Below, in pieces: positions 1 through 64,000 of a stretch of 64,000 nt of DNA. The stretch comes from Paenibacillus sp. 37 (GTDB taxonomy: Bacteria > Bacillota > Bacilli > Paenibacillales > Paenibacillaceae): NCBI RefSeq assembly GCF_008386395.1, contig NZ_CP043761.1, positions 6,262,001 through 6,326,000 on the forward strand. The letters run 5' to 3'. The notes below the pieces were generated by a model that did not search any database, was not told the origin of the DNA, and saw only the letters and a list, made by a program, of their open reading frames with translations. Numbering within the stretch: position 1 is the stretch's first letter; every line of letters begins with the position of its first letter. Position numbers and translations under genes: made by a program.

Positions 1-739
1 TACGTTCATTATTACCACCAATGTTGTATACCTCTCCAGATTGTCCATTATGAATCACCAGATCAATCGCGCTGCAGTGATCCTCGACATAAAGCCAGTC
101 ACGAATATTGAGCCCGTCACCATATACCGGGATGGCTTCATCATTCAATGCACGGGATATAATCAGCGGAATCAGTTTCTCCGGGAATTGAAAAGGCCCG
201 TAGTTATTGGAGCAACGTGTAATATTTACGGGAAGTCCATAGGTTTCATGATAGGCTCTTACAAGCAGATCCCCGCCAGCTTTACTTGCAGAGTAAGGAC
301 TGTTTGGCATCAGAGGTGTATCTTCAGTAAATAAACCCGTTGTACCTAGAGATCCATATACCTCATCCGTCGATACCTGAACAAATTTGGTGACTTGATA
401 CTTCTTTGCCGCATCCAGCAGAACCTGAGTACCCATCACATTGGTACGTACAAAGATATCCGGGGACAGAATACTTCGATCCACATGAGACTCGGCAGCG
501 AAATTCACAACCACATCGATGCCTTCGGAAAAAACAGCTTCCATCTGCTGTACATCTGCAATATCTGCTTGGATGAAGGTATATCGGGGATTGGACTCTA
601 CCGTATGCAAGTTCTCCAAGTTCCCCGCATACGTTAATGCATCCACATTGATAATCTCATAACTCGGATGTTCACGAAGCATATATAGCACAAAGTTGCT
701 GCCTATAAATCCGGCCCCACCCGTAACCAGTAGTTTCAT
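1..739 (-). CDS. rfbB: dTDP-glucose 4,6-dehydratase, C-terminal end cut by window
   Basis: Converts dTDP-glucose to dTDP-4-keto-6-deoxyglucose, the second step of dTDP-L-rhamnose synthesis in the cytoplasm. Translation from the ATG at 739 begins MKLLVTGGAGFIGSNF, the Rossmann GxxGxxG NAD site of the extended short-chain dehydrogenase family. It continues with STDEVYGSLG (the TDE catalytic segment) and YSASKAG (the YxxxK catalytic pair), followed by a typical NNYGPFQFPEKLIP stretch. About 246 residues are inside the window, and the rest lies beyond position 1. It follows rfbC by 54 nt on the same strand, so the two are probably cotranscribed. rfbA and rfbD are not in view and may lie downstream, outside the window. 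Identification is secure from these motifs. Confidence 0.95.
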   Translation of the reverse strand, partial: MKLLVTGGAGFIGSNFVLYMLREHPSYEIINVDALTYAGNLENLHTVESNPRYTFIQADIADVQQMEAVFSEGIDVVVNFAAESHVDRSILSPDIFVRTNVMGTQVLLDAAKKYQVTKFVQVSTDEVYGSLGTTGLFTEDTPLMPNSPYSASKAGGDLLVRAYHETYGLPVNITRCSNNYGPFQFPEKLIPLIISRALNDEAIPVYGDGLNIRDWLYVEDHCSAIDLVIHNGQSGEVYNIGGNNER

Positions 740-793
740 GCTGTCACTCTCCCTCTACCTCCAGATACAGAAGTATCTGAATAGTCTGATTAA

Positions 794-1342
794 TTAGTCG
801 AAGTTCAGTTCAGCATCTTTCAGTAAAGGATGCTTCTGATCCTTCTCCGATAATATAGGTTTCGTCACAGGCCAATCAATGGCGAGCGCCGGATCGTTCC
901 ACAGAATTCCACGGTCATGTTCAGGAGAATAATAGGCGTCTACCTTATAAGTTACCTGAGAATGAGGCACCAAGGTACAGAATCCATGAGCAAATCCTTG
1001 AGGAACAAGCAGCTGCCGCTGGTTATACTCACTTAGAATGACACTTTTCCATTGACCAAAAGTCGGGGATGAAGTGCGGACGTCCACGATCACATCATAT
1101 ATAGCCCCTGATATAACCCTCACCAATTTAGTCTGTGCTTTGGGGTGAAGCTGGTAATGAAGCCCACGCACAACACCTGCTTCAGCCGACAAGGATTGAT
1201 TGTCCTGAATAAAGATGTGCTTTATCCCCTGTTCATGAAGAACCTGCTCATTATAACTCTCCATAAAATATCCACGGTGATCACCATAAACCTGGGGTTC
1301 CAAGATGGCAGCGCCATCCATAAACAGCGGAAGTACCTTCAT
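794..1342 (-). CDS. rfbC: dTDP-4-dehydrorhamnose 3,5-epimerase
   Basis: Epimerises dTDP-4-keto-6-deoxyglucose at C3 and C5 in dTDP-L-rhamnose synthesis, a precursor for wall glycans, S-layer glycans or exopolysaccharide. The cupin-fold family signatures are present: DHRGYFMESYN near the start, VVRGLHYQLHPKAQTKLVRV with the catalytic His, and VPQGFAHGFCTL. An open frame extends upstream to 1438, but I chose the ATG at 1342 because GGAGGG lies just before it and the resulting 182-residue protein begins MKVLPLFMDGA like the family. It sits between galU (upstream, with a terminator between) and rfbB (downstream), which fits a nucleotide-sugar cluster. Confidence 0.95.
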   Translation of the reverse strand: MKVLPLFMDGAAILEPQVYGDHRGYFMESYNEQVLHEQGIKHIFIQDNQSLSAEAGVVRGLHYQLHPKAQTKLVRVISGAIYDVIVDVRTSSPTFGQWKSVILSEYNQRQLLVPQGFAHGFCTLVPHSQVTYKVDAYYSPEHDRGILWNDPALAIDWPVTKPILSEKDQKHPLLKDAELNFD

Positions 1343-1460
1343 GACATCCCTCCGTTTTGCTGTTGACATTATTTCTTCATATTGACTATGTATATGTAAA
1401 GTGTCGAGTATGTGTTTGTTCATTGGCCTGTATAACACTCATATTTACTCTTCCATAAAA

Positions 1461-1502
1461 TAAATTAAAGCCCAGCCGCGATATCATTCTTCGGCTGGAC
1501 TT
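1461..1502 (-). terminator. Rho-independent terminator after galU
   Basis: On the minus strand an 11-bp stem with one mismatch (AGTCCAGCCG pairing with CGGCTGGGCT) is followed by a T-rich run. It lies about 20 nt after the galU stop and separates galU from rfbC. Confidence 0.75.
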
Positions 1503-1522
1503 CAAGGCATGCGAGAAACCAT

Positions 1523-2401
1523 TTATTGATCCTTTACGACCTGTTCCAAATACTTTAAGAGATCTTTCCGTAGATCCGGGCGCTGCAATGCGTAGTGAAT
1601 CGATGTCTCAATAAAACCCAACTTCTCACCAACATCATGACGCAATCCATCAAAGTGATAGGCGAGAATCTGACGTTGCTCATTCAATCGGGACAAGGCA
1701 TCCGTAAGTTGAATTTCTCCTCCGACGCCAGCCGATTGCTGACCCAGGATCTCAAAGATATCCGGCGTAAGAATATAACGTCCCATAATGGCCAAGTTTG
1801 AAGGCGAATCCTCGGTCTTCGGTTTCTCAATTAAGCGGCGGGCACGAAAGACACGATCATCGGTAGGGGTCAGCAACTCTCCGTCCACAATCCCGTAGCG
1901 GTACACCTCGCTCCAATCAACAGGCTGTACACCAACGATTGGAGACTGCAGCTCATCGTAGACTTCGATCATCTGCTTCAGGCAGGGATGGTCCGCTTCC
2001 ACAATATCATCCCCTAACAGGACGGCAAAAGGCTCATTACCGATAAACTTGCGTGCGCACCAGATGGCGTGACCAAGTCCCTTCGGTTCCTTTTGACGGA
2101 TATAATGGATATCTGCCATCTCGGAGGGTTTGCGAACCTCATTCAGCAAGTCCCACTTCTGTTTATCCGCTAGATTCTGCTCCAGCTCAAAAGAGTAGTC
2201 GAAGTGATCTTCAATGGCGCGCTTCCCTTTACCTGTCACAATAATGATATCTTCAATTCCTGAAGCTACGGCTTCTTCAATAATGTACTGAATCGTTGGC
2301 TTGTCCACGATCGGCAGCATTTCCTTAGGCATTGCCTTGGTCGCAGGCAAAAACCGGGTACCCAGCCCCGCAGCTGGAATAATCGCTTTGCGAATACGCA
2401 C
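1523..2401 (-). CDS. galU: UTP--glucose-1-phosphate uridylyltransferase
   Basis: Makes UDP-glucose from UTP and glucose-1-phosphate, feeding teichoic acid, glycolipid and polysaccharide glucosylation. The 292-residue protein starts with the nucleotidyltransferase loop [19 protein letters not shown] and continues [24 protein letters not shown] and [18 protein letters not shown], as expected for the GalU/GtaB family, and its length is normal. The start is GTG at 2401, supported by AAAAGGAG nine bases upstream. A terminator follows the stop. Its place beside rfbCB suggests joint use in cell-surface glycan synthesis, but it could equally serve general UDP-glucose supply. Confidence 0.95.
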
Positions 2402-2442
2402 ACGAACCCACTCCTTTTGTTAAACAAGTTGAACTAAAGCAT

Positions 2443-2633
2443 ATTTACACTTACCACTCCGGGTGACAGAACAACCTTCCGATCGCTGTTATCCCCAGAT
2501 TTTTAATTCACTTTTACAAAGGTGAAAATCTGGGGATAGCGTATGCTTCCGATGCAGCTTTCTTTCAGAAAGCTTTTAGGCGAGCGCTCCGCTTCTCCAG
2601 TTTTTTTCTGTCCTTTACGTTTCTCGTGTAAAT
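2443..2633 (+). repeat. Interspersed structured repeat, copy 1 (full length)
   Basis: This 191-nt intergenic element is bounded by the inverted pair ATTTACAC (2443-2450) and GTGTAAAT (2626-2633). A second inverted pair GACAGAA / TTCTGTC lies inside. It also contains a long stem TATCCCCAGATTTT / AAAATCTGGGGATA and a tight hairpin AGCTTTC TTTC AGAAAGCT. The same modules in the same order recur near 46.6 kb and 55.0 kb, and in shortened form near 47.8 and 52.3 kb. It fills most of the 297-nt gap between galU and the SNF2-like gene, both minus-strand, and lies antisense to them. No coding potential is evident. Confidence 0.8.
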
Positions 2634-2698
2634 GATTAGTCCAACTTGTATAGATTCATATATTTAATGATTCTTATTGCTACGATGCTTGGACTCCA

Positions 2699-5600
2699 TT
2701 ATACCATCAACAATTCGCGGATATCCTGTTCCGATAAGGTCGTTGATCCTCCGTCTCCCGGTTCGATCACTTCGGCAATCAAGTCCTTTTTCCTCTGCTG
2801 GAGTTCCAGAATCTTCTCTTCGATCGTACCTTCGGTAACCAAGCGAATGACTTGTACCACTTGTTTCTGTCCCATGCGATGGGCACGGCCAATCGCCTGT
2901 TCTTCCACCGCGGGATTCCACCACAGATCATATAATATAACGGTATCTGCCCCTGTTAAGTTGAGTCCGGTCCCGCCAGCTTTCAGGGAGATTAAGAACA
3001 GTTCAGCTTCACCTTCGTTAAATCTGTGGCACATCTCGACCCGGCTCTGTGCAGGGGTCTGACCATCGAGGTAAAACAGGTTTCTTCCCTTTGCCGCAAG
3101 GGTCTGACGAATCAGGTTCAACATGCTCGCAAATTGGGAGAAGATGAGAATTCGTTTGCCTGCAGCCAAACAATCCTCGACCGTTTCAAGCAACTGTTCC
3201 ATTTTCCCGGAATCGCCTTGATATCCTTCGACAAAGAGGGCCGGATGACAACACAACTGACGCAAACGCGTGATGCCAGCCAGAATTTTGATACGATTCT
3301 TCTGGAATCCGTTATCCTCCATGTCCTTCGATGCTTCATCCTGAAGCTGGGAAAGGTATGCGGCGTACAGTTTCTTCTGTTCAACCGTAAGCTCTGAGCG
3401 CTGTACCGTTTCAATTCGATCAGGCAATTCTTCCAACACATCCTTCTTCAGGCGGCGCAGAATAAACGGACGCACCATCCGCGAGATCCGTTCCGGAGGA
3501 AGGTCGCGGAATCTTCTGTAACTTGGAAATAACCCAGGGAATACGGCTTCAAAAATGGACCACAATTCATCCAGCGAGTTCTCTACAGGCGTTCCTGTAA
3601 GTGCAAAACGACGCGGGGCCTGAATTTGTTTCACTGCCTGGGCGGTCTGGGAAGAAGCATTTTTGATTGCCTGAGCTTCATCCAGAATGAGCGTATGGAA
3701 GGTTCGGCCCAGGTAGGTGTCCAAATCCCGGCGCAACAGAGGATAAGACGTCACAATCACATCTGCCTCATCCATTCCAGAAAGCATGCTGGCTCGTTCT
3801 TCTTTCTGACCGGCTGCGATCAGGACTTTCAGATGCGGGGCGAACCGCGCAAACTCATTAGCCCAGTTGTAGGTCAGCGAGGCAGGCGCCACGACAAGTA
3901 CCGGGGGATGAATGACCCTCGTTCGGATTGTCAGTCCATCCTGCTGCATCGTGGACCATAAACCATCCTTATTCTCTGAAGTCATCTTATTCAATGGGAG
4001 TCCAGTTTCTAGATCGATGTCGGAAGTCACCAGCGTTTCAACGTCCCATAATGATCCGCTCTCCCGGTATTTATCAACGCCCGTATGGTCGATGTTGTAC
4101 TCGGGTTTCTCCTGAAGAACCGCTGTGATATAGGCGATGCTTTGCAACGTTTTGCCAAGTCCCATATCATCCGCGAGAATGCCGCCAAAACGATAATAAG
4201 CGAGGGTACGCAGCCACTGATATCCGCTGTTTTGATAATCCCGCAGGATGGGGGTCAATGCTTTTGGTAATGCAAAATCCATCCGTTCAGGATCGCGCAG
4301 ATCATCAAGGAAACGTTTCAGGGAGCCTCCCCACTTCACATGACCGGAAACTTCATCCCTGCCCGGCAACTGTAACGCCCGAACAGCTGGCAGCCGGATA
4401 TGGCTGCTCTTGATGTCATCTGCTCCAAGTCCAAGCGAATCAGCCATGTGAGCGAAGCTGTCTGCACCTTCATTTTCAAGCGAAAGAAAGACACCGCTCT
4501 TGAGACGGAAATATGGTTTCTTTTCCACAATGCGGCGCATGAGTTCCTGAAGTTCCTGCTCGTCCACACCTTCCATCTCAAATGAAATCTCCAGCCAGTC
4601 CAAACCCCTTCCCAAATCTGCTCGTACTTTCGGCGGTGTTGGATAGGATTGCACCATCGCCTTCACGGCGTTTGGCATATAAATATCTGCCTGTTTCTCA
4701 AGCTCAGGCAACAGATGATACATGACATCATAGATGGCATCTTCGCGTTCGCTCGCCCAAACACTACCGTCTCTTTCGAGAAAGGATCGATCAAGCCGTT
4801 CAATCAAGTTTCGCTCTTTGTATCGATCACGCACCAAAATAACCTTTTTCTCTTCTTCATCAATCAAGTACTCTGCCAGCGGATTAATAACCATGACCTC
4901 ATAGTCGAATTCCAGACGTGCTGTAATGCGTTCACGATAGAAGTCGATGTATAGTTTCGGTGAAAGTTCCGGTTCCGCAATCTGTTCACGCACCTGCGAA
5001 TCAATGGACAGATGTCCAAGCGTACGCAGTTCTGGCACCACATGTTGTACAAACTCGTCCACCTGCTGGGGCGAAATATCGATGCTTTCCTTGATTCCAT
5101 ATGAAGTGAGTGCACCACTCAAGTCCTCCAGACTTCGCATCTGCATCGGCTCCAACATATGCAACTGTCCTTCCACCACAGCGGCATCATAAGCAGGGAG
5201 AAGAATCAGTTCACGCAGTCCCGAAATTTCAAGCTGATACCCTTCATTCGTTCCCTGGGCAATCCGGTAAAACAAAGGCAATACTCCCTCACCGAGCGTG
5301 AGTGGTCCATTGGCAAATCCTGTACCCTCCATCCGACTGTCGGCCTGTAGTAGCAATTCCAGCAATGGCTTCCATACGAGCGGAGCAATCAGTATATCCC
5401 GTCCGTCCGACGCTCCCAAATAACCGGAGATGGATTCGCGGTATGCCTCTTCACTCTGTCTCATTCGAATAAGCATCGAGAGAATGGCCTGATCCTGCGG
5501 AGTGAAAACATGCATCAATGGATCATAGTGGAACAGCTTGGTAAATGACATTGGCTCGCCCTTCTCGATACAGTTCAGGAATTGTTTCACTTTCTGCACC

Positions 5601-6349
5601 ACATACAGACGTTTGTTACCCACTTTCAATTCAAGAGCAAGTTTCCCACCACCCTTGTGAACCTGTGTCAGCTTACATATAAACTGAACCTGCAATTCTT
5701 CCCGCAGGAAGGAACGGCTGACAGGGGCAGTGTATTTACGATCATTTCCATGCAGCGGTCTCCGATCCTTGGCAAACATGGACAGAATCTGATCCGCCGT
5801 ACGGTAAGAAGGTTTATCTGCCGAGCGGCCCCACCCCGAAGCTGAGCTTGGCCGACCTGCTTGGGCAAAATGAACCGGAGGACGCTCTGGAACATCATTC
5901 GGTTGCTCTCGTTGTGAATCAGACTGTGGTCGCTCCCACCTGCTCTCTTCCACTAACGTCCCGACCCTGGACTTGGAACCTATGCTGGAACTGGTACTGG
6001 CTCCTTGGCCTGTAGCAGGTTGAGGAGGCTTCCCAGAGGCAACTGTGGCATTCCGTTCCTGCTGCTCACCCCATTCATGAATAGCCAACAGGACAGCAGC
6101 AACATGTTTACAGTAGTCATAGTGTCTGCCGTCACCCGGACAACTGCAGCCTGCCACAACCTCTCCAGCTTCATCTATATCCACCGTCACCTGATAGCGC
6201 TCCGATCCACGCACCTGTGCTTCATAATGAAGCTGATCGTTACTGACCACCAGATTGGTCACCCTGCCAGATTGGTTATAATCTTCTCCGCGCTTGAATG
6301 CCGTGACCCCGCACAGCAATTTGATATCCATAATTGTGAATGGCGCCAC
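2699..6349 (-). CDS. SWIM zinc-finger SNF2-family helicase-like ATPase
   Basis: A 1216-residue Swi2/Snf2 ATPase, probably a DNA translocase remodelling protein-DNA or RNA polymerase complexes; the exact role is unknown. Near the N-terminus the SWIM motif is complete (C68, C70, C80, H82). A Ser/Gln-rich linker of about 110 residues follows. The motor domain lies in the C-terminal half: Walker A LADDMGLGKT near residue 730, DEAQ box near 890, LTGTPVENSLDELWSI, and the second RecA lobe with FSQFASMLNLI, SLKAGGTGLNLTGAD and QAIGRAHRMGQ. The start is GTG at 6349 with AGGAGG nine bases before it. In B. subtilis the related YwqA is shorter and a SWIM protein (YwqB) is encoded next to it, so this looks like a fused form. 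Confidence 0.9.
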   Translation of the reverse strand: MAPFTIMDIKLLCGVTAFKRGEDYNQSGRVTNLVVSNDQLHYEAQVRGSERYQVTVDIDEAGEVVAGCSCPGDGRHYDYCKHVAAVLLAIHEWGEQQERNATVASGKPPQPATGQGASTSSSIGSKSRVGTLVEESRWERPQSDSQREQPNDVPERPPVHFAQAGRPSSASGWGRSADKPSYRTADQILSMFAKDRRPLHGNDRKYTAPVSRSFLREELQVQFICKLTQVHKGGGKLALELKVGNKRLYVVQKVKQFLNCIEKGEPMSFTKLFHYDPLMHVFTPQDQAILSMLIRMRQSEEAYRESISGYLGASDGRDILIAPLVWKPLLELLLQADSRMEGTGFANGPLTLGEGVLPLFYRIAQGTNEGYQLEISGLRELILLPAYDAAVVEGQLHMLEPMQMRSLEDLSGALTSYGIKESIDISPQQVDEFVQHVVPELRTLGHLSIDSQVREQIAEPELSPKLYIDFYRERITARLEFDYEVMVINPLAEYLIDEEEKKVILVRDRYKERNLIERLDRSFLERDGSVWASEREDAIYDVMYHLLPELEKQADIYMPNAVKAMVQSYPTPPKVRADLGRGLDWLEISFEMEGVDEQELQELMRRIVEKKPYFRLKSGVFLSLENEGADSFAHMADSLGLGADDIKSSHIRLPAVRALQLPGRDEVSGHVKWGGSLKRFLDDLRDPERMDFALPKALTPILRDYQNSGYQWLRTLAYYRFGGILADDMGLGKTLQSIAYITAVLQEKPEYNIDHTGVDKYRESGSLWDVETLVTSDIDLETGLPLNKMTSENKDGLWSTMQQDGLTIRTRVIHPPVLVVAPASLTYNWANEFARFAPHLKVLIAAGQKEERASMLSGMDEADVIVTSYPLLRRDLDTYLGRTFHTLILDEAQAIKNASSQTAQAVKQIQAPRRFALTGTPVENSLDELWSIFEAVFPGLFPSYRRFRDLPPERISRMVRPFILRRLKKDVLEELPDRIETVQRSELTVEQKKLYAAYLSQLQDEASKDMEDNGFQKNRIKILAGITRLRQLCCHPALFVEGYQGDSGKMEQLLETVEDCLAAGKRILIFSQFASMLNLIRQTLAAKGRNLFYLDGQTPAQSRVEMCHRFNEGEAELFLISLKAGGTGLNLTGADTVILYDLWWNPAVEEQAIGRAHRMGQKQVVQVIRLVTEGTIEEKILELQQRKKDLIAEVIEPGDGGSTTLSEQDIRELLMV

Positions 6350-6376
6350 GCTTCTTCGCCTCCTGTATCATGATGT

Positions 6377-6416
6377 AAAAAAACCCCAAGAGCTCCTTGA
6401 AGCAGAGATTGGGGTT
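6377..6416 (-). terminator. Rho-independent terminator after U32 gene
   Basis: On the minus strand AACCCCAA pairs with TTGGGGTT across a 19-nt loop and is followed by a run of six or more T. It lies about 40 nt after the U32 gene stop and immediately upstream of the SNF2-like gene start. Confidence 0.85.
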
Positions 6417-6455
6417 CCTTCATACTTGTAACTGTTGTTGTACCATACAATCTAA

Positions 6456-8969
6456 TTATTTCACCAATTGACCACGTGTAACGCCCAGTTGGTTCGTTGC
6501 TTTGAGTGTTTTCCACACTTGTGTACCACTGATCTCGCCGCGCAATGCACGGTTGTACAGATCAATGACTTCGCGTACCTGCTCCGTTGTCTCTTCCAGG
6601 AATTCCACACGGTAACGGGATACACCCAGATCCATGAAGTTGGTCAGATACTCGGCACCTGACTGCTCCACTGCGTTGTATACCGTATTACGGCAGCCTT
6701 CATCCACACGTACTGGGTGGGACATGCCGATCCGGTCTTGCAGTGATGCACGCTGTTCCTCACAAGGACGACCACAGTTCGTATAGTCCGTTCCTTCACT
6801 CATAAACGTACAATACACACAGTGCTCGGTGTGGAACATTGGCAGATGCTGATGGATAACCACTTCGGTCTGACTTGTACGGGAGTGGCCCAGCAAATCA
6901 ACCATTTGTTGAATGTTCAGGTCATAGGATGGCGTAATCCAGTCACATCCGGCTTCCAGGAACAATTCAACGGCTTTGTGATTGGCGATGTTCAATGAGA
7001 AGTCGCCGATCAGTTCCGGGTGCGTTGCATCCGGGTTTTCCATCCGGTGGCGAAGGTAGAAGTACAGTGCGCCTGTATTACGTACCAATACCGCATCCGG
7101 CTTCAGACGCAGGATGTTGTTATGATATCCGTTCTCCCCAGGCATGTGAATACGCGGTGTTGCCAGCGCGATCTTGCGACCAGCGGCATGCACAGCTTCC
7201 ACGGCTGCCGGGAACTGCTTGATAAACTCGAAGTCGGCATAGATCATGCCGATGCCCGCTTCAATCGCTGCCTCCACTTGTGGCAGGCTGCGACAGAGCG
7301 CAGTCAGCTCTGCTTGACCGCGAGCGACTGGCGATGCCGGTTTAACCGAATCGCCGTACACATCGACCGCCCGTTTCACGTAGACAGGTGGTTTAGGACG
7401 TTCGCCCGCAAGTTGTTCTACCGCCTGACGGCGAATGTTATTCAACTCGCGCATCGGGATGATGACGTCACCGTGAAGATTGACGTCCATTCCCTCCAAC
7501 TGGAACACGGTGCCTCCCAGACGTCCGAACTGCTCTTCGAGCAATTCATGCGTCATTGGACGCTTCTGCGCAATGTCCAGTTCCATCTCGGAATCAATAC
7601 GGACGGTTGTGCCCTTCTGCACGTCTGTCCACCATGTGCTAAGCGGCTGGCCTGGGCTGCCGATGACCTTCACCTTCACCGGGAATACACGGTACGGTTT
7701 CTCGGTTTCGAAGCTTTGACGCAGACGTTTGTCCAGCGCCGGATCATTCGTTTTCCACACTTTGTCGCCAACTTTCACGCGTCGCAGATCCACATCACTG
7801 CGGCCTGGTACGACATCAACGATCCAACCCTCTTCGGCTTCGCCTTCGAGTTTTACGCCTTTGCGACGTACATCGTATACACGTCCGCCCTCTTCCTTCT
7901 GAGTCGGGTCTCCGGCGTCAAATACAATTCCGTCTCCACGTTTCACGGGTGCATCCAGCTTCAGGACCACACCATCGCGCAACACTTGATCTACACGACC
8001 AAGGTAGACGCCACGGCTTTTCGGGAACGTTCCATCCACCAGTTCTTTGTTGTTCGTACCACTGAGGAATCCATGCGTGAATCCACGGGAGAAGCTTTGC
8101 TGCAATTCGCGAACTTCTTCCTTGCTTGGCGGTGTGTTATCTCCATCAAAATAACGGTCAATCGCTTTACGATATTTGCTTACCACGTTCGCTACGTATT
8201 CCGGCGTTTTGAGACGTCCTTCTATTTTGAAAGAAGTCACTCCTGCTTCGATCAGTTCCGGCATCAGATCAATCGCTGCCAGATCCTTCGGAGACAACAG
8301 ATAGGCTACATCACCCATCGGTTTGTGCACTCCATCCACCATTAGATCGTATGGAAGACGACAAGCTTGTGCGCACTCCCCGCGGTTCGCCGAACGTCCT
8401 CCCCACATTTCAGAAGTCAGACACTGCCCCGAGTAGGATACACACAACGCACCGTGAACGAACACTTCCATTGGAAGCTTCGCCTGTTCACCGATCTTCT
8501 GGATCTGCTTCAGGTTGTTCTCCCGTCCCAGAACGACACGTTCCATATCAAACGGCTTCGTGAACTCGACCGCTTCCGGTGACGTAATCGTCATCTGTGT
8601 TGAACCGTGAATCGGGAAATCCGGCGAGATCTCGCGGATCATCTTCACCAAACCCAAATCCTGAACAATTACAGCGTCCACACCTGCATCGACACATGCA
8701 TCAATCAGTTCTTTGGCATCCGTCAATTCATTTTCAAAAATCAATATATTAAAGGTCAAGAAACCTTTTACGCCATAACTGTGCAAAAACGCCATAATCT
8801 CCGGCAGCTCGTCCATGCGGAAATTGTTCGCTCGTGCCCGTGCATTAAACTTTTCGACTCCGAAGAAAATTGCATCTGCGCCATTGGCTACCGCCGAACG
8901 CATACAATCCCAGTCACCAGCAGGTGCCAGAAGTTCAACGTCTTCTCTTCGTATTGTTGCTGTTTTCAT
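6456..8969 (-). CDS. U32 peptidase-family protein, probable RNA hydroxylation factor
   Basis: This 837-residue protein belongs to the U32 'collagenase-like' family. Characterised members (E. coli RlhA and TrhP, B. subtilis YrrN/YrrO) hydroxylate cytidine or uridine in 23S rRNA or tRNA and use an iron-sulfur cluster, so a role in RNA modification is more likely than proteolysis. It opens with VELLAPAGDWDCMRSAV, followed by GADAIFFG and EVFVHGALC. Conserved cysteines are at SGQC and RGECAQAC, with a further group HCVYC and CGRPCEEQ near the C-terminus. The length resembles the long RlhA-like branch. The start chosen is ATG 8969, preceded by GGGGAGG; an ATG five codons earlier lies within that ribosome site. 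The substrate is not determined. Confidence 0.88.
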   Translation of the reverse strand: MKTATIRREDVELLAPAGDWDCMRSAVANGADAIFFGVEKFNARARANNFRMDELPEIMAFLHSYGVKGFLTFNILIFENELTDAKELIDACVDAGVDAVIVQDLGLVKMIREISPDFPIHGSTQMTITSPEAVEFTKPFDMERVVLGRENNLKQIQKIGEQAKLPMEVFVHGALCVSYSGQCLTSEMWGGRSANRGECAQACRLPYDLMVDGVHKPMGDVAYLLSPKDLAAIDLMPELIEAGVTSFKIEGRLKTPEYVANVVSKYRKAIDRYFDGDNTPPSKEEVRELQQSFSRGFTHGFLSGTNNKELVDGTFPKSRGVYLGRVDQVLRDGVVLKLDAPVKRGDGIVFDAGDPTQKEEGGRVYDVRRKGVKLEGEAEEGWIVDVVPGRSDVDLRRVKVGDKVWKTNDPALDKRLRQSFETEKPYRVFPVKVKVIGSPGQPLSTWWTDVQKGTTVRIDSEMELDIAQKRPMTHELLEEQFGRLGGTVFQLEGMDVNLHGDVIIPMRELNNIRRQAVEQLAGERPKPPVYVKRAVDVYGDSVKPASPVARGQAELTALCRSLPQVEAAIEAGIGMIYADFEFIKQFPAAVEAVHAAGRKIALATPRIHMPGENGYHNNILRLKPDAVLVRNTGALYFYLRHRMENPDATHPELIGDFSLNIANHKAVELFLEAGCDWITPSYDLNIQQMVDLLGHSRTSQTEVVIHQHLPMFHTEHCVYCTFMSEGTDYTNCGRPCEEQRASLQDRIGMSHPVRVDEGCRNTVYNAVEQSGAEYLTNFMDLGVSRYRVEFLEETTEQVREVIDLYNRALRGEISGTQVWKTLKATNQLGVTRGQLVK

Positions 8970-9251
8970 GTAGATCCTCCCCATAACCGGCTATCCGCCG
9001 GATTTCATCCCTATATCCTTAAACGCCTGAACATACCAAGCCTAAGACTGCACCTTATCGGGTACACCTGCATTGTCACGGTATTACAATATCTATCTAT
9101 TATGTCTGTATTGCCTGAACTCCAAGCTTACAGTCATTCATATTCACCAGATCAGCAGTCATAACTCCTGAACTAGTATAGTGTACCACTTCTGCACCGA
9201 CTCTTCTACGTTTTCCTGAAAAAACCGTTTACCATTTTCATTTCCATTAAG

Positions 9252-9284
9252 ATTTACACTAGGCACTCCGATTACAGTGTAAAT
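9252..9284 (+). repeat. 33-nt element resembling joined ends of the interspersed repeat
   Basis: A perfect 9-bp inverted repeat, ATTTACACT and AGTGTAAAT, with a 15-nt centre. Its outer 8 bases match the ends of repeat copy 1, and the run ACTCCGATTACAG is identical to 13 bases at the 5' end of the copy near 54.93 kb. It reads like the two ends of that repeat with the whole interior missing. It could also serve as an operator for the U32 gene downstream on the minus strand. Confidence 0.5.
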
Positions 9285-9307
9285 ATTTAATTTATCTTAT
9301 ACAGACA

Positions 9308-9342
9308 ACAAATAAGCCGGAAGGTCTTTTGACCCTCCGGCT
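9308..9342 (-). terminator. Rho-independent terminator after stalk-domain gene
   Basis: A 12-bp stem with one mismatch (AGCCGGAGGGTC with GACCTTCCGGCT) has a four-base loop and is followed on the minus strand by TTATTTG. It starts about 10 nt after the stop codon. Confidence 0.8.
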
Positions 9343-9351
9343 CCGCTACAA

Positions 9352-11247
9352 TTATTTAATAAAAGTAAATGAGTTCACTGCTTTTTCCAAGGCTGCCGCC
9401 TGAACTTCTGTCTTGTTGGCATCATTCAGGCCACTTGTAATCGTATAGGTTGTTCCGTCCTTTTCAAACACGATCTGGCGACCCGCATATGGCACGCCTT
9501 TGTCCAGTTCATGATACGTAAAGGAAAATGCAGGCACACCCGCAAACGTCAGCTCCTCACTGCCAAGCAACTTGAAGTTCTTACGGGTTTTGGTGGCTTC
9601 GGCATAAGCTTCTCTCAGTTGGCTGACCGTCATTTCGATCGACTTGTCTTCGCTCGCCGCAATGGAGAATTCTCCGCCGGTAAAGGTGTACACTACAGGT
9701 GAATATTCGAATCGATCACTGTAAGGTGTCCAGTAACGCGGAATATCTACACTGTATTTATAACGTTTGGACGTACGTGTAAGTGTCTTCGTTTTGTCTG
9801 TCAGATAAGGATCTTCATCCAGCTGACCGAAATTATCGGCAACCGTATCAAAATCAATCTCCACACTCTTCATAATCCGTTCAAACCATGCCCGATCTGC
9901 AATCTGCTCCTCAGGAAACGTATACTCTGCATAATAGCGATACCCATTCTTCTGCAAAAGAACATCAAACTCGGTCTGCCAGCCCCCGCCAAAGTTATAA
10001 CGGAATTCATTCACCTCGGCAGTCTCTCCCGAGATATCCATCGTATATGAACCAATTGGCTCGTAACTCTCTGGTGTAAATGTCTCACGCATCCACTTAT
10101 CCAGTTGGCCGCTCCAGTCTTTTACCGTAGTACCTGCCTTCGCCGATGTGACACGCCATTGCAGATATGCACCATCCTTGGCTTCATAGATCATCTGATT
10201 GTTGTCAATCGACCAGCCGGCAGGAATCATCAACTCAATACCATAGTCATCGTTCCACGCGGAGCGCATGCCATTATCTACGGTAGACAGATCCTTGATC
10301 GTTCGATCCGATTCCGCATAGGTTGGCTGGAATGAATTGAGTAGCGCTGCACGTTTGCCCAGATCTTTATAATTCAATGCTTCGTAATCCGCGAGATACA
10401 CATCATATTGACGACCTTCGCTCAGATACTGACGCATCTCCCATAACATACCGTCTACATCTTTCACGATAATCCGTGCATAAGGCGTTTTGCCTTTCGA
10501 CACCGCTTCACGATCCAGCACCGTATCTCCCGATTGTTTGGCCTCCTGGACGAGTTGCTGCAACAAATCATCCGCATCCAGAGCCACATCCTGATCGCTG
10601 ACGTACACCTCAAGATAATAACTGTTGTCTGCAGCGCCGAAAGTCATCATGCGCTCCTGCTCACCGGTCTGGAAAACCATAAGGTCTGCCGGGTAGTTAA
10701 TGGACCAGCCGTAAAAACTGTTGCCGATTCTGGTTTTGCCTTCATCCGGATGAATGCCATCCTCGTCATCCACCGAATCATCGGTTTGCAACAGACGAAT
10801 GACCATTTCTCCAGAGCTGGTTGGAGCTAGCGTCGCTCCGATACCGGCAGCAACCGGACGAAGTGGGACCATGAGTACGCCATTCACCATCTTGGGAGCG
10901 GCACCCATCTCATGTTTCACACCATCCACCCAGGCAATTGGACTTCCAATCGTTAGGGTAACCGTGTGCGGACCTTCCTTGATTTTGACGACATCATTTT
11001 TCTCCAGCCGGATTTCACTGCCAAATGCTTTCTTGAACACACCAACAGGCACCATCGTAACACCCTTGAATTTGTAAGGTTTGGCTATGGCCTGCTTATC
11101 ACCGTTAATGTAGGCGCTCGTGCTACCCGCTTTGACCCGTAGTTCACTTGTCGTCAGATCAGATGCCCATACAGGCAATGCCGCGCCAATGGTCAGCATC
11201 CCGGTTAATACACCTGTGCTTAGCACACGTATCCATGACTTTTTCAT
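9352..11247 (-). CDS. Secreted protein with copper-amine-oxidase-type stalk domain
   Basis: A predicted exported protein of about 631 residues. From the start chosen at 11247 (MKKSWIRVLSTG) there is a classic signal peptide with likely cleavage after VWA. Residues of about 35-160 carry the stalk domain seen in many Paenibacillus surface proteins (VKAGSTSAYINGD, VPVGVFKKAFG, VMVPLRPVAAGIGA). The remaining two-thirds shows three related stretches with YSINYPADLMVF, YGIELMIPAGWSI and YSVDIPRYWTPY, suggesting a repeated fold of the PsbP-like kind; no enzyme motif is visible. It follows the HtrA-like gene by 43 nt, so the two are probably cotranscribed. An upstream ATG at 11271 is possible, but GAGAGG favours 11247. 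The function is unknown. Confidence 0.8.
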   Translation of the reverse strand: MKKSWIRVLSTGVLTGMLTIGAALPVWASDLTTSELRVKAGSTSAYINGDKQAIAKPYKFKGVTMVPVGVFKKAFGSEIRLEKNDVVKIKEGPHTVTLTIGSPIAWVDGVKHEMGAAPKMVNGVLMVPLRPVAAGIGATLAPTSSGEMVIRLLQTDDSVDDEDGIHPDEGKTRIGNSFYGWSINYPADLMVFQTGEQERMMTFGAADNSYYLEVYVSDQDVALDADDLLQQLVQEAKQSGDTVLDREAVSKGKTPYARIIVKDVDGMLWEMRQYLSEGRQYDVYLADYEALNYKDLGKRAALLNSFQPTYAESDRTIKDLSTVDNGMRSAWNDDYGIELMIPAGWSIDNNQMIYEAKDGAYLQWRVTSAKAGTTVKDWSGQLDKWMRETFTPESYEPIGSYTMDISGETAEVNEFRYNFGGGWQTEFDVLLQKNGYRYYAEYTFPEEQIADRAWFERIMKSVEIDFDTVADNFGQLDEDPYLTDKTKTLTRTSKRYKYSVDIPRYWTPYSDRFEYSPVVYTFTGGEFSIAASEDKSIEMTVSQLREAYAEATKTRKNFKLLGSEELTFAGVPAFSFTYHELDKGVPYAGRQIVFEKDGTTYTITSGLNDANKTEVQAAALEKAVNSFTFIK

Positions 11248-11290
11248 TCCGTTCTTTCGTCCTCTCTCCATCCGGGCTGATCGCCGGGCT

Positions 11291-12460
11291 TTATTGTTCT
11301 TCATCTGCAAGGAACGCTTCATCTTCCTCGTCTACGATGTCTGCGCGATCAGCAAGCACCAACGTGCGGGTGACGATATCACCATCCGTTTGCATTAACA
11401 GCTTTACCTTTTGCCCAGGCAGATACTTTTTGAGCAACTCATTGATATCCACTACTGAAGAGACACGTGTGCCCGCGACACTGTAAAGGACATCGCCCTC
11501 TTTGATTTTGGCTTTCTTGGCTTCAGGAGACAGTACGCCCGTAATCGTTAAGGGATCATCTGTAGGCAGGCCCACAATTGCAGACCAGCTTTCTTCCAGC
11601 TGTAGTCCCAGACTTGCACGTTTTATTTTGCCATATTTAAAAAACTGATCGATGATATATTGAACGGTATCCACTGGAATCGAAAATCCCAAACTCTCTA
11701 CGCCTACCGCAGAGAATTTCATGGAATTGATACCAACCACTTCACCTTTCAGGTTGACCAGTGGTCCTCCGCTATTTCCTGGGTTAATGGCTGTGTCGGT
11801 CTGAATCAACCGGTAAGTCGCCTCAACACCACGATTCAAGCCGCTAATTACCCCTACCGTTGCCGAGTTGCGCAAAGAAAAGGAAATCGGCGTACCCAAG
11901 GCGATCACCGTTTCTCCAACAGTAGTTTGTGAGGCTTTGGCAAAGCTCGCCGGTTTGAGTGATTTGGCATTGATTTTGATTAGCGCCAGATCACTGAGTG
12001 CATCACTGTATGTTTTCGTAATTTTGTATGTATTGCCATCCGTCGTTACGACAACCGGATTCGTTAATCCGTCGACCACATGTGCATTTGTTACGATCCA
12101 TCCGTTCGACCGGATAATGACACCTGTACCATGTGCAAGATTATAACGGTCGTCTGATGTTGCACCGTCCTGCACTTCGGTAGATTTCCCAATAATGCCT
12201 ACGACCGAAGGAGATACCTTTTCGATCACTTTGGGAATGGCTTCACTTCCCTTGTACGTGTACGTTCCGGATTTGGCATCATATTGTCCACTTCCACCAA
12301 CTGCCTTGAGCAAATCTTTGGTGTTCACATAGACTTGACCGTCTACCACTTTCGCTTGCATCGCCGCTTTGGATTCAGCTGCACCGGCCGTTGCCGCTAC
12401 ACTAATCGAGAGTACAGCAGCCATCAGTATGGCTATCCCCTTTTTACCCAACACGCTCAT
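11291..12460 (-). CDS. Secreted HtrA-like serine protease with N-terminal stalk-like segment and PDZ
   Basis: A 389-residue trypsin-fold protease of the HtrA/DegP type, probably acting on misfolded proteins outside the membrane. The catalytic triad is intact: His in TNAHVV, Asp in SDLALIKI and Ser in NPGNSGGPL. A PDZ-like segment follows (PEAKKAKIKEGDVLYSVAG). The N-terminus has a cleavable signal peptide (cleavage near AGA) rather than the transmembrane anchor usual in B. subtilis HtrA. Before the protease domain lies a short stretch, VDGQVYVNTKDLLKAVGGS, that resembles half of a stalk domain. The C-terminal tail is acidic. The start is ATG 12460 with AGGTGAG close upstream. The next gene downstream also carries a stalk domain. 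Confidence 0.9.
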   Translation of the reverse strand: MSVLGKKGIAILMAAVLSISVAATAGAAESKAAMQAKVVDGQVYVNTKDLLKAVGGSGQYDAKSGTYTYKGSEAIPKVIEKVSPSVVGIIGKSTEVQDGATSDDRYNLAHGTGVIIRSNGWIVTNAHVVDGLTNPVVVTTDGNTYKITKTYSDALSDLALIKINAKSLKPASFAKASQTTVGETVIALGTPISFSLRNSATVGVISGLNRGVEATYRLIQTDTAINPGNSGGPLVNLKGEVVGINSMKFSAVGVESLGFSIPVDTVQYIIDQFFKYGKIKRASLGLQLEESWSAIVGLPTDDPLTITGVLSPEAKKAKIKEGDVLYSVAGTRVSSVVDINELLKKYLPGQKVKLLMQTDGDIVTRTLVLADRADIVDEEDEAFLADEEQ

Positions 12461-12564
12461 ATTCTCACCTGACCCTCTCTATACATCCTTCTTGCGCGAC
12501 TCGACATCGGATTCATCGCTGAATCTATTCGCTCTTTCTCTCATCTGCAATTCCGGTATCCCTC

Positions 12565-12593
12565 AATGTATCATACAGAATCTGGATATACAA
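12565..12593 (-). promoter_or_regulatory. Candidate promoter of the HtrA-like gene
   Basis: On the minus strand TTGTAT (12588-12593) is separated by 17 nt from TACATT (12565-12570), with a TG just upstream of the -10. Both hexamers match four of six consensus bases. It lies about 105 nt before the start codon. It is a candidate only. Confidence 0.4.
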
Positions 12594-12654
12594 TTGTTTT
12601 AAGTCCTATTTTAGTAGAGAAGGTAGAATCTTGTTCAATCGTTTCAGTATAAAT

Positions 12655-12690
12655 GAAAAAAACACCCTCCATGTCTCTCTGGAAAGTGTT
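12655..12690 (-). terminator. Rho-independent terminator after small membrane protein gene
   Basis: On the minus strand AACAC and TCCA pair with TGGA and GTGTT, giving an interrupted stem, followed by seven T. It lies about 50 nt after the stop of the 70-residue gene. Confidence 0.7.
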
Positions 12691-12737
12691 CGTCTGTACC
12701 TCTTTTGGCTTAAATTCCATTCACTTCAGTGGCATTC

Positions 12738-12950
12738 CTACTGAGCAAACCAACCCGTTATCATCGCATAGTCTGTCATCAGAAATACCAGTAGGCTGAC
12801 TACTGCAAATCCGATCGCAAACAGATTTTTCTTCGGTGCCCGAAGAAGCCGAACAACTCCGATGAAAATCAGGATCGTAAATAAGATGACAAAAATATCA
12901 AATGCATTAAAATTCGACGTACTCGCCGTGGCAGCTTCTGCAAACAGCAT
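12738..12950 (-). CDS. Small two-helix membrane protein (DUF2759-like)
   Basis: A 70-residue protein with two hydrophobic helices (about residues 17-35 and 45-62) separated by the basic turn RLLRAPKKN. The hydrophobic pattern and size recall the DUF2759/YqgW family of Firmicute membrane proteins, but the match is by eye and weak. It has a strong ribosome site, AAGGAGGTCTG, before the ATG and its own terminator, which support it as a real, singly transcribed gene. The function is unknown. Confidence 0.7.
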   Translation of the reverse strand: MLFAEAATASTSNFNAFDIFVILFTILIFIGVVRLLRAPKKNLFAIGFAVVSLLVFLMTDYAMITGWFAQ

Positions 12951-13288
12951 GGATAGACAGACCTCCTTACCATAGTTGAACAGCTAACGCATACCCTAAT
13001 ATCTTCCTCTATGTTATCTGTACCCTGCTTGTAATGCAAGCCCTATCATCCATAAAAATGAAAAAAAGACAATTTGGCCGAATATTCCTGTAACGCTCGT
13101 CATAATGCATATGTAAACACTTTCACGAAATAACCTTAGTCCGAGGAAAACACTGTGCATAACTCAAAATGAAAAGCCCTTCTTCTCGGAAGCAGAGCAC
13201 ATCAGATCATAATCCAACGTCTTTAACTTTTCGAAAAGAAGGGCCAATACTGCCACTTCATATTGATATAACTACTGGTTAGAGGACC
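12951..13288. other. Gene-free stretch between uvrA and the small membrane protein gene
   Basis: This 338-nt spacer holds the likely uvrA terminator (13172-13244) and the leader of the 70-residue gene. I see no gene and no clear promoter. Confidence 0.5.
13172..13244 (-). terminator. Probable uvrA terminator with long loop
   Basis: GCCCTTCTT (13236-13244 on the minus strand) pairs with AAGAAGGGC (13176-13184) and is followed by TTTTCATTTT. The 51-nt loop is unusually long for an intrinsic terminator, so the assignment is moderate. It lies 45 nt after the uvrA stop. Confidence 0.6.
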
Positions 13289-16147
13289 TTAGTCTACTAA
13301 TTGCAGTGCCTTGCTCCGCTCGGTATCCCGCTCCAGAACCGGCTTCAAGTACTTGCCGGTATAGGAAGCTTCCACTTTAACGATATCCTCAGGTGTTCCG
13401 GTTGCAACAATGGTTCCTCCACCGCTACCGCCTTCTGGACCCAGATCAACAACATAGTCTGCCGTTTTGATCACATCCAGGTTATGCTCAATCACTAATA
13501 CCGATTCCCCAGAATCAACCAGACGGTGTAATACGTTCAGCAAACGGTCGATATCATCGACATGCAAGCCCGTAGTCGGCTCATCGAGGATGTAAATGGT
13601 TTTCCCGGTACTGCGGCGATACAGCTCGGAAGCGAGCTTCACACGCTGGGCTTCACCACCAGACAATGTGGTTGCAGGTTGTCCCAGATTGATATAACCC
13701 AGACCCACATCCATCAGTGTCTGCATTTTACGATGGATCTTCGGAATGTTCTCGAAGAATTGGGTAGCATCTTCAACCGTCATTTCCAGCACATCGGAAA
13801 TATTTCTGTTTTTATATTTCACTTCAAGTGTTTCCCGGTTGTATCGTTTGCCTTTGCAGACTTCACAAGGAACATAAACGTCCGGCAAGAAGTGCATCTC
13901 GATTTTGATAATACCGTCTCCACGGCAGGCTTCACAACGTCCACCTTTGATATTAAAGCTGAACCGGCCTTTCTTGTATCCACGGACTTTGGCTTCATTC
14001 GTCTGAGCAAACAGATCCCGGATATCATCAAAGACTCCTGTATACGTAGCCGGGTTAGAACGTGGTGTCCGCCCGATCGGTGATTGGTCAATATCGATAA
14101 CTTTATCGATATGCTCCAGACCACGAATCTCTTTATGTTGACCCGGACGTACCCGAGCACGGTTCAGATCACGAGCCAGCGTTTTGTACAGGATCTCATT
14201 GATCAATGTGGATTTACCTGATCCGGACACGCCCGTTACCGCAGTAAATACACCTACTGGGATCTTCACATTGAGATTCTTCAGGTTATTTTCTTTGGCT
14301 CCACGTACTTCCAACCAACGGTCTCCTACACTTCTACGTTCTGTACGAATCGGAATGAATTTGCGTCCACTCAGATATTGACCGGTCAAGGAGTTCTCAT
14401 CGTTCATGATCTCCTCCGGTGTACCCTGTGACATGATGGTACCTCCGTGGATACCTGCACCTGGGCCAATGTCAATTATATAGTCGGCAGCCATCATCGT
14501 ATCCTCATCATGTTCAACCACGATCAAGGTGTTACCAATATCTCGCATATGCGCAAGTGTTGAGATCAGACGGTCATTATCCCGTTGATGCAAGCCAATA
14601 CTTGGCTCATCCAGAATATATAGCACACCCATCAGGCTGGAACCGATCTGTGTAGCCAGTCTGATCCGCTGCGCTTCCCCACCGGACAATGTTCCGGCAG
14701 CACGACTCAGTGTAAGGTAATCCAGACCAACATTCACCAGGAAGCCGAGGCGGCTGTTGATTTCTTTCAAAATCAGTTTGGCAATCGTCTGCTCCTTCTC
14801 CGACAATTCCAATGTATCGAAGAATCGGCCAGCCTCACCAATGGACAAACTAGTCACATAGGCCATGTTGTGATCATTAATCGTAACCGCAAGACTCTCG
14901 CGTTTCAGACGCTGACCTTTACATGTACCACAAGGCTTCGCACTCATGTAACCCTCAATAAATTCACGGATACCTTCAGATGCTGTATCACGATATCTAC
15001 GCTCTAAGTTATTCACGATACCTTCAAAGGTAACCAGTGCTTCCTTCCGTTGTCCAAAATCATTCTCATAGCGGAAACGGATTTTCTCCGTACCTGTACC
15101 CTGCAACAACTTGTTCATCTGCTCAGCTGGCAGATCTTCGACAGGTACATTTTGCGGAATGTTGAAGTGCTCACATACTGACTTCAGGAACTGCGGATAA
15201 TAAGTGGATGTGCCACCTGTCCAGGCATCAAAAGCTCCATCTTCGATGGTCTTAGTCCGATCCGGTACGAGCAGATCAGGGTCAACGATCATTTTGACAC
15301 CTAACCCATCACAATCCGGGCAAGCGCCGAAGGGACTGTTAAATGAGAACATCCGTGGTGCAAGCTCTTCAATACTGAATCCACACACCGGGCAGGCAAA
15401 GTTGGAACTGAATCGCAGCTCTTCTTCACCCATAATGTCCACCAGGAGTTGTCCACCGGACAAATTAAGTGCTGTTTCAATAGAGTCGGCCAGACGTGCC
15501 TGTACATCATCCTTAACAACGATCCGGTCAACAACGACTTCAATCGTATGCTTTTTATTTTTCTCCAGTTGAATATCTTCTGAGAGGTCACGAAGTTCCC
15601 CATTCACCCGTACACGGACAAAGCCCTGCTTGGACACATCAGCAAACACACTCTTGTGCTCACCCTTACGACCCGAGATAATGGGTGCCAAAATCTGCAA
15701 CCGGGTACGCTCTGGATATTGCATAATGCGGTCAACCATTTGTTCTACGGTCTGGGAGCTGATCTCCACGCCATGATCCGGACAATGCGGATGGCCCACA
15801 CGTGCAAATAACAGACGCAGATAATCATAGATTTCGGTCACAGTTCCAACCGTGGAACGTGGGTTACGGCTTGTTGTTTTTTGATCTATTGAAATGGCAG
15901 GAGATAATCCTTCGATGGAATCCACATCCGGTTTCTCCATCTGTCCCAGAAACTGCCGTGCGTAAGCTGACAATGATTCTACATACCGGCGCTGTCCTTC
16001 GGCATAGATCGTGTCAAAAGCCAGCGAGGACTTGCCTGAGCCACTCAGGCCGGTCAATACAACAAAGCGATCACGCGGGATGGTAATGTCGATATTTTTC
16101 AGGTTATGCGCTCGTGCGCCTTTAATGACAATGTTATCGCTCGCCAA
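13289..16147 (-). CDS. uvrA: Excinuclease ABC subunit A
   Basis: The damage-recognition ATPase of nucleotide excision repair, acting with UvrB and UvrC. The 952-residue protein has the double ABC architecture: Walker [10 protein letters not shown] near residue 31 and GVSGSGKST in the second half, two LSGGEAQR signatures, and two zinc-binding cysteine groups (CPVCG...CPDCDG and CEACRGDG...CEVCKG). The start is TTG at 16147, with GAGAGG upstream and the usual N-terminus [14 protein letters not shown]. Length is normal. It lies downstream of uvrB, but unusually far away: 739 nt that hold a tandem repeat and hairpins. A uvrB terminator-like palindrome is in that gap, so uvrA may need its own promoter. 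Confidence 0.98.
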
Positions 16148-16209
16148 TAGTATTCATCCTCTCAAATTTACTATCCAACCTTTTAAAAGGCTTTTCGATC
16201 CCTCCCAAA

Positions 16210-16363
16210 CCCTCCCTTCCAAGGGAGGGCCCCAGAGGGCGCAGCCCTCTGGACACCCGAAACAAGCGGTGCAACGGTGAGGGGTCGGGTCTTGCTATGT
16301 GAAGGGTTGTCGTGTGCCCGCGGTTTCTGATAAGATTCCAGCCTATTGCCGGAACCTTATCAG
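16210..16363. repeat. Cluster of three perfect hairpins beside uvrA
   Basis: Three inverted repeats lie in a row. CCCTCCCTT / AAGGGAGGG has a two-base gap (16210-16229). CCAGAGGGC / GCCCTCTGG has a three-base loop (16232-16252). CTGATAAG / CTTATCAG has an inner TTCC/GGAA pair (16327-16363). None is followed by a clear T-run. They could be structured leader sequence of uvrA or a repetitive palindromic element. Confidence 0.7.
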
Positions 16364-16381
16364 ACCACTCTACTGCGAGGT

Positions 16382-16663
16382 GACGCTCTCGGCTTCGCCT
16401 TGGTCGCGGCAAAGTCGCCATTGCCTTTGGCTCGGCTCCAAGGTCAAGAGCGGGACGCTCTCGGCTTCGCCTTGATCGCGACAAGGTCGCCATTGCCTTT
16501 GGCTCGGCTCCAAGATCAAGAGCGGGACGCTCTCGGCTTCGCCTTGGTCGCGACAAGGTCGTCATTGCCTTTGGCTCGGCTCCAAGATCAAGAGCGGGAC
16601 GCTCTCGGCTTCGCCTTGGTCGCGACAGGTCGCCATTGCCTTTGGGCTCGGCTCCAAGGTCTA
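16382..16663. repeat. 72-bp tandem repeat, about 3.9 copies
   Basis: Copies begin at 16382, 16454, 16526 and 16598, exactly 72 bp apart, each opening GACGCTCTCGGCTTCGCCTT. Copies differ by only a few substitutions. The last copy has a one-base deletion and a one-base insertion and is truncated. Each unit contains short inverted repeats (GCGAC/GTCGC and CTTTGG/CCAAGG), and each junction forms AGAGCG/CGCTCT. The repeat is more GC-rich than its surroundings. Confidence 0.95.
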
Positions 16664-16812
16664 CCAGGCGCTTCTTGGCTCTCAGGGGGACACGACTCCC
16701 AATTGCTTTCCTATAAACCTTTTAACCAATTTCAACATTTCTATCAGTATAGACTTGATTTCAAGATTTCAACATCTCTTATTATCGGTAGATATCAACG
16801 ATTTCCTTACTC

Positions 16813-16846
16813 AACAAGAGAACGGCCAATTGGCCGTTCTCTTGTT
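16813..16846 (-). terminator. Perfect 34-nt palindrome after uvrB, probable terminator
   Basis: Each 17-nt half is the exact reverse complement of the other, centred on GGCCAATTGGCC. It lies 40 nt after the uvrB stop. The following T-run is short (TTGTT), so termination may be weak, or the site could instead bind a protein. Confidence 0.65.
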
Positions 16847-16886
16847 ACAGATCCATCTTTACTGGAGCATATGAATGAGCAGTATC

Positions 16887-18878
16887 TTATTCAGCGCGAA
16901 GTTCCAGCAACGCATCACGAAGCTCGGCGGCACGCTCGAACTGCAGGTTTTTGGCTGCATCTTTCATCTCTACCTCTAAGCGCTGAATAAGCGCCTGGCG
17001 ATCTTTCTTCGACATCTTCTCGGCTGCGCCTGTGAGATAGTCTTTCTTGGATTCGGCAACTTTGGTTGCCTCAATCACATCACGCACTTTTTTGCGAATT
17101 GTCTGTGGTGTAATTCCATGCTTCTCGTTGTACTCGATCTGAATTGCACGACGGCGTTCTGTTTCCTTTATCGCCTTATCCATCGAATCCGTCACTTTGT
17201 CACCGTATAGAATAACACGACCCTCGCTGTTCCGTGCTGCACGACCAATCGTTTGGATCAGTGAGCGTTCGGAACGCAGGAATCCTTCCTTATCGGCATC
17301 CAATATGGCTACCAAGGATACTTCGGGCAAATCGAGACCTTCCCGGAGCAAGTTGATTCCGATCAGGACATGGAAAACGCCCAACCTTAAATCACGTAAA
17401 ATCGCCATCCGTTCCAATGTTTTGATCTCGGAGTGCAGATAACGAACCTTGATTCCAACTTCCTTCAGATAATCCGTCAGGTCCTCAGACATCTTCTTCG
17501 TTAATGTTGTAATCAATACACGCTCGTCTTTGGCAATCCGGTCGTTAATCTCACCGATCAAGTCATCAATCTGCCCCTTGGTTGGACGCAGTTCAATAAT
17601 TGGATCAAGCAGACCGGTTGGACGGATAATCTGTTGCACCATCGTATCGGTATGCTCAATCTCATACGGACCCGGTGTGGCTGATACATAAATAATCTGA
17701 TCCATCTTGCCTTCGAACTCTTCGAATTTGAGCGGACGATTATCCAGCGCTGACGGCAGGCGGAAACCATGCTCAACCAATACCGTCTTCCGTGCTTGGT
17801 CACCATTGTACATCGCACGGATCTGTGGGAGTGTCACGTGAGACTCATCGACCACAATCAACATATCATCCGGGAAGTAATCCATCAGTGTATATGGGGT
17901 ATCGCCGCGTTCGCGGAAAGTCAGCGGACCGGAATAGTTCTCAATTCCCGAACAGAATCCAACTTCCTTCATCATCTCGATATCGTACCGTGTGCGCTGC
18001 TCCAGTCGCTGAGCCTCCAGCAGTTTTCCCTGTTCACGCAACACTTCTAGACGCTCCTCCAGTTCACGCTCAATGTTCACCAGCGCAACCTTCATTGTCT
18101 CTTCTTGCGTTACGAAGTGAGACGCCGGGAAGATGGCAATATGTTCACGTTCGCCAATCAGTTCTCCGGTTAACACATCAATCTCCGTAATTTTCTCGAT
18201 CTCATCACCGAACAATTCAACCCGAATTGCATGTTCACCCTTGGAAGCTGGGAAAATCTCAACAACATCCCCACGAACACGGAACGTCCCCCGCACAAAG
18301 TTAATATCGTTCCGCTGATACTGGATCTCTACCAGACGGGACAAAATCTGATTGCGGGGTTTCTCCATGCCTACCCGAAGTGACAGCAACATGCTTGAAT
18401 ACGAGTGCGGTGAACCCAAGCCATAAATGCAGGAAACACTCGCTACAATGATAACGTCCCTGCGCTCAAACAACGAACTTGTCGCTGCGTGCCGCAGTTT
18501 GTCGATCTCTTCATTAATACTTGAATCCTTCTCGATATACGTATCGGAGGACGGGATATATGCTTCTGGCTGAAAATAATCGTAATAACTGACGAAATAC
18601 TCAACCATGTTATTCGGAAAAAAATCTTTGAACTCACTTGCAAGCTGCGCTGCCAACGTTTTGTTGTGTGCAATAATCAGCGTCGGACGTTGCAGTTGGG
18701 CTATCGTCTGGGCGATCGTAAACGTCTTACCCGTACCCGTTGCACCCAGCAGTGTCTGGTACCTCTTCCCCTCCTGAACACCCTTCACCAATTCTTTAAT
18801 GGCTGCAGGCTGATCACCTTGGGGAGAAAACTCTGACTCGATTTCGAACGTTTTGTCGCTCATTATAATATCGCTCAT
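16887..18878 (-). CDS. uvrB: Excinuclease ABC subunit B
   Basis: The helicase-fold subunit of nucleotide excision repair, loaded onto damage by UvrA and then recruiting UvrC. The 663-residue protein has Walker [11 protein letters not shown] near residue 43, the beta-hairpin segment [21 protein letters not shown], the DESHVTLPQ box, [17 protein letters not shown] and [11 protein letters not shown]. It ends with the UVR coiled-coil module ([19 protein letters not shown]) that binds UvrC. Length is normal. The start ATG 18878 has GGGTGAG upstream; a second ATG five codons in lacks a ribosome site. A promoter with a LexA-like box precedes it. Confidence 0.98.
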
Positions 18879-18967
18879 TGCCGTATCTCACCCTATCGTC
18901 TAAAATAATAGTCACTATATATTGTCGAAGTTCCCCGAATTTTCATATGGGAAAACTTATAGTAATA

Positions 18968-18981
18968 GGAATATTTGTTCC
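18968..18981 (-). promoter_or_regulatory. LexA-like SOS box upstream of uvrB
   Basis: GGAACAAATATTCC is a near-perfect dyad, one base off the Firmicute LexA core GAACNNNNGTTC. It lies just downstream of the uvrB -10 hexamer, where a repressor would block initiation. uvrB is a known LexA target in B. subtilis, which supports the reading. Confidence 0.6.
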
Positions 18982-18987
18982 CGTTTA

Positions 18988-19016
18988 ATTATACCTCGTT
19001 CGTTTTAGTGATGCAA
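18988..19016 (-). promoter_or_regulatory. uvrB promoter
   Basis: On the minus strand TTGCAT (19011-19016) is followed after 17 nt by a perfect TATAAT (18988-18993). The start site would fall within the LexA-like box, leaving a leader of about 100 nt before uvrB. Confidence 0.6.
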
Positions 19017-19047
19017 ACGTGAAATGAAGATAGGAGTGGGTTAATTT

Positions 19048-19845
19048 ATGGATATTGCGACACTTATCGGTATTATTGCCGGAATTGCCGCAGTCATTAG
19101 CGGTTTTTTGTGGGAAGGCGGTCAATTGTCTGGTCTCCTGCAAAAAACGGCTGCTTTAATTGTATTCGGTGGAACGATTGCTGCTGTGGTTGCCAGTTTC
19201 CCGGCGCATCGCCTTCGTACGATTCCAGCTGCCCTGCGTATGGCTTTTGGACGTAACAATAACGAATCAGGCTTGTGGGTTGAAGAATTGGTGGAGATGT
19301 CTTCTATCGCACGCCGCTCAGGTGTACTTGCATTGGAACGCAAGGTTATGGATCATCCGCATCCATTTTTGCAAGACGGTATTCAGATGGTTGTTGATGG
19401 TACCGATCAGGATGTGGTTCGCCAGATCCTGGAGATGGAGATTGATTCAATTGAACAAAAACATGAGGGCTACGCCAAAATATTCGAATCTGCTGGTGGT
19501 TACGCCCCAACCATGGGCATTATCGGAACCGTGATGGGACTTATTCAGGTACTTGGCAGTTTAACCGATCCAACCGGACTCGGACCTGCCATTGCTGTTG
19601 CCTTTACCGCAACCCTGTATGGGGTCGCCAGTGCCAATCTTATCTTTTTGCCCATTGCCTCCAAGATCAAATCCAGAGGTGCCGACGAAGTGCAGACCAT
19701 GGAAATGCTTCTTGAAGGTGTACTTGCCATTCAGAACGGTGAGAATCCCCAGCTTGTACGCAAAAGACTGGAGTCCTTCACCCTTACGCATCGTCAGTCT
19801 ATACGCCCCCTAGCAAAGGAGGGATTGGATGAGTCGGCGCAGTAA
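19048..19845 (+). CDS. motP: Flagellar motor stator subunit, MotA/MotP type
   Basis: The ion-channel and torque-generating membrane subunit of the flagellar stator. The 265-residue protein has four hydrophobic segments: two near the N-terminus and two after residue 145 (GGYAPTMGIIGTVMGLIQVL, then AIAVAFTATLYGVASANLIFLPIA), with a cytoplasmic domain between and after. This is the MotA/TolQ/ExbB pattern. Its 3' end overlaps the next gene by 17 nt, so the pair is translationally coupled. I prefer MotP to MotA because the partner has the YADLITLLL form typical of MotS, but the coupling ion (H+ or Na+) cannot be decided from sequence alone. The ribosome site is TAGGAGTGG. Confidence 0.85.
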   Translation: MDIATLIGIIAGIAAVISGFLWEGGQLSGLLQKTAALIVFGGTIAAVVASFPAHRLRTIPAALRMAFGRNNNESGLWVEELVEMSSIARRSGVLALERKVMDHPHPFLQDGIQMVVDGTDQDVVRQILEMEIDSIEQKHEGYAKIFESAGGYAPTMGIIGTVMGLIQVLGSLTDPTGLGPAIAVAFTATLYGVASANLIFLPIASKIKSRGADEVQTMEMLLEGVLAIQNGENPQLVRKRLESFTLTHRQSIRPLAKEGLDESAQ

Positions 19846-20671
19846 ACGGCGCGGAAAACGTGAAACTATCGATCATCGGGATCGCTGGATGATTACTTAT
19901 GCCGATCTCATAACGCTGCTTCTGATCTTTTTTGTCATCATGTACGCCATGAGCAATCTGGATTCCGGTAAATATGACGTCGTTACCCAGTCGTTACAAA
20001 ATACATTCAATGCATCTGACTCTGTCCTTGAGCTTGGTGAGGGACTCAGTGAGAAACCCGGACAGACGATTACAGAGACTCCACCATCCGGAATTCAAGG
20101 TGAAGATTCTTCAAAAGGTGAAGGAAACCCTTCCGACTCCGGGACTGTAACGCCAGATGATGATGACAAGCCTCTCACAGAACGGGAAGAACAATTCAGA
20201 TCACAGGAGCAGGAATTGCAAAATCTGTTCAATGTGATTACCCAATATATCGAGGATAATAAACTGGAAAATCAGATTTTTGTTGCGGACAAGCCACAGG
20301 GCCTATCCATTACACTTAGTGACCGCTTCCTGTTTGATCAGGGACAGGCCGCTCTGAAGGACGGTGCAGCACCAACACTCAGTAAGCTTGCCAGCTTGTT
20401 CCGTGATCTAAATACCGTTGTCAGCATTGAGGGTCATACCGATAACGTTCCTGTCGGAGCAAACTCCGCCTATACCGATAACTGGCAGCTTTCCGGGGAA
20501 CGTGCACTGTCTGTTTTACGATTTTTTCTGGATACAGAGAAACTTAACCCGGACAGCTTCCAGTATGCTGGATATGCGGATACTCGCCCAACGGGTGACA
20601 ACACCACAGCGGCCGGAAGACAAAAGAACCGTCGGGTCGAAATAACTGTCTTGCGTCAACTCCAACCTTAA
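19829..20671 (+). CDS. motS: Flagellar motor stator subunit, MotB/MotS type
   Basis: The peptidoglycan-anchoring stator subunit. The 280-residue protein has a basic N-terminus and then one transmembrane helix WMITYADLITLLLIFFVIMY carrying the essential ion-binding Asp (about D26). After a polar, low-complexity linker of roughly 90 residues comes an OmpA-like peptidoglycan-binding domain (VSIEGHTDNVPVG, NWQLSGERALSVLRF, AGRQKNRRVEITV). It overlaps motP by 17 nt. The MotS label rests on the transmembrane sequence resembling MotS more than MotB, and ion use is not proven. A bidirectional terminator follows. Confidence 0.85.
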   Translation: MSRRSKRRGKRETIDHRDRWMITYADLITLLLIFFVIMYAMSNLDSGKYDVVTQSLQNTFNASDSVLELGEGLSEKPGQTITETPPSGIQGEDSSKGEGNPSDSGTVTPDDDDKPLTEREEQFRSQEQELQNLFNVITQYIEDNKLENQIFVADKPQGLSITLSDRFLFDQGQAALKDGAAPTLSKLASLFRDLNTVVSIEGHTDNVPVGANSAYTDNWQLSGERALSVLRFFLDTEKLNPDSFQYAGYADTRPTGDNTTAAGRQKNRRVEITVLRQLQP

Positions 20672-20720
20672 TCTTCACTTCTTAAAATGGTCTAATGTTA
20701 TCTCATCTTTTATAACTATC

Positions 20721-20766
20721 GAAAAAGCACGATCTCTGTTCCTCTTCGAACAAGACCGTGCTTTTC
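20721..20766. terminator. Bidirectional terminator between motS and hscC-like gene
   Basis: AAAAAGCACG pairs with CGTGCTTTT, and GTTC with GAAC inside. A-runs and T-runs flank both sides, so it can stop transcription from both converging genes. Confidence 0.8.
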
Positions 20767-20784
20767 GTTATGATGTTACACTTC

Positions 20785-22488
20785 TCACCATAATCGGTGA
20801 CTGTTTTCAATCTCATCCAACGTCACTTTCAATTTTTCTGCTTCCTTCTTAATTTCACGATCTTCTTGCTGTTTTAACTTCTCTTCAAACTTCAACATGG
20901 CATCTAAGATTACCAAACGTTGCTCTGCCAGAGATTCTTCGTATAAGCGTTCTCCACGCGCCACTAAATGCCGGTTTTCCATCCGCTCACGAGGATGTAT
21001 TTTGATAGACTCCAACTCTTTGAAACGTTGGGCAATCTCTTCGTGGGACAAACCGCTTTCTTTCTCTTCTATGATCGCCACTTTCTTTTCACCCGTATCC
21101 ACGGAAGACACTTCCACTTCCAAGATGCCATTAATATCGTAAGTAAAGCGAACATCTATTGCCTGTTCCCCCTCCGGTGCAGGTGGTACATTAATCGTCA
21201 GTTCACCAAGTTTAATATTGTTTTCGACCAGGCGACTTTCGCCTTGATACACATCAGCTGTAATTTTAGTTTGATTGTGCCTTAATGTACAGTAACGTTG
21301 AACCCTGCTTACCGGAACAACCGTATTCCGTTCGATGATTGGGTCAAAAATACCCGATTCATATCGACCTTCACCTAAAGGTTTCGAGATGGAAATCCCT
21401 AAAGTATATGGACATACATCTGTCAGAATAACTTCCTGCACATCCGCATGGCGAGCTTTCATAGCAGCTTGAATTCCCACGCCAATGGCGATGGCTTCAT
21501 CCGGATGCAAGTAATTTGCTGGCAGTCTGCCAAATAATTTACCCGTAAACGAGTAGATTACAGGCATGCGGGTTGCTCCTCCAACAAGAATAACGGCATC
21601 CAATTCATCGAGTTGCACGGCGGCATCACGGAGCGCACGTTCCACAGGCTTTTGCAACCTGGCAAGCAGCGGCTTCGCTAACTGTTCAAATTGGGTGCGA
21701 TCAATGCTCACCTCTTTCACACCATCTTCAAGTGTCAAGGTTATCGTTCCTTCACGCCCTTCGCTCAATGCCTGCTTGCATAGCTCTGCCTGTTTCCAAA
21801 GCGCCATCTGTGTCTTGTCAGACAGATCATTCTGCTGAATTTGGTGATGATTCAAAAACCAATGCGTAATCAGTTCGGTAAAATCCTCCCCTCCCAGAAA
21901 GTTATCCCCTGCTACTGACTTCACTTCCATAATTCCGTCAAACAATTCCAGGATGGATACATCAAAGGTTCCACCTCCAAGGTCAAAAATGAGGAATTTT
22001 GTCTCTGGTTTCTGTTGATGCAGGCCATACGCAATCGCTGCGGCGGTTGGTTCACTGAGCAGTCGATCCACTTTAATTCCTGCCAGTTGTCCAGCACGTT
22101 TGGTCGATTTTCGCTGAGTATCATTGAAATATGCTGGCACACTGATAACAGCCTCTGTTACTTCAACACCTAAATAGGCTTCGGCATCCGCTTTCAAAGA
22201 TTTCAAGACAAAGGAGGATAACTCTTCAGGCAAAAATTGATATGTACCCAAACTAAACGTTCTGTTTGTTCCCATGTATCTTTTAAATACAGATGCTGTT
22301 TTTTCTGGATGCGTGATTAATCGCTCTTTGGCAATCTCCCCTACTAAAATTTCCCCATTGTCGTCCACACTCACCACTGAAGGTGTCAAACGATTCCCAA
22401 GAGCATTCGGGATAATAACGGATTCCCCGTTGACCCAGCATGATACCAAACTATTTGTTGTTCCAAGATCTATTCCTATTATTGTCAT
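20785..22488 (-). CDS. hscC: HscC-type Hsp70 chaperone
   Basis: A 567-residue DnaK-family ATPase. The nucleotide-binding domain is complete: [16 protein letters not shown] at the start, [29 protein letters not shown] and [16 protein letters not shown]. The substrate-binding half is present, but the C-terminal helical lid is short and there is no DnaK-like Gly-rich tail. The N-terminal order of motifs and features such as [29 protein letters not shown] and [14 protein letters not shown] match the HscC branch of Hsp70 better than DnaK. No J-protein or nucleotide exchange factor lies beside it. I chose ATG 22488, which gives the conserved N-terminus; an ATG ten codons earlier has no ribosome site. 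Its clients are unknown. Confidence 0.85.
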
Positions 22489-22730
22489 AAAGCTTCTAAC
22501 CCTCTTTCTGTTTAACATCTACACTTGCTATAGAAGAGACCGCGCGCTGTTATGCGCCGACTGCAACATATCATACGTGACAGATCGTAACCTGTCTAGT
22601 TCAGCCCTACACAAATAATCTACCATAGATTTAAAGCAACAGAACATAGGTATAACTCCATACAATGAAGTACAAGTCTAGTGTATAAATAAATTCAGTC
22701 AAATCATCTGTTTCACTGAGCCCTTAATAT

Positions 22731-22769
22731 AAAAGAACCGAATGCCCCCTTATGCATTCGGCTTCTTCA
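22731..22769 (-). terminator. Terminator of the LnrLMN-like operon
   Basis: On the minus strand GCCGAATGC pairs with GCATTCGG(T) and is followed by TTCTTTTATAT. It lies about 15 nt after the last permease stop. Confidence 0.75.
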
Positions 22770-22784
22770 AAATTAGTATTTACC

Positions 22785-23963
22785 TTATGCCTCTACTCCT
22801 GGCTGGCTAGGGCGTAGAATCGCAGAACCAACCGTCAGCAAAATGGCAGCCATGCCAAACAAAATCAATAGTGGCAATGTGATATCCGACAATGTACCAC
22901 CAGCAGAGATCGTTTCCACCGCCTGAATCGCCCATTTCTGCGGAACAAAGTTGGCGAGCTTTTGCATATAATCTGGCATCAACGAGATCGGCCAGAAACA
23001 ACCACCTATCATGCAAGTTGGCATAATGACAAGTGAATTCAGCATGTTGGCATTTTTAGGATTACGGATTAATCCGGCCACGGTACTTGCGATCCCCATG
23101 GAGACCAGCATGAATGCGGCCAAGATGATGAAATGAATGCCAAAAGGAATACCGGCATCATAATGCAGCAGCCACCTGCTGACTCCCAAAACCATAACAA
23201 TCTGAATCATGCCAATGACAAAGCTTCCGAGGAAATTACCAAGCGCAATCTCATATGCACGGACGGGTGCCGTATATACTCTGGCCATCGTACGTTTCCT
23301 GCGATCTTCCATGATCATAGCCACTGCACTGGTCAGCAGTCCCATCATAAACATGATTGTAAATCCAGTCACATTGTTCAGGCCTGGCTTGGGATAGATC
23401 TGCAGATCGGTGACTTCACCAGCAACCTGATGTTCTCCTATCTCCTGTAAAAGTTGTTCAAAGGGCTTCTGTATACTCGATAGTATGTCCGTCTCACTTG
23501 AGACAGGACCTGCCGCCACCTTAACAGCTGAAGCAGATTGTAACAATCCGCTCGTCAAACCTTCAACTGCTTCTCGTAGGGTATAGGAACTTTCACTTAT
23601 ACGCAGTTCCACCAATTGAATTTCGGTTGGCTTTCCTTGTAACAGATCCTCCGTATAATGTGCCGGAATGATGATGCCAGAACTTCCTTTTTGCTGAGCG
23701 ATGTCTTCCTTCACTTCTGCTTCATTTGTCATCGGCTTGAGCAGGTACTGCTCGTTGCCAGCAAGTTCTTGAATCATCCACGCTCCTGCTGACCCTCCAT
23801 CCTCATTGACATAGGGAATAACAGTACGTGTAATCTGCTCGCTTCCAAAGAGAGCAACCGCTCCTGTAACCACCAAGCAAGGCAGAAGCAGAAACGTAAT
23901 GAAGCCCATTTTACGGCCAAGTGTACGTCTAATCATCAACCAGGCGATGTGCAGACTATTCAT
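22785..23963 (-). CDS. lnrN: ABC-2 type permease, LnrN-like
   Basis: The second membrane subunit of a putative drug/lipid exporter. The 392-residue protein has one N-terminal transmembrane helix, a large extracytoplasmic region of about 170 residues, and five or six C-terminal helices. These include FTIMFMMGLLTSAVAMIMEDRRKRTMARVYTAP split around the ABC-2 cytoplasmic loop, and NSLVIMPTCMIGGCFWPISLMP. This is the ABC2_membrane_3 layout of the YfiN/LnrN family. It overlaps the preceding permease by 8 nt, so translation is coupled. The role is inferred from the five-gene context. Confidence 0.8.
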   Translation of the reverse strand: MNSLHIAWLMIRRTLGRKMGFITFLLLPCLVVTGAVALFGSEQITRTVIPYVNEDGGSAGAWMIQELAGNEQYLLKPMTNEAEVKEDIAQQKGSSGIIIPAHYTEDLLQGKPTEIQLVELRISESSYTLREAVEGLTSGLLQSASAVKVAAGPVSSETDILSSIQKPFEQLLQEIGEHQVAGEVTDLQIYPKPGLNNVTGFTIMFMMGLLTSAVAMIMEDRRKRTMARVYTAPVRAYEIALGNFLGSFVIGMIQIVMVLGVSRWLLHYDAGIPFGIHFIILAAFMLVSMGIASTVAGLIRNPKNANMLNSLVIMPTCMIGGCFWPISLMPDYMQKLANFVPQKWAIQAVETISAGGTLSDITLPLLILFGMAAILLTVGSAILRPSQPGVEA

Positions 23964-25152
23964 ATCGGTATCCTGCCTTTCTATAGATCATTCCTGAGAT
24001 AAGCAGTAATACAGCGCATACCACGCCTAACATTAAAATGTTATACACAATCTCTGCTACAGGTGCATCCAGCATCATTCTCAGGAAAGTTTGAAGCGCC
24101 CAGTGGTTAACCGTAAATTGGCTAAGCCGTTGTACAAAATCAATCGGAATGGGCATGAACCCACCACTGATGAATGTCATGGCAACGATGATACCTTGTA
24201 AGGTTGCACTGGCCGATGCCGTGGTTTTGCATACCAATGCCACAATCACGCCAAGAGTCATGGATGCCAGTGTAATGAATACACAAGTCAGCACAATATA
24301 CCAAGGATGGGTTCCCCAATCCACACCGTAGAGCCAATATGTCATAAGGATAATCGTTGTTGCTTGTAAGAAAGCGAGCAGACTATTACCTGCAATTTTG
24401 CCAGCGAAAATGACTCCGTTACCTATCGGCGCAGCCTGAAGGCGGATTAACGTTCGGTTATCCCGTTCTCCGAAAAGGCTGGTGCTGGTTGTCATGCCTG
24501 AGTACAACATGAACATTGCCAGCATGGAAGCTGCATAGTATTGGGAGGCACTATACGCCGTACCTGTCTTACCGGGATTAGTGACAGCAATGGAGGTGGA
24601 ATTCACCATACCAGACTCCGAAGCAGAGGCCATGGCAGCAATCACTTCCGGACCGAGCACTTTGGTAATCGCCATCTGTCGGTTCCATTCATCCGTAAAA
24701 CGTGTGAACAAAGTTTCACCCAAGGTATTAAGTGTGTTGTCCTTTCCCCGTATCCACTGTAACCTGGCCTCTTTCCCCATCATCACGTTTTGCTCAAAAT
24801 CCGAAGGAATCATTACAGCAAAGTCCAGCTTGTCGGTACGCAGCGAATGAACGGCCTCTTCTTCAGTCGTAAAGTTCTGCACCTTGACCATCTCAGCCAC
24901 TTCCGGGGATTCAACGAATGTATCCAGCGCTTGATTAACCGTACTTGATCCTCCGCCTGAATCAGTGCTCAAATGGATGATTCCCACACGTACAGTATCC
25001 GGAATAACATCCTCCGCCGTACCCATCGTACTGGAAAGTGCCGTGCCCAATATAAAAATCAGTAACAATGGCAAAATAAACAGGTTTAACACCACAGATC
25101 GAATCTTAAGAATACGCCTTAATTCAAAGATGCAAATATGCCATATATTCAT
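23956..25152 (-). CDS. lnrM: ABC-2 type permease, LnrM-like
   Basis: The first membrane subunit of the exporter, 398 residues. It has an N-terminal helix (VLNLFILPLLLIFILG), a large outside domain, and a C-terminal membrane block with ASMLAMFMLYSGMTTS and a conserved-looking GERDNRTLIRLQAAP loop, then GIIVAMTFISGGFMPIPI. It shares the layout of its partner but is not a duplicate of it. It lies 12 nt after the ATPase gene and overlaps the second permease. Together they would form a heterodimeric transmembrane channel, as in LnrMN of B. subtilis. Confidence 0.8.
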   Translation of the reverse strand: MNIWHICIFELRRILKIRSVVLNLFILPLLLIFILGTALSSTMGTAEDVIPDTVRVGIIHLSTDSGGGSSTVNQALDTFVESPEVAEMVKVQNFTTEEEAVHSLRTDKLDFAVMIPSDFEQNVMMGKEARLQWIRGKDNTLNTLGETLFTRFTDEWNRQMAITKVLGPEVIAAMASASESGMVNSTSIAVTNPGKTGTAYSASQYYAASMLAMFMLYSGMTTSTSLFGERDNRTLIRLQAAPIGNGVIFAGKIAGNSLLAFLQATTIILMTYWLYGVDWGTHPWYIVLTCVFITLASMTLGVIVALVCKTTASASATLQGIIVAMTFISGGFMPIPIDFVQRLSQFTVNHWALQTFLRMMLDAPVAEIVYNILMLGVVCAVLLLISGMIYRKAGYRYE

Positions 25153-25164
25153 CTCTTGTTCCCC

Positions 25165-26100
25165 CTAGTCCCGAAGCGTACGCCCGGTCAGATTGAGGAA
25201 CAACGTTTCCAGATCCGGCTCTTCGACCTTGAGAGACTGAATGGATACTTCATGTTTGCTGCAAATGAAGAGCAGATCCTGGAGATCCTGCTGTGCCGAA
25301 GGCAGCGTAATGGTCAGTGTATTCTCTGAAACGTCTACCATCCGCACGCGGGGGTGAAGTTTCAGTTCTTCCACAACGTCGGGACCGATACCGGAAGTGG
25401 AGAGCACTACTTTTTCCTCCGATGCTACCCGTTCTCTCAGCTCTGCTTCAGTCCCACAGGCAATAATTCGCCCCTGATCCATAATCGCAACCCGGTGACT
25501 AATCGCCGCCACTTCCTCCATGTAATGACTTGTATATATGATCGTTGAACCCATCTTGTTAAGTGTGCGTACCGATTCAAGAATATGATTTCGAGATTGC
25601 GGATCAATGCCAACTGTCGGTTCATCCATGATAATGAGATCCGGGCGATGTGTAATCGCACATGCGATGTTTAACCTGCGTTTCATACCGCCAGAGAAGG
25701 TCGAGGGGGCATCCTTTGCTTTATCCTGCAACCCTACAAATTCAAGAGACTCCTGCACTCTTTCCTTAAGCAATTTTCCACGCAGTCCATACAGTCTGGC
25801 AAAAAAAGTCACATTCTCCGCAGCAGACATGGTTTCGTATAAAGCCAGATCCTGCGGAACGAGTCCGATCTTGCGCTTTACTTCAAGTGGTTGCTCCTTG
25901 ACCGATATCCCATCTAATCTGATTTCACCCTGATCCATATTCAGGAGCCCTGCAATCATGCTGATGGTGGTACTTTTTCCTGCTCCATTGGGACCAAGCA
26001 ATCCAAAAATTTCGCCTTTGCCAACACTAAGGTTCAAATGATCCACGGACAGCTTGCTGCCGTATCGTTTTACTACATGATCTACTTCAAGTATGCCCAT
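25165..26100 (-). CDS. lnrL: ABC transporter ATPase, LnrL-like
   Basis: The ATP-binding subunit of the exporter, 311 residues. It has Walker A LLGPNGAGKST near residue 35, a Q-loop in LVPQDLALYE, the signature TFSGGMKRRL, Walker B LIIMDEPTVGID and the switch His in TSHYMEE. After the ATPase core there is an extra C-terminal domain of about 90 residues, as in drug and antibiotic exporters of the NatA/DrrA/LnrL group. It is the first gene of a three-gene minus-strand operon and is divergent from a histidine kinase gene. LnrLMN exports polyene-like linearmycins in B. subtilis; whether this one shares that substrate is inference. Confidence 0.85.
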   Translation of the reverse strand: MGILEVDHVVKRYGSKLSVDHLNLSVGKGEIFGLLGPNGAGKSTTISMIAGLLNMDQGEIRLDGISVKEQPLEVKRKIGLVPQDLALYETMSAAENVTFFARLYGLRGKLLKERVQESLEFVGLQDKAKDAPSTFSGGMKRRLNIACAITHRPDLIIMDEPTVGIDPQSRNHILESVRTLNKMGSTIIYTSHYMEEVAAISHRVAIMDQGRIIACGTEAELRERVASEEKVVLSTSGIGPDVVEELKLHPRVRMVDVSENTLTITLPSAQQDLQDLLFICSKHEVSIQSLKVEEPDLETLFLNLTGRTLRD

Positions 26101-26241
26101 CCCTTTTACGCCCCTTTTCCGTTTCGGCCTTCGCCGCTGGATTTCATAATTTTATTGTAACGGATCGCACTCTGTAGCGAAGGTACGAAAAGTCATGAAT
26201 CGAAGGTGACTTAAGTCATCTCCTGATTCGAATGCTGCTTA

Positions 26242-26250
26242 TGGTATAAT
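26242..26250 (+). promoter_or_regulatory. Extended -10 promoter for the lnrJK-like genes
   Basis: TGGTATAAT is a perfect extended -10 element. No good -35 hexamer lies 17 nt upstream, as is common for extended -10 promoters. It is about 62 nt before the kinase start, in the 212-nt divergent region that must also hold the ABC operon promoter. Confidence 0.6.
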
Positions 26251-26312
26251 CAAGGGCGCATTACCGAGAGATTTTCTAACTCCATTTTTTATATAAAGGA
26301 TGTCATTTACAT

Positions 26313-27524
26313 ATGCCAATGCGGTTTCTGCAATACGGATTAATTATCGTTCCAGCCGTACTGTACCTGTTGATGCTGCCCTTGGAAAACGAAGCCGTCT
26401 ACACCCTGTATATCATCATCGCGCTTGGACTCTCCGTGTGGAAAGATTTCAACCGTTCAAGTACACAGCAATGGCTGTTGCTTCTGGCCGAAATACTCTG
26501 GAGCTGCTGGCTGATTGCTTCATATGGACCATTTATGTTTTTCCTCTCTCTCTCCGTGCTCTACGTGTATATATACAGACTGGAGGGAAATCGGAGATGG
26601 TTGATGTTTGCCATTCAGCTTGTCGCTAACAATGTCGCTTTGCATTGGCATTATTCTGACTCACAGGCGCCGCAGCCAGGGTTAACCACACTAAATACAA
26701 CCGACATTACCTTACTCTCCACAGAGACAACTGCGATGGTTCTTGGCAACCTGCTTCTACTTATCACAGCGGCTCTGTCCCGGCAGGGATCAAGAACGGC
26801 GAGCAGCCGCGGACAACTGGAACAAATCTATGACGAACTTCGCAGCAAACATTACGAGCTCCAAGAAGCGCGTGCGCAGCTGCTGTTATTTACAAAGCAA
26901 CTTGAAGGAGTGGCTCAGGCAGAGGAACGTACCCGTATCTCCAGACAGCTTCATGACGATATCGGGCATCGACTGATTCGCACCAAAATGATGTCGGAAG
27001 CCGCCCTGTTGACCCTACCTCTCGATATGGAACAAGGAACGGAAATGGTGAGACAGATTCGCGATCAATTGGCCGATAGTATGGATGATTTGCGCAACAC
27101 ACTACACAAACTGCAACCGAATTCCTATGCATCCGAAGCCTACGCCCTGGATCGTCTTCTCGAGGAAGTGGGTAGAGATACTGGCGTGAAGACAAATTAT
27201 GAAGTTCATGGCCCATCCCATGTGCTGTATCCCAGCATACAAATCGTTCTGTTCAAAAATGCCAAAGAAGCCTTGACCAATGCCCTGCGACACGGAAATG
27301 CTTCTTCGATCACTGTGGAGTTGGTATTCGGGGATCAGGAAGTCTGTATGAGTGTAAGTAATGATGGCAAAATCAATCCCCATTCTTCCAAGCGAAATGG
27401 CATAGGACAGGAAGGCATGCTTCTGCGCACACAAATGGTGGGAGGAGTCCTGGAGATTCAATCTGCTTATCCGTATACAGTGATTACACGCATTCCATTA
27501 ACGAACCAGATGGATATACTCTGA
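26313..27524 (+). CDS. lnrJ: Sensor histidine kinase, LnrJ-like
   Basis: A 403-residue NarX/DesK-type kinase. The N-terminal 155 residues hold about five or six transmembrane helices and no sizeable outside domain, so it may be an intramembrane-sensing kinase detecting membrane-active compounds. A coiled coil (about 168-205) leads into the HisKA_3 box RISRQLHDDIGHRL, with the phosphorylated His at 214. The HATPase domain shows KEALTNALRHGNAS and VSNDGK. The last gene segment is short, with a modest G2 region. It is followed after a short gap by its response regulator and is divergent from the ABC exporter it probably controls. Confidence 0.85.
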   Translation: MPMRFLQYGLIIVPAVLYLLMLPLENEAVYTLYIIIALGLSVWKDFNRSSTQQWLLLLAEILWSCWLIASYGPFMFFLSLSVLYVYIYRLEGNRRWLMFAIQLVANNVALHWHYSDSQAPQPGLTTLNTTDITLLSTETTAMVLGNLLLLITAALSRQGSRTASSRGQLEQIYDELRSKHYELQEARAQLLLFTKQLEGVAQAEERTRISRQLHDDIGHRLIRTKMMSEAALLTLPLDMEQGTEMVRQIRDQLADSMDDLRNTLHKLQPNSYASEAYALDRLLEEVGRDTGVKTNYEVHGPSHVLYPSIQIVLFKNAKEALTNALRHGNASSITVELVFGDQEVCMSVSNDGKINPHSSKRNGIGQEGMLLRTQMVGGVLEIQSAYPYTVITRIPLTNQMDIL

Positions 27525-27545
27525 AAAAAGGAAGTGAATGTTCTC

Positions 27546-28235
27546 ATGTCCGAACGTAATGATGTGAACAACAAGAATGATTCAGGCCAGCTCCCACTTA
27601 TTCGGCTGATTCTCGCAGACGATGATTACTTCATTCGTGAGAGCCTGAAAGTGCTGCTCGGACTGGACTCCGGCATTCGCGTTACAGGTACAGCCTCAAA
27701 TGGACAGGAAGCGTTGGAATTGCTTGAAGCAGGGACGCCTGCGGACGTGGTTTTAATGGATATTCGGATGCCGGAATGTGATGGAGTTGAAGGTACCAAA
27801 CGCATCAAGTCACGTTTTCCTGAAATCCAGGTGCTCATGCTGACTACGTTTGACGACGATGAGTATATTATTCAGGCATTACAGGATGGAGCAAGCGGTT
27901 ATTTGCTCAAAAATGTTCCACCCGAGCGGATCATTCAAGGCATCAAGACCGTACATAATGGTGATATGTTAATTCATCCAGATATTGCTCGCAAGCTAAC
28001 AGGACTTCTTCGTCCTGCTACGACTCCCCTGACACAGAATCCAATCGAAGCCTATGGACTGACACGTATGGAGCTGGCGGTTGCCGAGGCCATATCGGAG
28101 GGTTTATCCAATAAGGAAATTGCCGCCAAATTGTTCCTCAGTGAAGGCACGGTCAAAAACTACGTCACAGATATTCTCGGCAAGCTGAGCTTGCGTGATC
28201 GGACTCAAATCGCCATCTTTATGCTAAAACAATAA
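27546..28235 (+). CDS. lnrK: NarL-family response regulator, LnrK-like
   Basis: A 229-residue DNA-binding response regulator. The receiver domain has acidic pocket LADDDYF, phospho-acceptor Asp in VLMDIRMPE (about residue 72), Thr in MLTTFDDD and Lys in YLLKNVPPE. The C-terminal LuxR-type helix-turn-helix reads VAEAISEGLSNKEIAAKLF and SEGTVKNYVTDILGKL. The frame is open from a GTG at 27534, but that codon lies almost on top of the ribosome site AAGGAAG, so I use ATG 27546. The likely target is the divergent lnrLMN-like promoter about 1.4 kb upstream. Confidence 0.88.
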   Translation: MSERNDVNNKNDSGQLPLIRLILADDDYFIRESLKVLLGLDSGIRVTGTASNGQEALELLEAGTPADVVLMDIRMPECDGVEGTKRIKSRFPEIQVLMLTTFDDDEYIIQALQDGASGYLLKNVPPERIIQGIKTVHNGDMLIHPDIARKLTGLLRPATTPLTQNPIEAYGLTRMELAVAEAISEGLSNKEIAAKLFLSEGTVKNYVTDILGKLSLRDRTQIAIFMLKQ

Positions 28236-28284
28236 CAAAAAAGGTATTTCCCTTGCCTGCGACGGCGCTCGGAAATACCTTTTT
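28236..28284. terminator. Bidirectional terminator between lnrK-like gene and minJ
   Basis: GGTATTTCC (28243-28251) pairs with GGAAATACC (28271-28279), with an A-run before and TTTTT after. It serves the converging lnrK-like and minJ genes. Confidence 0.85.
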
Positions 28285-28326
28285 CATTGCTTGATGTATG
28301 CAACATACTTCATCACGTATGCTTAG

Positions 28327-29655
28327 TTACATCTCTATGGATCCTTTATCACTGGCCACAGGGGCTGGCGGTAACGCCAATGGGGCTTCGTCCCTTTGTG
28401 GTTTTTTCAAGCGGGCAAACAATTTGAGATTGATGATATGGAACAGCGTCAGTGGACGTAACCGAATCGCCCAGACCTCGTGATTGTCCGGTGCCATAAT
28501 GACCCCAAGCTGATGATGCTCCCCTTCATAGATCGCTCGTTGCATGAACTTGCTTTCTCCTTGGTGATTTCGCACCTCAAGTTTGCAAAAAGCCGGGTTC
28601 ATCCGCAGGGCACGATGTAACTCTTCTGGTGAATGAACCAACTTACCGTTCACCTTGTACAAGGTCTCTCCTGCTTCAATCCCCAAATCTGCAGCAGGAC
28701 TCTCCGGAATAACAGCCAATACCTTCAGCCCATGCTGCGGATGGACAAATACCGGACTCCGGTTTTGCTCTTCAAACGCGCTGTACCATACCAGAAATTC
28801 ATGTCCAATAAATGCAATTAGCGCAGCAACCACCATGAGTGGAGACCACCATGCAGCAAGCAAGCTGAACACGAGCAAAGTTGCCCCGTATATCATCAAC
28901 CGCTTTGATGAGATCTGCACCTTTTGTCCCGGAAGCATACTCTGCGTTATCTCACCAAATCCGAGCATGATGGGCAATGCAACCAGCATATAACTATGTC
29001 CTGCATTCATCAGTGGATTCCATGCCAGCTCCGCGCCACCTCCTGTGACGGGAACAAGAATCAGTAGAGGAATGGCCCAGAACTGTTGCAGTTGATATCC
29101 ACCAACCAGTTTCCCACGTTTCCCCTCGAAGAGAAGTGGTGATGCCATCGATACCCCCTGCATGCGTACCAACAGGGCTTCACCCATATGTAGAAGCGCC
29201 GCTAGGACAAGCAGTGCAGGCATATCCAGGGCACGAAGCGTTTCCGTGATAGTGCCCATCCAACCGGATGGTTGCCAGCCTGAAGCCAGATTCAAACCAA
29301 ATTGCACCACACCCAGCAACCCGGCCGCGTAGGCAAAGCACAGATACCGGATACGGAACAAGGATAGAATTAATGTTGCAGCCCATATGCATATGAGACT
29401 TCCCAGTGTAAGATGTGCACCAAGGAATAGGGACAAGATCGAGACAATGGTACCGATGAGTATGCCTCCGAGCACCGCACGAATCGTCTGTGTTATCGAG
29501 CTTTGCAAACGGACATGAAACAATTTACGCTCCTGCAGTAACTGACGATGATAGATCAGCGCAATCAGGATCACCGCAATATAATAAAACGGCTGAATAA
29601 ACAACTGCAACAAAGCTTCCCCTAATGTAGTTAACCACGGCCATACCCATTCCAT
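28327..29655 (-). CDS. minJ: Polytopic membrane protein with C-terminal PDZ domain, MinJ-like
   Basis: A 442-residue protein with about eight to ten transmembrane helices over residues 1-300, then a PDZ domain (GLKVLAVIPESPAADLGIEA, followed by GETLYKVNGKLVHSPEELHRAL), then a basic, Pro/Ala-rich tail. This architecture and its place next to ctpB in the uvrBA-minJ-ctpB-ftsEX order match B. subtilis MinJ (YvjD), the adaptor linking DivIVA to MinCD at division sites. Assignment rests on architecture and gene order, and primary sequence is hard to judge by eye. The ribosome site is GAGGGGTG. It follows ctpB by 64 nt, but a terminator lies between. Confidence 0.75.
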   Translation of the reverse strand: MEWVWPWLTTLGEALLQLFIQPFYYIAVILIALIYHRQLLQERKLFHVRLQSSITQTIRAVLGGILIGTIVSILSLFLGAHLTLGSLICIWAATLILSLFRIRYLCFAYAAGLLGVVQFGLNLASGWQPSGWMGTITETLRALDMPALLVLAALLHMGEALLVRMQGVSMASPLLFEGKRGKLVGGYQLQQFWAIPLLILVPVTGGGAELAWNPLMNAGHSYMLVALPIMLGFGEITQSMLPGQKVQISSKRLMIYGATLLVFSLLAAWWSPLMVVAALIAFIGHEFLVWYSAFEEQNRSPVFVHPQHGLKVLAVIPESPAADLGIEAGETLYKVNGKLVHSPEELHRALRMNPAFCKLEVRNHQGESKFMQRAIYEGEHHQLGVIMAPDNHEVWAIRLRPLTLFHIINLKLFARLKKPQRDEAPLALPPAPVASDKGSIEM

Positions 29656-29690
29656 TGTGGTCGGTCACCCCTCTCTTTCAGCCGATTCAG

Positions 29691-29721
29691 AAAAAAAGAA
29701 GGCTGAAAATCAGCCTTCTTT
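29691..29721 (-). terminator. ctpB terminator overlapping its stop codon
   Basis: A perfect 12-bp stem, AAAGAAGGCTGA with TCAGCCTTCTTT, has a three-base loop and is followed by T on the minus strand. Its first arm shares bases with the ctpB stop codon, an economical arrangement. Confidence 0.85.
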
Positions 29722-31192
29722 ATGGCTTCGACACAGCGGACGAAATATCCTTTGAGACATTTTCGATCGCGCGTTTCAGCTGTGCATCATATTGAGGATT
29801 GGCAATACGTTCAATCAGAGCCGCTTCCAGTGATTCAGCGGTTTTCTCGTCAATCTGGCCTGTAGCCTGAATGCCTTTTTGCTTCTGGAATGCCTTGACC
29901 GCTTCTTCTGTCTTCTGGTCGTAGTATCCATCCACACGATCCGGTTTGAAATCGAGTCCTCTCAGCATCGTCTGCGCACTTTTCACATCCGTGCTATTGC
30001 TGTCATATTTAAGTGGTAACTTCTCTTTGTTAATCGGTGCCACCGAGAAATAATCCGGCTGGTCTACCGCAATATCCGGTTTGATTCCTTTTTCATGAAT
30101 CCAGTCTCCGTTCGGAGTGAGCCATTTGGCAATGGTGATCTTCAGCAAGCTGCCGTCACCCATTTGCTTGTCATAACTCGTCTGCACGGTTCCTTTACCA
30201 AAGGAGTTCTCACCAATCAACTTCGCACCTGCTGACTGTTGTAATGCACCGGCCAGAATCTCCGACGCGCTCGCGCTACCTTTGTTCATCAGGACTGTGA
30301 CTGGATAAGCTTTAGCTGATCCATTGGATTTACTTTGTTCCTTTTTGCCGTTCTTGTCTTCAACTTGCACAATAACCTTGCCTTTAGGAACAAACTGTTC
30401 AGCAATATCAATAACGACTTGCAATACACCGCCTGGGTCATTCCGTACGTCGATGACCAGACCTTTCATGTTCTGCTTCTCGAGCTTCGCCAACTCTTCC
30501 TTGAAGCGATCGCCTGTATTCAAAGAGAATTGAGTAATGGCAATAACGCCAATTCCGCCATCTTCCATGTGAGCATATACGGTTTCCAGATCAATGTCAT
30601 CCCGTACAATCACAAATTCAATCAGCTCGGAAGATCCGGCACGTTTGACCTGTACCTTCGCTTCACTGCCCTTGGGACCTCTGATTTTGTTGACAGCCTT
30701 GTTCAGTTCCAAACCTTGCAGGGATTCGCCGTTGACTGACATAATCATGTCTTTGGCACGAATACCCGCTTTCTCGGCAGGTGATCCTTTGATTGGGGAA
30801 ACAACAACAACGTTTCCATCCTGTGAGGATACCTCTGCGCCAATACCGGTAAATGAACCTTCGATCGACTCTTCAAACTGAGCAGCCGTTTCCTGCCCCA
30901 TATAGTTGGAGTACGGATCACCAAGCGATTCCATCATGCCGTTGATCGCACCGTCAATCAATTTGGTCTGATCCACGTCTTTATAATAGTTGCTTGAGAT
31001 CAAATCCATCGCAGTTTCAATCTTTTTCAAATCGTTCTTCTGCTGTGTATTGCCGGTTACACTAGCCAGCAAACCTTCGCCAGCTGTGGTTTGGTTTGCT
31101 ATTCCCGGGTAAGTCATTAGTACCAGGGTTAGCAAACTACCACCCAGGAGACCCACAATGACAAGCAGTAGCGCCGATCTTTTCTTCATCAT
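29720..31192 (-). CDS. ctpB: S41-family carboxyl-terminal processing protease
   Basis: A 490-residue secreted or membrane-anchored C-terminal processing protease. In B. subtilis CtpB cleaves SpoIVFA to control sigma-K activation during sporulation. An N-terminal signal anchor (about 6-27) is followed by the cap helices, a PDZ domain (VVVSPIKGSPAEKAGIRAKD) and the S41 core with the nucleophile in NKGSASASEI and the catalytic Lys in SFGKGTVQ. A C-terminal peptidoglycan-binding-type module of about 70 residues (VKSAQTMLRGLDFKPDRVDG...AVKAFQKQKG) is appended. Its neighbours are an M23 hydrolase upstream and MinJ downstream. Confidence 0.93.
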   Translation of the reverse strand: MMKKRSALLLVIVGLLGGSLLTLVLMTYPGIANQTTAGEGLLASVTGNTQQKNDLKKIETAMDLISSNYYKDVDQTKLIDGAINGMMESLGDPYSNYMGQETAAQFEESIEGSFTGIGAEVSSQDGNVVVVSPIKGSPAEKAGIRAKDMIMSVNGESLQGLELNKAVNKIRGPKGSEAKVQVKRAGSSELIEFVIVRDDIDLETVYAHMEDGGIGVIAITQFSLNTGDRFKEELAKLEKQNMKGLVIDVRNDPGGVLQVVIDIAEQFVPKGKVIVQVEDKNGKKEQSKSNGSAKAYPVTVLMNKGSASASEILAGALQQSAGAKLIGENSFGKGTVQTSYDKQMGDGSLLKITIAKWLTPNGDWIHEKGIKPDIAVDQPDYFSVAPINKEKLPLKYDSNSTDVKSAQTMLRGLDFKPDRVDGYYDQKTEEAVKAFQKQKGIQATGQIDEKTAESLEAALIERIANPQYDAQLKRAIENVSKDISSAVSKP

Positions 31193-31327
31193 CCGTTTGT
31201 CACCGCCTTTAGTTTTGAAGCGTGTCCGATTCCATTGTTGCCAGAATCCATTCCCTGAACATGCCAGCTTATTATATGTCTAGCTTGTACGGAATATGTT
31301 TTTTCCATTCGAACGATGGAGCAATAA

Positions 31328-32608
31328 TTACAAATAGTTCATCGGATTTACAGCGGTACCGTTATCTCTCACTTCAAAGTGCAAATGAGGTCCAGTAGAG
31401 TTCCCTGTATTTCCTGACTCAGCAATGGTATCCCCTTTGCTTACTGTGTCTCCCTTGCTGACTTTGAATCCACCTTCGCGCAAGTGACCATATAACGTCC
31501 ATAGTCCACCGCCGTGGTCCACAATAACCGTATAGCCATAACCGCTATACCATTCAGCCATGATCACGATTCCGCCAGAAGCAGCGTGAACCGAAGTTCC
31601 CTGAGGAACAGCAAAATCGACACCTGCATGCATCTTACCAACTACGCCCGTAATTGGATGGGTACGGGGGCCGAATCCAGAAGAAATACGTCCTCCAGAT
31701 ACTGGTTTTGAGAAGATACCATTACCGGATGAATAGGTAACCTCACTGCTGCTATCCGAGCTGACTCTGGTTGGTGCCTTGGCTGCAGCTTTCGCCCGGG
31801 CAGCAGCTGCGGCTTTTGCTTTAGCCGCTGCGGCTGCCTGCTGTTCACGCAATTTATTTTTCTCTTGAAGAAGGGCCGAACGTTTGCTGGCAATCTGCAT
31901 TAACACATCTTCCTGCTCTTGTGTCAGCTCTTCTGACTCTTCAATTTTAGCATCATATGAAGCGAGAAGCACTTGCTTTTCCGCTTCTTTTTCATTCAAT
32001 TGGGACTTGCGCTGTTTCTTCTGTGCATACAGGCTCTTGGCTTCCGCATATTGCACATCCAATTCTGCCTTTTTGTCCACGACCAGTTGCTTGTCCGCTT
32101 TGTGCTCATCCAGCAGATGCTGATCCTGGTCCACAATCGTTTTGAGTGAATCCGCACGGGTCAGGAAGTCAGTGAAGCTAGTAGAGGACAACAATACATC
32201 CAGATAGGATACAGCACCGTCCGTATACATCAGGCGCACGCGTGACTCCAACAATTTTTCCCTTGCAACAATGCGTTCTTCTGCCGCTTGCAGATCTTTT
32301 TTCGTTGTACGGAGATCTTCCTCCGTGTTCTCGATCTGCAAGGATACACTCGCCAGTTCATCACTAACGACATTGATCTGTTCCATGACAACCTTCAGAT
32401 AAGCGTTGGTTTTGTTCTTGTAATGCTGTGCTTCCTTTTTGTTGGAAGCCGCTTTTTTTTGCTCCTGCTTGGCAGAAGCCGCCTTGCTCTCCAGTTGCTG
32501 AATCTGTTGGTCAATATCGCTGATGCTACTCTTGGCATATCCGTCAGAAGGTTGAAGCGTCAAACTGGCCAATAACGTAAAGGCCAGCAGCGAAGCGGTT
32601 TTTTTCAA
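31328..32608 (-). CDS. Murein hydrolase activator-like protein, coiled coil plus M23 peptidase domain
   Basis: A 426-residue exported protein with a signal peptide, long coiled coils over residues of about 25-255, an Ala/Lys-rich linker, and a LytM/M23 domain at the C-terminus (GFGPRTHPITGVVGKMHAGVDF with the HxxxxxxxHxxxD-type zinc ligands, and GPHLHFEV). This is the EnvC/PcsB-like build. It lies directly downstream of ftsX, and FtsEX complexes are known to control such coiled-coil wall hydrolases, so a functional link is likely. The usual zinc ligands appear complete (H, D, H), so it may be an active endopeptidase. I chose the TTG at 32608, after GGATGGGGGAT, which gives a clean KKTASLLAFTLL signal sequence. 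Confidence 0.85.
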   Translation of the reverse strand: MKKTASLLAFTLLASLTLQPSDGYAKSSISDIDQQIQQLESKAASAKQEQKKAASNKKEAQHYKNKTNAYLKVVMEQINVVSDELASVSLQIENTEEDLRTTKKDLQAAEERIVAREKLLESRVRLMYTDGAVSYLDVLLSSTSFTDFLTRADSLKTIVDQDQHLLDEHKADKQLVVDKKAELDVQYAEAKSLYAQKKQRKSQLNEKEAEKQVLLASYDAKIEESEELTQEQEDVLMQIASKRSALLQEKNKLREQQAAAAAKAKAAAAARAKAAAKAPTRVSSDSSSEVTYSSGNGIFSKPVSGGRISSGFGPRTHPITGVVGKMHAGVDFAVPQGTSVHAASGGIVIMAEWYSGYGYTVIVDHGGGLWTLYGHLREGGFKVSKGDTVSKGDTIAESGNTGNSTGPHLHFEVRDNGTAVNPMNYL

Positions 32609-32795
32609 AATGATGATCCCCCATCCTATGATTTCACAAGAAAGCAACCTGCACAGGTGGTGAACAGCATGTTCTTTGCTTTCTTCAATCTTAAAAGACT
32701 CCGTCTTTCCTACATATCGTCAAACAGCGTCCATTAATGAACCTGCTTTACCATTCTTTTCGACATATTCTGCAATTCGACCGTTGAAAACAAAA

Positions 32796-33713
32796 TTAAA
32801 CATTGAGTGATTTCCGAATGGACAGTGTACTTCCCAAAATACCTACCAGCACACCGAGTCCAATCAACAGTGTTCCAAACAGCAACCAGATTTCGCCGAG
32901 CGGAATCAAGTTAAGCATCTGCATGAAGACATCCTGACCAATCGTCTTCATCAACTGGCTGTATCCAACGAACAGCACCCCAACCGTAATGACCGATCCA
33001 ATAAATCCAATGAGTGCACCTTCAATAAAGAAAGGCCAGCGAATAAAGGTATTGGTTGCACCAACAAGCTTCATAATTCCGATCTCCCGGCGACGTGCCA
33101 GAATCGTTACGCGAATCGTATTCGAGATCAGGAACATGGACATCAGACCCAGTCCCCCGACAAAAATAAATCCGATGTTACGAACAAGTTTCGTAAATTT
33201 GAACAACACTTCCACCGTTTCCTTGCCGTAGTTCACTTTCATGATCGGCTTCTCCGGGTGTTTTTCGTTCAAAGCTTCGATTTTTTGCGCCACAAAAGTG
33301 ACGGTTTCCGGTTCAATGACCTCAACTTCAATGGTCTCCGGCAGTGGGTTGTTGTCCACATCGAAACCGCTAAGCACGTTATCTGCACTCTCTCCAAGAC
33401 GCTCACGGAACTCCTTGAGTCCTTCTTCCTTGGAAACAAAACGAATCTCACTTACTTCAGGCATCGCGCTGATTTCTTGCTCCAGTGTGTTACGCAGGTT
33501 CTCGTCCACATTCAGCTCGAGGAACGTGCTGATCTCCACTTGGCTATCAACCTGATTCGCCATGGAGTTCACATTGAGCACCAGTAGCATAAACACACCA
33601 AGAATCAATAGCGACACAATGATGGACATGATGGAGGCCACAGACATCCAGCCGTTGCGGAATACGTTTTTGAATCCCTCCCGCAGATGGCGCAAGAGAG
33701 TACTAAAATTCAT
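32796..33713 (-). CDS. ftsX: Cell division protein FtsX
   Basis: The membrane subunit of the FtsEX ABC-like complex that transmits a division or elongation signal to wall hydrolases. The 305-residue protein has the FtsX layout: one N-terminal helix (MSIIVSLLILGVFMLLVLNV), an extracellular domain (about 55-165), then three helices in the C-terminal half, with the FtsX/MacB-type stretch RREIGIMKLVGATNTFIRWPFF split by short loops. It overlaps ftsE by 11 nt, so it is translationally coupled. Confidence 0.95.
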   Translation of the reverse strand: MNFSTLLRHLREGFKNVFRNGWMSVASIMSIIVSLLILGVFMLLVLNVNSMANQVDSQVEISTFLELNVDENLRNTLEQEISAMPEVSEIRFVSKEEGLKEFRERLGESADNVLSGFDVDNNPLPETIEVEVIEPETVTFVAQKIEALNEKHPEKPIMKVNYGKETVEVLFKFTKLVRNIGFIFVGGLGLMSMFLISNTIRVTILARRREIGIMKLVGATNTFIRWPFFIEGALIGFIGSVITVGVLFVGYSQLMKTIGQDVFMQMLNLIPLGEIWLLFGTLLIGLGVLVGILGSTLSIRKSLNV

Positions 33714-34389
33714 AACCGTATTCCCCTCTCATCTGATCCCGTACAATCTGTCCACGTTCAATGGCGATTACCCGTTTACGCATCGTGTTTACGATATCTT
33801 TGTTGTGGGTCGCCATAACAATGGTTGTCCCCCGGAAATTAATCTCATCCAGCAGTTGCATAATCCCCCATGACGTCTCCGGATCGAGGTTCCCCGTAGG
33901 CTCGTCCGCGATAATAACCGACGGGTTATTGACGATAGCCCGTGCAATGGCAATACGTTGCTGTTCTCCACCCGAGAGCTGTGAAGGTTCGCGATTTGCC
34001 TTACTCCGCAGTCCCACCAAGTCGAGCACTTCCATCACCCGTTTTTTGATATGACGTTTCGGCGCTTCAATAACTTCCATCGCAAATGCCACATTCTCAA
34101 ATGCTGTCATCCGTGGCAGCAGACGAAAATCTTGGAACACAACGCCGATGTTACGACGCACATAAGGAATCTTTCTTGGCTTCAACTTACCAATATTAAA
34201 TCCGTTAATGGATATTTGTCCTTTTGTCGGAACTTCTTCTCTGTACATCAATTTCATAAATGTCGATTTACCTGCGCCGGACGGACCGACGATATAGACA
34301 AATTCATTGCGGTCGATCTTCACCGACACCCCTTGTAATGCGTGGGTCCCATTGGCGTAGGTCTTCCACACGTCCTGCATTTCTATCAC
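33703..34389 (-). CDS. ftsE: Cell division ATP-binding protein FtsE
   Basis: The cytoplasmic ATPase that powers signalling through FtsX. The 228-residue protein begins IEMQDVWKTYANGTHALQ, with Walker A VGPSGAGKSTF, the FtsE-typical GVVFQDFRLLP Q-loop, signature QLSGGEQQRIAIARA, Walker B VIIADEPTGNLD and the switch ATHNKDIV. An ATG lies seven codons upstream (34410) without a ribosome site. I prefer the GTG at 34389, which has AGGAAG seven bases before it and matches the family N-terminus. Confidence 0.95.
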   Translation of the reverse strand: MIEMQDVWKTYANGTHALQGVSVKIDRNEFVYIVGPSGAGKSTFMKLMYREEVPTKGQISINGFNIGKLKPRKIPYVRRNIGVVFQDFRLLPRMTAFENVAFAMEVIEAPKRHIKKRVMEVLDLVGLRSKANREPSQLSGGEQQRIAIARAIVNNPSVIIADEPTGNLDPETSWGIMQLLDEINFRGTTIVMATHNKDIVNTMRKRVIAIERGQIVRDQMRGEYGYEF

Positions 34390-34533
34390 ATCATCACTTC
34401 CTGCTCGCATAGTTAGCCATTATCATTTCGACACAATCCCGGCATTTCCTTTAAAAAGACCTGAATTTCATCAGGGAAAAATCCACTTCGTTCCTGTTTC
34501 AATGGTGAAGCATGGATTCATATGAAGTTTATT

Positions 34534-34549
34534 GTAACAAATTTGTTAC
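34534..34549. promoter_or_regulatory. Perfect 16-nt palindrome in the ftsE-vanW divergent region
   Basis: GTAACAAATTTGTTAC is a perfect dyad about 95 nt before the VanW-family gene and 145 nt from ftsE. Its half-site GTAACAA also occurs in the inverted repeat upstream of yhbD (40055-40091). It looks like an operator, but the regulator is unknown. Confidence 0.5.
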
Positions 34550-34643
34550 CTATTGAGTACCCGAAAGTTTTCCTGCATTGGATCATATATATAGAAAGTG
34601 TTACAAAGTCGGGAACAACTGAAGTATAAAGGAGCGTACGGTT

Positions 34644-36077
34644 ATGAAAAAAATACATTTGACGGTCATTGTTCTATTCTCCATCCTCTTGATCGGCTCC
34701 GCGTCTTATGGATTGCTGTATATGTACGTGAATCAACCTGCCCTGCCCAAAGATGTTCATGTTGGCGGCATGCTGGTGGAGGGGAAGAATCGCAAGAACG
34801 TATTGCATGAATTGGATGAACAGATCCAAAAGCTGGAGGACTGGCCTGTCACCTTTGAAGTGACTGAACCCACCCCCCAGACGATGTCGTATACCGCAGC
34901 TCAGGTGGGGGTGAGCTACAACGTTAACAGCTTGAAAACCGCGATACAGCAGCTGGAGGAAGGTAACCTGTGGGAACGCGCTTATGCACGTTATCATTTT
35001 CCGAAAGAGTTCTCTCTCGATATGAACTACGACTCCAGACCACTCCAAGAACATCTCAGCCCTGCCTGGGAAAAAGAAACCTTCGGTACACCTGCGGACG
35101 CTGTTCGCCGCATTACCACAAGTGACAAAGTCCAGTATATCCCGGAAAAGGGCGTCCGCCGCATTGATTGGAATACACTCACAAATCTCATACAAACGAA
35201 GCTGCACAGGGATTTCAGTGTACTGAACCCGGATGAGAAACCTGCCCCATTGCTAATACATGTACCACTGTATACGCTGAAGCCTGAAGTAACCCTTGAT
35301 TCGCTGCGCCAGGAAGGCATTGACCGAAAGATCATCCAGTTCTCCACGGGTCTGGGTAATAGTAGTGAAGGCCGCATACATAATGTCAGCGCAGCGGCGG
35401 AAGCGATTAACGGCATGATTTTACCACCGGATGCCACATTCGATTATGAGAAAGTCATCCGTAAGGCTGAAAAAGATTATGGGTTTCGTGAGGCCCCGGT
35501 CATTGTCAATGGAAGACTAACCCCCGGAATTGGCGGGGGAATCTGCCAGGTATCAAGTACAGTGTATAATGCAGCGCTATTGACGGGTCTTGATATTATT
35601 GAGCGTCGCAACCATTCCCTGCCGGTCAAATATTTGCCCAAAGGACTGGATGCCACCTTTGCGTCGGGAGCCATCAACTTTCGCTTCAAAAATAATACTG
35701 GAAAATCCTTACTCATTCATGCAGAGGTGAAGAATCACCAATTGATGGTGAAATTTTTCGGCACCTTCCCGGAGAACGTCAGCTATGCACTTGAATCTCG
35801 GACCATTGAAACATTAAGTGTTCCAGTAAAATATGTGTCTAGTACGGTACTGCCTGATGGTGCACAGCAGGTGCTGCAAGACGGACAGCCTGGATATATT
35901 GTGGAGACGGTAAGAACCAAGAGGCTGGACGGCAAAGTGGTCGAATCCAAAACGATTACACGGGACACGTACAAAGCTCAGAATCGCCTCATTGCCCGCT
36001 CCGGTCATAGCAGCCTACCTGACCCGCAAGGGCCTTCTGTGGTCGAGGACGGGATCAGCGATACAAAGCAGCCTTAA
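34644..36077 (+). CDS. VanW-family protein
   Basis: A 477-residue exported or membrane-anchored protein of unknown biochemical role. It has an N-terminal transmembrane segment (about 5-28) and a peptidoglycan-binding-4-like region (about 38-230). The VanW domain shows the conserved segments DATFDYEKVI, GGGICQVSSTVYNAALL and NHSLPVKYLPKGLDATF. The C-terminal 100 residues include LSVPVKYVSSTVLP and a G5-like stretch (GYIVETVRTKRLDGKVVESK). VanW was named from a vancomycin-resistance cluster, but most homologues, like B. subtilis YoaR, are not resistance genes. Here no van ligase is nearby. The ribosome site is AAAGGAG. Confidence 0.85.
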   Translation: MKKIHLTVIVLFSILLIGSASYGLLYMYVNQPALPKDVHVGGMLVEGKNRKNVLHELDEQIQKLEDWPVTFEVTEPTPQTMSYTAAQVGVSYNVNSLKTAIQQLEEGNLWERAYARYHFPKEFSLDMNYDSRPLQEHLSPAWEKETFGTPADAVRRITTSDKVQYIPEKGVRRIDWNTLTNLIQTKLHRDFSVLNPDEKPAPLLIHVPLYTLKPEVTLDSLRQEGIDRKIIQFSTGLGNSSEGRIHNVSAAAEAINGMILPPDATFDYEKVIRKAEKDYGFREAPVIVNGRLTPGIGGGICQVSSTVYNAALLTGLDIIERRNHSLPVKYLPKGLDATFASGAINFRFKNNTGKSLLIHAEVKNHQLMVKFFGTFPENVSYALESRTIETLSVPVKYVSSTVLPDGAQQVLQDGQPGYIVETVRTKRLDGKVVESKTITRDTYKAQNRLIARSGHSSLPDPQGPSVVEDGISDTKQP

Positions 36078-36173
36078 TTTTGTTCAAAGCAACCGACAAC
36101 TTACAGATCACGGAATGGTACAAACAAGGTCCTGCCGTAATTCATGGATAAGCATAAGCTGATCACACGAAAA

Positions 36174-36230
36174 CAAAAAGACACACTTCACGTCCCTTTT
36201 GAGGATAAGCGAGAAGTGTGTCTCTACATT
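36174..36230. terminator. Bidirectional terminator between VanW gene and DHA2 exporter
   Basis: AGACACACTTC (36179-36189) pairs with GAAGTGTGTCT (36213-36223). On the minus strand a T-rich run follows the stem, and on the plus strand CTACATTTTC follows. Confidence 0.8.
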
Positions 36231-36307
36231 TTCAAGATAAGTTAATCGAGTTTTACCAATCTAAGATTAACTTTACTACCGTAACTCACGATTTACTGCA
36301 TTACGGT

Positions 36308-37861
36308 TTAGTGACCGCCGGTGTATTCGCCTTGCTCTTCGCCTACAACCATCTTCTCTTTTCCCATGAAGAAGGAAGCGACCAACGCGAGTGCAGCCGG
36401 AATCACAGCCCAGGCAAATAACTGCACGATGGAAGAAGATAGAGCATGTGTGATGGTATCCAGCACCTGAGGCGGAATCGCCTGTCTGAGCTCTGGTGAG
36501 AGCAACGCATGTGGATCGGTCAGATCCACTCCCTGCGGCACGCCACCCGCTGAAGTACCACCTGCTTCCGCAGCTGAACCAGCGAGGGCATCATTCATTT
36601 TGCGTGTAAACACCTGGCTCTGGACGATACCAAAGATCGTAATCCCCATTGTCATACCGAGTGACCGCAAAAAGTTAAGTGTGGAGCTTGCGGCTCCGCG
36701 TCTTTGCGGTTCAAATGCATTCATGGCTGCATTGCTAAGTACGGAGAACGAAGCACCGACACCCAGACCAACCATCACCATGTAGATACGTATCGTCCAG
36801 AGGGAAGAACTCTCATCCAACGTAGTCAGCAATCCGAGTCCAATGACAAGTAAGGCCAACGTAGGAATCATGATATTGCGATATTTGATTTTGGTCATGA
36901 GCACACCGCCCAGGGACGCCGTCACAACGGACCCCAGCATCATCGGTAAAAGTACGAGACCGGAGTTGGTCGCTTTACCACCAAGTACCCCCTGTATAAA
37001 GATCGGAATGTACACGGATGCTGTAATGAACGCCGCACCACTGAACATACCAATAACGTTACTGGACCAGTAGACCCGGTTGCGGAACATGCTGAAGGAG
37101 ATGATTGGTTCTTTGGCTTTGGTTTCTGCAAACAGGAAAAGCAGCGCTAATGCTACAAATCCGGCAAACAAGCCAAGAATCTGCCAGGAACCCCAGGCAA
37201 ACGTTTTGCCGCCCAGTTCCAGACCAAAGATCAGGCACACAACAGCACCGATCAGCGTTACAGCACCCAGCCAGTCGATCTGTTGGGATTGATGCTGATG
37301 AGACTCTTTGTAGAAGAATGCAATAAACACAAATGCAATCAAGCCGAGTGGCAGGTTGATATAGAATACCCATTCCCATGTCGCATACTGAGTAATATAA
37401 GCACCAAGCAATGGTCCAAAGACGCTGGACAGACCAAAGACCGCTCCAAACAACCCACCCAATTTACCACGAGATTCTGGTGCAACGACATCAAACATAA
37501 TCGTAAAGGCAATCGGCACCAAGGCACCCGCACCAATACCCTGAATCGCTCTGTACATCGTCAATTCCACAATAGACGTTGCCGTTCCGCACAGTGCTGA
37601 GCCGAGCATAAACACAATAATACCAAATACAAAAAACTTCTTTCGTCCATACATATCGGATAACTTACCGAAGATCGGCATCCCTGCCATCTCAGCCACC
37701 ATGTACGCGGAGGTAACCCAGACGAACTTGTCGAGCCCACCCAGTTTCCCGACAATATCCCCCATAGCCGTTGCCACGATGGTATTATCCATCGAAGCCA
37801 TTAGTATGCTGAGCAGTAACCCTGCCAGCACCAATCCAATACTGTTTTTACGTGCAACCAT
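36308..37861 (-). CDS. MFS drug exporter, DHA2 (14-TM, EmrB/QacA) family
   Basis: A 517-residue proton-driven efflux protein with about 14 hydrophobic helices. The DHA signatures are clear: LLSILMASMDNTIVATAMGDI in helix 1 (with the acidic residue typical of DHA2), GKLSDMYGRKKFF (motif A), YRAIQGIGAGALVPIAFTI (motif B) and GPLLGAYITQYATWEWVFYINLPLG (motif C). The substrate cannot be predicted. I chose ATG 37861, ten bases after GGAGAG, over an ATG six codons earlier. It follows bacF by 72 nt on the same strand and might be cotranscribed with the bactofilin genes. No dedicated regulator is adjacent. Confidence 0.9.
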   Translation of the reverse strand: MVARKNSIGLVLAGLLLSILMASMDNTIVATAMGDIVGKLGGLDKFVWVTSAYMVAEMAGMPIFGKLSDMYGRKKFFVFGIIVFMLGSALCGTATSIVELTMYRAIQGIGAGALVPIAFTIMFDVVAPESRGKLGGLFGAVFGLSSVFGPLLGAYITQYATWEWVFYINLPLGLIAFVFIAFFYKESHQHQSQQIDWLGAVTLIGAVVCLIFGLELGGKTFAWGSWQILGLFAGFVALALLFLFAETKAKEPIISFSMFRNRVYWSSNVIGMFSGAAFITASVYIPIFIQGVLGGKATNSGLVLLPMMLGSVVTASLGGVLMTKIKYRNIMIPTLALLVIGLGLLTTLDESSSLWTIRIYMVMVGLGVGASFSVLSNAAMNAFEPQRRGAASSTLNFLRSLGMTMGITIFGIVQSQVFTRKMNDALAGSAAEAGGTSAGGVPQGVDLTDPHALLSPELRQAIPPQVLDTITHALSSSIVQLFAWAVIPAALALVASFFMGKEKMVVGEEQGEYTGGH

Positions 37862-37933
37862 TGTACTCAATCTCTCCATTCACGCTCTATTCATATGACT
37901 GCATTAGTATATCCGAAAAGAAGTTTACGTTAA

Positions 37934-38617
37934 TCAGTCCAAGGACCGATTGCTTTGCAGCAAAACTTCCGATTGCGGATGAATTTGCAGAGATGAACGG
38001 TATTCCACTGTACCGATCCGGCAGCCAGGACCGATTTTTATTTTATCGCCACGCACAATCTCGGCCTCCGTATTTTCTAATTCAATATCATCACCTTCGA
38101 TAATCTGTGCCTTGAGAATTGACTTATTCCCCGTAAACAAGTCATTCAACCGGCCACTCTTCACCGAGATGATGGCACCGCCCATTTCCTTGACCTCTGA
38201 TGGACCCATGATTTTGAGTGACATGTGTTCAGCGCTGAGCATCCCCGCTATCGTCAACCGTCCGTTCAGCTTGATATTTTCCGCCTGACAATCCCCGGAC
38301 AGATGAAGTTCACCTACCACTTTTATATGCTCAGCTTTGGCATGCAGGCCAGATGCCTGGATTCCATCCTCACCATCGTTGCTGGTCTCTCGCTCTGTTA
38401 GAGTCAGGGTTCCGGTAATTTTAATATCTGTGGATTCAAGCGATCCGTATATGACCGATGTACCCGTACATTTGAAGCGATCACAAGATAGATTGTCGTT
38501 GAAGGATGCATCCCCTACGACCTTGACCTTGCCGTACACGCCCCCAGCAGAACTGCCATCACCAACGATGCTGATATCCATTTTTCTGTCCAAAGAACGC
38601 CCAGGATTGTTATTCAT
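37934..38617 (-). CDS. bacF: Bactofilin-family polymer-forming protein, BacF-like
   Basis: A 227-residue protein built largely of short repeated beta-strand turns (GKVKVVGDASFND, IYGSLESTDIKITG, GELHLSGDCQAENIKLNG), the DUF583/bactofilin beta-helix. In B. subtilis YhbE/YhbF (BacE/BacF) are bactofilins needed for flagellar hook-basal body assembly. The order yhbD-bacE-bacF is the same here. The C-terminal third resembles that of its neighbour (EGDDIELENTEAEIVRGDKI), so the two are paralogues. The chosen ATG 38617 has GGGATGGG before it, and the open frame upstream overlaps bacE and is unlikely to be used. Confidence 0.85.
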   Translation of the reverse strand: MNNNPGRSLDRKMDISIVGDGSSAGGVYGKVKVVGDASFNDNLSCDRFKCTGTSVIYGSLESTDIKITGTLTLTERETSNDGEDGIQASGLHAKAEHIKVVGELHLSGDCQAENIKLNGRLTIAGMLSAEHMSLKIMGPSEVKEMGGAIISVKSGRLNDLFTGNKSILKAQIIEGDDIELENTEAEIVRGDKIKIGPGCRIGTVEYRSSLQIHPQSEVLLQSNRSLD

Positions 38618-38651
38618 GTCGATCCCATCCCTTTCTCTCCATATCCAAAAT

Positions 38652-39380
38652 TTAAATTCGCTGACTGCTGCCCACCTTGGCATCCTGATCTACCTCAAGT
38701 TCACCTGAATACTCGACCAGCCTGATGTTACAGCCGCGACCGATAAAAATGTTACTCCCCCGAACAATATCAGCTTCGGTATCTTCCAGCACAATCTCAT
38801 CACCTTCAATTAAGGATGTCTTAAACGATGGAGTCCCGCCCAGGCCAATACTTTTCCAAAATCCATTCTGTTGTTCCTTGCGACGAATATCGATACGCTC
38901 TCCGCCAATCTCTTTAGCCGAAGAAGATGTGTGAAGTCGGATCTCCACCGTTCCTGCATTCAAAAAGCCACTGATCTTAATATTGCCTCGTACATTCAGG
39001 GACTCGCATTGCACATCCCCTTCAATATCAATCACACCGCCAATATCAATACGTTCCCCATCCACTCTTCCCCGTACGGTGCATTTCCCGTTCACTTCAA
39101 GCTCAGGGCTATGAAGATCTCCGTTAATTGTTGTCATACCATCCACACGAACACGCGAACTGGTCAAGGGGCCGTTCAACGTACACATGCCGTTAATCGT
39201 TGCACTCTCGGAGCTTAAAGCGCCGTGCATCTTCAATGTTCCATTCACTTCCATAGAGGTGCAGTCCAGGTTACCGTTCACCTTAGCCATGCCATCAATA
39301 GATACACGGTGAAAATTCCCGCCTGCCGTTTGACTTATGCCCGCCACATTCAGATCATTCCGCTTATTCCGCTCTTCCAT
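38652..39380 (-). CDS. bacE: Bactofilin-family polymer-forming protein, BacE-like
   Basis: A 242-residue bactofilin-type beta-helix protein. Short strands recur about every 10-17 residues in the first 150 residues (VSIDGMAKVNGNLD, MEVNGTLKMHG, VRVDGMTTINGDLH, LEVNGKCTVRGRVDG). The C-terminal third (IEGDEIVLEDTEADIVRGSNIFIGRGCNI) is clearly related to that of the downstream gene. It sits 14 nt after yhbD and 34 nt before bacF, so the three form one operon. By analogy it should polymerise in the cytoplasm, near the membrane, and assist flagellar assembly; the polymer itself cannot be seen from sequence. Confidence 0.85.
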   Translation of the reverse strand: MEERNKRNDLNVAGISQTAGGNFHRVSIDGMAKVNGNLDCTSMEVNGTLKMHGALSSESATINGMCTLNGPLTSSRVRVDGMTTINGDLHSPELEVNGKCTVRGRVDGERIDIGGVIDIEGDVQCESLNVRGNIKISGFLNAGTVEIRLHTSSSAKEIGGERIDIRRKEQQNGFWKSIGLGGTPSFKTSLIEGDEIVLEDTEADIVRGSNIFIGRGCNIRLVEYSGELEVDQDAKVGSSQRI

Positions 39381-39394
39381 AGATGATCCTCTCC

Positions 39395-40018
39395 TTATCC
39401 CAATTTGAGTTTTAATTCTTCCATAAATGTTCCCATCGGCTGCCTAAGAACCACTTTCACACCATTGTCAAAATAAAACTCCGTTCCTGCTGTTACCAGC
39501 ATGAATGAAGGAACACCCATCTTACGAATAAGCACGAGTTCGCTGGGTTTGCCTGTAAAACGATAATAATGTTCAGACATCACATCGATCAGCAACGCAC
39601 CCTCTTGCCGAGTAATATCTCCGCTCATTAACAGCTTATCAAGGACGTAGAGCATCATAATCTGCTCCAAAGCATACAACTGTTGTTCCCGACCTGCTTC
39701 TTTCAATAGATCCAGCGAGATTTGTGAAACAATGTTTCGCTCTAACAGTTGCTCTGCAGACATCTCCACTTCACCCAACGTAGGTGAGAACACGTCTGCC
39801 AGCTCATCCAGTGATAATCCGTCTTTCATATTGAGAATCTTGTCAATGCGCAGTAAAATCTGTTGTTTTGGAAAAAAGGTCTCTTGTCCGGTGTAGGACG
39901 ACTTCCGAATGAACCATTCTTCCGGAATGAGATTTTTCCGCTTCCAACGGTATAACTGGCCGTATGAGATTCCTGTCAGGTCCAACAATTCTTTCTTGGA
40001 GATCAAATCTTCCGTCAT
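39395..40018 (-). CDS. yhbD: YhbD-like DNA-binding regulator (DUF4004)
   Basis: A 207-residue protein. The N-terminal 75 residues form a MerR-like winged helix (SKKELLDLTGISYGQLYRWKRKNLIPEEW, split by a turn, then QILLRIDKILNMKDGLSLDELADVF). The remainder is mostly helical, with a C-terminal beta-rich part of unknown role (VTAGTEFYFDNGVKVVLRQP). The position directly before two bactofilin genes matches B. subtilis yhbD-yhbE-yhbF. A nested inverted repeat covers its promoter, which suggests autoregulation. It is a likely repressor or activator of the bactofilin operon; the signal it senses is unknown. Confidence 0.8.
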   Translation of the reverse strand: MTEDLISKKELLDLTGISYGQLYRWKRKNLIPEEWFIRKSSYTGQETFFPKQQILLRIDKILNMKDGLSLDELADVFSPTLGEVEMSAEQLLERNIVSQISLDLLKEAGREQQLYALEQIMMLYVLDKLLMSGDITRQEGALLIDVMSEHYYRFTGKPSELVLIRKMGVPSFMLVTAGTEFYFDNGVKVVLRQPMGTFMEELKLKLG

Positions 40019-40044
40019 ATATGGTCCCCCTTTTTATTGAAATG

Positions 40045-40091
40045 AGTGTAACATAACATTGTTACGTTGTAAACAACGTCGTAACAATGTT
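40045..40091 (-). promoter_or_regulatory. yhbD-bacEF promoter overlapped by a nested inverted repeat
   Basis: On the minus strand TTTACA (40068-40073) is followed after 17 nt by TACACT (40045-40050) with a TG before the -10. A perfect 12-bp inverted repeat, AACATTGTTACG / CGTAACAATGTT, spans 40055-40091 and encloses a second one, GTTGT/ACAAC. Together they cover the -35 and spacer, a classic repressor or MerR-type operator position. Confidence 0.65.
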
Positions 40092-40316
40092 GATCTTCCC
40101 TCCATTCCACTCATCTAACTTAGCCTGTTGAAACCTTACAATTTAGAGATACTCCTGCATGATTTTTTAATGTGCATCTTGTTATTGCATTGCACGAGCA
40201 ATGCGTATAACCTGTTAAATATGGACACTTAAAAGCTATTAGGGAGCAATCCCGGCTCATCCTCTCAAGTCAAAAACACGTGGTTAACGAACTTATGAAA
40301 GGGGTTTCTTATACTC

Positions 40317-41105
40317 ATGGCACTTATTAAATGTGATTTTTACTCCGATACACTTGGGCTGAGTACCAGCATGCATGTCATTCTGCCGCAACAAACCCAC
40401 AATCAGATCGGTATGGAGAACGTGACAGGCAAAGGACTTCATCCAACCCTGTACCTGTTACACGGTCTATCGGATGATGATTCCATCTGGCTGCGCCGCA
40501 CATCGATTGAACGTTATGTAGCGAACCTTGGAATCGCCGTTGTAATGCCGCAGGTACATCGCAGCTTCTATACGGATATGGTCGAAGGCGGACAATACTG
40601 GACGTTTATCAGCGAAGAACTGCCCTCACTTGCTCGTTCTTTCTTCCCTCTATCACCAAAGCGTGAAGATAACTTCGTTGCTGGATTATCCATGGGTGGT
40701 TATGGCGCATTCAAGCTGGCCCTTCGTAAACCGGATCAATACGCGGCAGCTGCAAGTTTGTCCGGAGCACTCGATATGTCTGCACATATGGATAGAAACG
40801 CATCCTCCGCATTACAACAGACGGAGTTACAACGGATTTTTGGACCAGAGGTGGCAGGCACTGAGAATGATCTGATTCATCTGTTAAAAGAAAATCAATC
40901 TGGCGAAAGTCCTCGACCTTTGCTCTACCAATGTTGCGGAACGGAAGATTTCCTGTATGAGGATAATCAAACTTTCCGTCAAGCCTGTGAACAAACGAAC
41001 TTCGAATTAACATACGAGGAAGGGCCTGGCGAACATGAGTGGGGCTATTGGGATACCAAGATTCAGGATGTATTGAAATGGTTGCCTTTACAAAAGCGCG
41101 ATTAG
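40317..41105 (+). CDS. Esterase, esterase D/tributyrin esterase-like alpha/beta hydrolase
   Basis: A 262-residue cytoplasmic serine hydrolase of the esterase D type, acting on short acyl esters; relatives include lactococcal tributyrin esterase and S-formylglutathione hydrolase. It has the oxyanion-region stretch [14 protein letters not shown], the nucleophile elbow GLSMGGYG (Ser about 125), the acid in [11 protein letters not shown] and the catalytic His in [11 protein letters not shown]. No signal peptide is present. It stands alone on the plus strand between yhbD and the arg operon. The ribosome site is GAAAGGGG. The physiological substrate is not predictable. Confidence 0.85.
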
Positions 41106-41140
41106 TAGAGAATTGCAATCGAGCTACCGCGAGTAACTAA

Positions 41141-41190
41141 ACTGGTACTCCGATAGTAGAACAACCTACCTTCCGTTCGCGGTTGAGTTC
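41141..41190 (+). repeat. Possible relic of the interspersed repeat
   Basis: TACTCCGATAGTAGAACAACC followed by TACCTTCCG resembles the 5' part of the repeat family (ACTCCG...GACAGAACAACCTTCCG). The rest of the element is missing or unrecognisable. Similarity covers only about 40 nt, so this is tentative. Confidence 0.3.
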
Positions 41191-41221
41191 AATATATCTA
41201 GAGCACATCGCTGTAAAACAC

Positions 41222-41270
41222 AAAAAAGCAGGCCATGGAGAACAAAGTTCTCTGGCCTGCTTCTTTATTG
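41222..41270. terminator. Bidirectional terminator between esterase gene and argH
   Basis: AAGCAGGCCA with GGAGAAC pairs with GTTCTC and TGGCCTGCTT (one bulge), flanked by an A-run and a T-rich run. It ends both the esterase transcript and the arg operon. Confidence 0.85.
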
Positions 41271-41310
41271 TCCTGTCGTATCTGTACAAATACCTATAGT
41301 GACCGTGGTA

Positions 41311-42714
41311 TTAACCGCGGTTCGTAATCCATTGCTCGGTAATTTCCAGTACCTTCTCACTGCGTCCAATCGCTTCAGCAACTTGACCCGAAGCTGTCCC
41401 GCCGTAAACATTACGAGCGTTCACTACTGCTTCCGGTTGCAGCACATCATAGATGCGTTCATCAAACAGTGGTGAGAACTGACGGAATTCATCAATCGTC
41501 AGATCCAGCAAATACTTGCTGTTCTGGATGCAGTACAGTACCGTTTTACCAATCACTTCATGCGCCTGACGGAAAGGCAAGCCTTCGCCCACGAGGAAGT
41601 CGGCAATATCCGTAGCGTTGGAGAAATCCTGGTTGACCGCTTGACGCATCCGATCCTTGTTCACTGTCATTGTTGCGATCATTGGAGCAAACAGTTGCAG
41701 CGCACCCTCCAGCGTCGCTACTGTGTCAAACATGCCTTCTTTGTCTTCCTGCATGTCTTTGTTGTATGCCAGTGGAAGAGATTTCAATACCGTCAGCAAA
41801 CCGATCAGGTTGCCGTACACACGTCCTGTTTTACCACGAACGAGTTCAGGAACATCCGGGTTTTTCTTCTGAGGCATAATGCTGCTGCCTGTGCAGAACG
41901 CATCGTCCAGTTCAACAAACCCAAACTCCGTGCTGCTCCACAGTACCAGCTCTTCACTCAGACGGGACAAGTGAGTCATGATGAGGGAAGCGGCTGCCAG
42001 GAACTCAACGATAAAGTCACGGTCACTTACTGCGTCCAGACTGTTCTCGTACACGCCATCAAAGCCCAGTTGTTCCGCCACAAAATGACGGTCAATCGGG
42101 AATGTTGTGCCTGCAAGCGCACCTGCGCCCAGTGGCAGGATGTTAATGCGTTTGTAGCTGTCCATCAGACGCTCCGCATCCCGTTGGAACATGGAGACAT
42201 ACGCCATCAGGTGATGGGCGAACAGAATCGGCTGTGCCCGTTGAAGATGCGTATAACCCGGTACAATGGTATCGAGGTTATCTTTTGCTTGTCCAATCAG
42301 TGCTTCCTGTAAGGAATGCAGCATGCCTACAAATCCAACCACGCGCTCACGCAAGTATAGGTGCATATCCGTTGCAACTTGGTCGTTCCGGCTACGGCCT
42401 GTATGTAACTTGCCACCTACAGGGCCAATCGTCTCGATCAGGTTTTTCTCAATATTCATGTGGATGTCTTCGTCCGATACGGAGAATTCCACTTCACCCG
42501 CACGGATTTTGTGCAGAACGGTGATCAGTCCTTCTTTGATGGTCTCTACATCTTCCGCCGGAAGAATACCACATTTGCCCAGCATCGTCACATGGGCCAG
42601 ACTTCCTTGAATGTCTTCCTCAGCCAAAGCTTTGTCAAAGTTAATCGATGCCGTATATTCCTCAACCAAATGATTGGTTTGTTTTGTAAAACGTCCTCCC
42701 CACAGCTTGCTCAC
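41311..42714 (-). CDS. argH: Argininosuccinate lyase
   Basis: The last step of arginine synthesis: argininosuccinate to arginine and fumarate. The 467-residue protein has the fumarase/aspartase-superfamily signatures: KLWGGRF at the start, [23 protein letters not shown], and the catalytic loop [16 protein letters not shown] frame is open to 42786, but the GTG at 42714 gives the conserved N-terminus [10 protein letters not shown] and has AAAGGGGAG nine bases before it. It is the last gene of the arg operon, 106 nt after argG, and is followed by a strong terminator. Confidence 0.97.
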
Positions 42715-42820
42715 AGTGAGTACTCCCCTTTCGCTCATGGACAAAGCCGCTCCTGCCAGATGTGCAAGAACGGCCTGTCTTGTCAATTATATTAGTGTCG
42801 CTCTAGTATGCGGGTTGAAG

Positions 42821-44056
42821 TTAGTTTTTGTTTTGCTCCACACCGGAGTTTACTTTCAAACGCAGTGCATTCAGGCGGATAAAGCCTGTTGCATCGCCTT
42901 GATCGTAAGCTTGCGTTGGATCAGCTTCCATCGTTGCGATGTCCGGATTGTAGAGGCTGACAGGACTTTTCACACCTGCGCCGATGATGTTGCCTTTATA
43001 CAATTTCACACGAACGGTACCTGTTACGTTCTTCTGGCTTTCAGTCACCAGCGCTTGCAGCGCCAGACGTTCCGGTGCGAACCAGAAACCGTTGTATACC
43101 AGTGTGCTGTAACGTGTGATCAGGCTATCACGCAGGTTCATCACTTCACGGTCCATCGTGATGGATTCCATTTTGCGATGAGCAGTGAACAAGATTGTTC
43201 CACCTGGTGTTTCGTACACGCCACGGCTCTTCATACCAACAAAACGGTTCTCAACCATATCTACACGACCAATGCCATGTTTGCCACCCAGCTCGTTCAG
43301 TTGCTCCATTACTTGCAGCGGGCTCAAGCGCTCACCGTTCAGAGCAACACAGTCGCCTTGTTCGAATTCAAGCTCAACATATTCCGCTTGATCTGGTGCA
43401 TCTTCAGGTGCACTGCTCAGCAGGAACATATCTTTGTTCTCGTCCGCGCTTGGATCGAACCAAGGATCTTCTAGCACACCGCTCTCATAGCTGATATGCA
43501 GCAAGTTACGGTCTGTGGAGTATGGTTTAGCCGCAGATGCCGTTACCGGAATACCATGTTTCTCAGCGTAAGCAATCATCTCCGCACGTCCCGGGAATTG
43601 GTTACGGAATTCTTCCAGACGCCAAGGTGCAATGACGTTAATGTCTGGTGTCAGCGCAGCCGCGTTCAACTCAAAGCGAACTTGGTCATTTCCTTTACCC
43701 GTAGCGCCGTGAGCGATGGCTGTAGCGCCTTCTGCACGAGCGATATCCACCATGCGTTTAGCGATCAGTGGACGAGCAATACTTGTGCCAAGCAGGTATT
43801 GTCCTTCATAGAGGGCACCCGCCTGGAACATCGGATAGATGAAATCTTTTGCGAATTCATCGCGTAGATCGTCAATGTATACTTTGGAAGCGCCTGTTGC
43901 CAGTGCTTTTTCCTCCAAGCCATCCAATTCATCCTTTTGTCCGATATCCGCAGTGAAAGCGATAATCTCAGCATCATATGTTTCTTTCAACCATTTCAAA
44001 ATTACAGATGTGTCCAACCCGCCTGAATACGCGAGCACAATTTTTTCCTTAGCCAT
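42821..44056 (-). CDS. argG: Argininosuccinate synthase
   Basis: Joins citrulline and aspartate with ATP to form argininosuccinate. The 411-residue protein begins with the PP-loop ATPase motif [16 protein letters not shown] and shows [15 protein letters not shown], the family-specific [16 protein letters not shown] and [18 protein letters not shown] regions. Length is normal. The ribosome site is GGGGAGG. It lies 93 nt after argF and precedes argH in the same operon. Confidence 0.97.
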
Positions 44057-44149
44057 GTTCAGTGGTCCTCCCCAAGATCAGTTACTATAAACTTTAATCT
44101 ATCATCGCGAAATCTGCGCCTAAAATCAACCCATTCAATGAAATAGCAG

Positions 44150-45115
44150 CTATTCGCTCATTAACGCAGCCATCAATGCTTTCTGTGCATGCAAGCGATT
44201 CTCCGCCTGATCAAAGATCAGGGAGTTCGGTCCGTCAATTACTCCGGCACTCACTTCTTCGCCGCGGTGTGCTGGCAGACAATGCAGGAACATGTAGTCC
44301 GGCTTCGCGCCTTTCATCAGTTCCTCGTCCACTTGGTATGCCGCAAATGCCTGCTCACGAATCTTCTGCTCTTCCTCAAAGCCCATGCTCGCCCATACAT
44401 CCGTATACACGATATCTGCATCTTTCGCAGCTTCCTGTGCACTGTACGTTACAGTTACTTCAGAACCGCTCTCCTGTGCGATAATGCGCGCCTGCTCCAC
44501 AACTGCGCTATCCGGCTCATAACCTTCTGGCGTTGCTACAGCAACATGCATACCCATCTTCGCTGCACCGAGCATCAGGGAGTGCGCCATATTGTTGCCA
44601 TCTCCGATGTAGGCCATTTTCAGACCTGCGAGCTTGCCTTTGTGTTCCAGCACCGTTTGGAAGTCTGCCAGTACCTGACAAGGATGCGCTGCATCGCTCA
44701 GGCCGTTAATGACTGGAACATCAGCATGCTCTGCCAGTTCAGTTACATTATGGTGTCCAAAGGTACGGATCATGATGCCGTCCAGGTAGCGGGACAATAC
44801 TTTGGCTGTATCATGTGTTGTTTCCCCGCGCCCTAGCTGGATATCATTTTTGCTCAGGAAGAGCGCGTGCCCACCCAATTGGAACATGCCCACTTCAAAG
44901 GATACACGCGTACGTGTGGATGATTTTTCAAAAATAAGTCCGATCGTTTTGCCTTTCAACGGTTGAAACGGTACACCGCTTTTTTGCTTGCCTTTAATCT
45001 CAATCGCGAGATCAAGCAGATAACGAATCTCCTCTGCCGTGTAGTCCGTGAATTCGATAAAATCCCGGCCTCTCAGATCAATCTTCTGAATCTTTTCCGT
45101 CTGTTGTGCTGTCAT
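44150..45115 (-). CDS. argF: Ornithine carbamoyltransferase
   Basis: Transfers the carbamoyl group to ornithine, giving citrulline. The 321-residue protein carries the carbamoyl-phosphate loop EKSSTRTRVSFEVG, GRGETTHDTAKVLSRYLD, the HPCQVLADF motif and the C-terminal FLHCLPAHRGEEV of biosynthetic OTCases. Length is normal. The ribosome site is AAGGAGG. A 199-nt spacer separates it from argD; I see no attenuator there. carAB, which would supply carbamoyl phosphate, is not in the window. Confidence 0.96.
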   Translation of the reverse strand: MTAQQTEKIQKIDLRGRDFIEFTDYTAEEIRYLLDLAIEIKGKQKSGVPFQPLKGKTIGLIFEKSSTRTRVSFEVGMFQLGGHALFLSKNDIQLGRGETTHDTAKVLSRYLDGIMIRTFGHHNVTELAEHADVPVINGLSDAAHPCQVLADFQTVLEHKGKLAGLKMAYIGDGNNMAHSLMLGAAKMGMHVAVATPEGYEPDSAVVEQARIIAQESGSEVTVTYSAQEAAKDADIVYTDVWASMGFEEEQKIREQAFAAYQVDEELMKGAKPDYMFLHCLPAHRGEEVSAGVIDGPNSLIFDQAENRLHAQKALMAALMSE

Positions 45116-45314
45116 CTATAATGTCCTCCTTATTTCCGGTTCCCTGCACCCGCATGGGCAGAAGAGAGAGCAACGTTGACACGTTGGCTTCGTGCTTCTC
45201 AAATTTATTCATTTCCACCTTCTGCGAGTTCACCGCGCGGCTACAGGGATTCATCATCTCATTCTGCTTCGAGGCCAGTTAGGGCCCCGAGACAGAAAGG
45301 TTCTCATTTTTATA

Positions 45315-46568
45315 TTAGGCTTTCGCCGCTACGTGCTCTTCAATCAGTGTGGCTACCAGCGATACGGCCTCGTCGATCTCTTCTTTGCTCACATACAGGT
45401 TCGGAAGCAAACGAATCACATTTGGTCCTGCAGAGACGAACAAAATACCGCGTTTTTGCCCAGCAAGTACAATATCACCTACCGGCTCAGCACATTCAAT
45501 ACCGACGAGCAATCCCATGCCACGTACTTCCTTCACAAAGGAATTGCCTGCCAAACGATTTCGCAGGGAGCTCATCAGGTATTCGCCCATCTCCGCTGCA
45601 CGTTCTGGCAAACGATCTTCCAGCATCGTTTCGATGGTTGCAATCACAACGGATGAAGCTAGTGGTGTTCCTCCAAATGTTGTCGCATGGCTACCTGGCG
45701 TGAACGCATCCCGCAGGAAGCCTTTACCCAGCATCGCCCCTACAGGGAAACCACTACCAATACCTTTGGCAACGGTGAACACATCCGGCTCAATACCATA
45801 ATGTTCGTGTGCGAACAGTTTGCCTGTACGTCCCATTCCTGTTTGGACTTCATCAACAATGAGCAACAATCCATGCTCGTCACACAATTTCCGTACATGT
45901 TTGACGAATTCTGGTTCAACGGGATATACACCACCCTCGGCCTGAACCATTTCCAGCATAATAGCTGCTGTGTTGGGTCCAATTGCCGCTTCAAGGGCAG
46001 GGATATCATGCAAAGGTACGGTTACAAATCCGGCTGGCAATGGCAAAAATCCTTCTTTCACCTTATCTTGTCCGGTTGCTGTCAGTGTAGCGAGTGTCCG
46101 TCCATGGAAGGACTGGGCAAATGTGATCACTTCATAACGATCTGTGCCTTTCACCTTCTGGTGATAACGACGCGCAACTTTGATAGCTGCTTCGTTCGCT
46201 TCGGCACCACTGTTACAGAAGAACACTGCGTCAGCGCATGTATTGGCTGTCAACAATGCTGCTGCCTTCTCCTGGCCCGGAATCTGGAACAGGTTGGACA
46301 CATGCCACAACTCATCAATCTGAGCTTTCAGCTTGGCTCCAACTTTCTCCGGTGCATGGCCCAGGCTAGTTACAGCGAGTCCGCACATGAAATCGAGATA
46401 ACGGTTGCCCTGATCATCCCACAGCCAGCTGCCTTTACCTTTGACCAGACTGATTGGATAACGTGCATACGTTTGGAAAAGCGAGCTTTCCGTCTGTGCC
46501 GCTGCACTTGTTGCTGTTGCGCCCGCTACCGCTGTGCCAGAACCTGGCTGTTCGTTGCCTTTTGCCAT
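45315..46568 (-). CDS. argD: Acetylornithine aminotransferase
   Basis: A PLP enzyme converting N-acetylglutamate semialdehyde to N-acetylornithine. The 417-residue fold-type I aminotransferase has FCNSGAEANEAAIKVARRY, ITFAQSFHGRTLATLTATG, LIVDEVQTGMGRTG and the PLP lysine in FTVAKGIGSGFPVGA. The first 30 residues are a low-complexity Ala/Gly/Thr extension not usual in the family. The start is uncertain: ATG 46568 (MAKGNEQPGSG) lies ten bases after AGGAG, and ATG 46574 is closer to it. The spacer upstream holds a repeat element, copy 2. Confidence 0.95.
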   Translation of the reverse strand: MAKGNEQPGSGTAVAGATATSAAAQTESSLFQTYARYPISLVKGKGSWLWDDQGNRYLDFMCGLAVTSLGHAPEKVGAKLKAQIDELWHVSNLFQIPGQEKAAALLTANTCADAVFFCNSGAEANEAAIKVARRYHQKVKGTDRYEVITFAQSFHGRTLATLTATGQDKVKEGFLPLPAGFVTVPLHDIPALEAAIGPNTAAIMLEMVQAEGGVYPVEPEFVKHVRKLCDEHGLLLIVDEVQTGMGRTGKLFAHEHYGIEPDVFTVAKGIGSGFPVGAMLGKGFLRDAFTPGSHATTFGGTPLASSVVIATIETMLEDRLPERAAEMGEYLMSSLRNRLAGNSFVKEVRGMGLLVGIECAEPVGDIVLAGQKRGILFVSAGPNVIRLLPNLYVSKEEIDEAVSLVATLIEEHVAAKA

Positions 46569-46624
46569 GACCATATCACTCCTATTGGTTGGTGCAACGG
46601 CACTCATTATGAGAACACCTTAAC

Positions 46625-46810
46625 TTTACACTTGTCACTTCGATGACAGAACAACCTTCCGATCGCTGTTATCCCCGGATTTTTTTGATTGTCCCTTAAA
46701 GGTGGAAATCCGGGGATAGTGTATGCTTCCGAAGTAGCTTTCTTTCAGAAAGCTTTTAGGCGCACGCTTCGCTTCTTCAGGTTATTTCTGTCCTCTACGT
46801 TATTGTGTGA
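46625..46810 (+). repeat. Interspersed structured repeat, copy 2 (inside the arg operon)
   Basis: This 186-nt element lies between argB and argD, antisense to the operon. It shares with copy 1 the 5' end TTTACACTT, GACAGAACAACCTTCCGATC, the stem TATCCCCGGATTT / AAATCCGGGGATA, the AGCTTTC/GAAAGCT hairpin, and TTCTGTCCT near its 3' end. The outer 3' end has drifted (GTGTGA). Because it is within a transcribed region its hairpins will form in the arg mRNA and could influence RNA stability or readthrough. Confidence 0.8.
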
Positions 46811-46892
46811 TGTTCAATCTTCACATAAAAAAGCCGTGCACATATTTTTTATTTACTATCAAACCATGAAGACCCTAGCGCACTGAGAATAA

Positions 46893-47732
46893 TTATTGCA
46901 TACGGATAATTTTTGTTCCGATGATTTCTCCACCAAGCACTCGGCTCAGGATCTGTGGTTCGCTTCCGTCTACGATGATGACCTCACGTACTTGACCATG
47001 AATACATGCGATTGCTGCACGCACTTTGGGAATCATGCCGCCATAGATTTCTCCGGTTTGGATCATATCCTCGATCTCTTGTACAGATACGGATGGCAGT
47101 ACTTTTTTCTCGCCGCCTACGTTCTTCATGATGCCAGGAACGTCGGTCACGACAATCATCCGACTTACGCCAAGATGAGACGCCACAGCACCCGCAGCTG
47201 TATCTGCGTTGATGTTGTAGCGTTGTCCGGTGGCATCCACACCAACTGGCGCGATAACCGGCATGTAACCCATGTTCACGATGCCTTGGATAATTTCTGC
47301 GTTCACACCCGTGACATCGCCTACCCAACCGATCTCTGCGTGGTTTTTAACAGGTTTAGCCTGAATCAGGCCACCGTCCACGCCAGACAAGCCTAGTGCA
47401 CGACCGCCCACACGTTGGATCAGGCGCACGATCTGTTTGTTGATACTGCCCGCAAGCACCATCTCCACTACGTCCAGCACAGGTTCAGTTGTTTTGCGCA
47501 GGCCATTAACGAATTCAGTTTCGATACCAAGCTTCGCCAAGTTATCCGAGATCGCAGGACCTCCGCCATGCACGATTACTGGCTGCGTGCCCTGAGATTG
47601 CAAATCACGCAGATCCGCAAAGAAGGACTCTGGCAATGCCGCCAGCGTGCTGCCTCCACATTTCATGACAAACATCTGTTTCTCTGTGCTCGCTTCCGTT
47701 GCGGTACTGTTGTTTGGCATTGTTGAATTCAT
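46893..47732 (-). CDS. argB: Acetylglutamate kinase
   Basis: Phosphorylates N-acetylglutamate in the cyclic ornithine pathway. The 279-residue amino-acid kinase fold protein has FVMKCGGSTLAALP, IVHGGGPAISDNLAKLGI, FVNGLRKTT and NINADTAAGAVASHLG. It has a 20-residue Ser/Thr/Asn-rich extension before the first strand, compared with the common form starting near KCGG. The start ATG 47732 is supported by AAAGGAG nine bases upstream. It lies between two repeat-bearing spacers. Confidence 0.96.
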   Translation of the reverse strand: MNSTMPNNSTATEASTEKQMFVMKCGGSTLAALPESFFADLRDLQSQGTQPVIVHGGGPAISDNLAKLGIETEFVNGLRKTTEPVLDVVEMVLAGSINKQIVRLIQRVGGRALGLSGVDGGLIQAKPVKNHAEIGWVGDVTGVNAEIIQGIVNMGYMPVIAPVGVDATGQRYNINADTAAGAVASHLGVSRMIVVTDVPGIMKNVGGEKKVLPSVSVQEIEDMIQTGEIYGGMIPKVRAAIACIHGQVREVIIVDGSEPQILSRVLGGEIIGTKIIRMQ

Positions 47733-47819
47733 GAGGGCAAGCTCCTTTCTTAGTAAAAATCACATTCAATAAAATTCAACACTTTTAAAAGATGACATTG
47801 TCGTAGGAGTCCATTCCAA

Positions 47820-47950
47820 ATTCGGATTGTTCTTTCGATCGCTGTTGTCTCCCAGATTTCTTGAATTATCCCTATTATAGGGGGAAATCCGGAGACAAAG
47901 GCGAACGCTCCGCTTCTTCAGAATCAATTCCGTCTTCTCCATTACTATCG
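47820..47950 (+). repeat. Interspersed structured repeat, copy 3 (shortened, between argJ and argB)
   Basis: This copy retains CGATCGCTGTTGTCTCC, a long stem around CCAGATTTC / GGAAATCCGG, and the 3' module GGCGAACGCTCCGCTTCTTCAG, ending near TTCCGTCTTCTCC. The AGCTTTC/GAAAGCT hairpin module present in the other copies is missing, and the ends are degenerate. It lies in the 334-nt argJ-argB spacer; I see no other feature in the rest of that spacer. Confidence 0.7.
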
Positions 47951-48066
47951 CTATATATCAAACATTAAATAACAAGTTTAAATTTCATTGATGATTTTTG
48001 AAATATTTCAAATCAGCTTCACAATAGAAGATAGCTGTTTCGTAAACATTTTGTCCCAAAGGCTTA

Positions 48067-49305
48067 TTACGTTCGGTATGCGGCGTTAATTCGGACGTAG
48101 TCATACGTCAGGTCACAGCCCCAGGCTGTTGCTGTTCCTTCGCCGTGGTGCAGATCCACCACAATGCGAACTGTATCGGTCTGTAAATACGCCAATGCCA
48201 ATTCTTCGTCGAAAACGACTGGACGGGATTGTTCAAGTACCGAGATCTCTCCCAACCGAATATTTACCGTATCCGGGTTCACTGGCTGTCCTGCACGCCC
48301 TACGGCTGCAATAATCCGTCCCCAGTTAGCGTCAGCGCCAAACATGGCTGATTTGACCAGACTGGACCCGATGACGGTTTTGGCAATGGCTTGCGCGGAT
48401 TCATCACTTACCGCACCAGTCACTTCTACCTCAACCAGTTTGGTTGCTCCTTCACCATCGCGAGCAATGGCTTTGGCCAGCACTTGGCATACATAGGTGA
48501 AGCCGGCTGCAAAAGCGTCCCAATCCGGATGATCTGTGGTCAGCTCTTCATTGCCTGCATATCCACTGGACATGGCTACCAGCATGTCGTTCGTACTTGT
48601 ATCCCCATCGACGGTAATCATGTTGAATGTATGATTTGTTGCCTGGCGCAGCAGGCGCTGCAACGCTTCTGCACCAATGACCGCGTCAGAGGTCATGAAA
48701 GCGAGCATTGTCGCCATATTCGGATGAATCATTCCCGAGCCTTTGGCGGCACCCGCAATCGTAACCGTCTTGCCGTTAACCAGAACGGAGACACAGGCTT
48801 CCTTTTTCACCAAATCCGTTGTCAGAATCGCTTGTGAAAATTGTTCCGCCTCATTCGACTCCTTGCCCATATGCGCCGGAAGGCCGGTAATGCCTGAATG
48901 CACAGCATCCATTTTGAGCAATTCCCCAATGACACCTGTGGAAGCCACCGCCACGTCCTCTTCTGCCACAGCCAACTCACGCGCAGCAGCCGAACGCATC
49001 GCATAAGCATCTTCTTCCCCTTGTTGCCCTGTGCATGCATTAGCGTTACCGCTGTTAACGATAACAGCCTGAAGACGTCCATTGTTTAAGCTTTCGCGCG
49101 TTACTTTAAGTGGTGCAGCTTGAAACACATTCGTTGTATATACAGCCGCAGCTGTAGCCGGTACATCACATCGGATCGCTCCGATGTCATTCCGGGATGT
49201 CTTTTTCAACCCGCAGTGAAGTCCACCAGCAGTGAATCCCCCAGGGGTTACAATTGTTCCGTTCTCAACCACGGTAAAACTCTGTTGCTCCACATTCGTT
49301 CCCAT
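48067..49305 (-). CDS. argJ: Bifunctional ornithine acetyltransferase / N-acetylglutamate synthase
   Basis: Recycles the acetyl group from N-acetylornithine to glutamate and, in bifunctional forms, also acetylates glutamate with acetyl-CoA. The 412-residue precursor contains the self-cleavage site in GSGMIHPNMATMLAF (between Ala and Thr), giving alpha and beta chains, and NSGNANACTGQQG in the first half. The C-terminus DYVRINAAYRT is typical. There is no argA in the window, so the bifunctional type is probable but not shown. The ribosome site is GGGGGA. Confidence 0.95.
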   Translation of the reverse strand: MGTNVEQQSFTVVENGTIVTPGGFTAGGLHCGLKKTSRNDIGAIRCDVPATAAAVYTTNVFQAAPLKVTRESLNNGRLQAVIVNSGNANACTGQQGEEDAYAMRSAAARELAVAEEDVAVASTGVIGELLKMDAVHSGITGLPAHMGKESNEAEQFSQAILTTDLVKKEACVSVLVNGKTVTIAGAAKGSGMIHPNMATMLAFMTSDAVIGAEALQRLLRQATNHTFNMITVDGDTSTNDMLVAMSSGYAGNEELTTDHPDWDAFAAGFTYVCQVLAKAIARDGEGATKLVEVEVTGAVSDESAQAIAKTVIGSSLVKSAMFGADANWGRIIAAVGRAGQPVNPDTVNIRLGEISVLEQSRPVVFDEELALAYLQTDTVRIVVDLHHGEGTATAWGCDLTYDYVRINAAYRT

Positions 49306-49434
49306 ATCATATCCCCCGTATGCGTTCAGCTATATGCCGATGATCCGCCTGCTTAACCTGATCCAATCTCCATAAATGACCCCGAGAAAGCACTTTACAC
49401 TGAATGTTCCAGTACTCCTCCTGAATTCCAGCTC

Positions 49435-50484
49435 TTATGGATATACCGGTGTCATGTTCAGCCCGAGGTTCTCCTCCCATCCCATCATCAGGTTCATATT
49501 TTGAATCGCTTGCCCGGATGCACCCTTCACCAGGTTGTCGATGACCGAAATAATCGTCAAACGCCCTGTGCGAGGATCTACCGCAAATCCGATATCACAA
49601 TAGTTGGATCCGTACACTTCTTTGGTAGAAGGCCAGATGCCCGGTTCACGTACACGTACGAAAGGTCTGTTCTCATAATATTTGCGGTATAAATCTACGA
49701 TCTCCCGATCGCTGTGTTCCCCAACGAGTTTTGCATACATCGTACTCATGATTCCACGTGTCATAGGCACCAGATGTGTTGTAAAGGTAACCGTAACAGG
49801 CGTTCCCGTTAGATCACCAAGCACTTGTTCGATCTCGGGAATATGTTGGTGTTTGTTCAGTTTATAGGCTTTGAGATTTTCATTCATCTCTGCATAATGG
49901 TTTGTCAGACTTGTTCCGCGTCCTGCCCCGGACACGCCTGATTTGGCATCAATAATAATAGTAGAAGGATCAATCCAGCCTGCCTCTACTGCAGGGATCA
50001 GTCCAAGAAGTGTAGCCGTTGGATAACAGCCCGGGTTGGATATGAAATTCTGTCCCTTCACCTTTTCACCGTACACCTCAGCCATGCCGTATACCGCTTG
50101 TTCCAGCAAATCAGATGAAGGCGCCGGATGTTTGTACCACTCTTCATACACCGTTCCATCCTTGAGTCTGAAATCGCCAGACAGATCAATGACCTTAAGC
50201 CCTGCTGCCAGCAAGCTTGGTACGAGCTTTGCACTTACGCCGGACGGGGTTGCTGTGAATACCAGATCTGCACGACTCGCAATTTCAGCCGGATCTACAC
50301 CGTCGAGTGGCCTGTGAATCACGTCCGTCAAATGCGGAAATCCATCTGCGATGGATTCACCACTGCTCGATGATGAGATCACCGATGTGATTTCAACCTG
50401 CGGATGGTTCTGGAAAAAACGAATCAGCTCCACCCCGCCGTAGCCGGTGGAACCGACGATTGCTACTTTTAATTTGTTATTCAC
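49435..50484 (-). CDS. argC: N-acetyl-gamma-glutamyl-phosphate reductase
   Basis: NADPH-dependent reduction of N-acetylglutamyl phosphate. The 349-residue protein begins KVAIVGSTGYGGVELIRFF (nucleotide site) and has the catalytic cysteine in ISNPGCYPTATLLG, plus KSGVSGAGRG. The frame is open to 50661, but the GTG at 50484, after GGGGGAG, gives the normal N-terminus; the extra frame runs through the promoter. It is the first gene of argCJBDFGH. Confidence 0.97.
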   Translation of the reverse strand: MNNKLKVAIVGSTGYGGVELIRFFQNHPQVEITSVISSSSSGESIADGFPHLTDVIHRPLDGVDPAEIASRADLVFTATPSGVSAKLVPSLLAAGLKVIDLSGDFRLKDGTVYEEWYKHPAPSSDLLEQAVYGMAEVYGEKVKGQNFISNPGCYPTATLLGLIPAVEAGWIDPSTIIIDAKSGVSGAGRGTSLTNHYAEMNENLKAYKLNKHQHIPEIEQVLGDLTGTPVTVTFTTHLVPMTRGIMSTMYAKLVGEHSDREIVDLYRKYYENRPFVRVREPGIWPSTKEVYGSNYCDIGFAVDPRTGRLTIISVIDNLVKGASGQAIQNMNLMMGWEENLGLNMTPVYP

Positions 50485-50571
50485 TCTCGCTCCCCCAATC
50501 TCGATGTATGCGCTACTTGTGCTATGTCCTTGCCTGAAGGATACTTGAACACAGCAATTCCGTCGCTTATA

Positions 50572-50616
50572 TGCATATTTGTGTATTATTATACGACTCT
50601 GGTTATATAAATACAA
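50572..50616 (-). promoter_or_regulatory. arg operon promoter with overlapping ArgR-like box
   Basis: On the minus strand TTGTAT (50611-50616) is followed by 17 nt and a perfect TATAAT (50588-50593). The AT-rich imperfect dyad at 50572-50595 (GTATAATAATAC then CAAATATGCA on the minus strand) resembles ArgR/AhrC operators, which pair TGNAT-type half-sites around A/T centres. It covers the -10 and start site, the expected place for arginine repression. The leader is about 97 nt. The rest of the 330-nt argC-cls gap shows nothing else clear. Confidence 0.6.
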
Positions 50617-50814
50617 CACTCTATCATCAATTTCACATGGATTTCCATCCAACCCGAACATATCTTTTTTACTATCCGGGACGAATAGGTATACATCTGT
50701 TAAAATACGTATTAGTAGGAAACATTACAATCAGGGTCTCATTCATAACTAACCTGCTAATCAAGGACATATGAATAGATTCATGATGGTCATTATGAGA
50801 CGTGGGGGACTATA

Positions 50815-52263
50815 GTGCATATCGAATCCATTTTACTTATTGTACTCCTGGGCCTGAATATTATTTTTGCGGCAGCAGTCGTTTTCTTCGAACGGAAGGA
50901 TGCCAGCGCTTCCTGGGCTTGGCTGCTCGTCTTGAACTTTATTCCGGTGTTTGGGTTTGTACTTTATCTTTTAACCGGTCAGAACCTGACCCGATACCGG
51001 CTTTTCCAGTGGAAGGAACGCAAGAAGCTCGGGCTAGAGGAACGTATTGAAGCCCAGCTCACACAGTTGCACGACAACCGCACACCTTTCCGCAACCAAG
51101 CAACCGAGAGTAGCCAGGACATGATCTATATGAACCTGAAGCAGAACGGCGCTCTGTTAACGGAGGATAATGCGGTTGAGATCATTACAGACGGAACAGA
51201 CAAGTTCCAACGGCTCTTGGACGACATCGAAGCGGCTCAGGATCACGTGCACGTACAATACTACATTTATAGAGGCGACCGTCTGGGCAAAAGAATTCGG
51301 GATGCACTTATCCGCAAAGCGCGGGAAGGCATCAAAGTTCGTCTACTGTATGACGCGCTCGGATCACGGCGGGTTTCCAAACGCTTTTTCAAAGAATTGC
51401 GCGAAGCAGGCGGTTTGGTTGAAGTCTTTTTCCCATCCAAATTCAGTCTGATCAACTTGCGTATGAACTACCGGAACCACCGTAAGATTGTCATCATCGA
51501 TGGTAACTTGGGGTACACAGGCGGGTTTAACGTTGGAGATGAGTATCTCGGCTTGAACTCGAAATTCGGTTACTGGCGTGACACACATCTGCGTATTCAA
51601 GGGAACGCCGTTCATGCGCTGCAGACCCGTTTCCTTCTGGATTGGAATGAAGCGTCCAAACAACACGACACACCTTACGTTCCGGCGCATTTCCCTCATA
51701 TCGAGGGCACAGGAAAGATCGCCATGCAGATTGTCTCCAGTGGACCGGATGCAGAGACTGAACATATCAAGAACAGTTATCTCAAGATGATTAACGGGGC
51801 CAAACAATCGATTCTGATTCAAACGCCTTATTTTATCCCGGATGCCAGTGTATTCGAAGCTATTCGTCTCGCGTGTCTGTCCGGCATAGATGTTCGCATC
51901 ATGATTCCAAATAAACCCGACCACGCCTTTGTATATTGGGCTACGTTATCTTATATTGGTGAGTTGTTGAAGGTGGGCGCCAAAGTATTTATATATGATA
52001 ATGGCTTCATTCATGCCAAAACACTTATCATTGACAGTTTGGTTGCATCCGTGGGAACCGCCAATATTGACTACCGCAGTTTCCGGTTGAACTTTGAGGT
52101 TAATGCCTTTATGTACGATGAAGCGATTGCGACAGCACTTGTACAAACCTTTGAGCATGACCTGCATGTATCGCGGGAAATGACGCTTGATGAATACCAA
52201 AAACGAAGTCTGATCATTCGCTTCAAAGAAGCGATTTCCCGTCTGTTATCTCCAATTCTGTAG
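50815..52263 (+). CDS. cls: Cardiolipin synthase
   Basis: A membrane phospholipase-D-family enzyme joining two phosphatidylglycerols into cardiolipin. The 482-residue protein has two N-terminal transmembrane helices with the usual ASASWAWLLVLNFIPVFGF. It has two HKD motifs: NHRKIVIIDGNLGYTGG and IHAKTLIIDSLVASVGTANID. Length and order match bacterial ClsA-type enzymes. The start is GTG 50815 after GTGGGGGAC. It is the only plus-strand gene in this part and ends next to repeat copy 4. Confidence 0.95.
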   Translation: MHIESILLIVLLGLNIIFAAAVVFFERKDASASWAWLLVLNFIPVFGFVLYLLTGQNLTRYRLFQWKERKKLGLEERIEAQLTQLHDNRTPFRNQATESSQDMIYMNLKQNGALLTEDNAVEIITDGTDKFQRLLDDIEAAQDHVHVQYYIYRGDRLGKRIRDALIRKAREGIKVRLLYDALGSRRVSKRFFKELREAGGLVEVFFPSKFSLINLRMNYRNHRKIVIIDGNLGYTGGFNVGDEYLGLNSKFGYWRDTHLRIQGNAVHALQTRFLLDWNEASKQHDTPYVPAHFPHIEGTGKIAMQIVSSGPDAETEHIKNSYLKMINGAKQSILIQTPYFIPDASVFEAIRLACLSGIDVRIMIPNKPDHAFVYWATLSYIGELLKVGAKVFIYDNGFIHAKTLIIDSLVASVGTANIDYRSFRLNFEVNAFMYDEAIATALVQTFEHDLHVSREMTLDEYQKRSLIIRFKEAISRLLSPIL

Positions 52264-52374
52264 CGGTGGCACTCTAATGACAGAATCGCCTTCCGAAGTA
52301 GCTTTCTTTCAGAAAGCTTTTAGGCGCACGCTTCGCTTCTTCAGGCTATTTCTGTCCTCTCCGTTATCGTGATG
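52264..52374 (+). repeat. Interspersed structured repeat, copy 4 (shortened, after cls)
   Basis: This copy contains TGACAGAAT, CCTTCCGAAGTAGCTTTC, the GAAAGCTTTTAGGCGCACGC module and TTTCTGTCCTCT, but lacks the long TATCCCC stem. The junction is a single CTTCCGA where full copies have two CTTCCGA words bracketing the missing segment. It begins right after the cls stop codon. GACAGAA/TTCTGTC still form an outer stem. Confidence 0.75.
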
Positions 52375-52398
52375 TTTAATTAAAATTATAGTAATAGT

Positions 52399-52453
52399 AA
52401 AAAAACAGGCATATCCTCTCCCGTCATTTCGGAGAAGGATATGCCTGTTTTTT
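52399..52453. terminator. Bidirectional terminator between cls and yvjA-like gene
   Basis: AAAAAACAGGCATATCC pairs with GGATATGCCTGTTTTTT, with CTC/GAG inside, giving an A-run and T-run on the two sides. It serves the converging genes. Confidence 0.9.
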
Positions 52454-52514
52454 CTTGTCTTGAACTTCCAAACTTATGAGCCTACACGGCTCAATCACCA
52501 GTTTCTACACCCGT

Positions 52515-53423
52515 TCACACATGTTCTCCCCGCTTAAAACCTTCGCCGAGCACTTCGTGCGCGTTACTGATAATGACAAAAGCTCCCGGGTCCACAGACC
52601 GGATTAATGCTTTGAGTCTTGGTACCTCATTTTGCCCAACCACGACCATCAGTACGGTTCGTTGATCGTCGGTGTAACCGCCCTTGGCTTCCAGCTTCGT
52701 TAATCCGCGATCCAAGTCATCCAGAATCACTTTGCTAATCGCTTCCGTCTGGTTGGAGATAATATAAGCCACCTTGGAGAAACCCAACCCCATCTCAACG
52801 GCATCGATCACTTTACCGGTAACATACAACCCAATCAGCGCATAGAGGGATTGCTCCAATGACAATACAAAAGCAGCCATAATAATAACTGTAGCATCCA
52901 TAATTACGACACACAGAGAATAACTCAGTCCACTGTATTTCTGTACGATTCGGGCAAGAATGCTCATGCCACCTGTTGATCCTCTACCTCGGTATACAAT
53001 TCCAATCCCTAAACCAACACCAATCCCACCATACAGTGAACCAAGGAGTGGATTCGTTGTTGGGATGGCCCAATCCTTTGTGAGATAGACTAAGAGCGGC
53101 AGGACAATACTGCCCAGGACTGAACGAATACCATACTGCTTACCAATAAGCAGAAAACCCGCGATTAGAAGTGGGATGTTAATCGCCCATTGGGTATATG
53201 CCGGTTCCCAATTAAGCCATTCCTTGCCCAGGATCGATAACCCGGACACCCCACCTGAAGCGATCTGATTCGGTAATAAAAATAAATTAAAGGCCACTGC
53301 AATTAAAAACGAACCTAAAATGATAGATACCGTGTCCACGACGTTTCTCCATGGACCATTGAGTGGAATGAGGCTAGTTATCCTCTTTTTGCGGCTGTTG
53401 TGAAGTTGTGATCGTTGTTGCAT
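52515..53423 (-). CDS. yvjA: YitT-family (YvjA-like) membrane protein
   Basis: A 302-residue protein with five or six transmembrane helices over residues of about 25-200 (SIILGSFLIAVAFNLFLLPNQIASGG, then GSLYGGIGVGLGIGIVYRG) and a cytoplasmic DUF2179 domain at the C-terminus (LTKLEAKGGYTDDQRTVLMV...NEVPRLKALIRSVDPGAFV). The YitT family's transport role is not firmly known. Its place beside prfB fits B. subtilis yvjA. I use ATG 53423, after AAAGGAG; an ATG fifteen codons earlier has no ribosome site. Confidence 0.85.
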   Translation of the reverse strand: MQQRSQLHNSRKKRITSLIPLNGPWRNVVDTVSIILGSFLIAVAFNLFLLPNQIASGGVSGLSILGKEWLNWEPAYTQWAINIPLLIAGFLLIGKQYGIRSVLGSIVLPLLVYLTKDWAIPTTNPLLGSLYGGIGVGLGIGIVYRGRGSTGGMSILARIVQKYSGLSYSLCVVIMDATVIIMAAFVLSLEQSLYALIGLYVTGKVIDAVEMGLGFSKVAYIISNQTEAISKVILDDLDRGLTKLEAKGGYTDDQRTVLMVVVGQNEVPRLKALIRSVDPGAFVIISNAHEVLGEGFKRGEHV

Positions 53424-53494
53424 GTTCTCGTGCTCTCCTTTGTTGGGACTGATCAGTTGTTTGTTCATATTCTCTATATCTTATAAAATGATTC

Positions 53495-53552
53495 AAAAAA
53501 AAGCTCCTGTATACACCAGCATACGCCTACACGTATGGGTCCATACAGGAAC
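53495..53552 (-). terminator. prfB terminator
   Basis: AGTTCCTGTAT pairs with ATACAGGAGCT, with an inner CATACG/CGTATG stem, followed by eight T on the minus strand. It starts a few bases after the prfB stop. Confidence 0.9.
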
Positions 53553-53557
53553 TTATA

Positions 53558-54671
53558 TTAATCGGTTTCTACTTTAATCTGGCTACGCAAATAACCATCG
53601 ATGAATGCATCGAGGTCGCCGTCCATTACTGCCCCTGTATTTCCAGTCTCTACGCTTGTACGGTGATCCTTTACCATACTATAGGGATGGAACACATAGG
53701 AGCGAATCTGGCTACCCCATGAAATATCCGACTGATCTCCTCGGATTTCATCCAGCTGTTGTTTTTGCTCTTCAATTTTACGCTCATACAATTTCGAACG
53801 AAGCATCTTCATCGCCCGCTCACGGTTCTTGATCTGTGAACGTTCATTCTGACACGTTACAACTACACCTGTTGGAAGGTGGGTAATCCGCACGGCTGAG
53901 TCGGTGGTATTGATATGCTGTCCACCCGCGCCACTCGCACGGTAGGTATCAATCTTGAGATCCTCTGTTCGAATGTCCAATTCAATCGTATCATCAATCT
54001 CAGGAACCACATCACATGATACGAAGGAAGTATGCCTACGGCCCGAGGAGTCAAAAGGAGAGATTCGCACCAGTCGGTGTACACCCTTCTCGGCTTTCAG
54101 ATAACCATAAGCATTGTGCCCCTTGATCGACAACGTAACACTCTTGATCCCCGCCTCATCACCTGGCAGATAATCCAATACCTCAACCTTGAAGCCCCGC
54201 TTCTCAGACCAACGTGTGTACATCCGGAGCAACATCTGTCCCCAGTCCTGTGACTCGGTACCACCTGCCCCCGGATGAAGCTCTAGAATGGCATCCATCT
54301 TATCATACGGCTGGTTCAGGAGAAGTTGAAGTTCGAACTCTGCCACCTTGCTCACGATCGCTGTGACGCTTCTACCGATCTCTGCAGCGAGGTCTTCGTC
54401 GCCTTCCTCGTCAGCCAGTTCTACCATCATCACCGCATCATCATAATCCTGTTGGAGTTTGGTGTATTGATCCACAGAACCCTTCACCGCATTTAGCTCA
54501 GCAATTACGGATTGCGCCTTGTCACTATCGTCCCAGAAATCGGGGGCAGACATCTTCACTTCGAAGTTGCCGATCATCTCTTGCTTCAGATCTAAGTCAA
54601 AGAGACCCCCTAAGGTTTGTTAGTTTTTTGCCTATTTCACGCAGGTCATGCTTCACATTTGGATCGATCAT
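53558..54671 (-). CDS. prfB: Peptide chain release factor 2, with programmed +1 frameshift
   Basis: Releases finished proteins at UGA and UAA. A 24-codon first segment from ATG 54671 ([20 protein letters not shown]...) ends CTT and then in-frame TGA (54597-54599). Reading resumes one base later as GAC TTA GAT, giving 370 residues in total. The main segment has the UGA-recognising SPF tripeptide in [10 protein letters not shown] and the GGQ catalytic loop in [15 protein letters not shown]. The ribosome site is AGAGGA before the ATG. It follows secA after a 478-nt spacer holding repeat copy 5, as in the B. subtilis secA-prfB order. Confidence 0.96.
54596..54611 (-). promoter_or_regulatory. prfB programmed frameshift site
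   Basis: The minus strand reads AGGGGG TCT CTT TGA C. The internal Shine-Dalgarno-like AGGGGG (54606-54611) sits three bases before the slippery CTT, followed by the in-frame TGA and C. This is the classic RF2 autoregulatory site: low RF2 slows UGA termination and raises +1 shifting. Confidence 0.95.
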
Positions 54672-54914
54672 GTGCAATTCCTCTTTTCATTAAGATAAAC
54701 TCCCCGCATCCAGGGCATTCCTCCAGATCAAGTAAGTGATGCGCCACCCTGGTGTTGAGACTACTGTTATATCAGTATATCTCTTCCCCGTGATCATGGT
54801 CATATGATTATAACTATGCACCATTAATCGGTTTTGCATCCTTCACTTCATTCTATGGGATACCCGGCTGCGAGGAGCCGTTCATGTCATGCTATCTAAG
54901 TTGACCTCATGCAT

Positions 54915-55102
54915 GTTACACCTGTTACTCCGATTACAGCAGCATCTTCCGATCGCTCTTATCCCCAGATTTTCTTGATTCCCTCTTACAAGGGAAAAAT
55001 CCGGGGATAGCGTATGCTTCCGATGTAGCTTTCTTGCAGAAAGCTTTTAGGCGAACGCTCCGCTTCTTCAGATTGCTTCTGCACTCTCCGTTATGGTGTA
55101 AA
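54915..55102 (+). repeat. Interspersed structured repeat, copy 5 (full length, between secA and prfB)
   Basis: The element runs from GTTACAC to GTGTAAAA with all modules: CTTCCGATCGCTCTTATCCCC, the stem CCCCAGATTTT / AAAATCCGGGG, GCTTCCGATGTAGCTTTC, the GAAAGCTTTTAGGCGAACGC hairpin module, and TTCTGCACTCTCCG. The loop base of the small hairpin differs (TTGC for TTTC). It occupies the secA-proximal part of the 478-nt secA-prfB spacer. The prfB-proximal part holds a TATAAT (54807-54812, minus strand) without a clear -35. Confidence 0.8.
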
Positions 55103-55149
55103 ATCAAGGTTCAACTTATTACACTATAGTGTATATAAAAACCATCGAT

Positions 55150-57654
55150 CTACTCTTGACCGTGGCAGTGTTTGAACTTCTTGCCACTACCGCATGGGCA
55201 TGGATCGTTACGTCCGATTTGGTCAGAAACCTTCACTGGACGTTTCTCAGCAGGTTCACCGCTTGTCGAGATCTGACTTTCCTCAACAACCGCTTGACGC
55301 TCCTGATTGCTCTCGATCTGTGCTCTCATCACATAAGTCGCTACTTCTTCTTGAATCGAAGCGATCATTTGATGGAACATCTCGAAGCCTTCGAACTGGT
55401 ATTCACGCAGTGGATCTGTACCACCGTAGGCGCGAAGGTGGATACCTTGACGCAATTGATCCATTGCATCAATATGATCCATCCACTTGCTGTCTACTGC
55501 ACGGAGCACAACCACTTTCTCGAACTCACGAACCATCTCTTCGCCAATTCGCTCTTCACGTGCATTGTACTTGTTTTGAACTTTCGTGAACAGGAACTCG
55601 ATAATCTCTTCTGCTTCCTTACCCCACAGATCATCTTTTGTTATCGAACCATCGTCCAGCAATTTGCTGTTCATGTAATCGGCAACTTCCTGCAGCTCCC
55701 AGTTTTCCGGAATATCGTCACCACAATGTGCTTCAACGATACGTTCAATGGAAGGTTTGATCATATCCATAACGATTTGTTTAATATTTTCGGACTCCAG
55801 TACCTCGCGGCGCTGTTTATATATAATTTCACGTTGTTGGTTCATAACATCATCATATTGGAGGACGACTTTACGTACGTCAAAGTTGTTACCTTCAACA
55901 CGCTTCTGCGCCGATTCTACTGCACGGGTAATCATTCGGCTCTCAATCGGTTGGTCTTCTTCAAAACCAAGGCGCTCCATCATGTTCAGTACATTGTCTG
56001 CACCGAAACGTCTCATCAATTCATCACCCAGTGAAAGGTAGAATTGTGTTGAACCCGGGTCACCCTGACGTCCAGCACGACCACGCAGCTGATTATCAAT
56101 CCGCCGTGATTCGTGACGCTCTGTACCGATGATATGAAGGCCGCCTACTTCAGCTACACCTTCACCCAAGATAATATCTGTACCCCGTCCAGCCATGTTG
56201 GTTGCAATCGTTACTGCACCCGCTTGACCAGCTCCTGAGATGATCTCTGCTTCTTCCGCATGGTACTTGGCGTTCAGTACCTGGTGTTTTACCCCACGGC
56301 GTTTAAGCATGTCTGACAGGCGCTCCGAGTTCTCGATCGATACTGTACCTACCAGAACCGGTTGATTCTTGCTGTGGCGTGCCACGATTTCTTCCACAAC
56401 CGCGTTGAACTTGCCATCTATGCTCTTGTACACAACGTCAGCCATGTCATCCCGTTTGTTAGGACGGTTGGTTGGAATCTGGAGTACTTCGAGACCGTAG
56501 ATTTTTTTGAACTCTTCTTCCTCGGTTTTCGCTGTACCCGTCATACCCGCAAGTTTACGGTACATCCGGAAATAGTTCTGGAAGGTAATCGTAGCAAGCG
56601 TCATGCTCTCGTTTTGTACTTCAATGCCTTCTTTGGCTTCAATTGCTTGGTGCAATCCATCACTGTAACGACGTCCAGACATCAGACGACCTGTGAATTC
56701 ATCAACGATCATGACTTCCTCATCACTGACCACATAATCCACGTCACGACGCATGATTACGTTCGCTTTCAAACCCTGTACAATGTGATGGTTGAGAGTT
56801 ACATTGGCATGATCATACAAGTTCTCGATACCAAATGCTTTCTCTGCTTTTGCCACGCCCGCCTCAGTCAACGCTACGGATTTCACTTTAATGTCTACTG
56901 TAAAGTCTTCTTCTGGCACCAAACGTTTCACAAAACGATCTGCTGCATAGTATAGATCCGTCGACTTCTGAGCTTGTCCAGAGATAATGAGTGGCGTACG
57001 CGCCTCATCGACCAGGATGGAGTCCACTTCATCAATGATACAGAAGAACAATGGACGTTGTACCATTTGCTCTTTGTACAGAACCATGTTGTCACGCAGA
57101 TAGTCAAAACCAAACTCGTTGTTCGTTCCGTACGTAATATCACATGCATACGCATGCTGTTTCAAAGCATGGTCCATACCGCTCAGGTTAACCCCTACCG
57201 TCATGCCCATGAATTCATAGATTTGTCCCATTTCCTGGCTATCCCGCTGTGCCAAATAATCATTGACCGTGACCACGTGAACACCTTTGGACATCAACGC
57301 GTTCAGATATACCGGAAGTGTTCCTACCAGCGTTTTACCTTCACCCGTTTTCATCTCGGAAATACGGCCTTCATGCAGAGCGATCCCGCCCAGCATCTGT
57401 ACATCGTAGTGACGTTTGCCCAGTACACGGCGCGATGCCTCACGTACGGTTGCAAATGCCTCTGGAAGAAGCTCATCTGTTGTTTCTCCCTTTTCAATAC
57501 GAGCACGGTATTCGTCCGTTTTACCTTTCAGTTGTTCATCAGACAACGCCTGAAATTGTGGTTCCAGTTTATTGATCACATCGACCGTCTTCATCAGACG
57601 TTTAACATCACGTTCATTCATGTCGCCGAAGATCTTTTTGACAAGTCCTAGCAT
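55150..57654 (-). CDS. secA: Preprotein translocase ATPase SecA
   Basis: The motor that drives secretory proteins through SecYEG. The 834-residue protein has Walker [26 protein letters not shown], the [19 protein letters not shown] segment, [36 protein letters not shown], and the C-terminal zinc-binding tail [19 protein letters not shown], which contacts SecB-like partners or the ribosome. The frame is open to 57753, but ATG 57654 with GAAAGGGG upstream gives the normal [16 protein letters not shown] start. Its neighbours hpf and prfB match the B. subtilis order. Confidence 0.98.
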
Positions 57655-57899
57655 GGTATACCCCTTTCGTGCAAAACAGAATAGACCCCCTGTTGCCGCC
57701 ACGCGACACCATCGGATGGATGTTGCATCCACTTGCCCGGGGGTGACAAACAATATAAAAAGTAATATGGATGAATCAACTCCAGGCTTGCCAAGGGTTC
57801 CTCATGAAGCTGATTCGGTATTCAAACGGATTCGGTTATTAAAAACTAGCCGAAGCCCGAGCCTTGCGAATCATGTTCATGGTGCTGTGCCTGTCATTG

Positions 57900-57927
57900 A
57901 TTATGATTAGCGATCATTCGTTGACAA
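57900..57927 (-). promoter_or_regulatory. Candidate secA promoter
   Basis: On the minus strand TTGTCA (57922-57927) and CATAAT (57900-57905) each match five of six consensus bases with a 16-nt spacer. It would leave a leader of about 240 nt before secA. Confidence 0.45.
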
Positions 57928-58315
57928 TTCCTCATCAGGACAATGATTCTCTTTGCATAAATTGTAACAGTTTGTAAGGGCCGCCGCAACACGCCACGGC
58001 ACACTTCTTTGAACTTCTGAGACATATCAAATGGAGTTTAAGTGCAAAAAATCATAGTCGTTAGCGGAAGCGTTCGATTGTCATGTTTCGTTTTGCGGGA
58101 TAGACAGCCCTGTCAACAAATTTTGATGGAAAATTTGGATGGAAATCTCAATATCCAGTTCTCGAATGTAGGCGTACAAATATTTTCGCAAGCATCGGAA
58201 TCTGGCAGTAAACTTTTACAGTTTGTGCTTCTTCTTACTATCTATTAGACGCAGCAGCATAGGGAATAGTTTCACCATTTTATTTCCAAAGGTGATTTCC
58301 CAGCTCCTCTACGCA

Positions 58316-58352
58316 CAAAAGAGCCCCATCCCCTACGGGATGGAAGCTCTTG
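58316..58352 (-). terminator. hpf terminator
   Basis: AAGAGC and CATCCC pair with GGGATG and GCTCTT around a small loop, followed by TTTG on the minus strand. It lies about 90 nt after the hpf stop, and the T-run is short. Confidence 0.6.
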
Positions 58353-58441
58353 TTAAGTCTAATCCAGGAAAATACAGTCCCTGTCTTCATTATTATTAGA
58401 TATTAAACGCAAATCCGATCCGATGATCCTGTACGTTAAGA

Positions 58442-59005
58442 TTAACCTTGTTCGATCAATCCGTACTTACCATCGTTCCGTTTGTAAACAACACTCACTT
58501 CTTCACTGTCGATGTTGGAGAATACGAAGAAATTGTGTCCAACCATGTTCATTTGGAGGATAGCCTCTTCCACGTCCATTGGTTTCAACATAAAACGTTT
58601 CGTCCGTACAACTTCAAAATCATCGTCATCCGTGTCCGCATCCAGTTCAGCTGTAGCTACCGTACCTGTTGGATCTTCAACGAAGAGTGTTTTCAGGCTG
58701 CCTTCCTGGCGGAACTTACGGTTAATTTTTGTTTTGTGTTTGCGGATCTGACGTTCCAGCTTGTCCACCACGGAGTCAATGGATGCATACATATCATCGC
58801 TCTCATCCTCAGCGCGGAGCACAATGCCTTTCAAAGGGATCGTCACCTCTACCGTATGCAAACCTCTCGTCGTGCTCAATGTAACAGCACCGTCAGAGTT
58901 AAGGGGTGCATCGAAATACTTCTCGAGTCTACTCAACTTTTTGTCGACATAATCCTTCAAAGCATCAGTAACCTCGATTTGTTGACCTCGAATACTTAAA
59001 TTCAT
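58442..59005 (-). CDS. hpf: Ribosome hibernation promoting factor, long form
   Basis: Binds the 30S subunit and promotes 100S ribosome dimers in stationary phase. The 187-residue protein has the N-terminal HPF fold (MNLSIRGQQIEVTDALKDYV, KKLSRLEKYFD, DDMYASIDSVVDKLERQIRKHK), an acidic linker, and the C-terminal dimerisation domain (VVRTKRFMLKPMDVEEAILQMNMVGHNFFVF split by a turn). That is the long form typical of Firmicutes. A longer frame upstream is open, but ATG 59005 with AAAGGAGG before it is the family start, and the promoter lies inside the extra frame. Confidence 0.95.
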   Translation of the reverse strand: MNLSIRGQQIEVTDALKDYVDKKLSRLEKYFDAPLNSDGAVTLSTTRGLHTVEVTIPLKGIVLRAEDESDDMYASIDSVVDKLERQIRKHKTKINRKFRQEGSLKTLFVEDPTGTVATAELDADTDDDDFEVVRTKRFMLKPMDVEEAILQMNMVGHNFFVFSNIDSEEVSVVYKRNDGKYGLIEQG

Positions 59006-59036
59006 AGGGCACTCCTCCTTTTTCCTTTGCCACTTC

Positions 59037-59066
59037 ATTATAACACGAATGTAAGCGCCATGTAAA
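59037..59066 (-). promoter_or_regulatory. hpf promoter
   Basis: On the minus strand TTTACA (59061-59066) and a perfect TATAAT (59037-59042) are 18 nt apart, with TG before the -10 (TGTTATAAT). The leader would be about 25 nt. This is a sigma-A type promoter. In B. subtilis hpf also has SigB and SigH promoters; I see no clear match to those in the rest of the 410-nt gap. Confidence 0.65.
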
Positions 59067-59320
59067 AACTCCCGGTGACCGAATAATGACATCTGTTCAA
59101 GCCACATCTGCCAACGTAGGCATAGCGCCATATTTCGCGATATTTCATCATATTCAGCCATAATCGAATATTTACATGGTATGTTTTATTAGGCGCTTGA
59201 TGATGTATTTAACCGTTTTTGAGCTACCTCAATCTAATATGTAAAATGAACTCTTGAATCTATTAAATTCAATAGAAAAATGTTCCTGGGATGATTCTCA
59301 AATCTCTAATCTATTTAATC

Positions 59321-59350
59321 AAAAAAAGACCCCGGAAAGTACCGGAGTCT
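59321..59350 (-). terminator. Cold-shock gene terminator
   Basis: AGACTCCGG pairs with CCGGGGTCT (one mismatch) around a short loop, followed by seven T on the minus strand, about 65 nt after the csp stop. Confidence 0.85.
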
Positions 59351-59415
59351 GATGCTAGCGATAATTCAATTTGGTAACCATCTAACCATATATGTAGGTC
59401 GGATTGTCCGGATGA

Positions 59416-59613
59416 TTATAATTTGATTACGTTAGCTGCTTGCGGTCCACGCGCGCCTTCGACGATGTCGAATTCTACGGATTGACCTTCTTCCAAAGTT
59501 TTGAATCCTTCGGTTTGAATTGCGGAGAAATGTACGAATACGTCGCCGCCATCTTCAGTCTCAATGAAACCGTAACCTTTTTCTGCGTTGAACCATTTTA
59601 CTTTACCTTGCAT
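59416..59613 (-). CDS. Cold-shock protein, CspA/CspB family
   Basis: A 65-residue single OB-fold RNA chaperone. RNP1 is KGYGFIE, RNP2 is VFVHFSA, and the aromatic surface is intact. The family's usual start [12 protein letters not shown] and end [10 protein letters not shown] are present. It is a single-gene unit with its own promoter and terminator. Which of the several Csp paralogues it corresponds to cannot be told, so no symbol is given. Confidence 0.97.
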
Positions 59614-59680
59614 GCACTAACATTCCCTTCGTCATCAAATGAAGTGAAGCTTTCGGCCTTAACCTCTGCCCACAATTCAG

Positions 59681-59710
59681 ATAATACCATCCAAAGTTAT
59701 CTATTGTCAA
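59681..59710 (-). promoter_or_regulatory. Cold-shock gene promoter
   Basis: A perfect TTGACA (59705-59710) and TATTAT (59681-59686) are 18 nt apart on the minus strand, with TG before the -10. The 5' leader of about 60 nt may fold, as in other csp mRNAs. Confidence 0.75.
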
Positions 59711-59911
59711 TTGGAAAAGTAAATGTTTTCTTGGAATTTTTTGTAGATTAATTGGGGATTGTGTTGAAAGGTGGGATGACTTGAATATATCAGGAAATTG
59801 GCGGGTTGGTAAGTCTATTTTCAGCTATTTATTATGATCATTAATAGATTTCGTTAACACAACTCCTTAGCTACCAATTACAAAAAGTAGGATTTGATGG
59901 TGAACGATTAA

Positions 59912-60943
59912 GCAGAAGAACTAAAAAAAACCAGTCGCTTATCCTTCACACTTCGCGATGCATACCAAACGCAATATACAGTCTATATTTTTGCTTAAGA
60001 TGAAAAAAAATCAACTCTAAAGGAGGAAGATTTCTGGACCAATAACAAACCCGGTGACATTACATATACAGGCACTTATCGCGCAGCTTTGTTGAAGAAA
60101 GGAGACTCTTACGGTACAGTACAATCCGCGGACCTTGATCTTCATTTTATAACATTACCTCAAACCTGGCATTACACCATTAAGAGCAAAGGATACGGGT
60201 ACACCCGATATGCTACTCATCACAGAGTGGGGATCGTCCAACTTCAATCTAGCTAAACCATTCATCATACGTTCAGGCATATTGCAACCCTTAAAATTCG
60301 TAGATAACAAAGGTAAAAAGTTAAATGATTTTGATTTCTACCCTGCTGGCAGAGATGACGGCATACGTATGTTATCTGGTTCCCGAGTGCAATTCAAGTT
60401 CTATAATAACACTGTATTTAAATATGAGATAGAAACCTTCAAACTCAATATTAGTAAATTGGAGTTGTGTTTAAGTGACACTCGCTATGTTAATTTTAAT
60501 CAGCCTAACTGGCCTAATTCAGGAATCGGGGATCGTGCCTATCTTGAAAATCTGAAGACATCTGTAATGAAAGGAACTCTGCCGAATCAGCCCAATATCA
60601 AGCTGGGCATGACCCACAAATCTCTGCTTAATACATTAAAAAAAGCTAAACTCAGAGAGAACGGCGAATGGGGAGCATATTACGTTTATTCGCAATACGC
60701 GATCGGTTTTAATCCTATTTACATGAACTGAATAATGATTCAAAAGTTAAAGTCTTCAACCTGTTCTCAGAGCAACGTAATCTCTATCCCGAAATGGTTA
60801 AGTTGTGGCTAGGTAAGCCCTCAGACAGAATATTTAAATGAAGCAGAAGGCGGATATGACATGATCTATAAATATGGTTCCCGCACACTATCCTTCATTA
60901 TCTCGAAGAAGATGAACAAATTCATCTGATTTCCATCTACTAG
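59912..60943 (+). pseudogene. Decayed gene with at least one stop and four frameshifts
   Basis: Coding-like sequence continues across several frames. It begins AEELKKTSRLSFTLRDAYQTQ, meets an in-frame TAA at 59996-59998, and continues DEKKSTLKEEDFWTNNKPGD. It shifts by one near 60200 into MLLITEWGSSNFNLAKPF and shifts again near 60720 into LNNDSKVKVFNLFSEQR. Two more shifts fall near 60838 and 60890, and it ends EEDEQIHLISIY at TAG 60941-60943. Two related segments, GEWGAYYVYSQYAIGFNP and GGYDMIYKYGSRTLSFI, each follow a GMT/EMV-type helix, suggesting a duplicated domain rather like small lipoprotein domains of the YjgB kind, but I do not firmly recognise it. No initiation codon with a ribosome site was found. 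Confidence 0.7.
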
Positions 60944-61082
60944 TTAAGCCAGACCGGGAATCGTTGGATTACAAAACTTAATCAAACTTCACGAATTCGA
61001 AGTTGTAGGAAACTGATTGTAAGACATAGAGTCAGTGGAATCTAACGCTAATAACATGTAACTTTACACAGAAAAAATTAAT

Positions 61083-61117
61083 AAAAGCTCATCGTAAAAT
61101 TCTACGATGAGCTTTTA
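61083..61117. terminator. Bidirectional terminator after the unknown secreted protein gene
   Basis: AAAAGCTCATCGTA pairs perfectly with TACGATGAGCTTTT around a six-base loop, flanked by A and T runs. It lies about 55 nt after the stop of the minus-strand gene. Confidence 0.85.
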
Positions 61118-61171
61118 TTATTTGAGTCAACTTTTCCAATATTCGAATCCAGTACTTTTAAATGTCTTAAA

Positions 61172-62293
61172 TTATCTATAATAAACAACAGAAGGGAATG
61201 CCTCTATCCCCTTGGCATACCAATAGTTCAAGCTACTCGCGAAATCAATAACCTTTTTCTTATCCAAGTCATAAACCAAGAGGTCGGGATCACCAAGCAT
61301 ATCAATTTCATCAAGTCTGCGAGGTGTTGTTCTGCCTTGAACATCTTCAAATGTACTCCAGCTGGAAGTAGGAACCCCAGAAACGAAATTAGAACGGAAT
61401 GAGGTAAATAAAGTTCCTTTATCTAGAGTTATGAAAACAGCATTATCAGACTGCGCATATTGAGATGTATACTTAAGTGGAATTGTGACACTTTTAATCC
61501 GTACATCATCAATATCATGATTTATGGACGAATGCGCTCCACCGCTTGTAAAGGTATATTCCCTTGCCCATGTGAGATGAGCATTGATATTACTTAAAGC
61601 CGAGGTATTCCCAATCTTTTCTCCATTTACAGTAATATCACCATTAGGATACTCCATCACTGCCGAGATTAGGTTCTCAGAGTACGAAGTAAGCTTCGCC
61701 GTATTGGCAGGGTTACTCGGATCAGGAACCACAGAAGGATTCGCCATATTGGCATGGATGCTGTACGAGTCCCCTACACTGCCTGTAGACGTAACTCGGA
61801 GGCCCCAGTCACCTGCAGCTAAATCCGTTGCAAATCTGATCTCGCCTGCCTTGCCCCAAAATGGTGTTGGAGTTGCAGTTCCTGTATGCCAATCAATTGA
61901 ATACAAATCAACTCTGTAATTAGCATTAGCAGATCTTAACTGTGTCAGGATTGTGCGATCAGTTGGCACACTAAAAAACCAAAAATCTGCTGGGTCAGCT
62001 GCAGTCAAACTGTCACTAAAACTTATTCGATCGCCCGTCACGTTAAAATTGGACAGAATAGAAATCTCAGGACGATCAACCTCAATCTTTTTACCTCTAG
62101 CAAACCCTTTAGTTGAAAAACTTCCTTCAGGAAATTCTAACTTGGAGACATTGTTAGGCAGTTCAAGCTGGACAGGCTTCGGACTCTCTTCATTGATTTC
62201 AGCAGATTCTGCCCATGTTGTTCCACTCCATGATCCGCTTATTAATGTGAAGCCTAGTAAACATTTAGAAACTACTAATAATACTTTTTTCAT
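61172..62293 (-). CDS. Secreted protein of unknown function
   Basis: A 373-residue predicted exported protein. It has a signal peptide (KKVLLVVSKCLLGFTLISG, cleavage near TWA), then an acidic region. Residues of about 85-180 look like a pre-peptidase-type beta-sandwich (DFWFFSVPTDRTILTQLRS, ANYRVDLYSIDW, GDWGLRVTSTGSVGDSYSI). The rest is Ser/Thr-rich with no motif I recognise. No catalytic signature, anchor or LPXTG is visible. ATG 62293 with AAAGGAG is a strong start. It has its own terminator and lies between a decayed gene and the flagellar cap cluster, with no obvious functional tie to either. Confidence 0.75.
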   Translation of the reverse strand: MKKVLLVVSKCLLGFTLISGSWSGTTWAESAEINEESPKPVQLELPNNVSKLEFPEGSFSTKGFARGKKIEVDRPEISILSNFNVTGDRISFSDSLTAADPADFWFFSVPTDRTILTQLRSANANYRVDLYSIDWHTGTATPTPFWGKAGEIRFATDLAAGDWGLRVTSTGSVGDSYSIHANMANPSVVPDPSNPANTAKLTSYSENLISAVMEYPNGDITVNGEKIGNTSALSNINAHLTWAREYTFTSGGAHSSINHDIDDVRIKSVTIPLKYTSQYAQSDNAVFITLDKGTLFTSFRSNFVSGVPTSSWSTFEDVQGRTTPRRLDEIDMLGDPDLLVYDLDKKKVIDFASSLNYWYAKGIEAFPSVVYYR

Positions 62294-62384
62294 AGCAATT
62301 CTCCTTTTATGTATTTTCATAACAATTATATATTCGACAAAATCAGATACATTCCCTTCTTTTTATTACAAATAAAAACAAATA

Positions 62385-62440
62385 AAAGAAAACCTGTATG
62401 CATTGATCGACTAATTAAGTCAAGCAACGCATACAGGTTT
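62385..62440 (-). terminator. Terminator of the fliD-fliS-fliT operon
   Basis: A perfect 12-bp stem, AAACCTGTATGC with GCATACAGGTTT, is followed on the minus strand by a long T-rich run. It lies 10 nt after the fliT stop. Confidence 0.9.
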
Positions 62441-62450
62441 AGTAAAATAA

Positions 62451-62792
62451 TCATTTCTTTTTGTCCATTAAAAAACTATCTGGTGTATAACCTGACTCAT
62501 AAGCATTTCGCTGTGTTTTGGCTTGTCCTCGTTTATGCAACCAGTCCTGAGCTTCTAATCGCAGAACATTCATACGTGCTACAATTTCGTTGTCGTTGCC
62601 CAAGAGCTGTTCGATCTCTATCTTCTCAGTTACACTTGCGGGCTGGAGAGAAAACTGCTCCACAAGTCCATTAATAATAACTTGGCGCTCTTCAACGAAA
62701 GCTTCGAGTTGCTCATACTCAGCTTCATATAACACGTCCATGATATTACTTGTCAGCTGCTGTAACTGAGTCAGATATGACGATTTATCCAT
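62451..62792 (-). CDS. fliT: FliT-like flagellar chaperone
   Basis: A 113-residue, mostly helical protein (SSYLTQLQQLTSNIMDVLYEAEYEQLEAF split by turns, then EERQVIINGLVEQF, and a basic Gln-rich C-terminus). Sequence conservation of FliT is low. The call rests on size, helical pattern and the fliD-fliS-fliT order. ATG 62792 overlaps the fliS stop by 8 nt (CATGGATAA), so translation is coupled. FliT-type proteins bind FliD before export. Confidence 0.75.
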   Translation of the reverse strand: MDKSSYLTQLQQLTSNIMDVLYEAEYEQLEAFVEERQVIINGLVEQFSLQPASVTEKIEIEQLLGNDNEIVARMNVLRLEAQDWLHKRGQAKTQRNAYESGYTPDSFLMDKKK

Positions 62793-63195
62793 GAGCACTT
62801 TCAGTAGTAACAGGTGGTGCTTCCTGACCTGCAACAATCTTAGAAGCTTGTAGCCACGTTTCACGAAGATCCGTTAAATATCCTACTGCTTCTTTAGCTT
62901 TGGTTACATCTTTGCGAACGTTTGCCTCCACAAGCAGATGATTTGTGTATTCATATAATGAATGCAGACTCTTAGAAATATCGTAAGAACGGTCCAAGGT
63001 ACTCATCAATTCACTAATAATGGTCTGGGCTTTCCCCAAATTCAGACTTGTCTTCTCATTATCCTTCTGGGTCAATCCATCAATAGCTGTCTTTACAAAA
63101 CGAATTGCTCCATCATACAACATAATGACCAATTGCGCCGGATTTGAAGTCTGAACTGAGGATTGACGGTATTTATCATAAGGAGATGTAATCAA
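62785..63195 (-). CDS. fliS: Flagellin chaperone FliS
   Basis: Keeps flagellin unpolymerised before export. The 136-residue four-helix protein has the family start SPYDKYRQSSVQTSNPAQLVIMLYDG (interrupted here), GKAQTIISELMSTLD and YLTDLRETWLQA. The start is not certain: TTG 63195 lies eight bases after AAAGGG, while GTG 63204 sits almost on top of it, so I prefer TTG. It follows fliD by 17 nt. Confidence 0.93.
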   Translation of the reverse strand: MITSPYDKYRQSSVQTSNPAQLVIMLYDGAIRFVKTAIDGLTQKDNEKTSLNLGKAQTIISELMSTLDRSYDISKSLHSLYEYTNHLLVEANVRKDVTKAKEAVGYLTDLRETWLQASKIVAGQEAPPVTTESAHG

Positions 63196-63212
63196 AAGTC
63201 TCACCCTTTATA

Positions 63213-64000
63213 TTAAGATTGTCCTAAACTGGAAAAGAGACTGGACGACTGTGTTTGCATCTTGTTCATTGCCGCTTCCATCGCAGCAAATTGTTTGTAG
63301 TATCTGTCTTCTGTTCGTTGCAAGTTGGTTTGCATCATCAGAATTCGATTATTATAATCTTTCATTTTACGACCCATGATGTTTTCATCACGGAATGCGC
63401 TTGTTACATCTGTTGTATATCTGTTGGTCCCGGCGCGTTGGTAGACTTTCTCAATTGCGTTAGATACCTTGTCTGCCAATTTGTCGAACAAGCCTTCTTT
63501 AGGAGCGTTTGCTGGCCCCTGAAATAGATCGAGTGCAAGCTGTGGATTAGAACTAATCATACCTTTAAGCTTTGTTTCATCCAATATAACTAACTTACCA
63601 TTCTCTGAATAGTTTCCTGTTGTAATACCCAAGGCACTCAATGGACCGAGTTTCTCCGTGATCACTTGACGCATTTCGGACAATACAGTTTTAATGATAT
63701 CGTCATTTTTAAGCAAACCACTTTTTGCCTTTTCAGTCCAAGTATTGATCTCGGTTTCTTTCAATTCTTTCTTCTGCTCATCTGTTAGAGGTTTAAAGTC
63801 ACGATACTTCGTCTCCTCAACCTTTGAGTTTAGAGCCTTTATCAGGCTATTATAATCTTCGATAAAGCTCTTAATAGATTCCAGTGCCTTATCTGGATCA
63901 CTTTGATTTTTGATTACAGCTAAATTATCAGTTGTGCCCGTCTTAGTAACACCCAACAAAGTGATTTGTACTCCGTTGAGAGAAAAAGAATTGCTCTTGA
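63213..64000 (-). CDS. fliD: Flagellar filament cap protein FliD, C-terminal part (cut by window)
   Basis: The cap protein that guides flagellin assembly at the filament tip. The 262 residues in the window cover the C-terminal FliD domain: FSLNGVQITLLGVTKTG, DPDKALESIKSFIEDYNSLIKALN, LSALGITTGNYSENGKLVI, and the helical tail QTNLQRTEDRYYKQFAAMEAAMNKMQTQSS split by turns, all typical. The N-terminus lies beyond 64000. fliS and fliT follow directly. Confidence 0.95.
   Translation of the reverse strand, partial: KSNSFSLNGVQITLLGVTKTGTTDNLAVIKNQSDPDKALESIKSFIEDYNSLIKALNSKVEETKYRDFKPLTDEQKKELKETEINTWTEKAKSGLLKNDDIIKTVLSEMRQVITEKLGPLSALGITTGNYSENGKLVILDETKLKGMISSNPQLALDLFQGPANAPKEGLFDKLADKVSNAIEKVYQRAGTNRYTTDVTSAFRDENIMGRKMKDYNNRILMMQTNLQRTEDRYYKQFAAMEAAMNKMQTQSSSLFSSLGQS

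Follow-up and report, generated by a model that had tools for sequence, protein, structure and literature searches.

The question raised by this locus is what kind of element is represented by five related repeats that occupy separate gaps between genes and all read in the same direction. The window, meaning the whole stretch of 64,000 nucleotides that was analysed, corresponds to positions 6262001-6326000 of contig 1 of Paenibacillus sp. 37, whose genome comprises 7.62 Mb in two contigs. The original prediction described repeats of about 190 nt and proposed either a MITE-like element or a structured RNA, with the conserved hairpins favouring selection on structure. From the comparisons described below, the five repeats are probably members of a non-autonomous IS630-type transposon (MITE) family having an older folded module as its interior.

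The five copies in the window

A profile built from the five copies recovered all of them in the window at E values of 1.2e-63 to 1.1e-32, which express mutual similarity only, the profile coming from these same copies. The covariance model also matched the five (E 1.6e-35 to 5.1e-12); its training set comprised 44 rows, with copy 3 included and copies 1, 2, 4 and 5 left out. All five copies are intergenic and on the + strand, and the claim of five related copies between genes, in one shared orientation within the window, is confirmed. Four extra matches of this model in the window were weak and fell on the reverse strand of the same five copies.

Copy 1 (2420..2653, + strand) is located in the gap between galU and a Snf2-like helicase gene and presents both terminal inverted repeats, the left one at 2420..2439 and the right one at 2636..2653, with TA dinucleotides at 2421-2422 and 2651-2652. 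Its core, as delimited by the covariance model, spans 2454..2621 and includes the AGCTTTC/GAAAGCT hairpin module (approximately 2539..2578), which the short forms of the element lack. Copy 2 (46615..46829, core 46634-46801) has decayed ends and lies in the argB-argD gap. Copy 3 (47810..47943), in the argJ-argB gap, consists of the core and shows no recognisable transposon ends. Copy 4 (52256..52395, core match 52268-52365) retains mainly the right half with the hairpin and adjoins the cardiolipin synthase gene, immediately 3' of its stop codon. Copy 5 (54889..55120, core 54924-55092) is located in the prfB-secA gap. The five copies therefore differ in form: copies 1, 2 and 5 are long forms with the AGCTTTC hairpin, unlike the core-only copy 3 and the half copy 4.

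Element anatomy and copy number

Element length is about 195 or 233 bp, with terminal inverted repeats of about 20 bp. The pair originally taken as terminal, ATTTACAC (2443-2450 in copy 1) and GTGTAAAT (2626-2633), is internal; the terminal repeats extend about 20 bp further out and the boundaries first drawn were too narrow. With 97 left and 91 right ends aligned, the conserved block has sharp limits, CTATATAAGTTGAAC and GTTCAACTTATATAG, at this same distance beyond the earlier ones. Of the 83 full copies, 36 measure 225-250 bp (long form) and 41 measure 180-206 bp (short form), the long form being the short one plus an extra hairpin module, and all 83 are too short for a transposase gene. 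Double-hairpin, end-only and core-only variants are also present, and at L018 a copy is nested inside another copy.

A genome search, suggested in the original prediction, identified more than 150 family members in Paenibacillus sp. 37. The profile gave 160 elements in 2.06 Mb of tiles (101 tiles, 2.064 Mb, nearly all placed on known matches), after reduction of 218 raw matches to 178 without antisense overlaps and merging of pieces. Pattern counts over the whole genome were 146 for CGATCGCTGTTATCCCCAGATTT and 57 for the hairpin, with 0 in the reversed controls, and 125 for the end pattern vs 23 in controls. The hairpin region was found as an exact match in 94 named stretches, the best 80 of the 94 being all titled Paenibacillus.

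The copy-5 site was compared across 30 genomes, that of Paenibacillus sp. 37 included. The element was present in 23, of which three lack its right end; another 3 have a partial deletion and 4 have no element. Some of the 30 aligned genomes carry the hairpin module at this site and others do not, and four of them (G091, G094, G070 and G090) hold a different subfamily. The status of the module also differs between Paenibacillus sp. 37 and its relative G022 at orthologous sites.

Insertion sites and the IS630 link

Filled and empty site pairs were taken from G022 and 80 named loci, and the aligned pairs show copies present in one species and absent at the same site in another. This comparison, likewise suggested at the outset, gave a TA duplication that was clean in 3 of 11 scripted tests, representing 10 sites (L248 and L308 are the same site). 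The best join was a 2-bp TA duplication with TA on both sides at copy 1, which is missing from the orthologous site in G022, at L309 and at L292, where it was tied with 1 bp. In the remaining eight tests the best joins were 0 (four tests), 0 or 1, 4, 6, and 1 or 9. The L248/L308 site had a best join of 0, and its empty site has an extra TATA. In the test with a join of 1 or 9 (157295) the script had misplaced the ends, and the junction read by eye shows TA. The outermost T and A are conserved in 79/77% of left ends and 89/78% of right ends. Taken from these alignments, insertion at TA with a 2-bp duplication is supported.

The element L220 of the same-genus genome G081 belongs to the IS630 family and has 1173 bp between its ends, of which 18 and 19 of 20 bases are identical to the ends of the repeats. 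The ends of L217 agree in 14 and 16 of 20, and in seven other IS630 loci the best 20-mers near the ends match 12-17 of 20. The two ORFs of L220 scored 95.7 bits, just below the cut-off of 100, and 146.9 bits against the IS630 model, and L217 scored 244 bits (same cut-off). IS630 elements prefer CTAG as target. Because the repeats apparently inserted at TA with a 2-bp duplication and their ends match those of an IS630 element in a genome of the genus, their assignment to an IS630-type MITE family is well supported, as is the MITE half of the original reading.

The IS630 model had some match in 62 of 75 genomes of the genus and a match over the cut-off in 13. In the Paenibacillus sp. 37 genome no IS630 match exceeded the cut-off of 100, the best one reaching 29 bits, and as far as seen the element would be stranded there. 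An IS630 transposase would have moved the elements in trans, and this mobilising enzyme would later have been lost from Paenibacillus sp. 37. A simple loss of the L220 interior was rejected as the origin of the MITE, the first 40 bases of each end agreeing only in the terminal repeat.

The core across Paenibacillaceae

The short consensus matched 181 of 295 genomes of the family, from 12 of 19 genera; outside the genus most of the matches listed were core only, with 72-84% identity. A search with a long copy gave matches in 31 of 36 genomes of the genus and in none of 23 genomes from other families of the order. Among 398 genomes of the phylum, the core model under strict filters found 8 with a match, 7 of them from the same family and one weakly (E 4.8e-4) elsewhere. 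Twelve genomes chosen from seven other genera yielded 1 to 44 core matches apiece, no more than 40 candidates being scored.

The settings of the core are diverse. In genus g34 it lies between IS630-like ends. In G293, where it resembles the core of the own genus at a BLAST E value of 3.4e-12, two identical copies have other ends and 8-bp direct repeats, ATTAATCA and GAAAAAAG. Duplications of 8 bp and GG ends fit the ISL3 family; a single ISL3 transposase in G293 exceeds the cut-off, with none close to an end-like site, and a transposase partner for the core's ends was not found in this genome. In G262 (E 9.3e-16) the core has a repeat-like end on its left and an IS1182 transposase ORF (397 bits, cut-off 270) on its other side, with its + strand co-directional with this ORF. 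The flanks in G260 and G163 are different again. A core common to several transposon families is supported, with G293 and G262, from two other genera, as two clear other settings, and on this comparative evidence the core is older than the ends that carry it. Its spread over different transposon types suggests a worthwhile role.

Pairing and covariation

The whole element folds as a single rod, with energies on the two strands of -75.9/-81.8 kcal/mol for the short consensus and -87.3/-92.3 kcal/mol for the long one. The default consensus fold of own-genus alignments was poor and copies were therefore projected on the consensus. Of the 44 cores in alignment A1, 21 are from Paenibacillus and the other 23 from further genera; they were hand-picked from 68 distinct cores found by pattern and exclude G262 and G346. 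Its 29 invariant columns overstate conservation, since the search pattern itself required roughly two thirds of them.

Covariation, a check that had also been proposed, was tested on a 30-pair structure written after viewing the folds and against shuffles that do not remove relatedness. Alignment A1 had 90.9% of cells paired vs 81.8 in the shuffles, 16 double-changed pairs vs 10.2, and 137 double-changed cells vs 46.7 +/- 6.6, values reached by none of 500 shuffles. Further pair types were weaker (35 vs 30.3, reached by 14 of 500). Versions of the structure slid along the alignment gave at most 26 double-changed cells, and one-sided wobble variants were identified in 14 cells of A1.

On the pairs common to both strand folds (68 cores), G-T and A-C were about equally rare, 53 and 43. 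The fold of each strand favours its own wobble (140:52 for the + fold, 57:135 for the - fold), as expected by construction. Pairing is thus kept across genera, though not demonstrably as RNA or for one particular strand. Of the selection on structure first proposed, the cross-genus covariation thus upholds a constraint on pairing but not selection at the RNA level. The window had no Rfam match at gathering score, hence no already named RNA family, an outcome considered in the original prediction; relaxed thresholds gave for copy 1 only weak matches to microRNA families, with E values up to 1.

Orientation and transcription

Among 152 elements at E <=1e-6, 12 overlap an ORF and 136 were classified by their flanking genes, these being longest-ORF calls and the related copies not being independent. 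Between co-directional genes of Paenibacillus sp. 37, 81 elements are antisense and 16 sense (p 1.2e-11). The ratio is 48:7 in the named loci (p 1.3e-8; 81 of 95 classified) and 8:2 in other genera (p 0.11; 18 of 28 classified). The single orientation over 53 kb is therefore true locally, but across the genome orientation mainly tracks gene direction. Replication, considered as the main driver, was ranked second to gene direction, convergent gaps being divided 10:10 with respect to it and 7 of 10 copies between lagging-strand genes being still antisense; divergent gaps follow it 15:4, as do all 18 core-only copies.

Copies 2 and 3 are located within argJ-argB-argD, part of the argCJBD operon. 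These genes are all on one strand, so that transcription presumably crosses the reverse complement of both copies. Convergent genes reading into the + strand stop at a median of 20 nt from the element and those reading into the other strand at 83 nt (p 0.0099 for all 35; p 0.035 in the named loci and 0.12 in the own genome alone), which suggests that the + strand may end transcripts. A terminator scan of copies 1, 2 and 5 found no canonical terminator, and a promoter scan of the same copies gave one promoter-like site, at 46820-46848, beyond the core of copy 2.

The core could act one way on transcription, as an obstacle to transcripts entering on its + strand but not to those entering on the opposite one. 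Copies between co-directional genes would then survive mostly antisense, and the host would tolerate the carrying transposon, or the transposon would be screened from transcription that starts outside it. Both the action and these consequences are tentative, and the one-way gate is offered as a doubtful hypothesis with moderate indirect support. The lack of a canonical terminator, the own-genome distance test and the 8:2 bias in other genera count against it, as does G262, where the + strand of the core is co-directional with the transposase and the core would sit in that gene's own leader. It is possible, with a similarly low probability, that a portable module older than its genera is shared by unrelated transposon families because it is such a gate. 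If so, mobile DNA would commonly use the core as a "good-neighbour" or self-protection device, and the core would not be the remnant of one transposon.

The antisense excess can also be read from the other strand. The core may be a structured RNA, likeliest made from the strand opposite to that of the original prediction and co-transcribed with its neighbours as a leader or untranslated-region element, with the transposon ends as vehicle; this is conceivable but doubtful. Covariation across genera fits it, and between co-directional genes the reverse-complement strand mostly runs in the sense direction (81:16). In divergent gaps of the own genome this strand is nearer its sense gene (left gap 33, right gap 187, p 0.0024), but the asymmetry is weak in the named loci (97 vs 123). 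Own-genus core pairs lean to A-C, equivalent to G-U on the reverse-complement strand (50:26 and 18:6), which the end and tip pairs do not, but on the common pairs the two wobbles are near equal (53:43). The Rfam result also argues against this reading, and in G262 it is the + strand that is sense to the transposase.

It is rather unlikely that the core is functionless, an old palindrome in mobile elements whose arms stay complementary through correction at the DNA level, either by template switching or by gene conversion between copies. Such correction would be consistent with double changes (137 cells) far exceeding one-sided wobble variants (14 cells), with gain or loss of the hairpin module between species at a shared site and with the different subfamily at the copy-5 site, but it leaves unexplained the conserved unpaired sequence across genera (in columns partly selected by the pattern), the same core between unrelated ends and the orientation bias. 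That the core is itself the mobile element, inserting by an unspecified mechanism into other transposons and intergenic gaps that provide its varied ends, is improbable: core-only copies in Paenibacillus sp. 37 (18 classified), core-only matches in many genomes of the family and the differing ends agree with it, but the empty sites read were those of end-bearing elements, no core-alone empty site was found, and core-only copies could be decayed elements.

Comparison with known repeats

As an IS630-type MITE family with an older interior, the repeats most resemble RUP of Streptococcus pneumoniae, a MITE of IS630-Spn1 described in excerpts of the cited reports as having IS630-like ends, a TA target, a fully base-paired fold and about 110 intergenic copies (PMC3049150, PMC2229807). 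In the same excerpts RUP is 107 bp long, vs 195 or 233 bp here, and has 60.9% of its copies on the leading strand, vs a bias of 81:16 against co-directional genes here (PMC3049150, PMC2229807). Unlike RUP as described there, the element of Paenibacillus has a long conserved core that is found between other ends. Identity with RUP was ruled out by the 195/233 bp length and by the Paenibacillus-only titles among the best 80 of 94 matches, and the family is separate from RUP by length, host and core.

ERIC and Correia elements, as far as the excerpts describe them, are likewise intergenic MITEs with TA at their ends and stem-loop transcripts, and the orientation of ERIC affects its influence on transcripts; they are set apart by description, coming from other bacteria and having other lengths (PMC2229807, PMC10969869). 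BOX of pneumococcus, in the excerpted description, is built of modules, the inner ones variable, and has paired ends, but these ends are likened to ISSpn2, which sets it apart (PMC3049150). Mosaic non-autonomous transposons made by TIMEs are known by title, but are derived from Tn3 and belong to Pseudomonas (PMC4133298). Among the titles and abstract beginnings listed from open-licence papers, such repeats are not reported in Paenibacillus, nor is a Paenibacillaceae interior shared by ends of different families.

The usual view of bacterial MITEs is that of transposons that have lost their interior. In this family it is the interior that is widely shared, and the ends vary between genera, which makes testable the idea that small mobile elements carry a module that promotes tolerance by the host or controls transcription from outside. 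The family also provides a searchable description for repeats that fill well over 100 gaps per genome in many Paenibacillus and that could mislead the annotation of RNAs, promoters and terminators. A phage search with the element gave no match, and a plasmid search returned a single match of 44 bp.

The site of copy 5, the long form of the element located between prfB and secA (window 54889-55120, + strand), is occupied by another element subfamily in place of the usual one in four relatives (loci L172, L178, L179 and L180 of genomes G091, G094, G070 and G090, respectively), and this switch is a replacement or a conversion. The neighbouring prfB carries in its 5' part (window 54580-54640, - strand) the usual frameshift site of release factor 2, with the sequence AGGGGGTCTCTTTGAC read on the - strand.

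A helix of the core that is Watson-Crick elsewhere contains a T-G pair at columns 34 and 101 of alignment A1, invariant in all 44 cores, an invariance to be read knowing that T34 was required by the search pattern which collected them.

The empty site represented by L248 and L308, compared with tile L066 of the own genome, presents TATATA where a plain TA was expected; either a footprint left by excision or coincidence in AT-rich DNA may account for this.

Three tandem core copies were identified in the own genome (contig 1, 5824290-5824938; L139:18269-18938), spaced by approximately 265-280 bases and with similar flanks. The AGCTTTC/GAAAGCT hairpin, in a whole-genome pattern search, had its 57 matches all in contig 1 and none in contig 2 (~543 kb).
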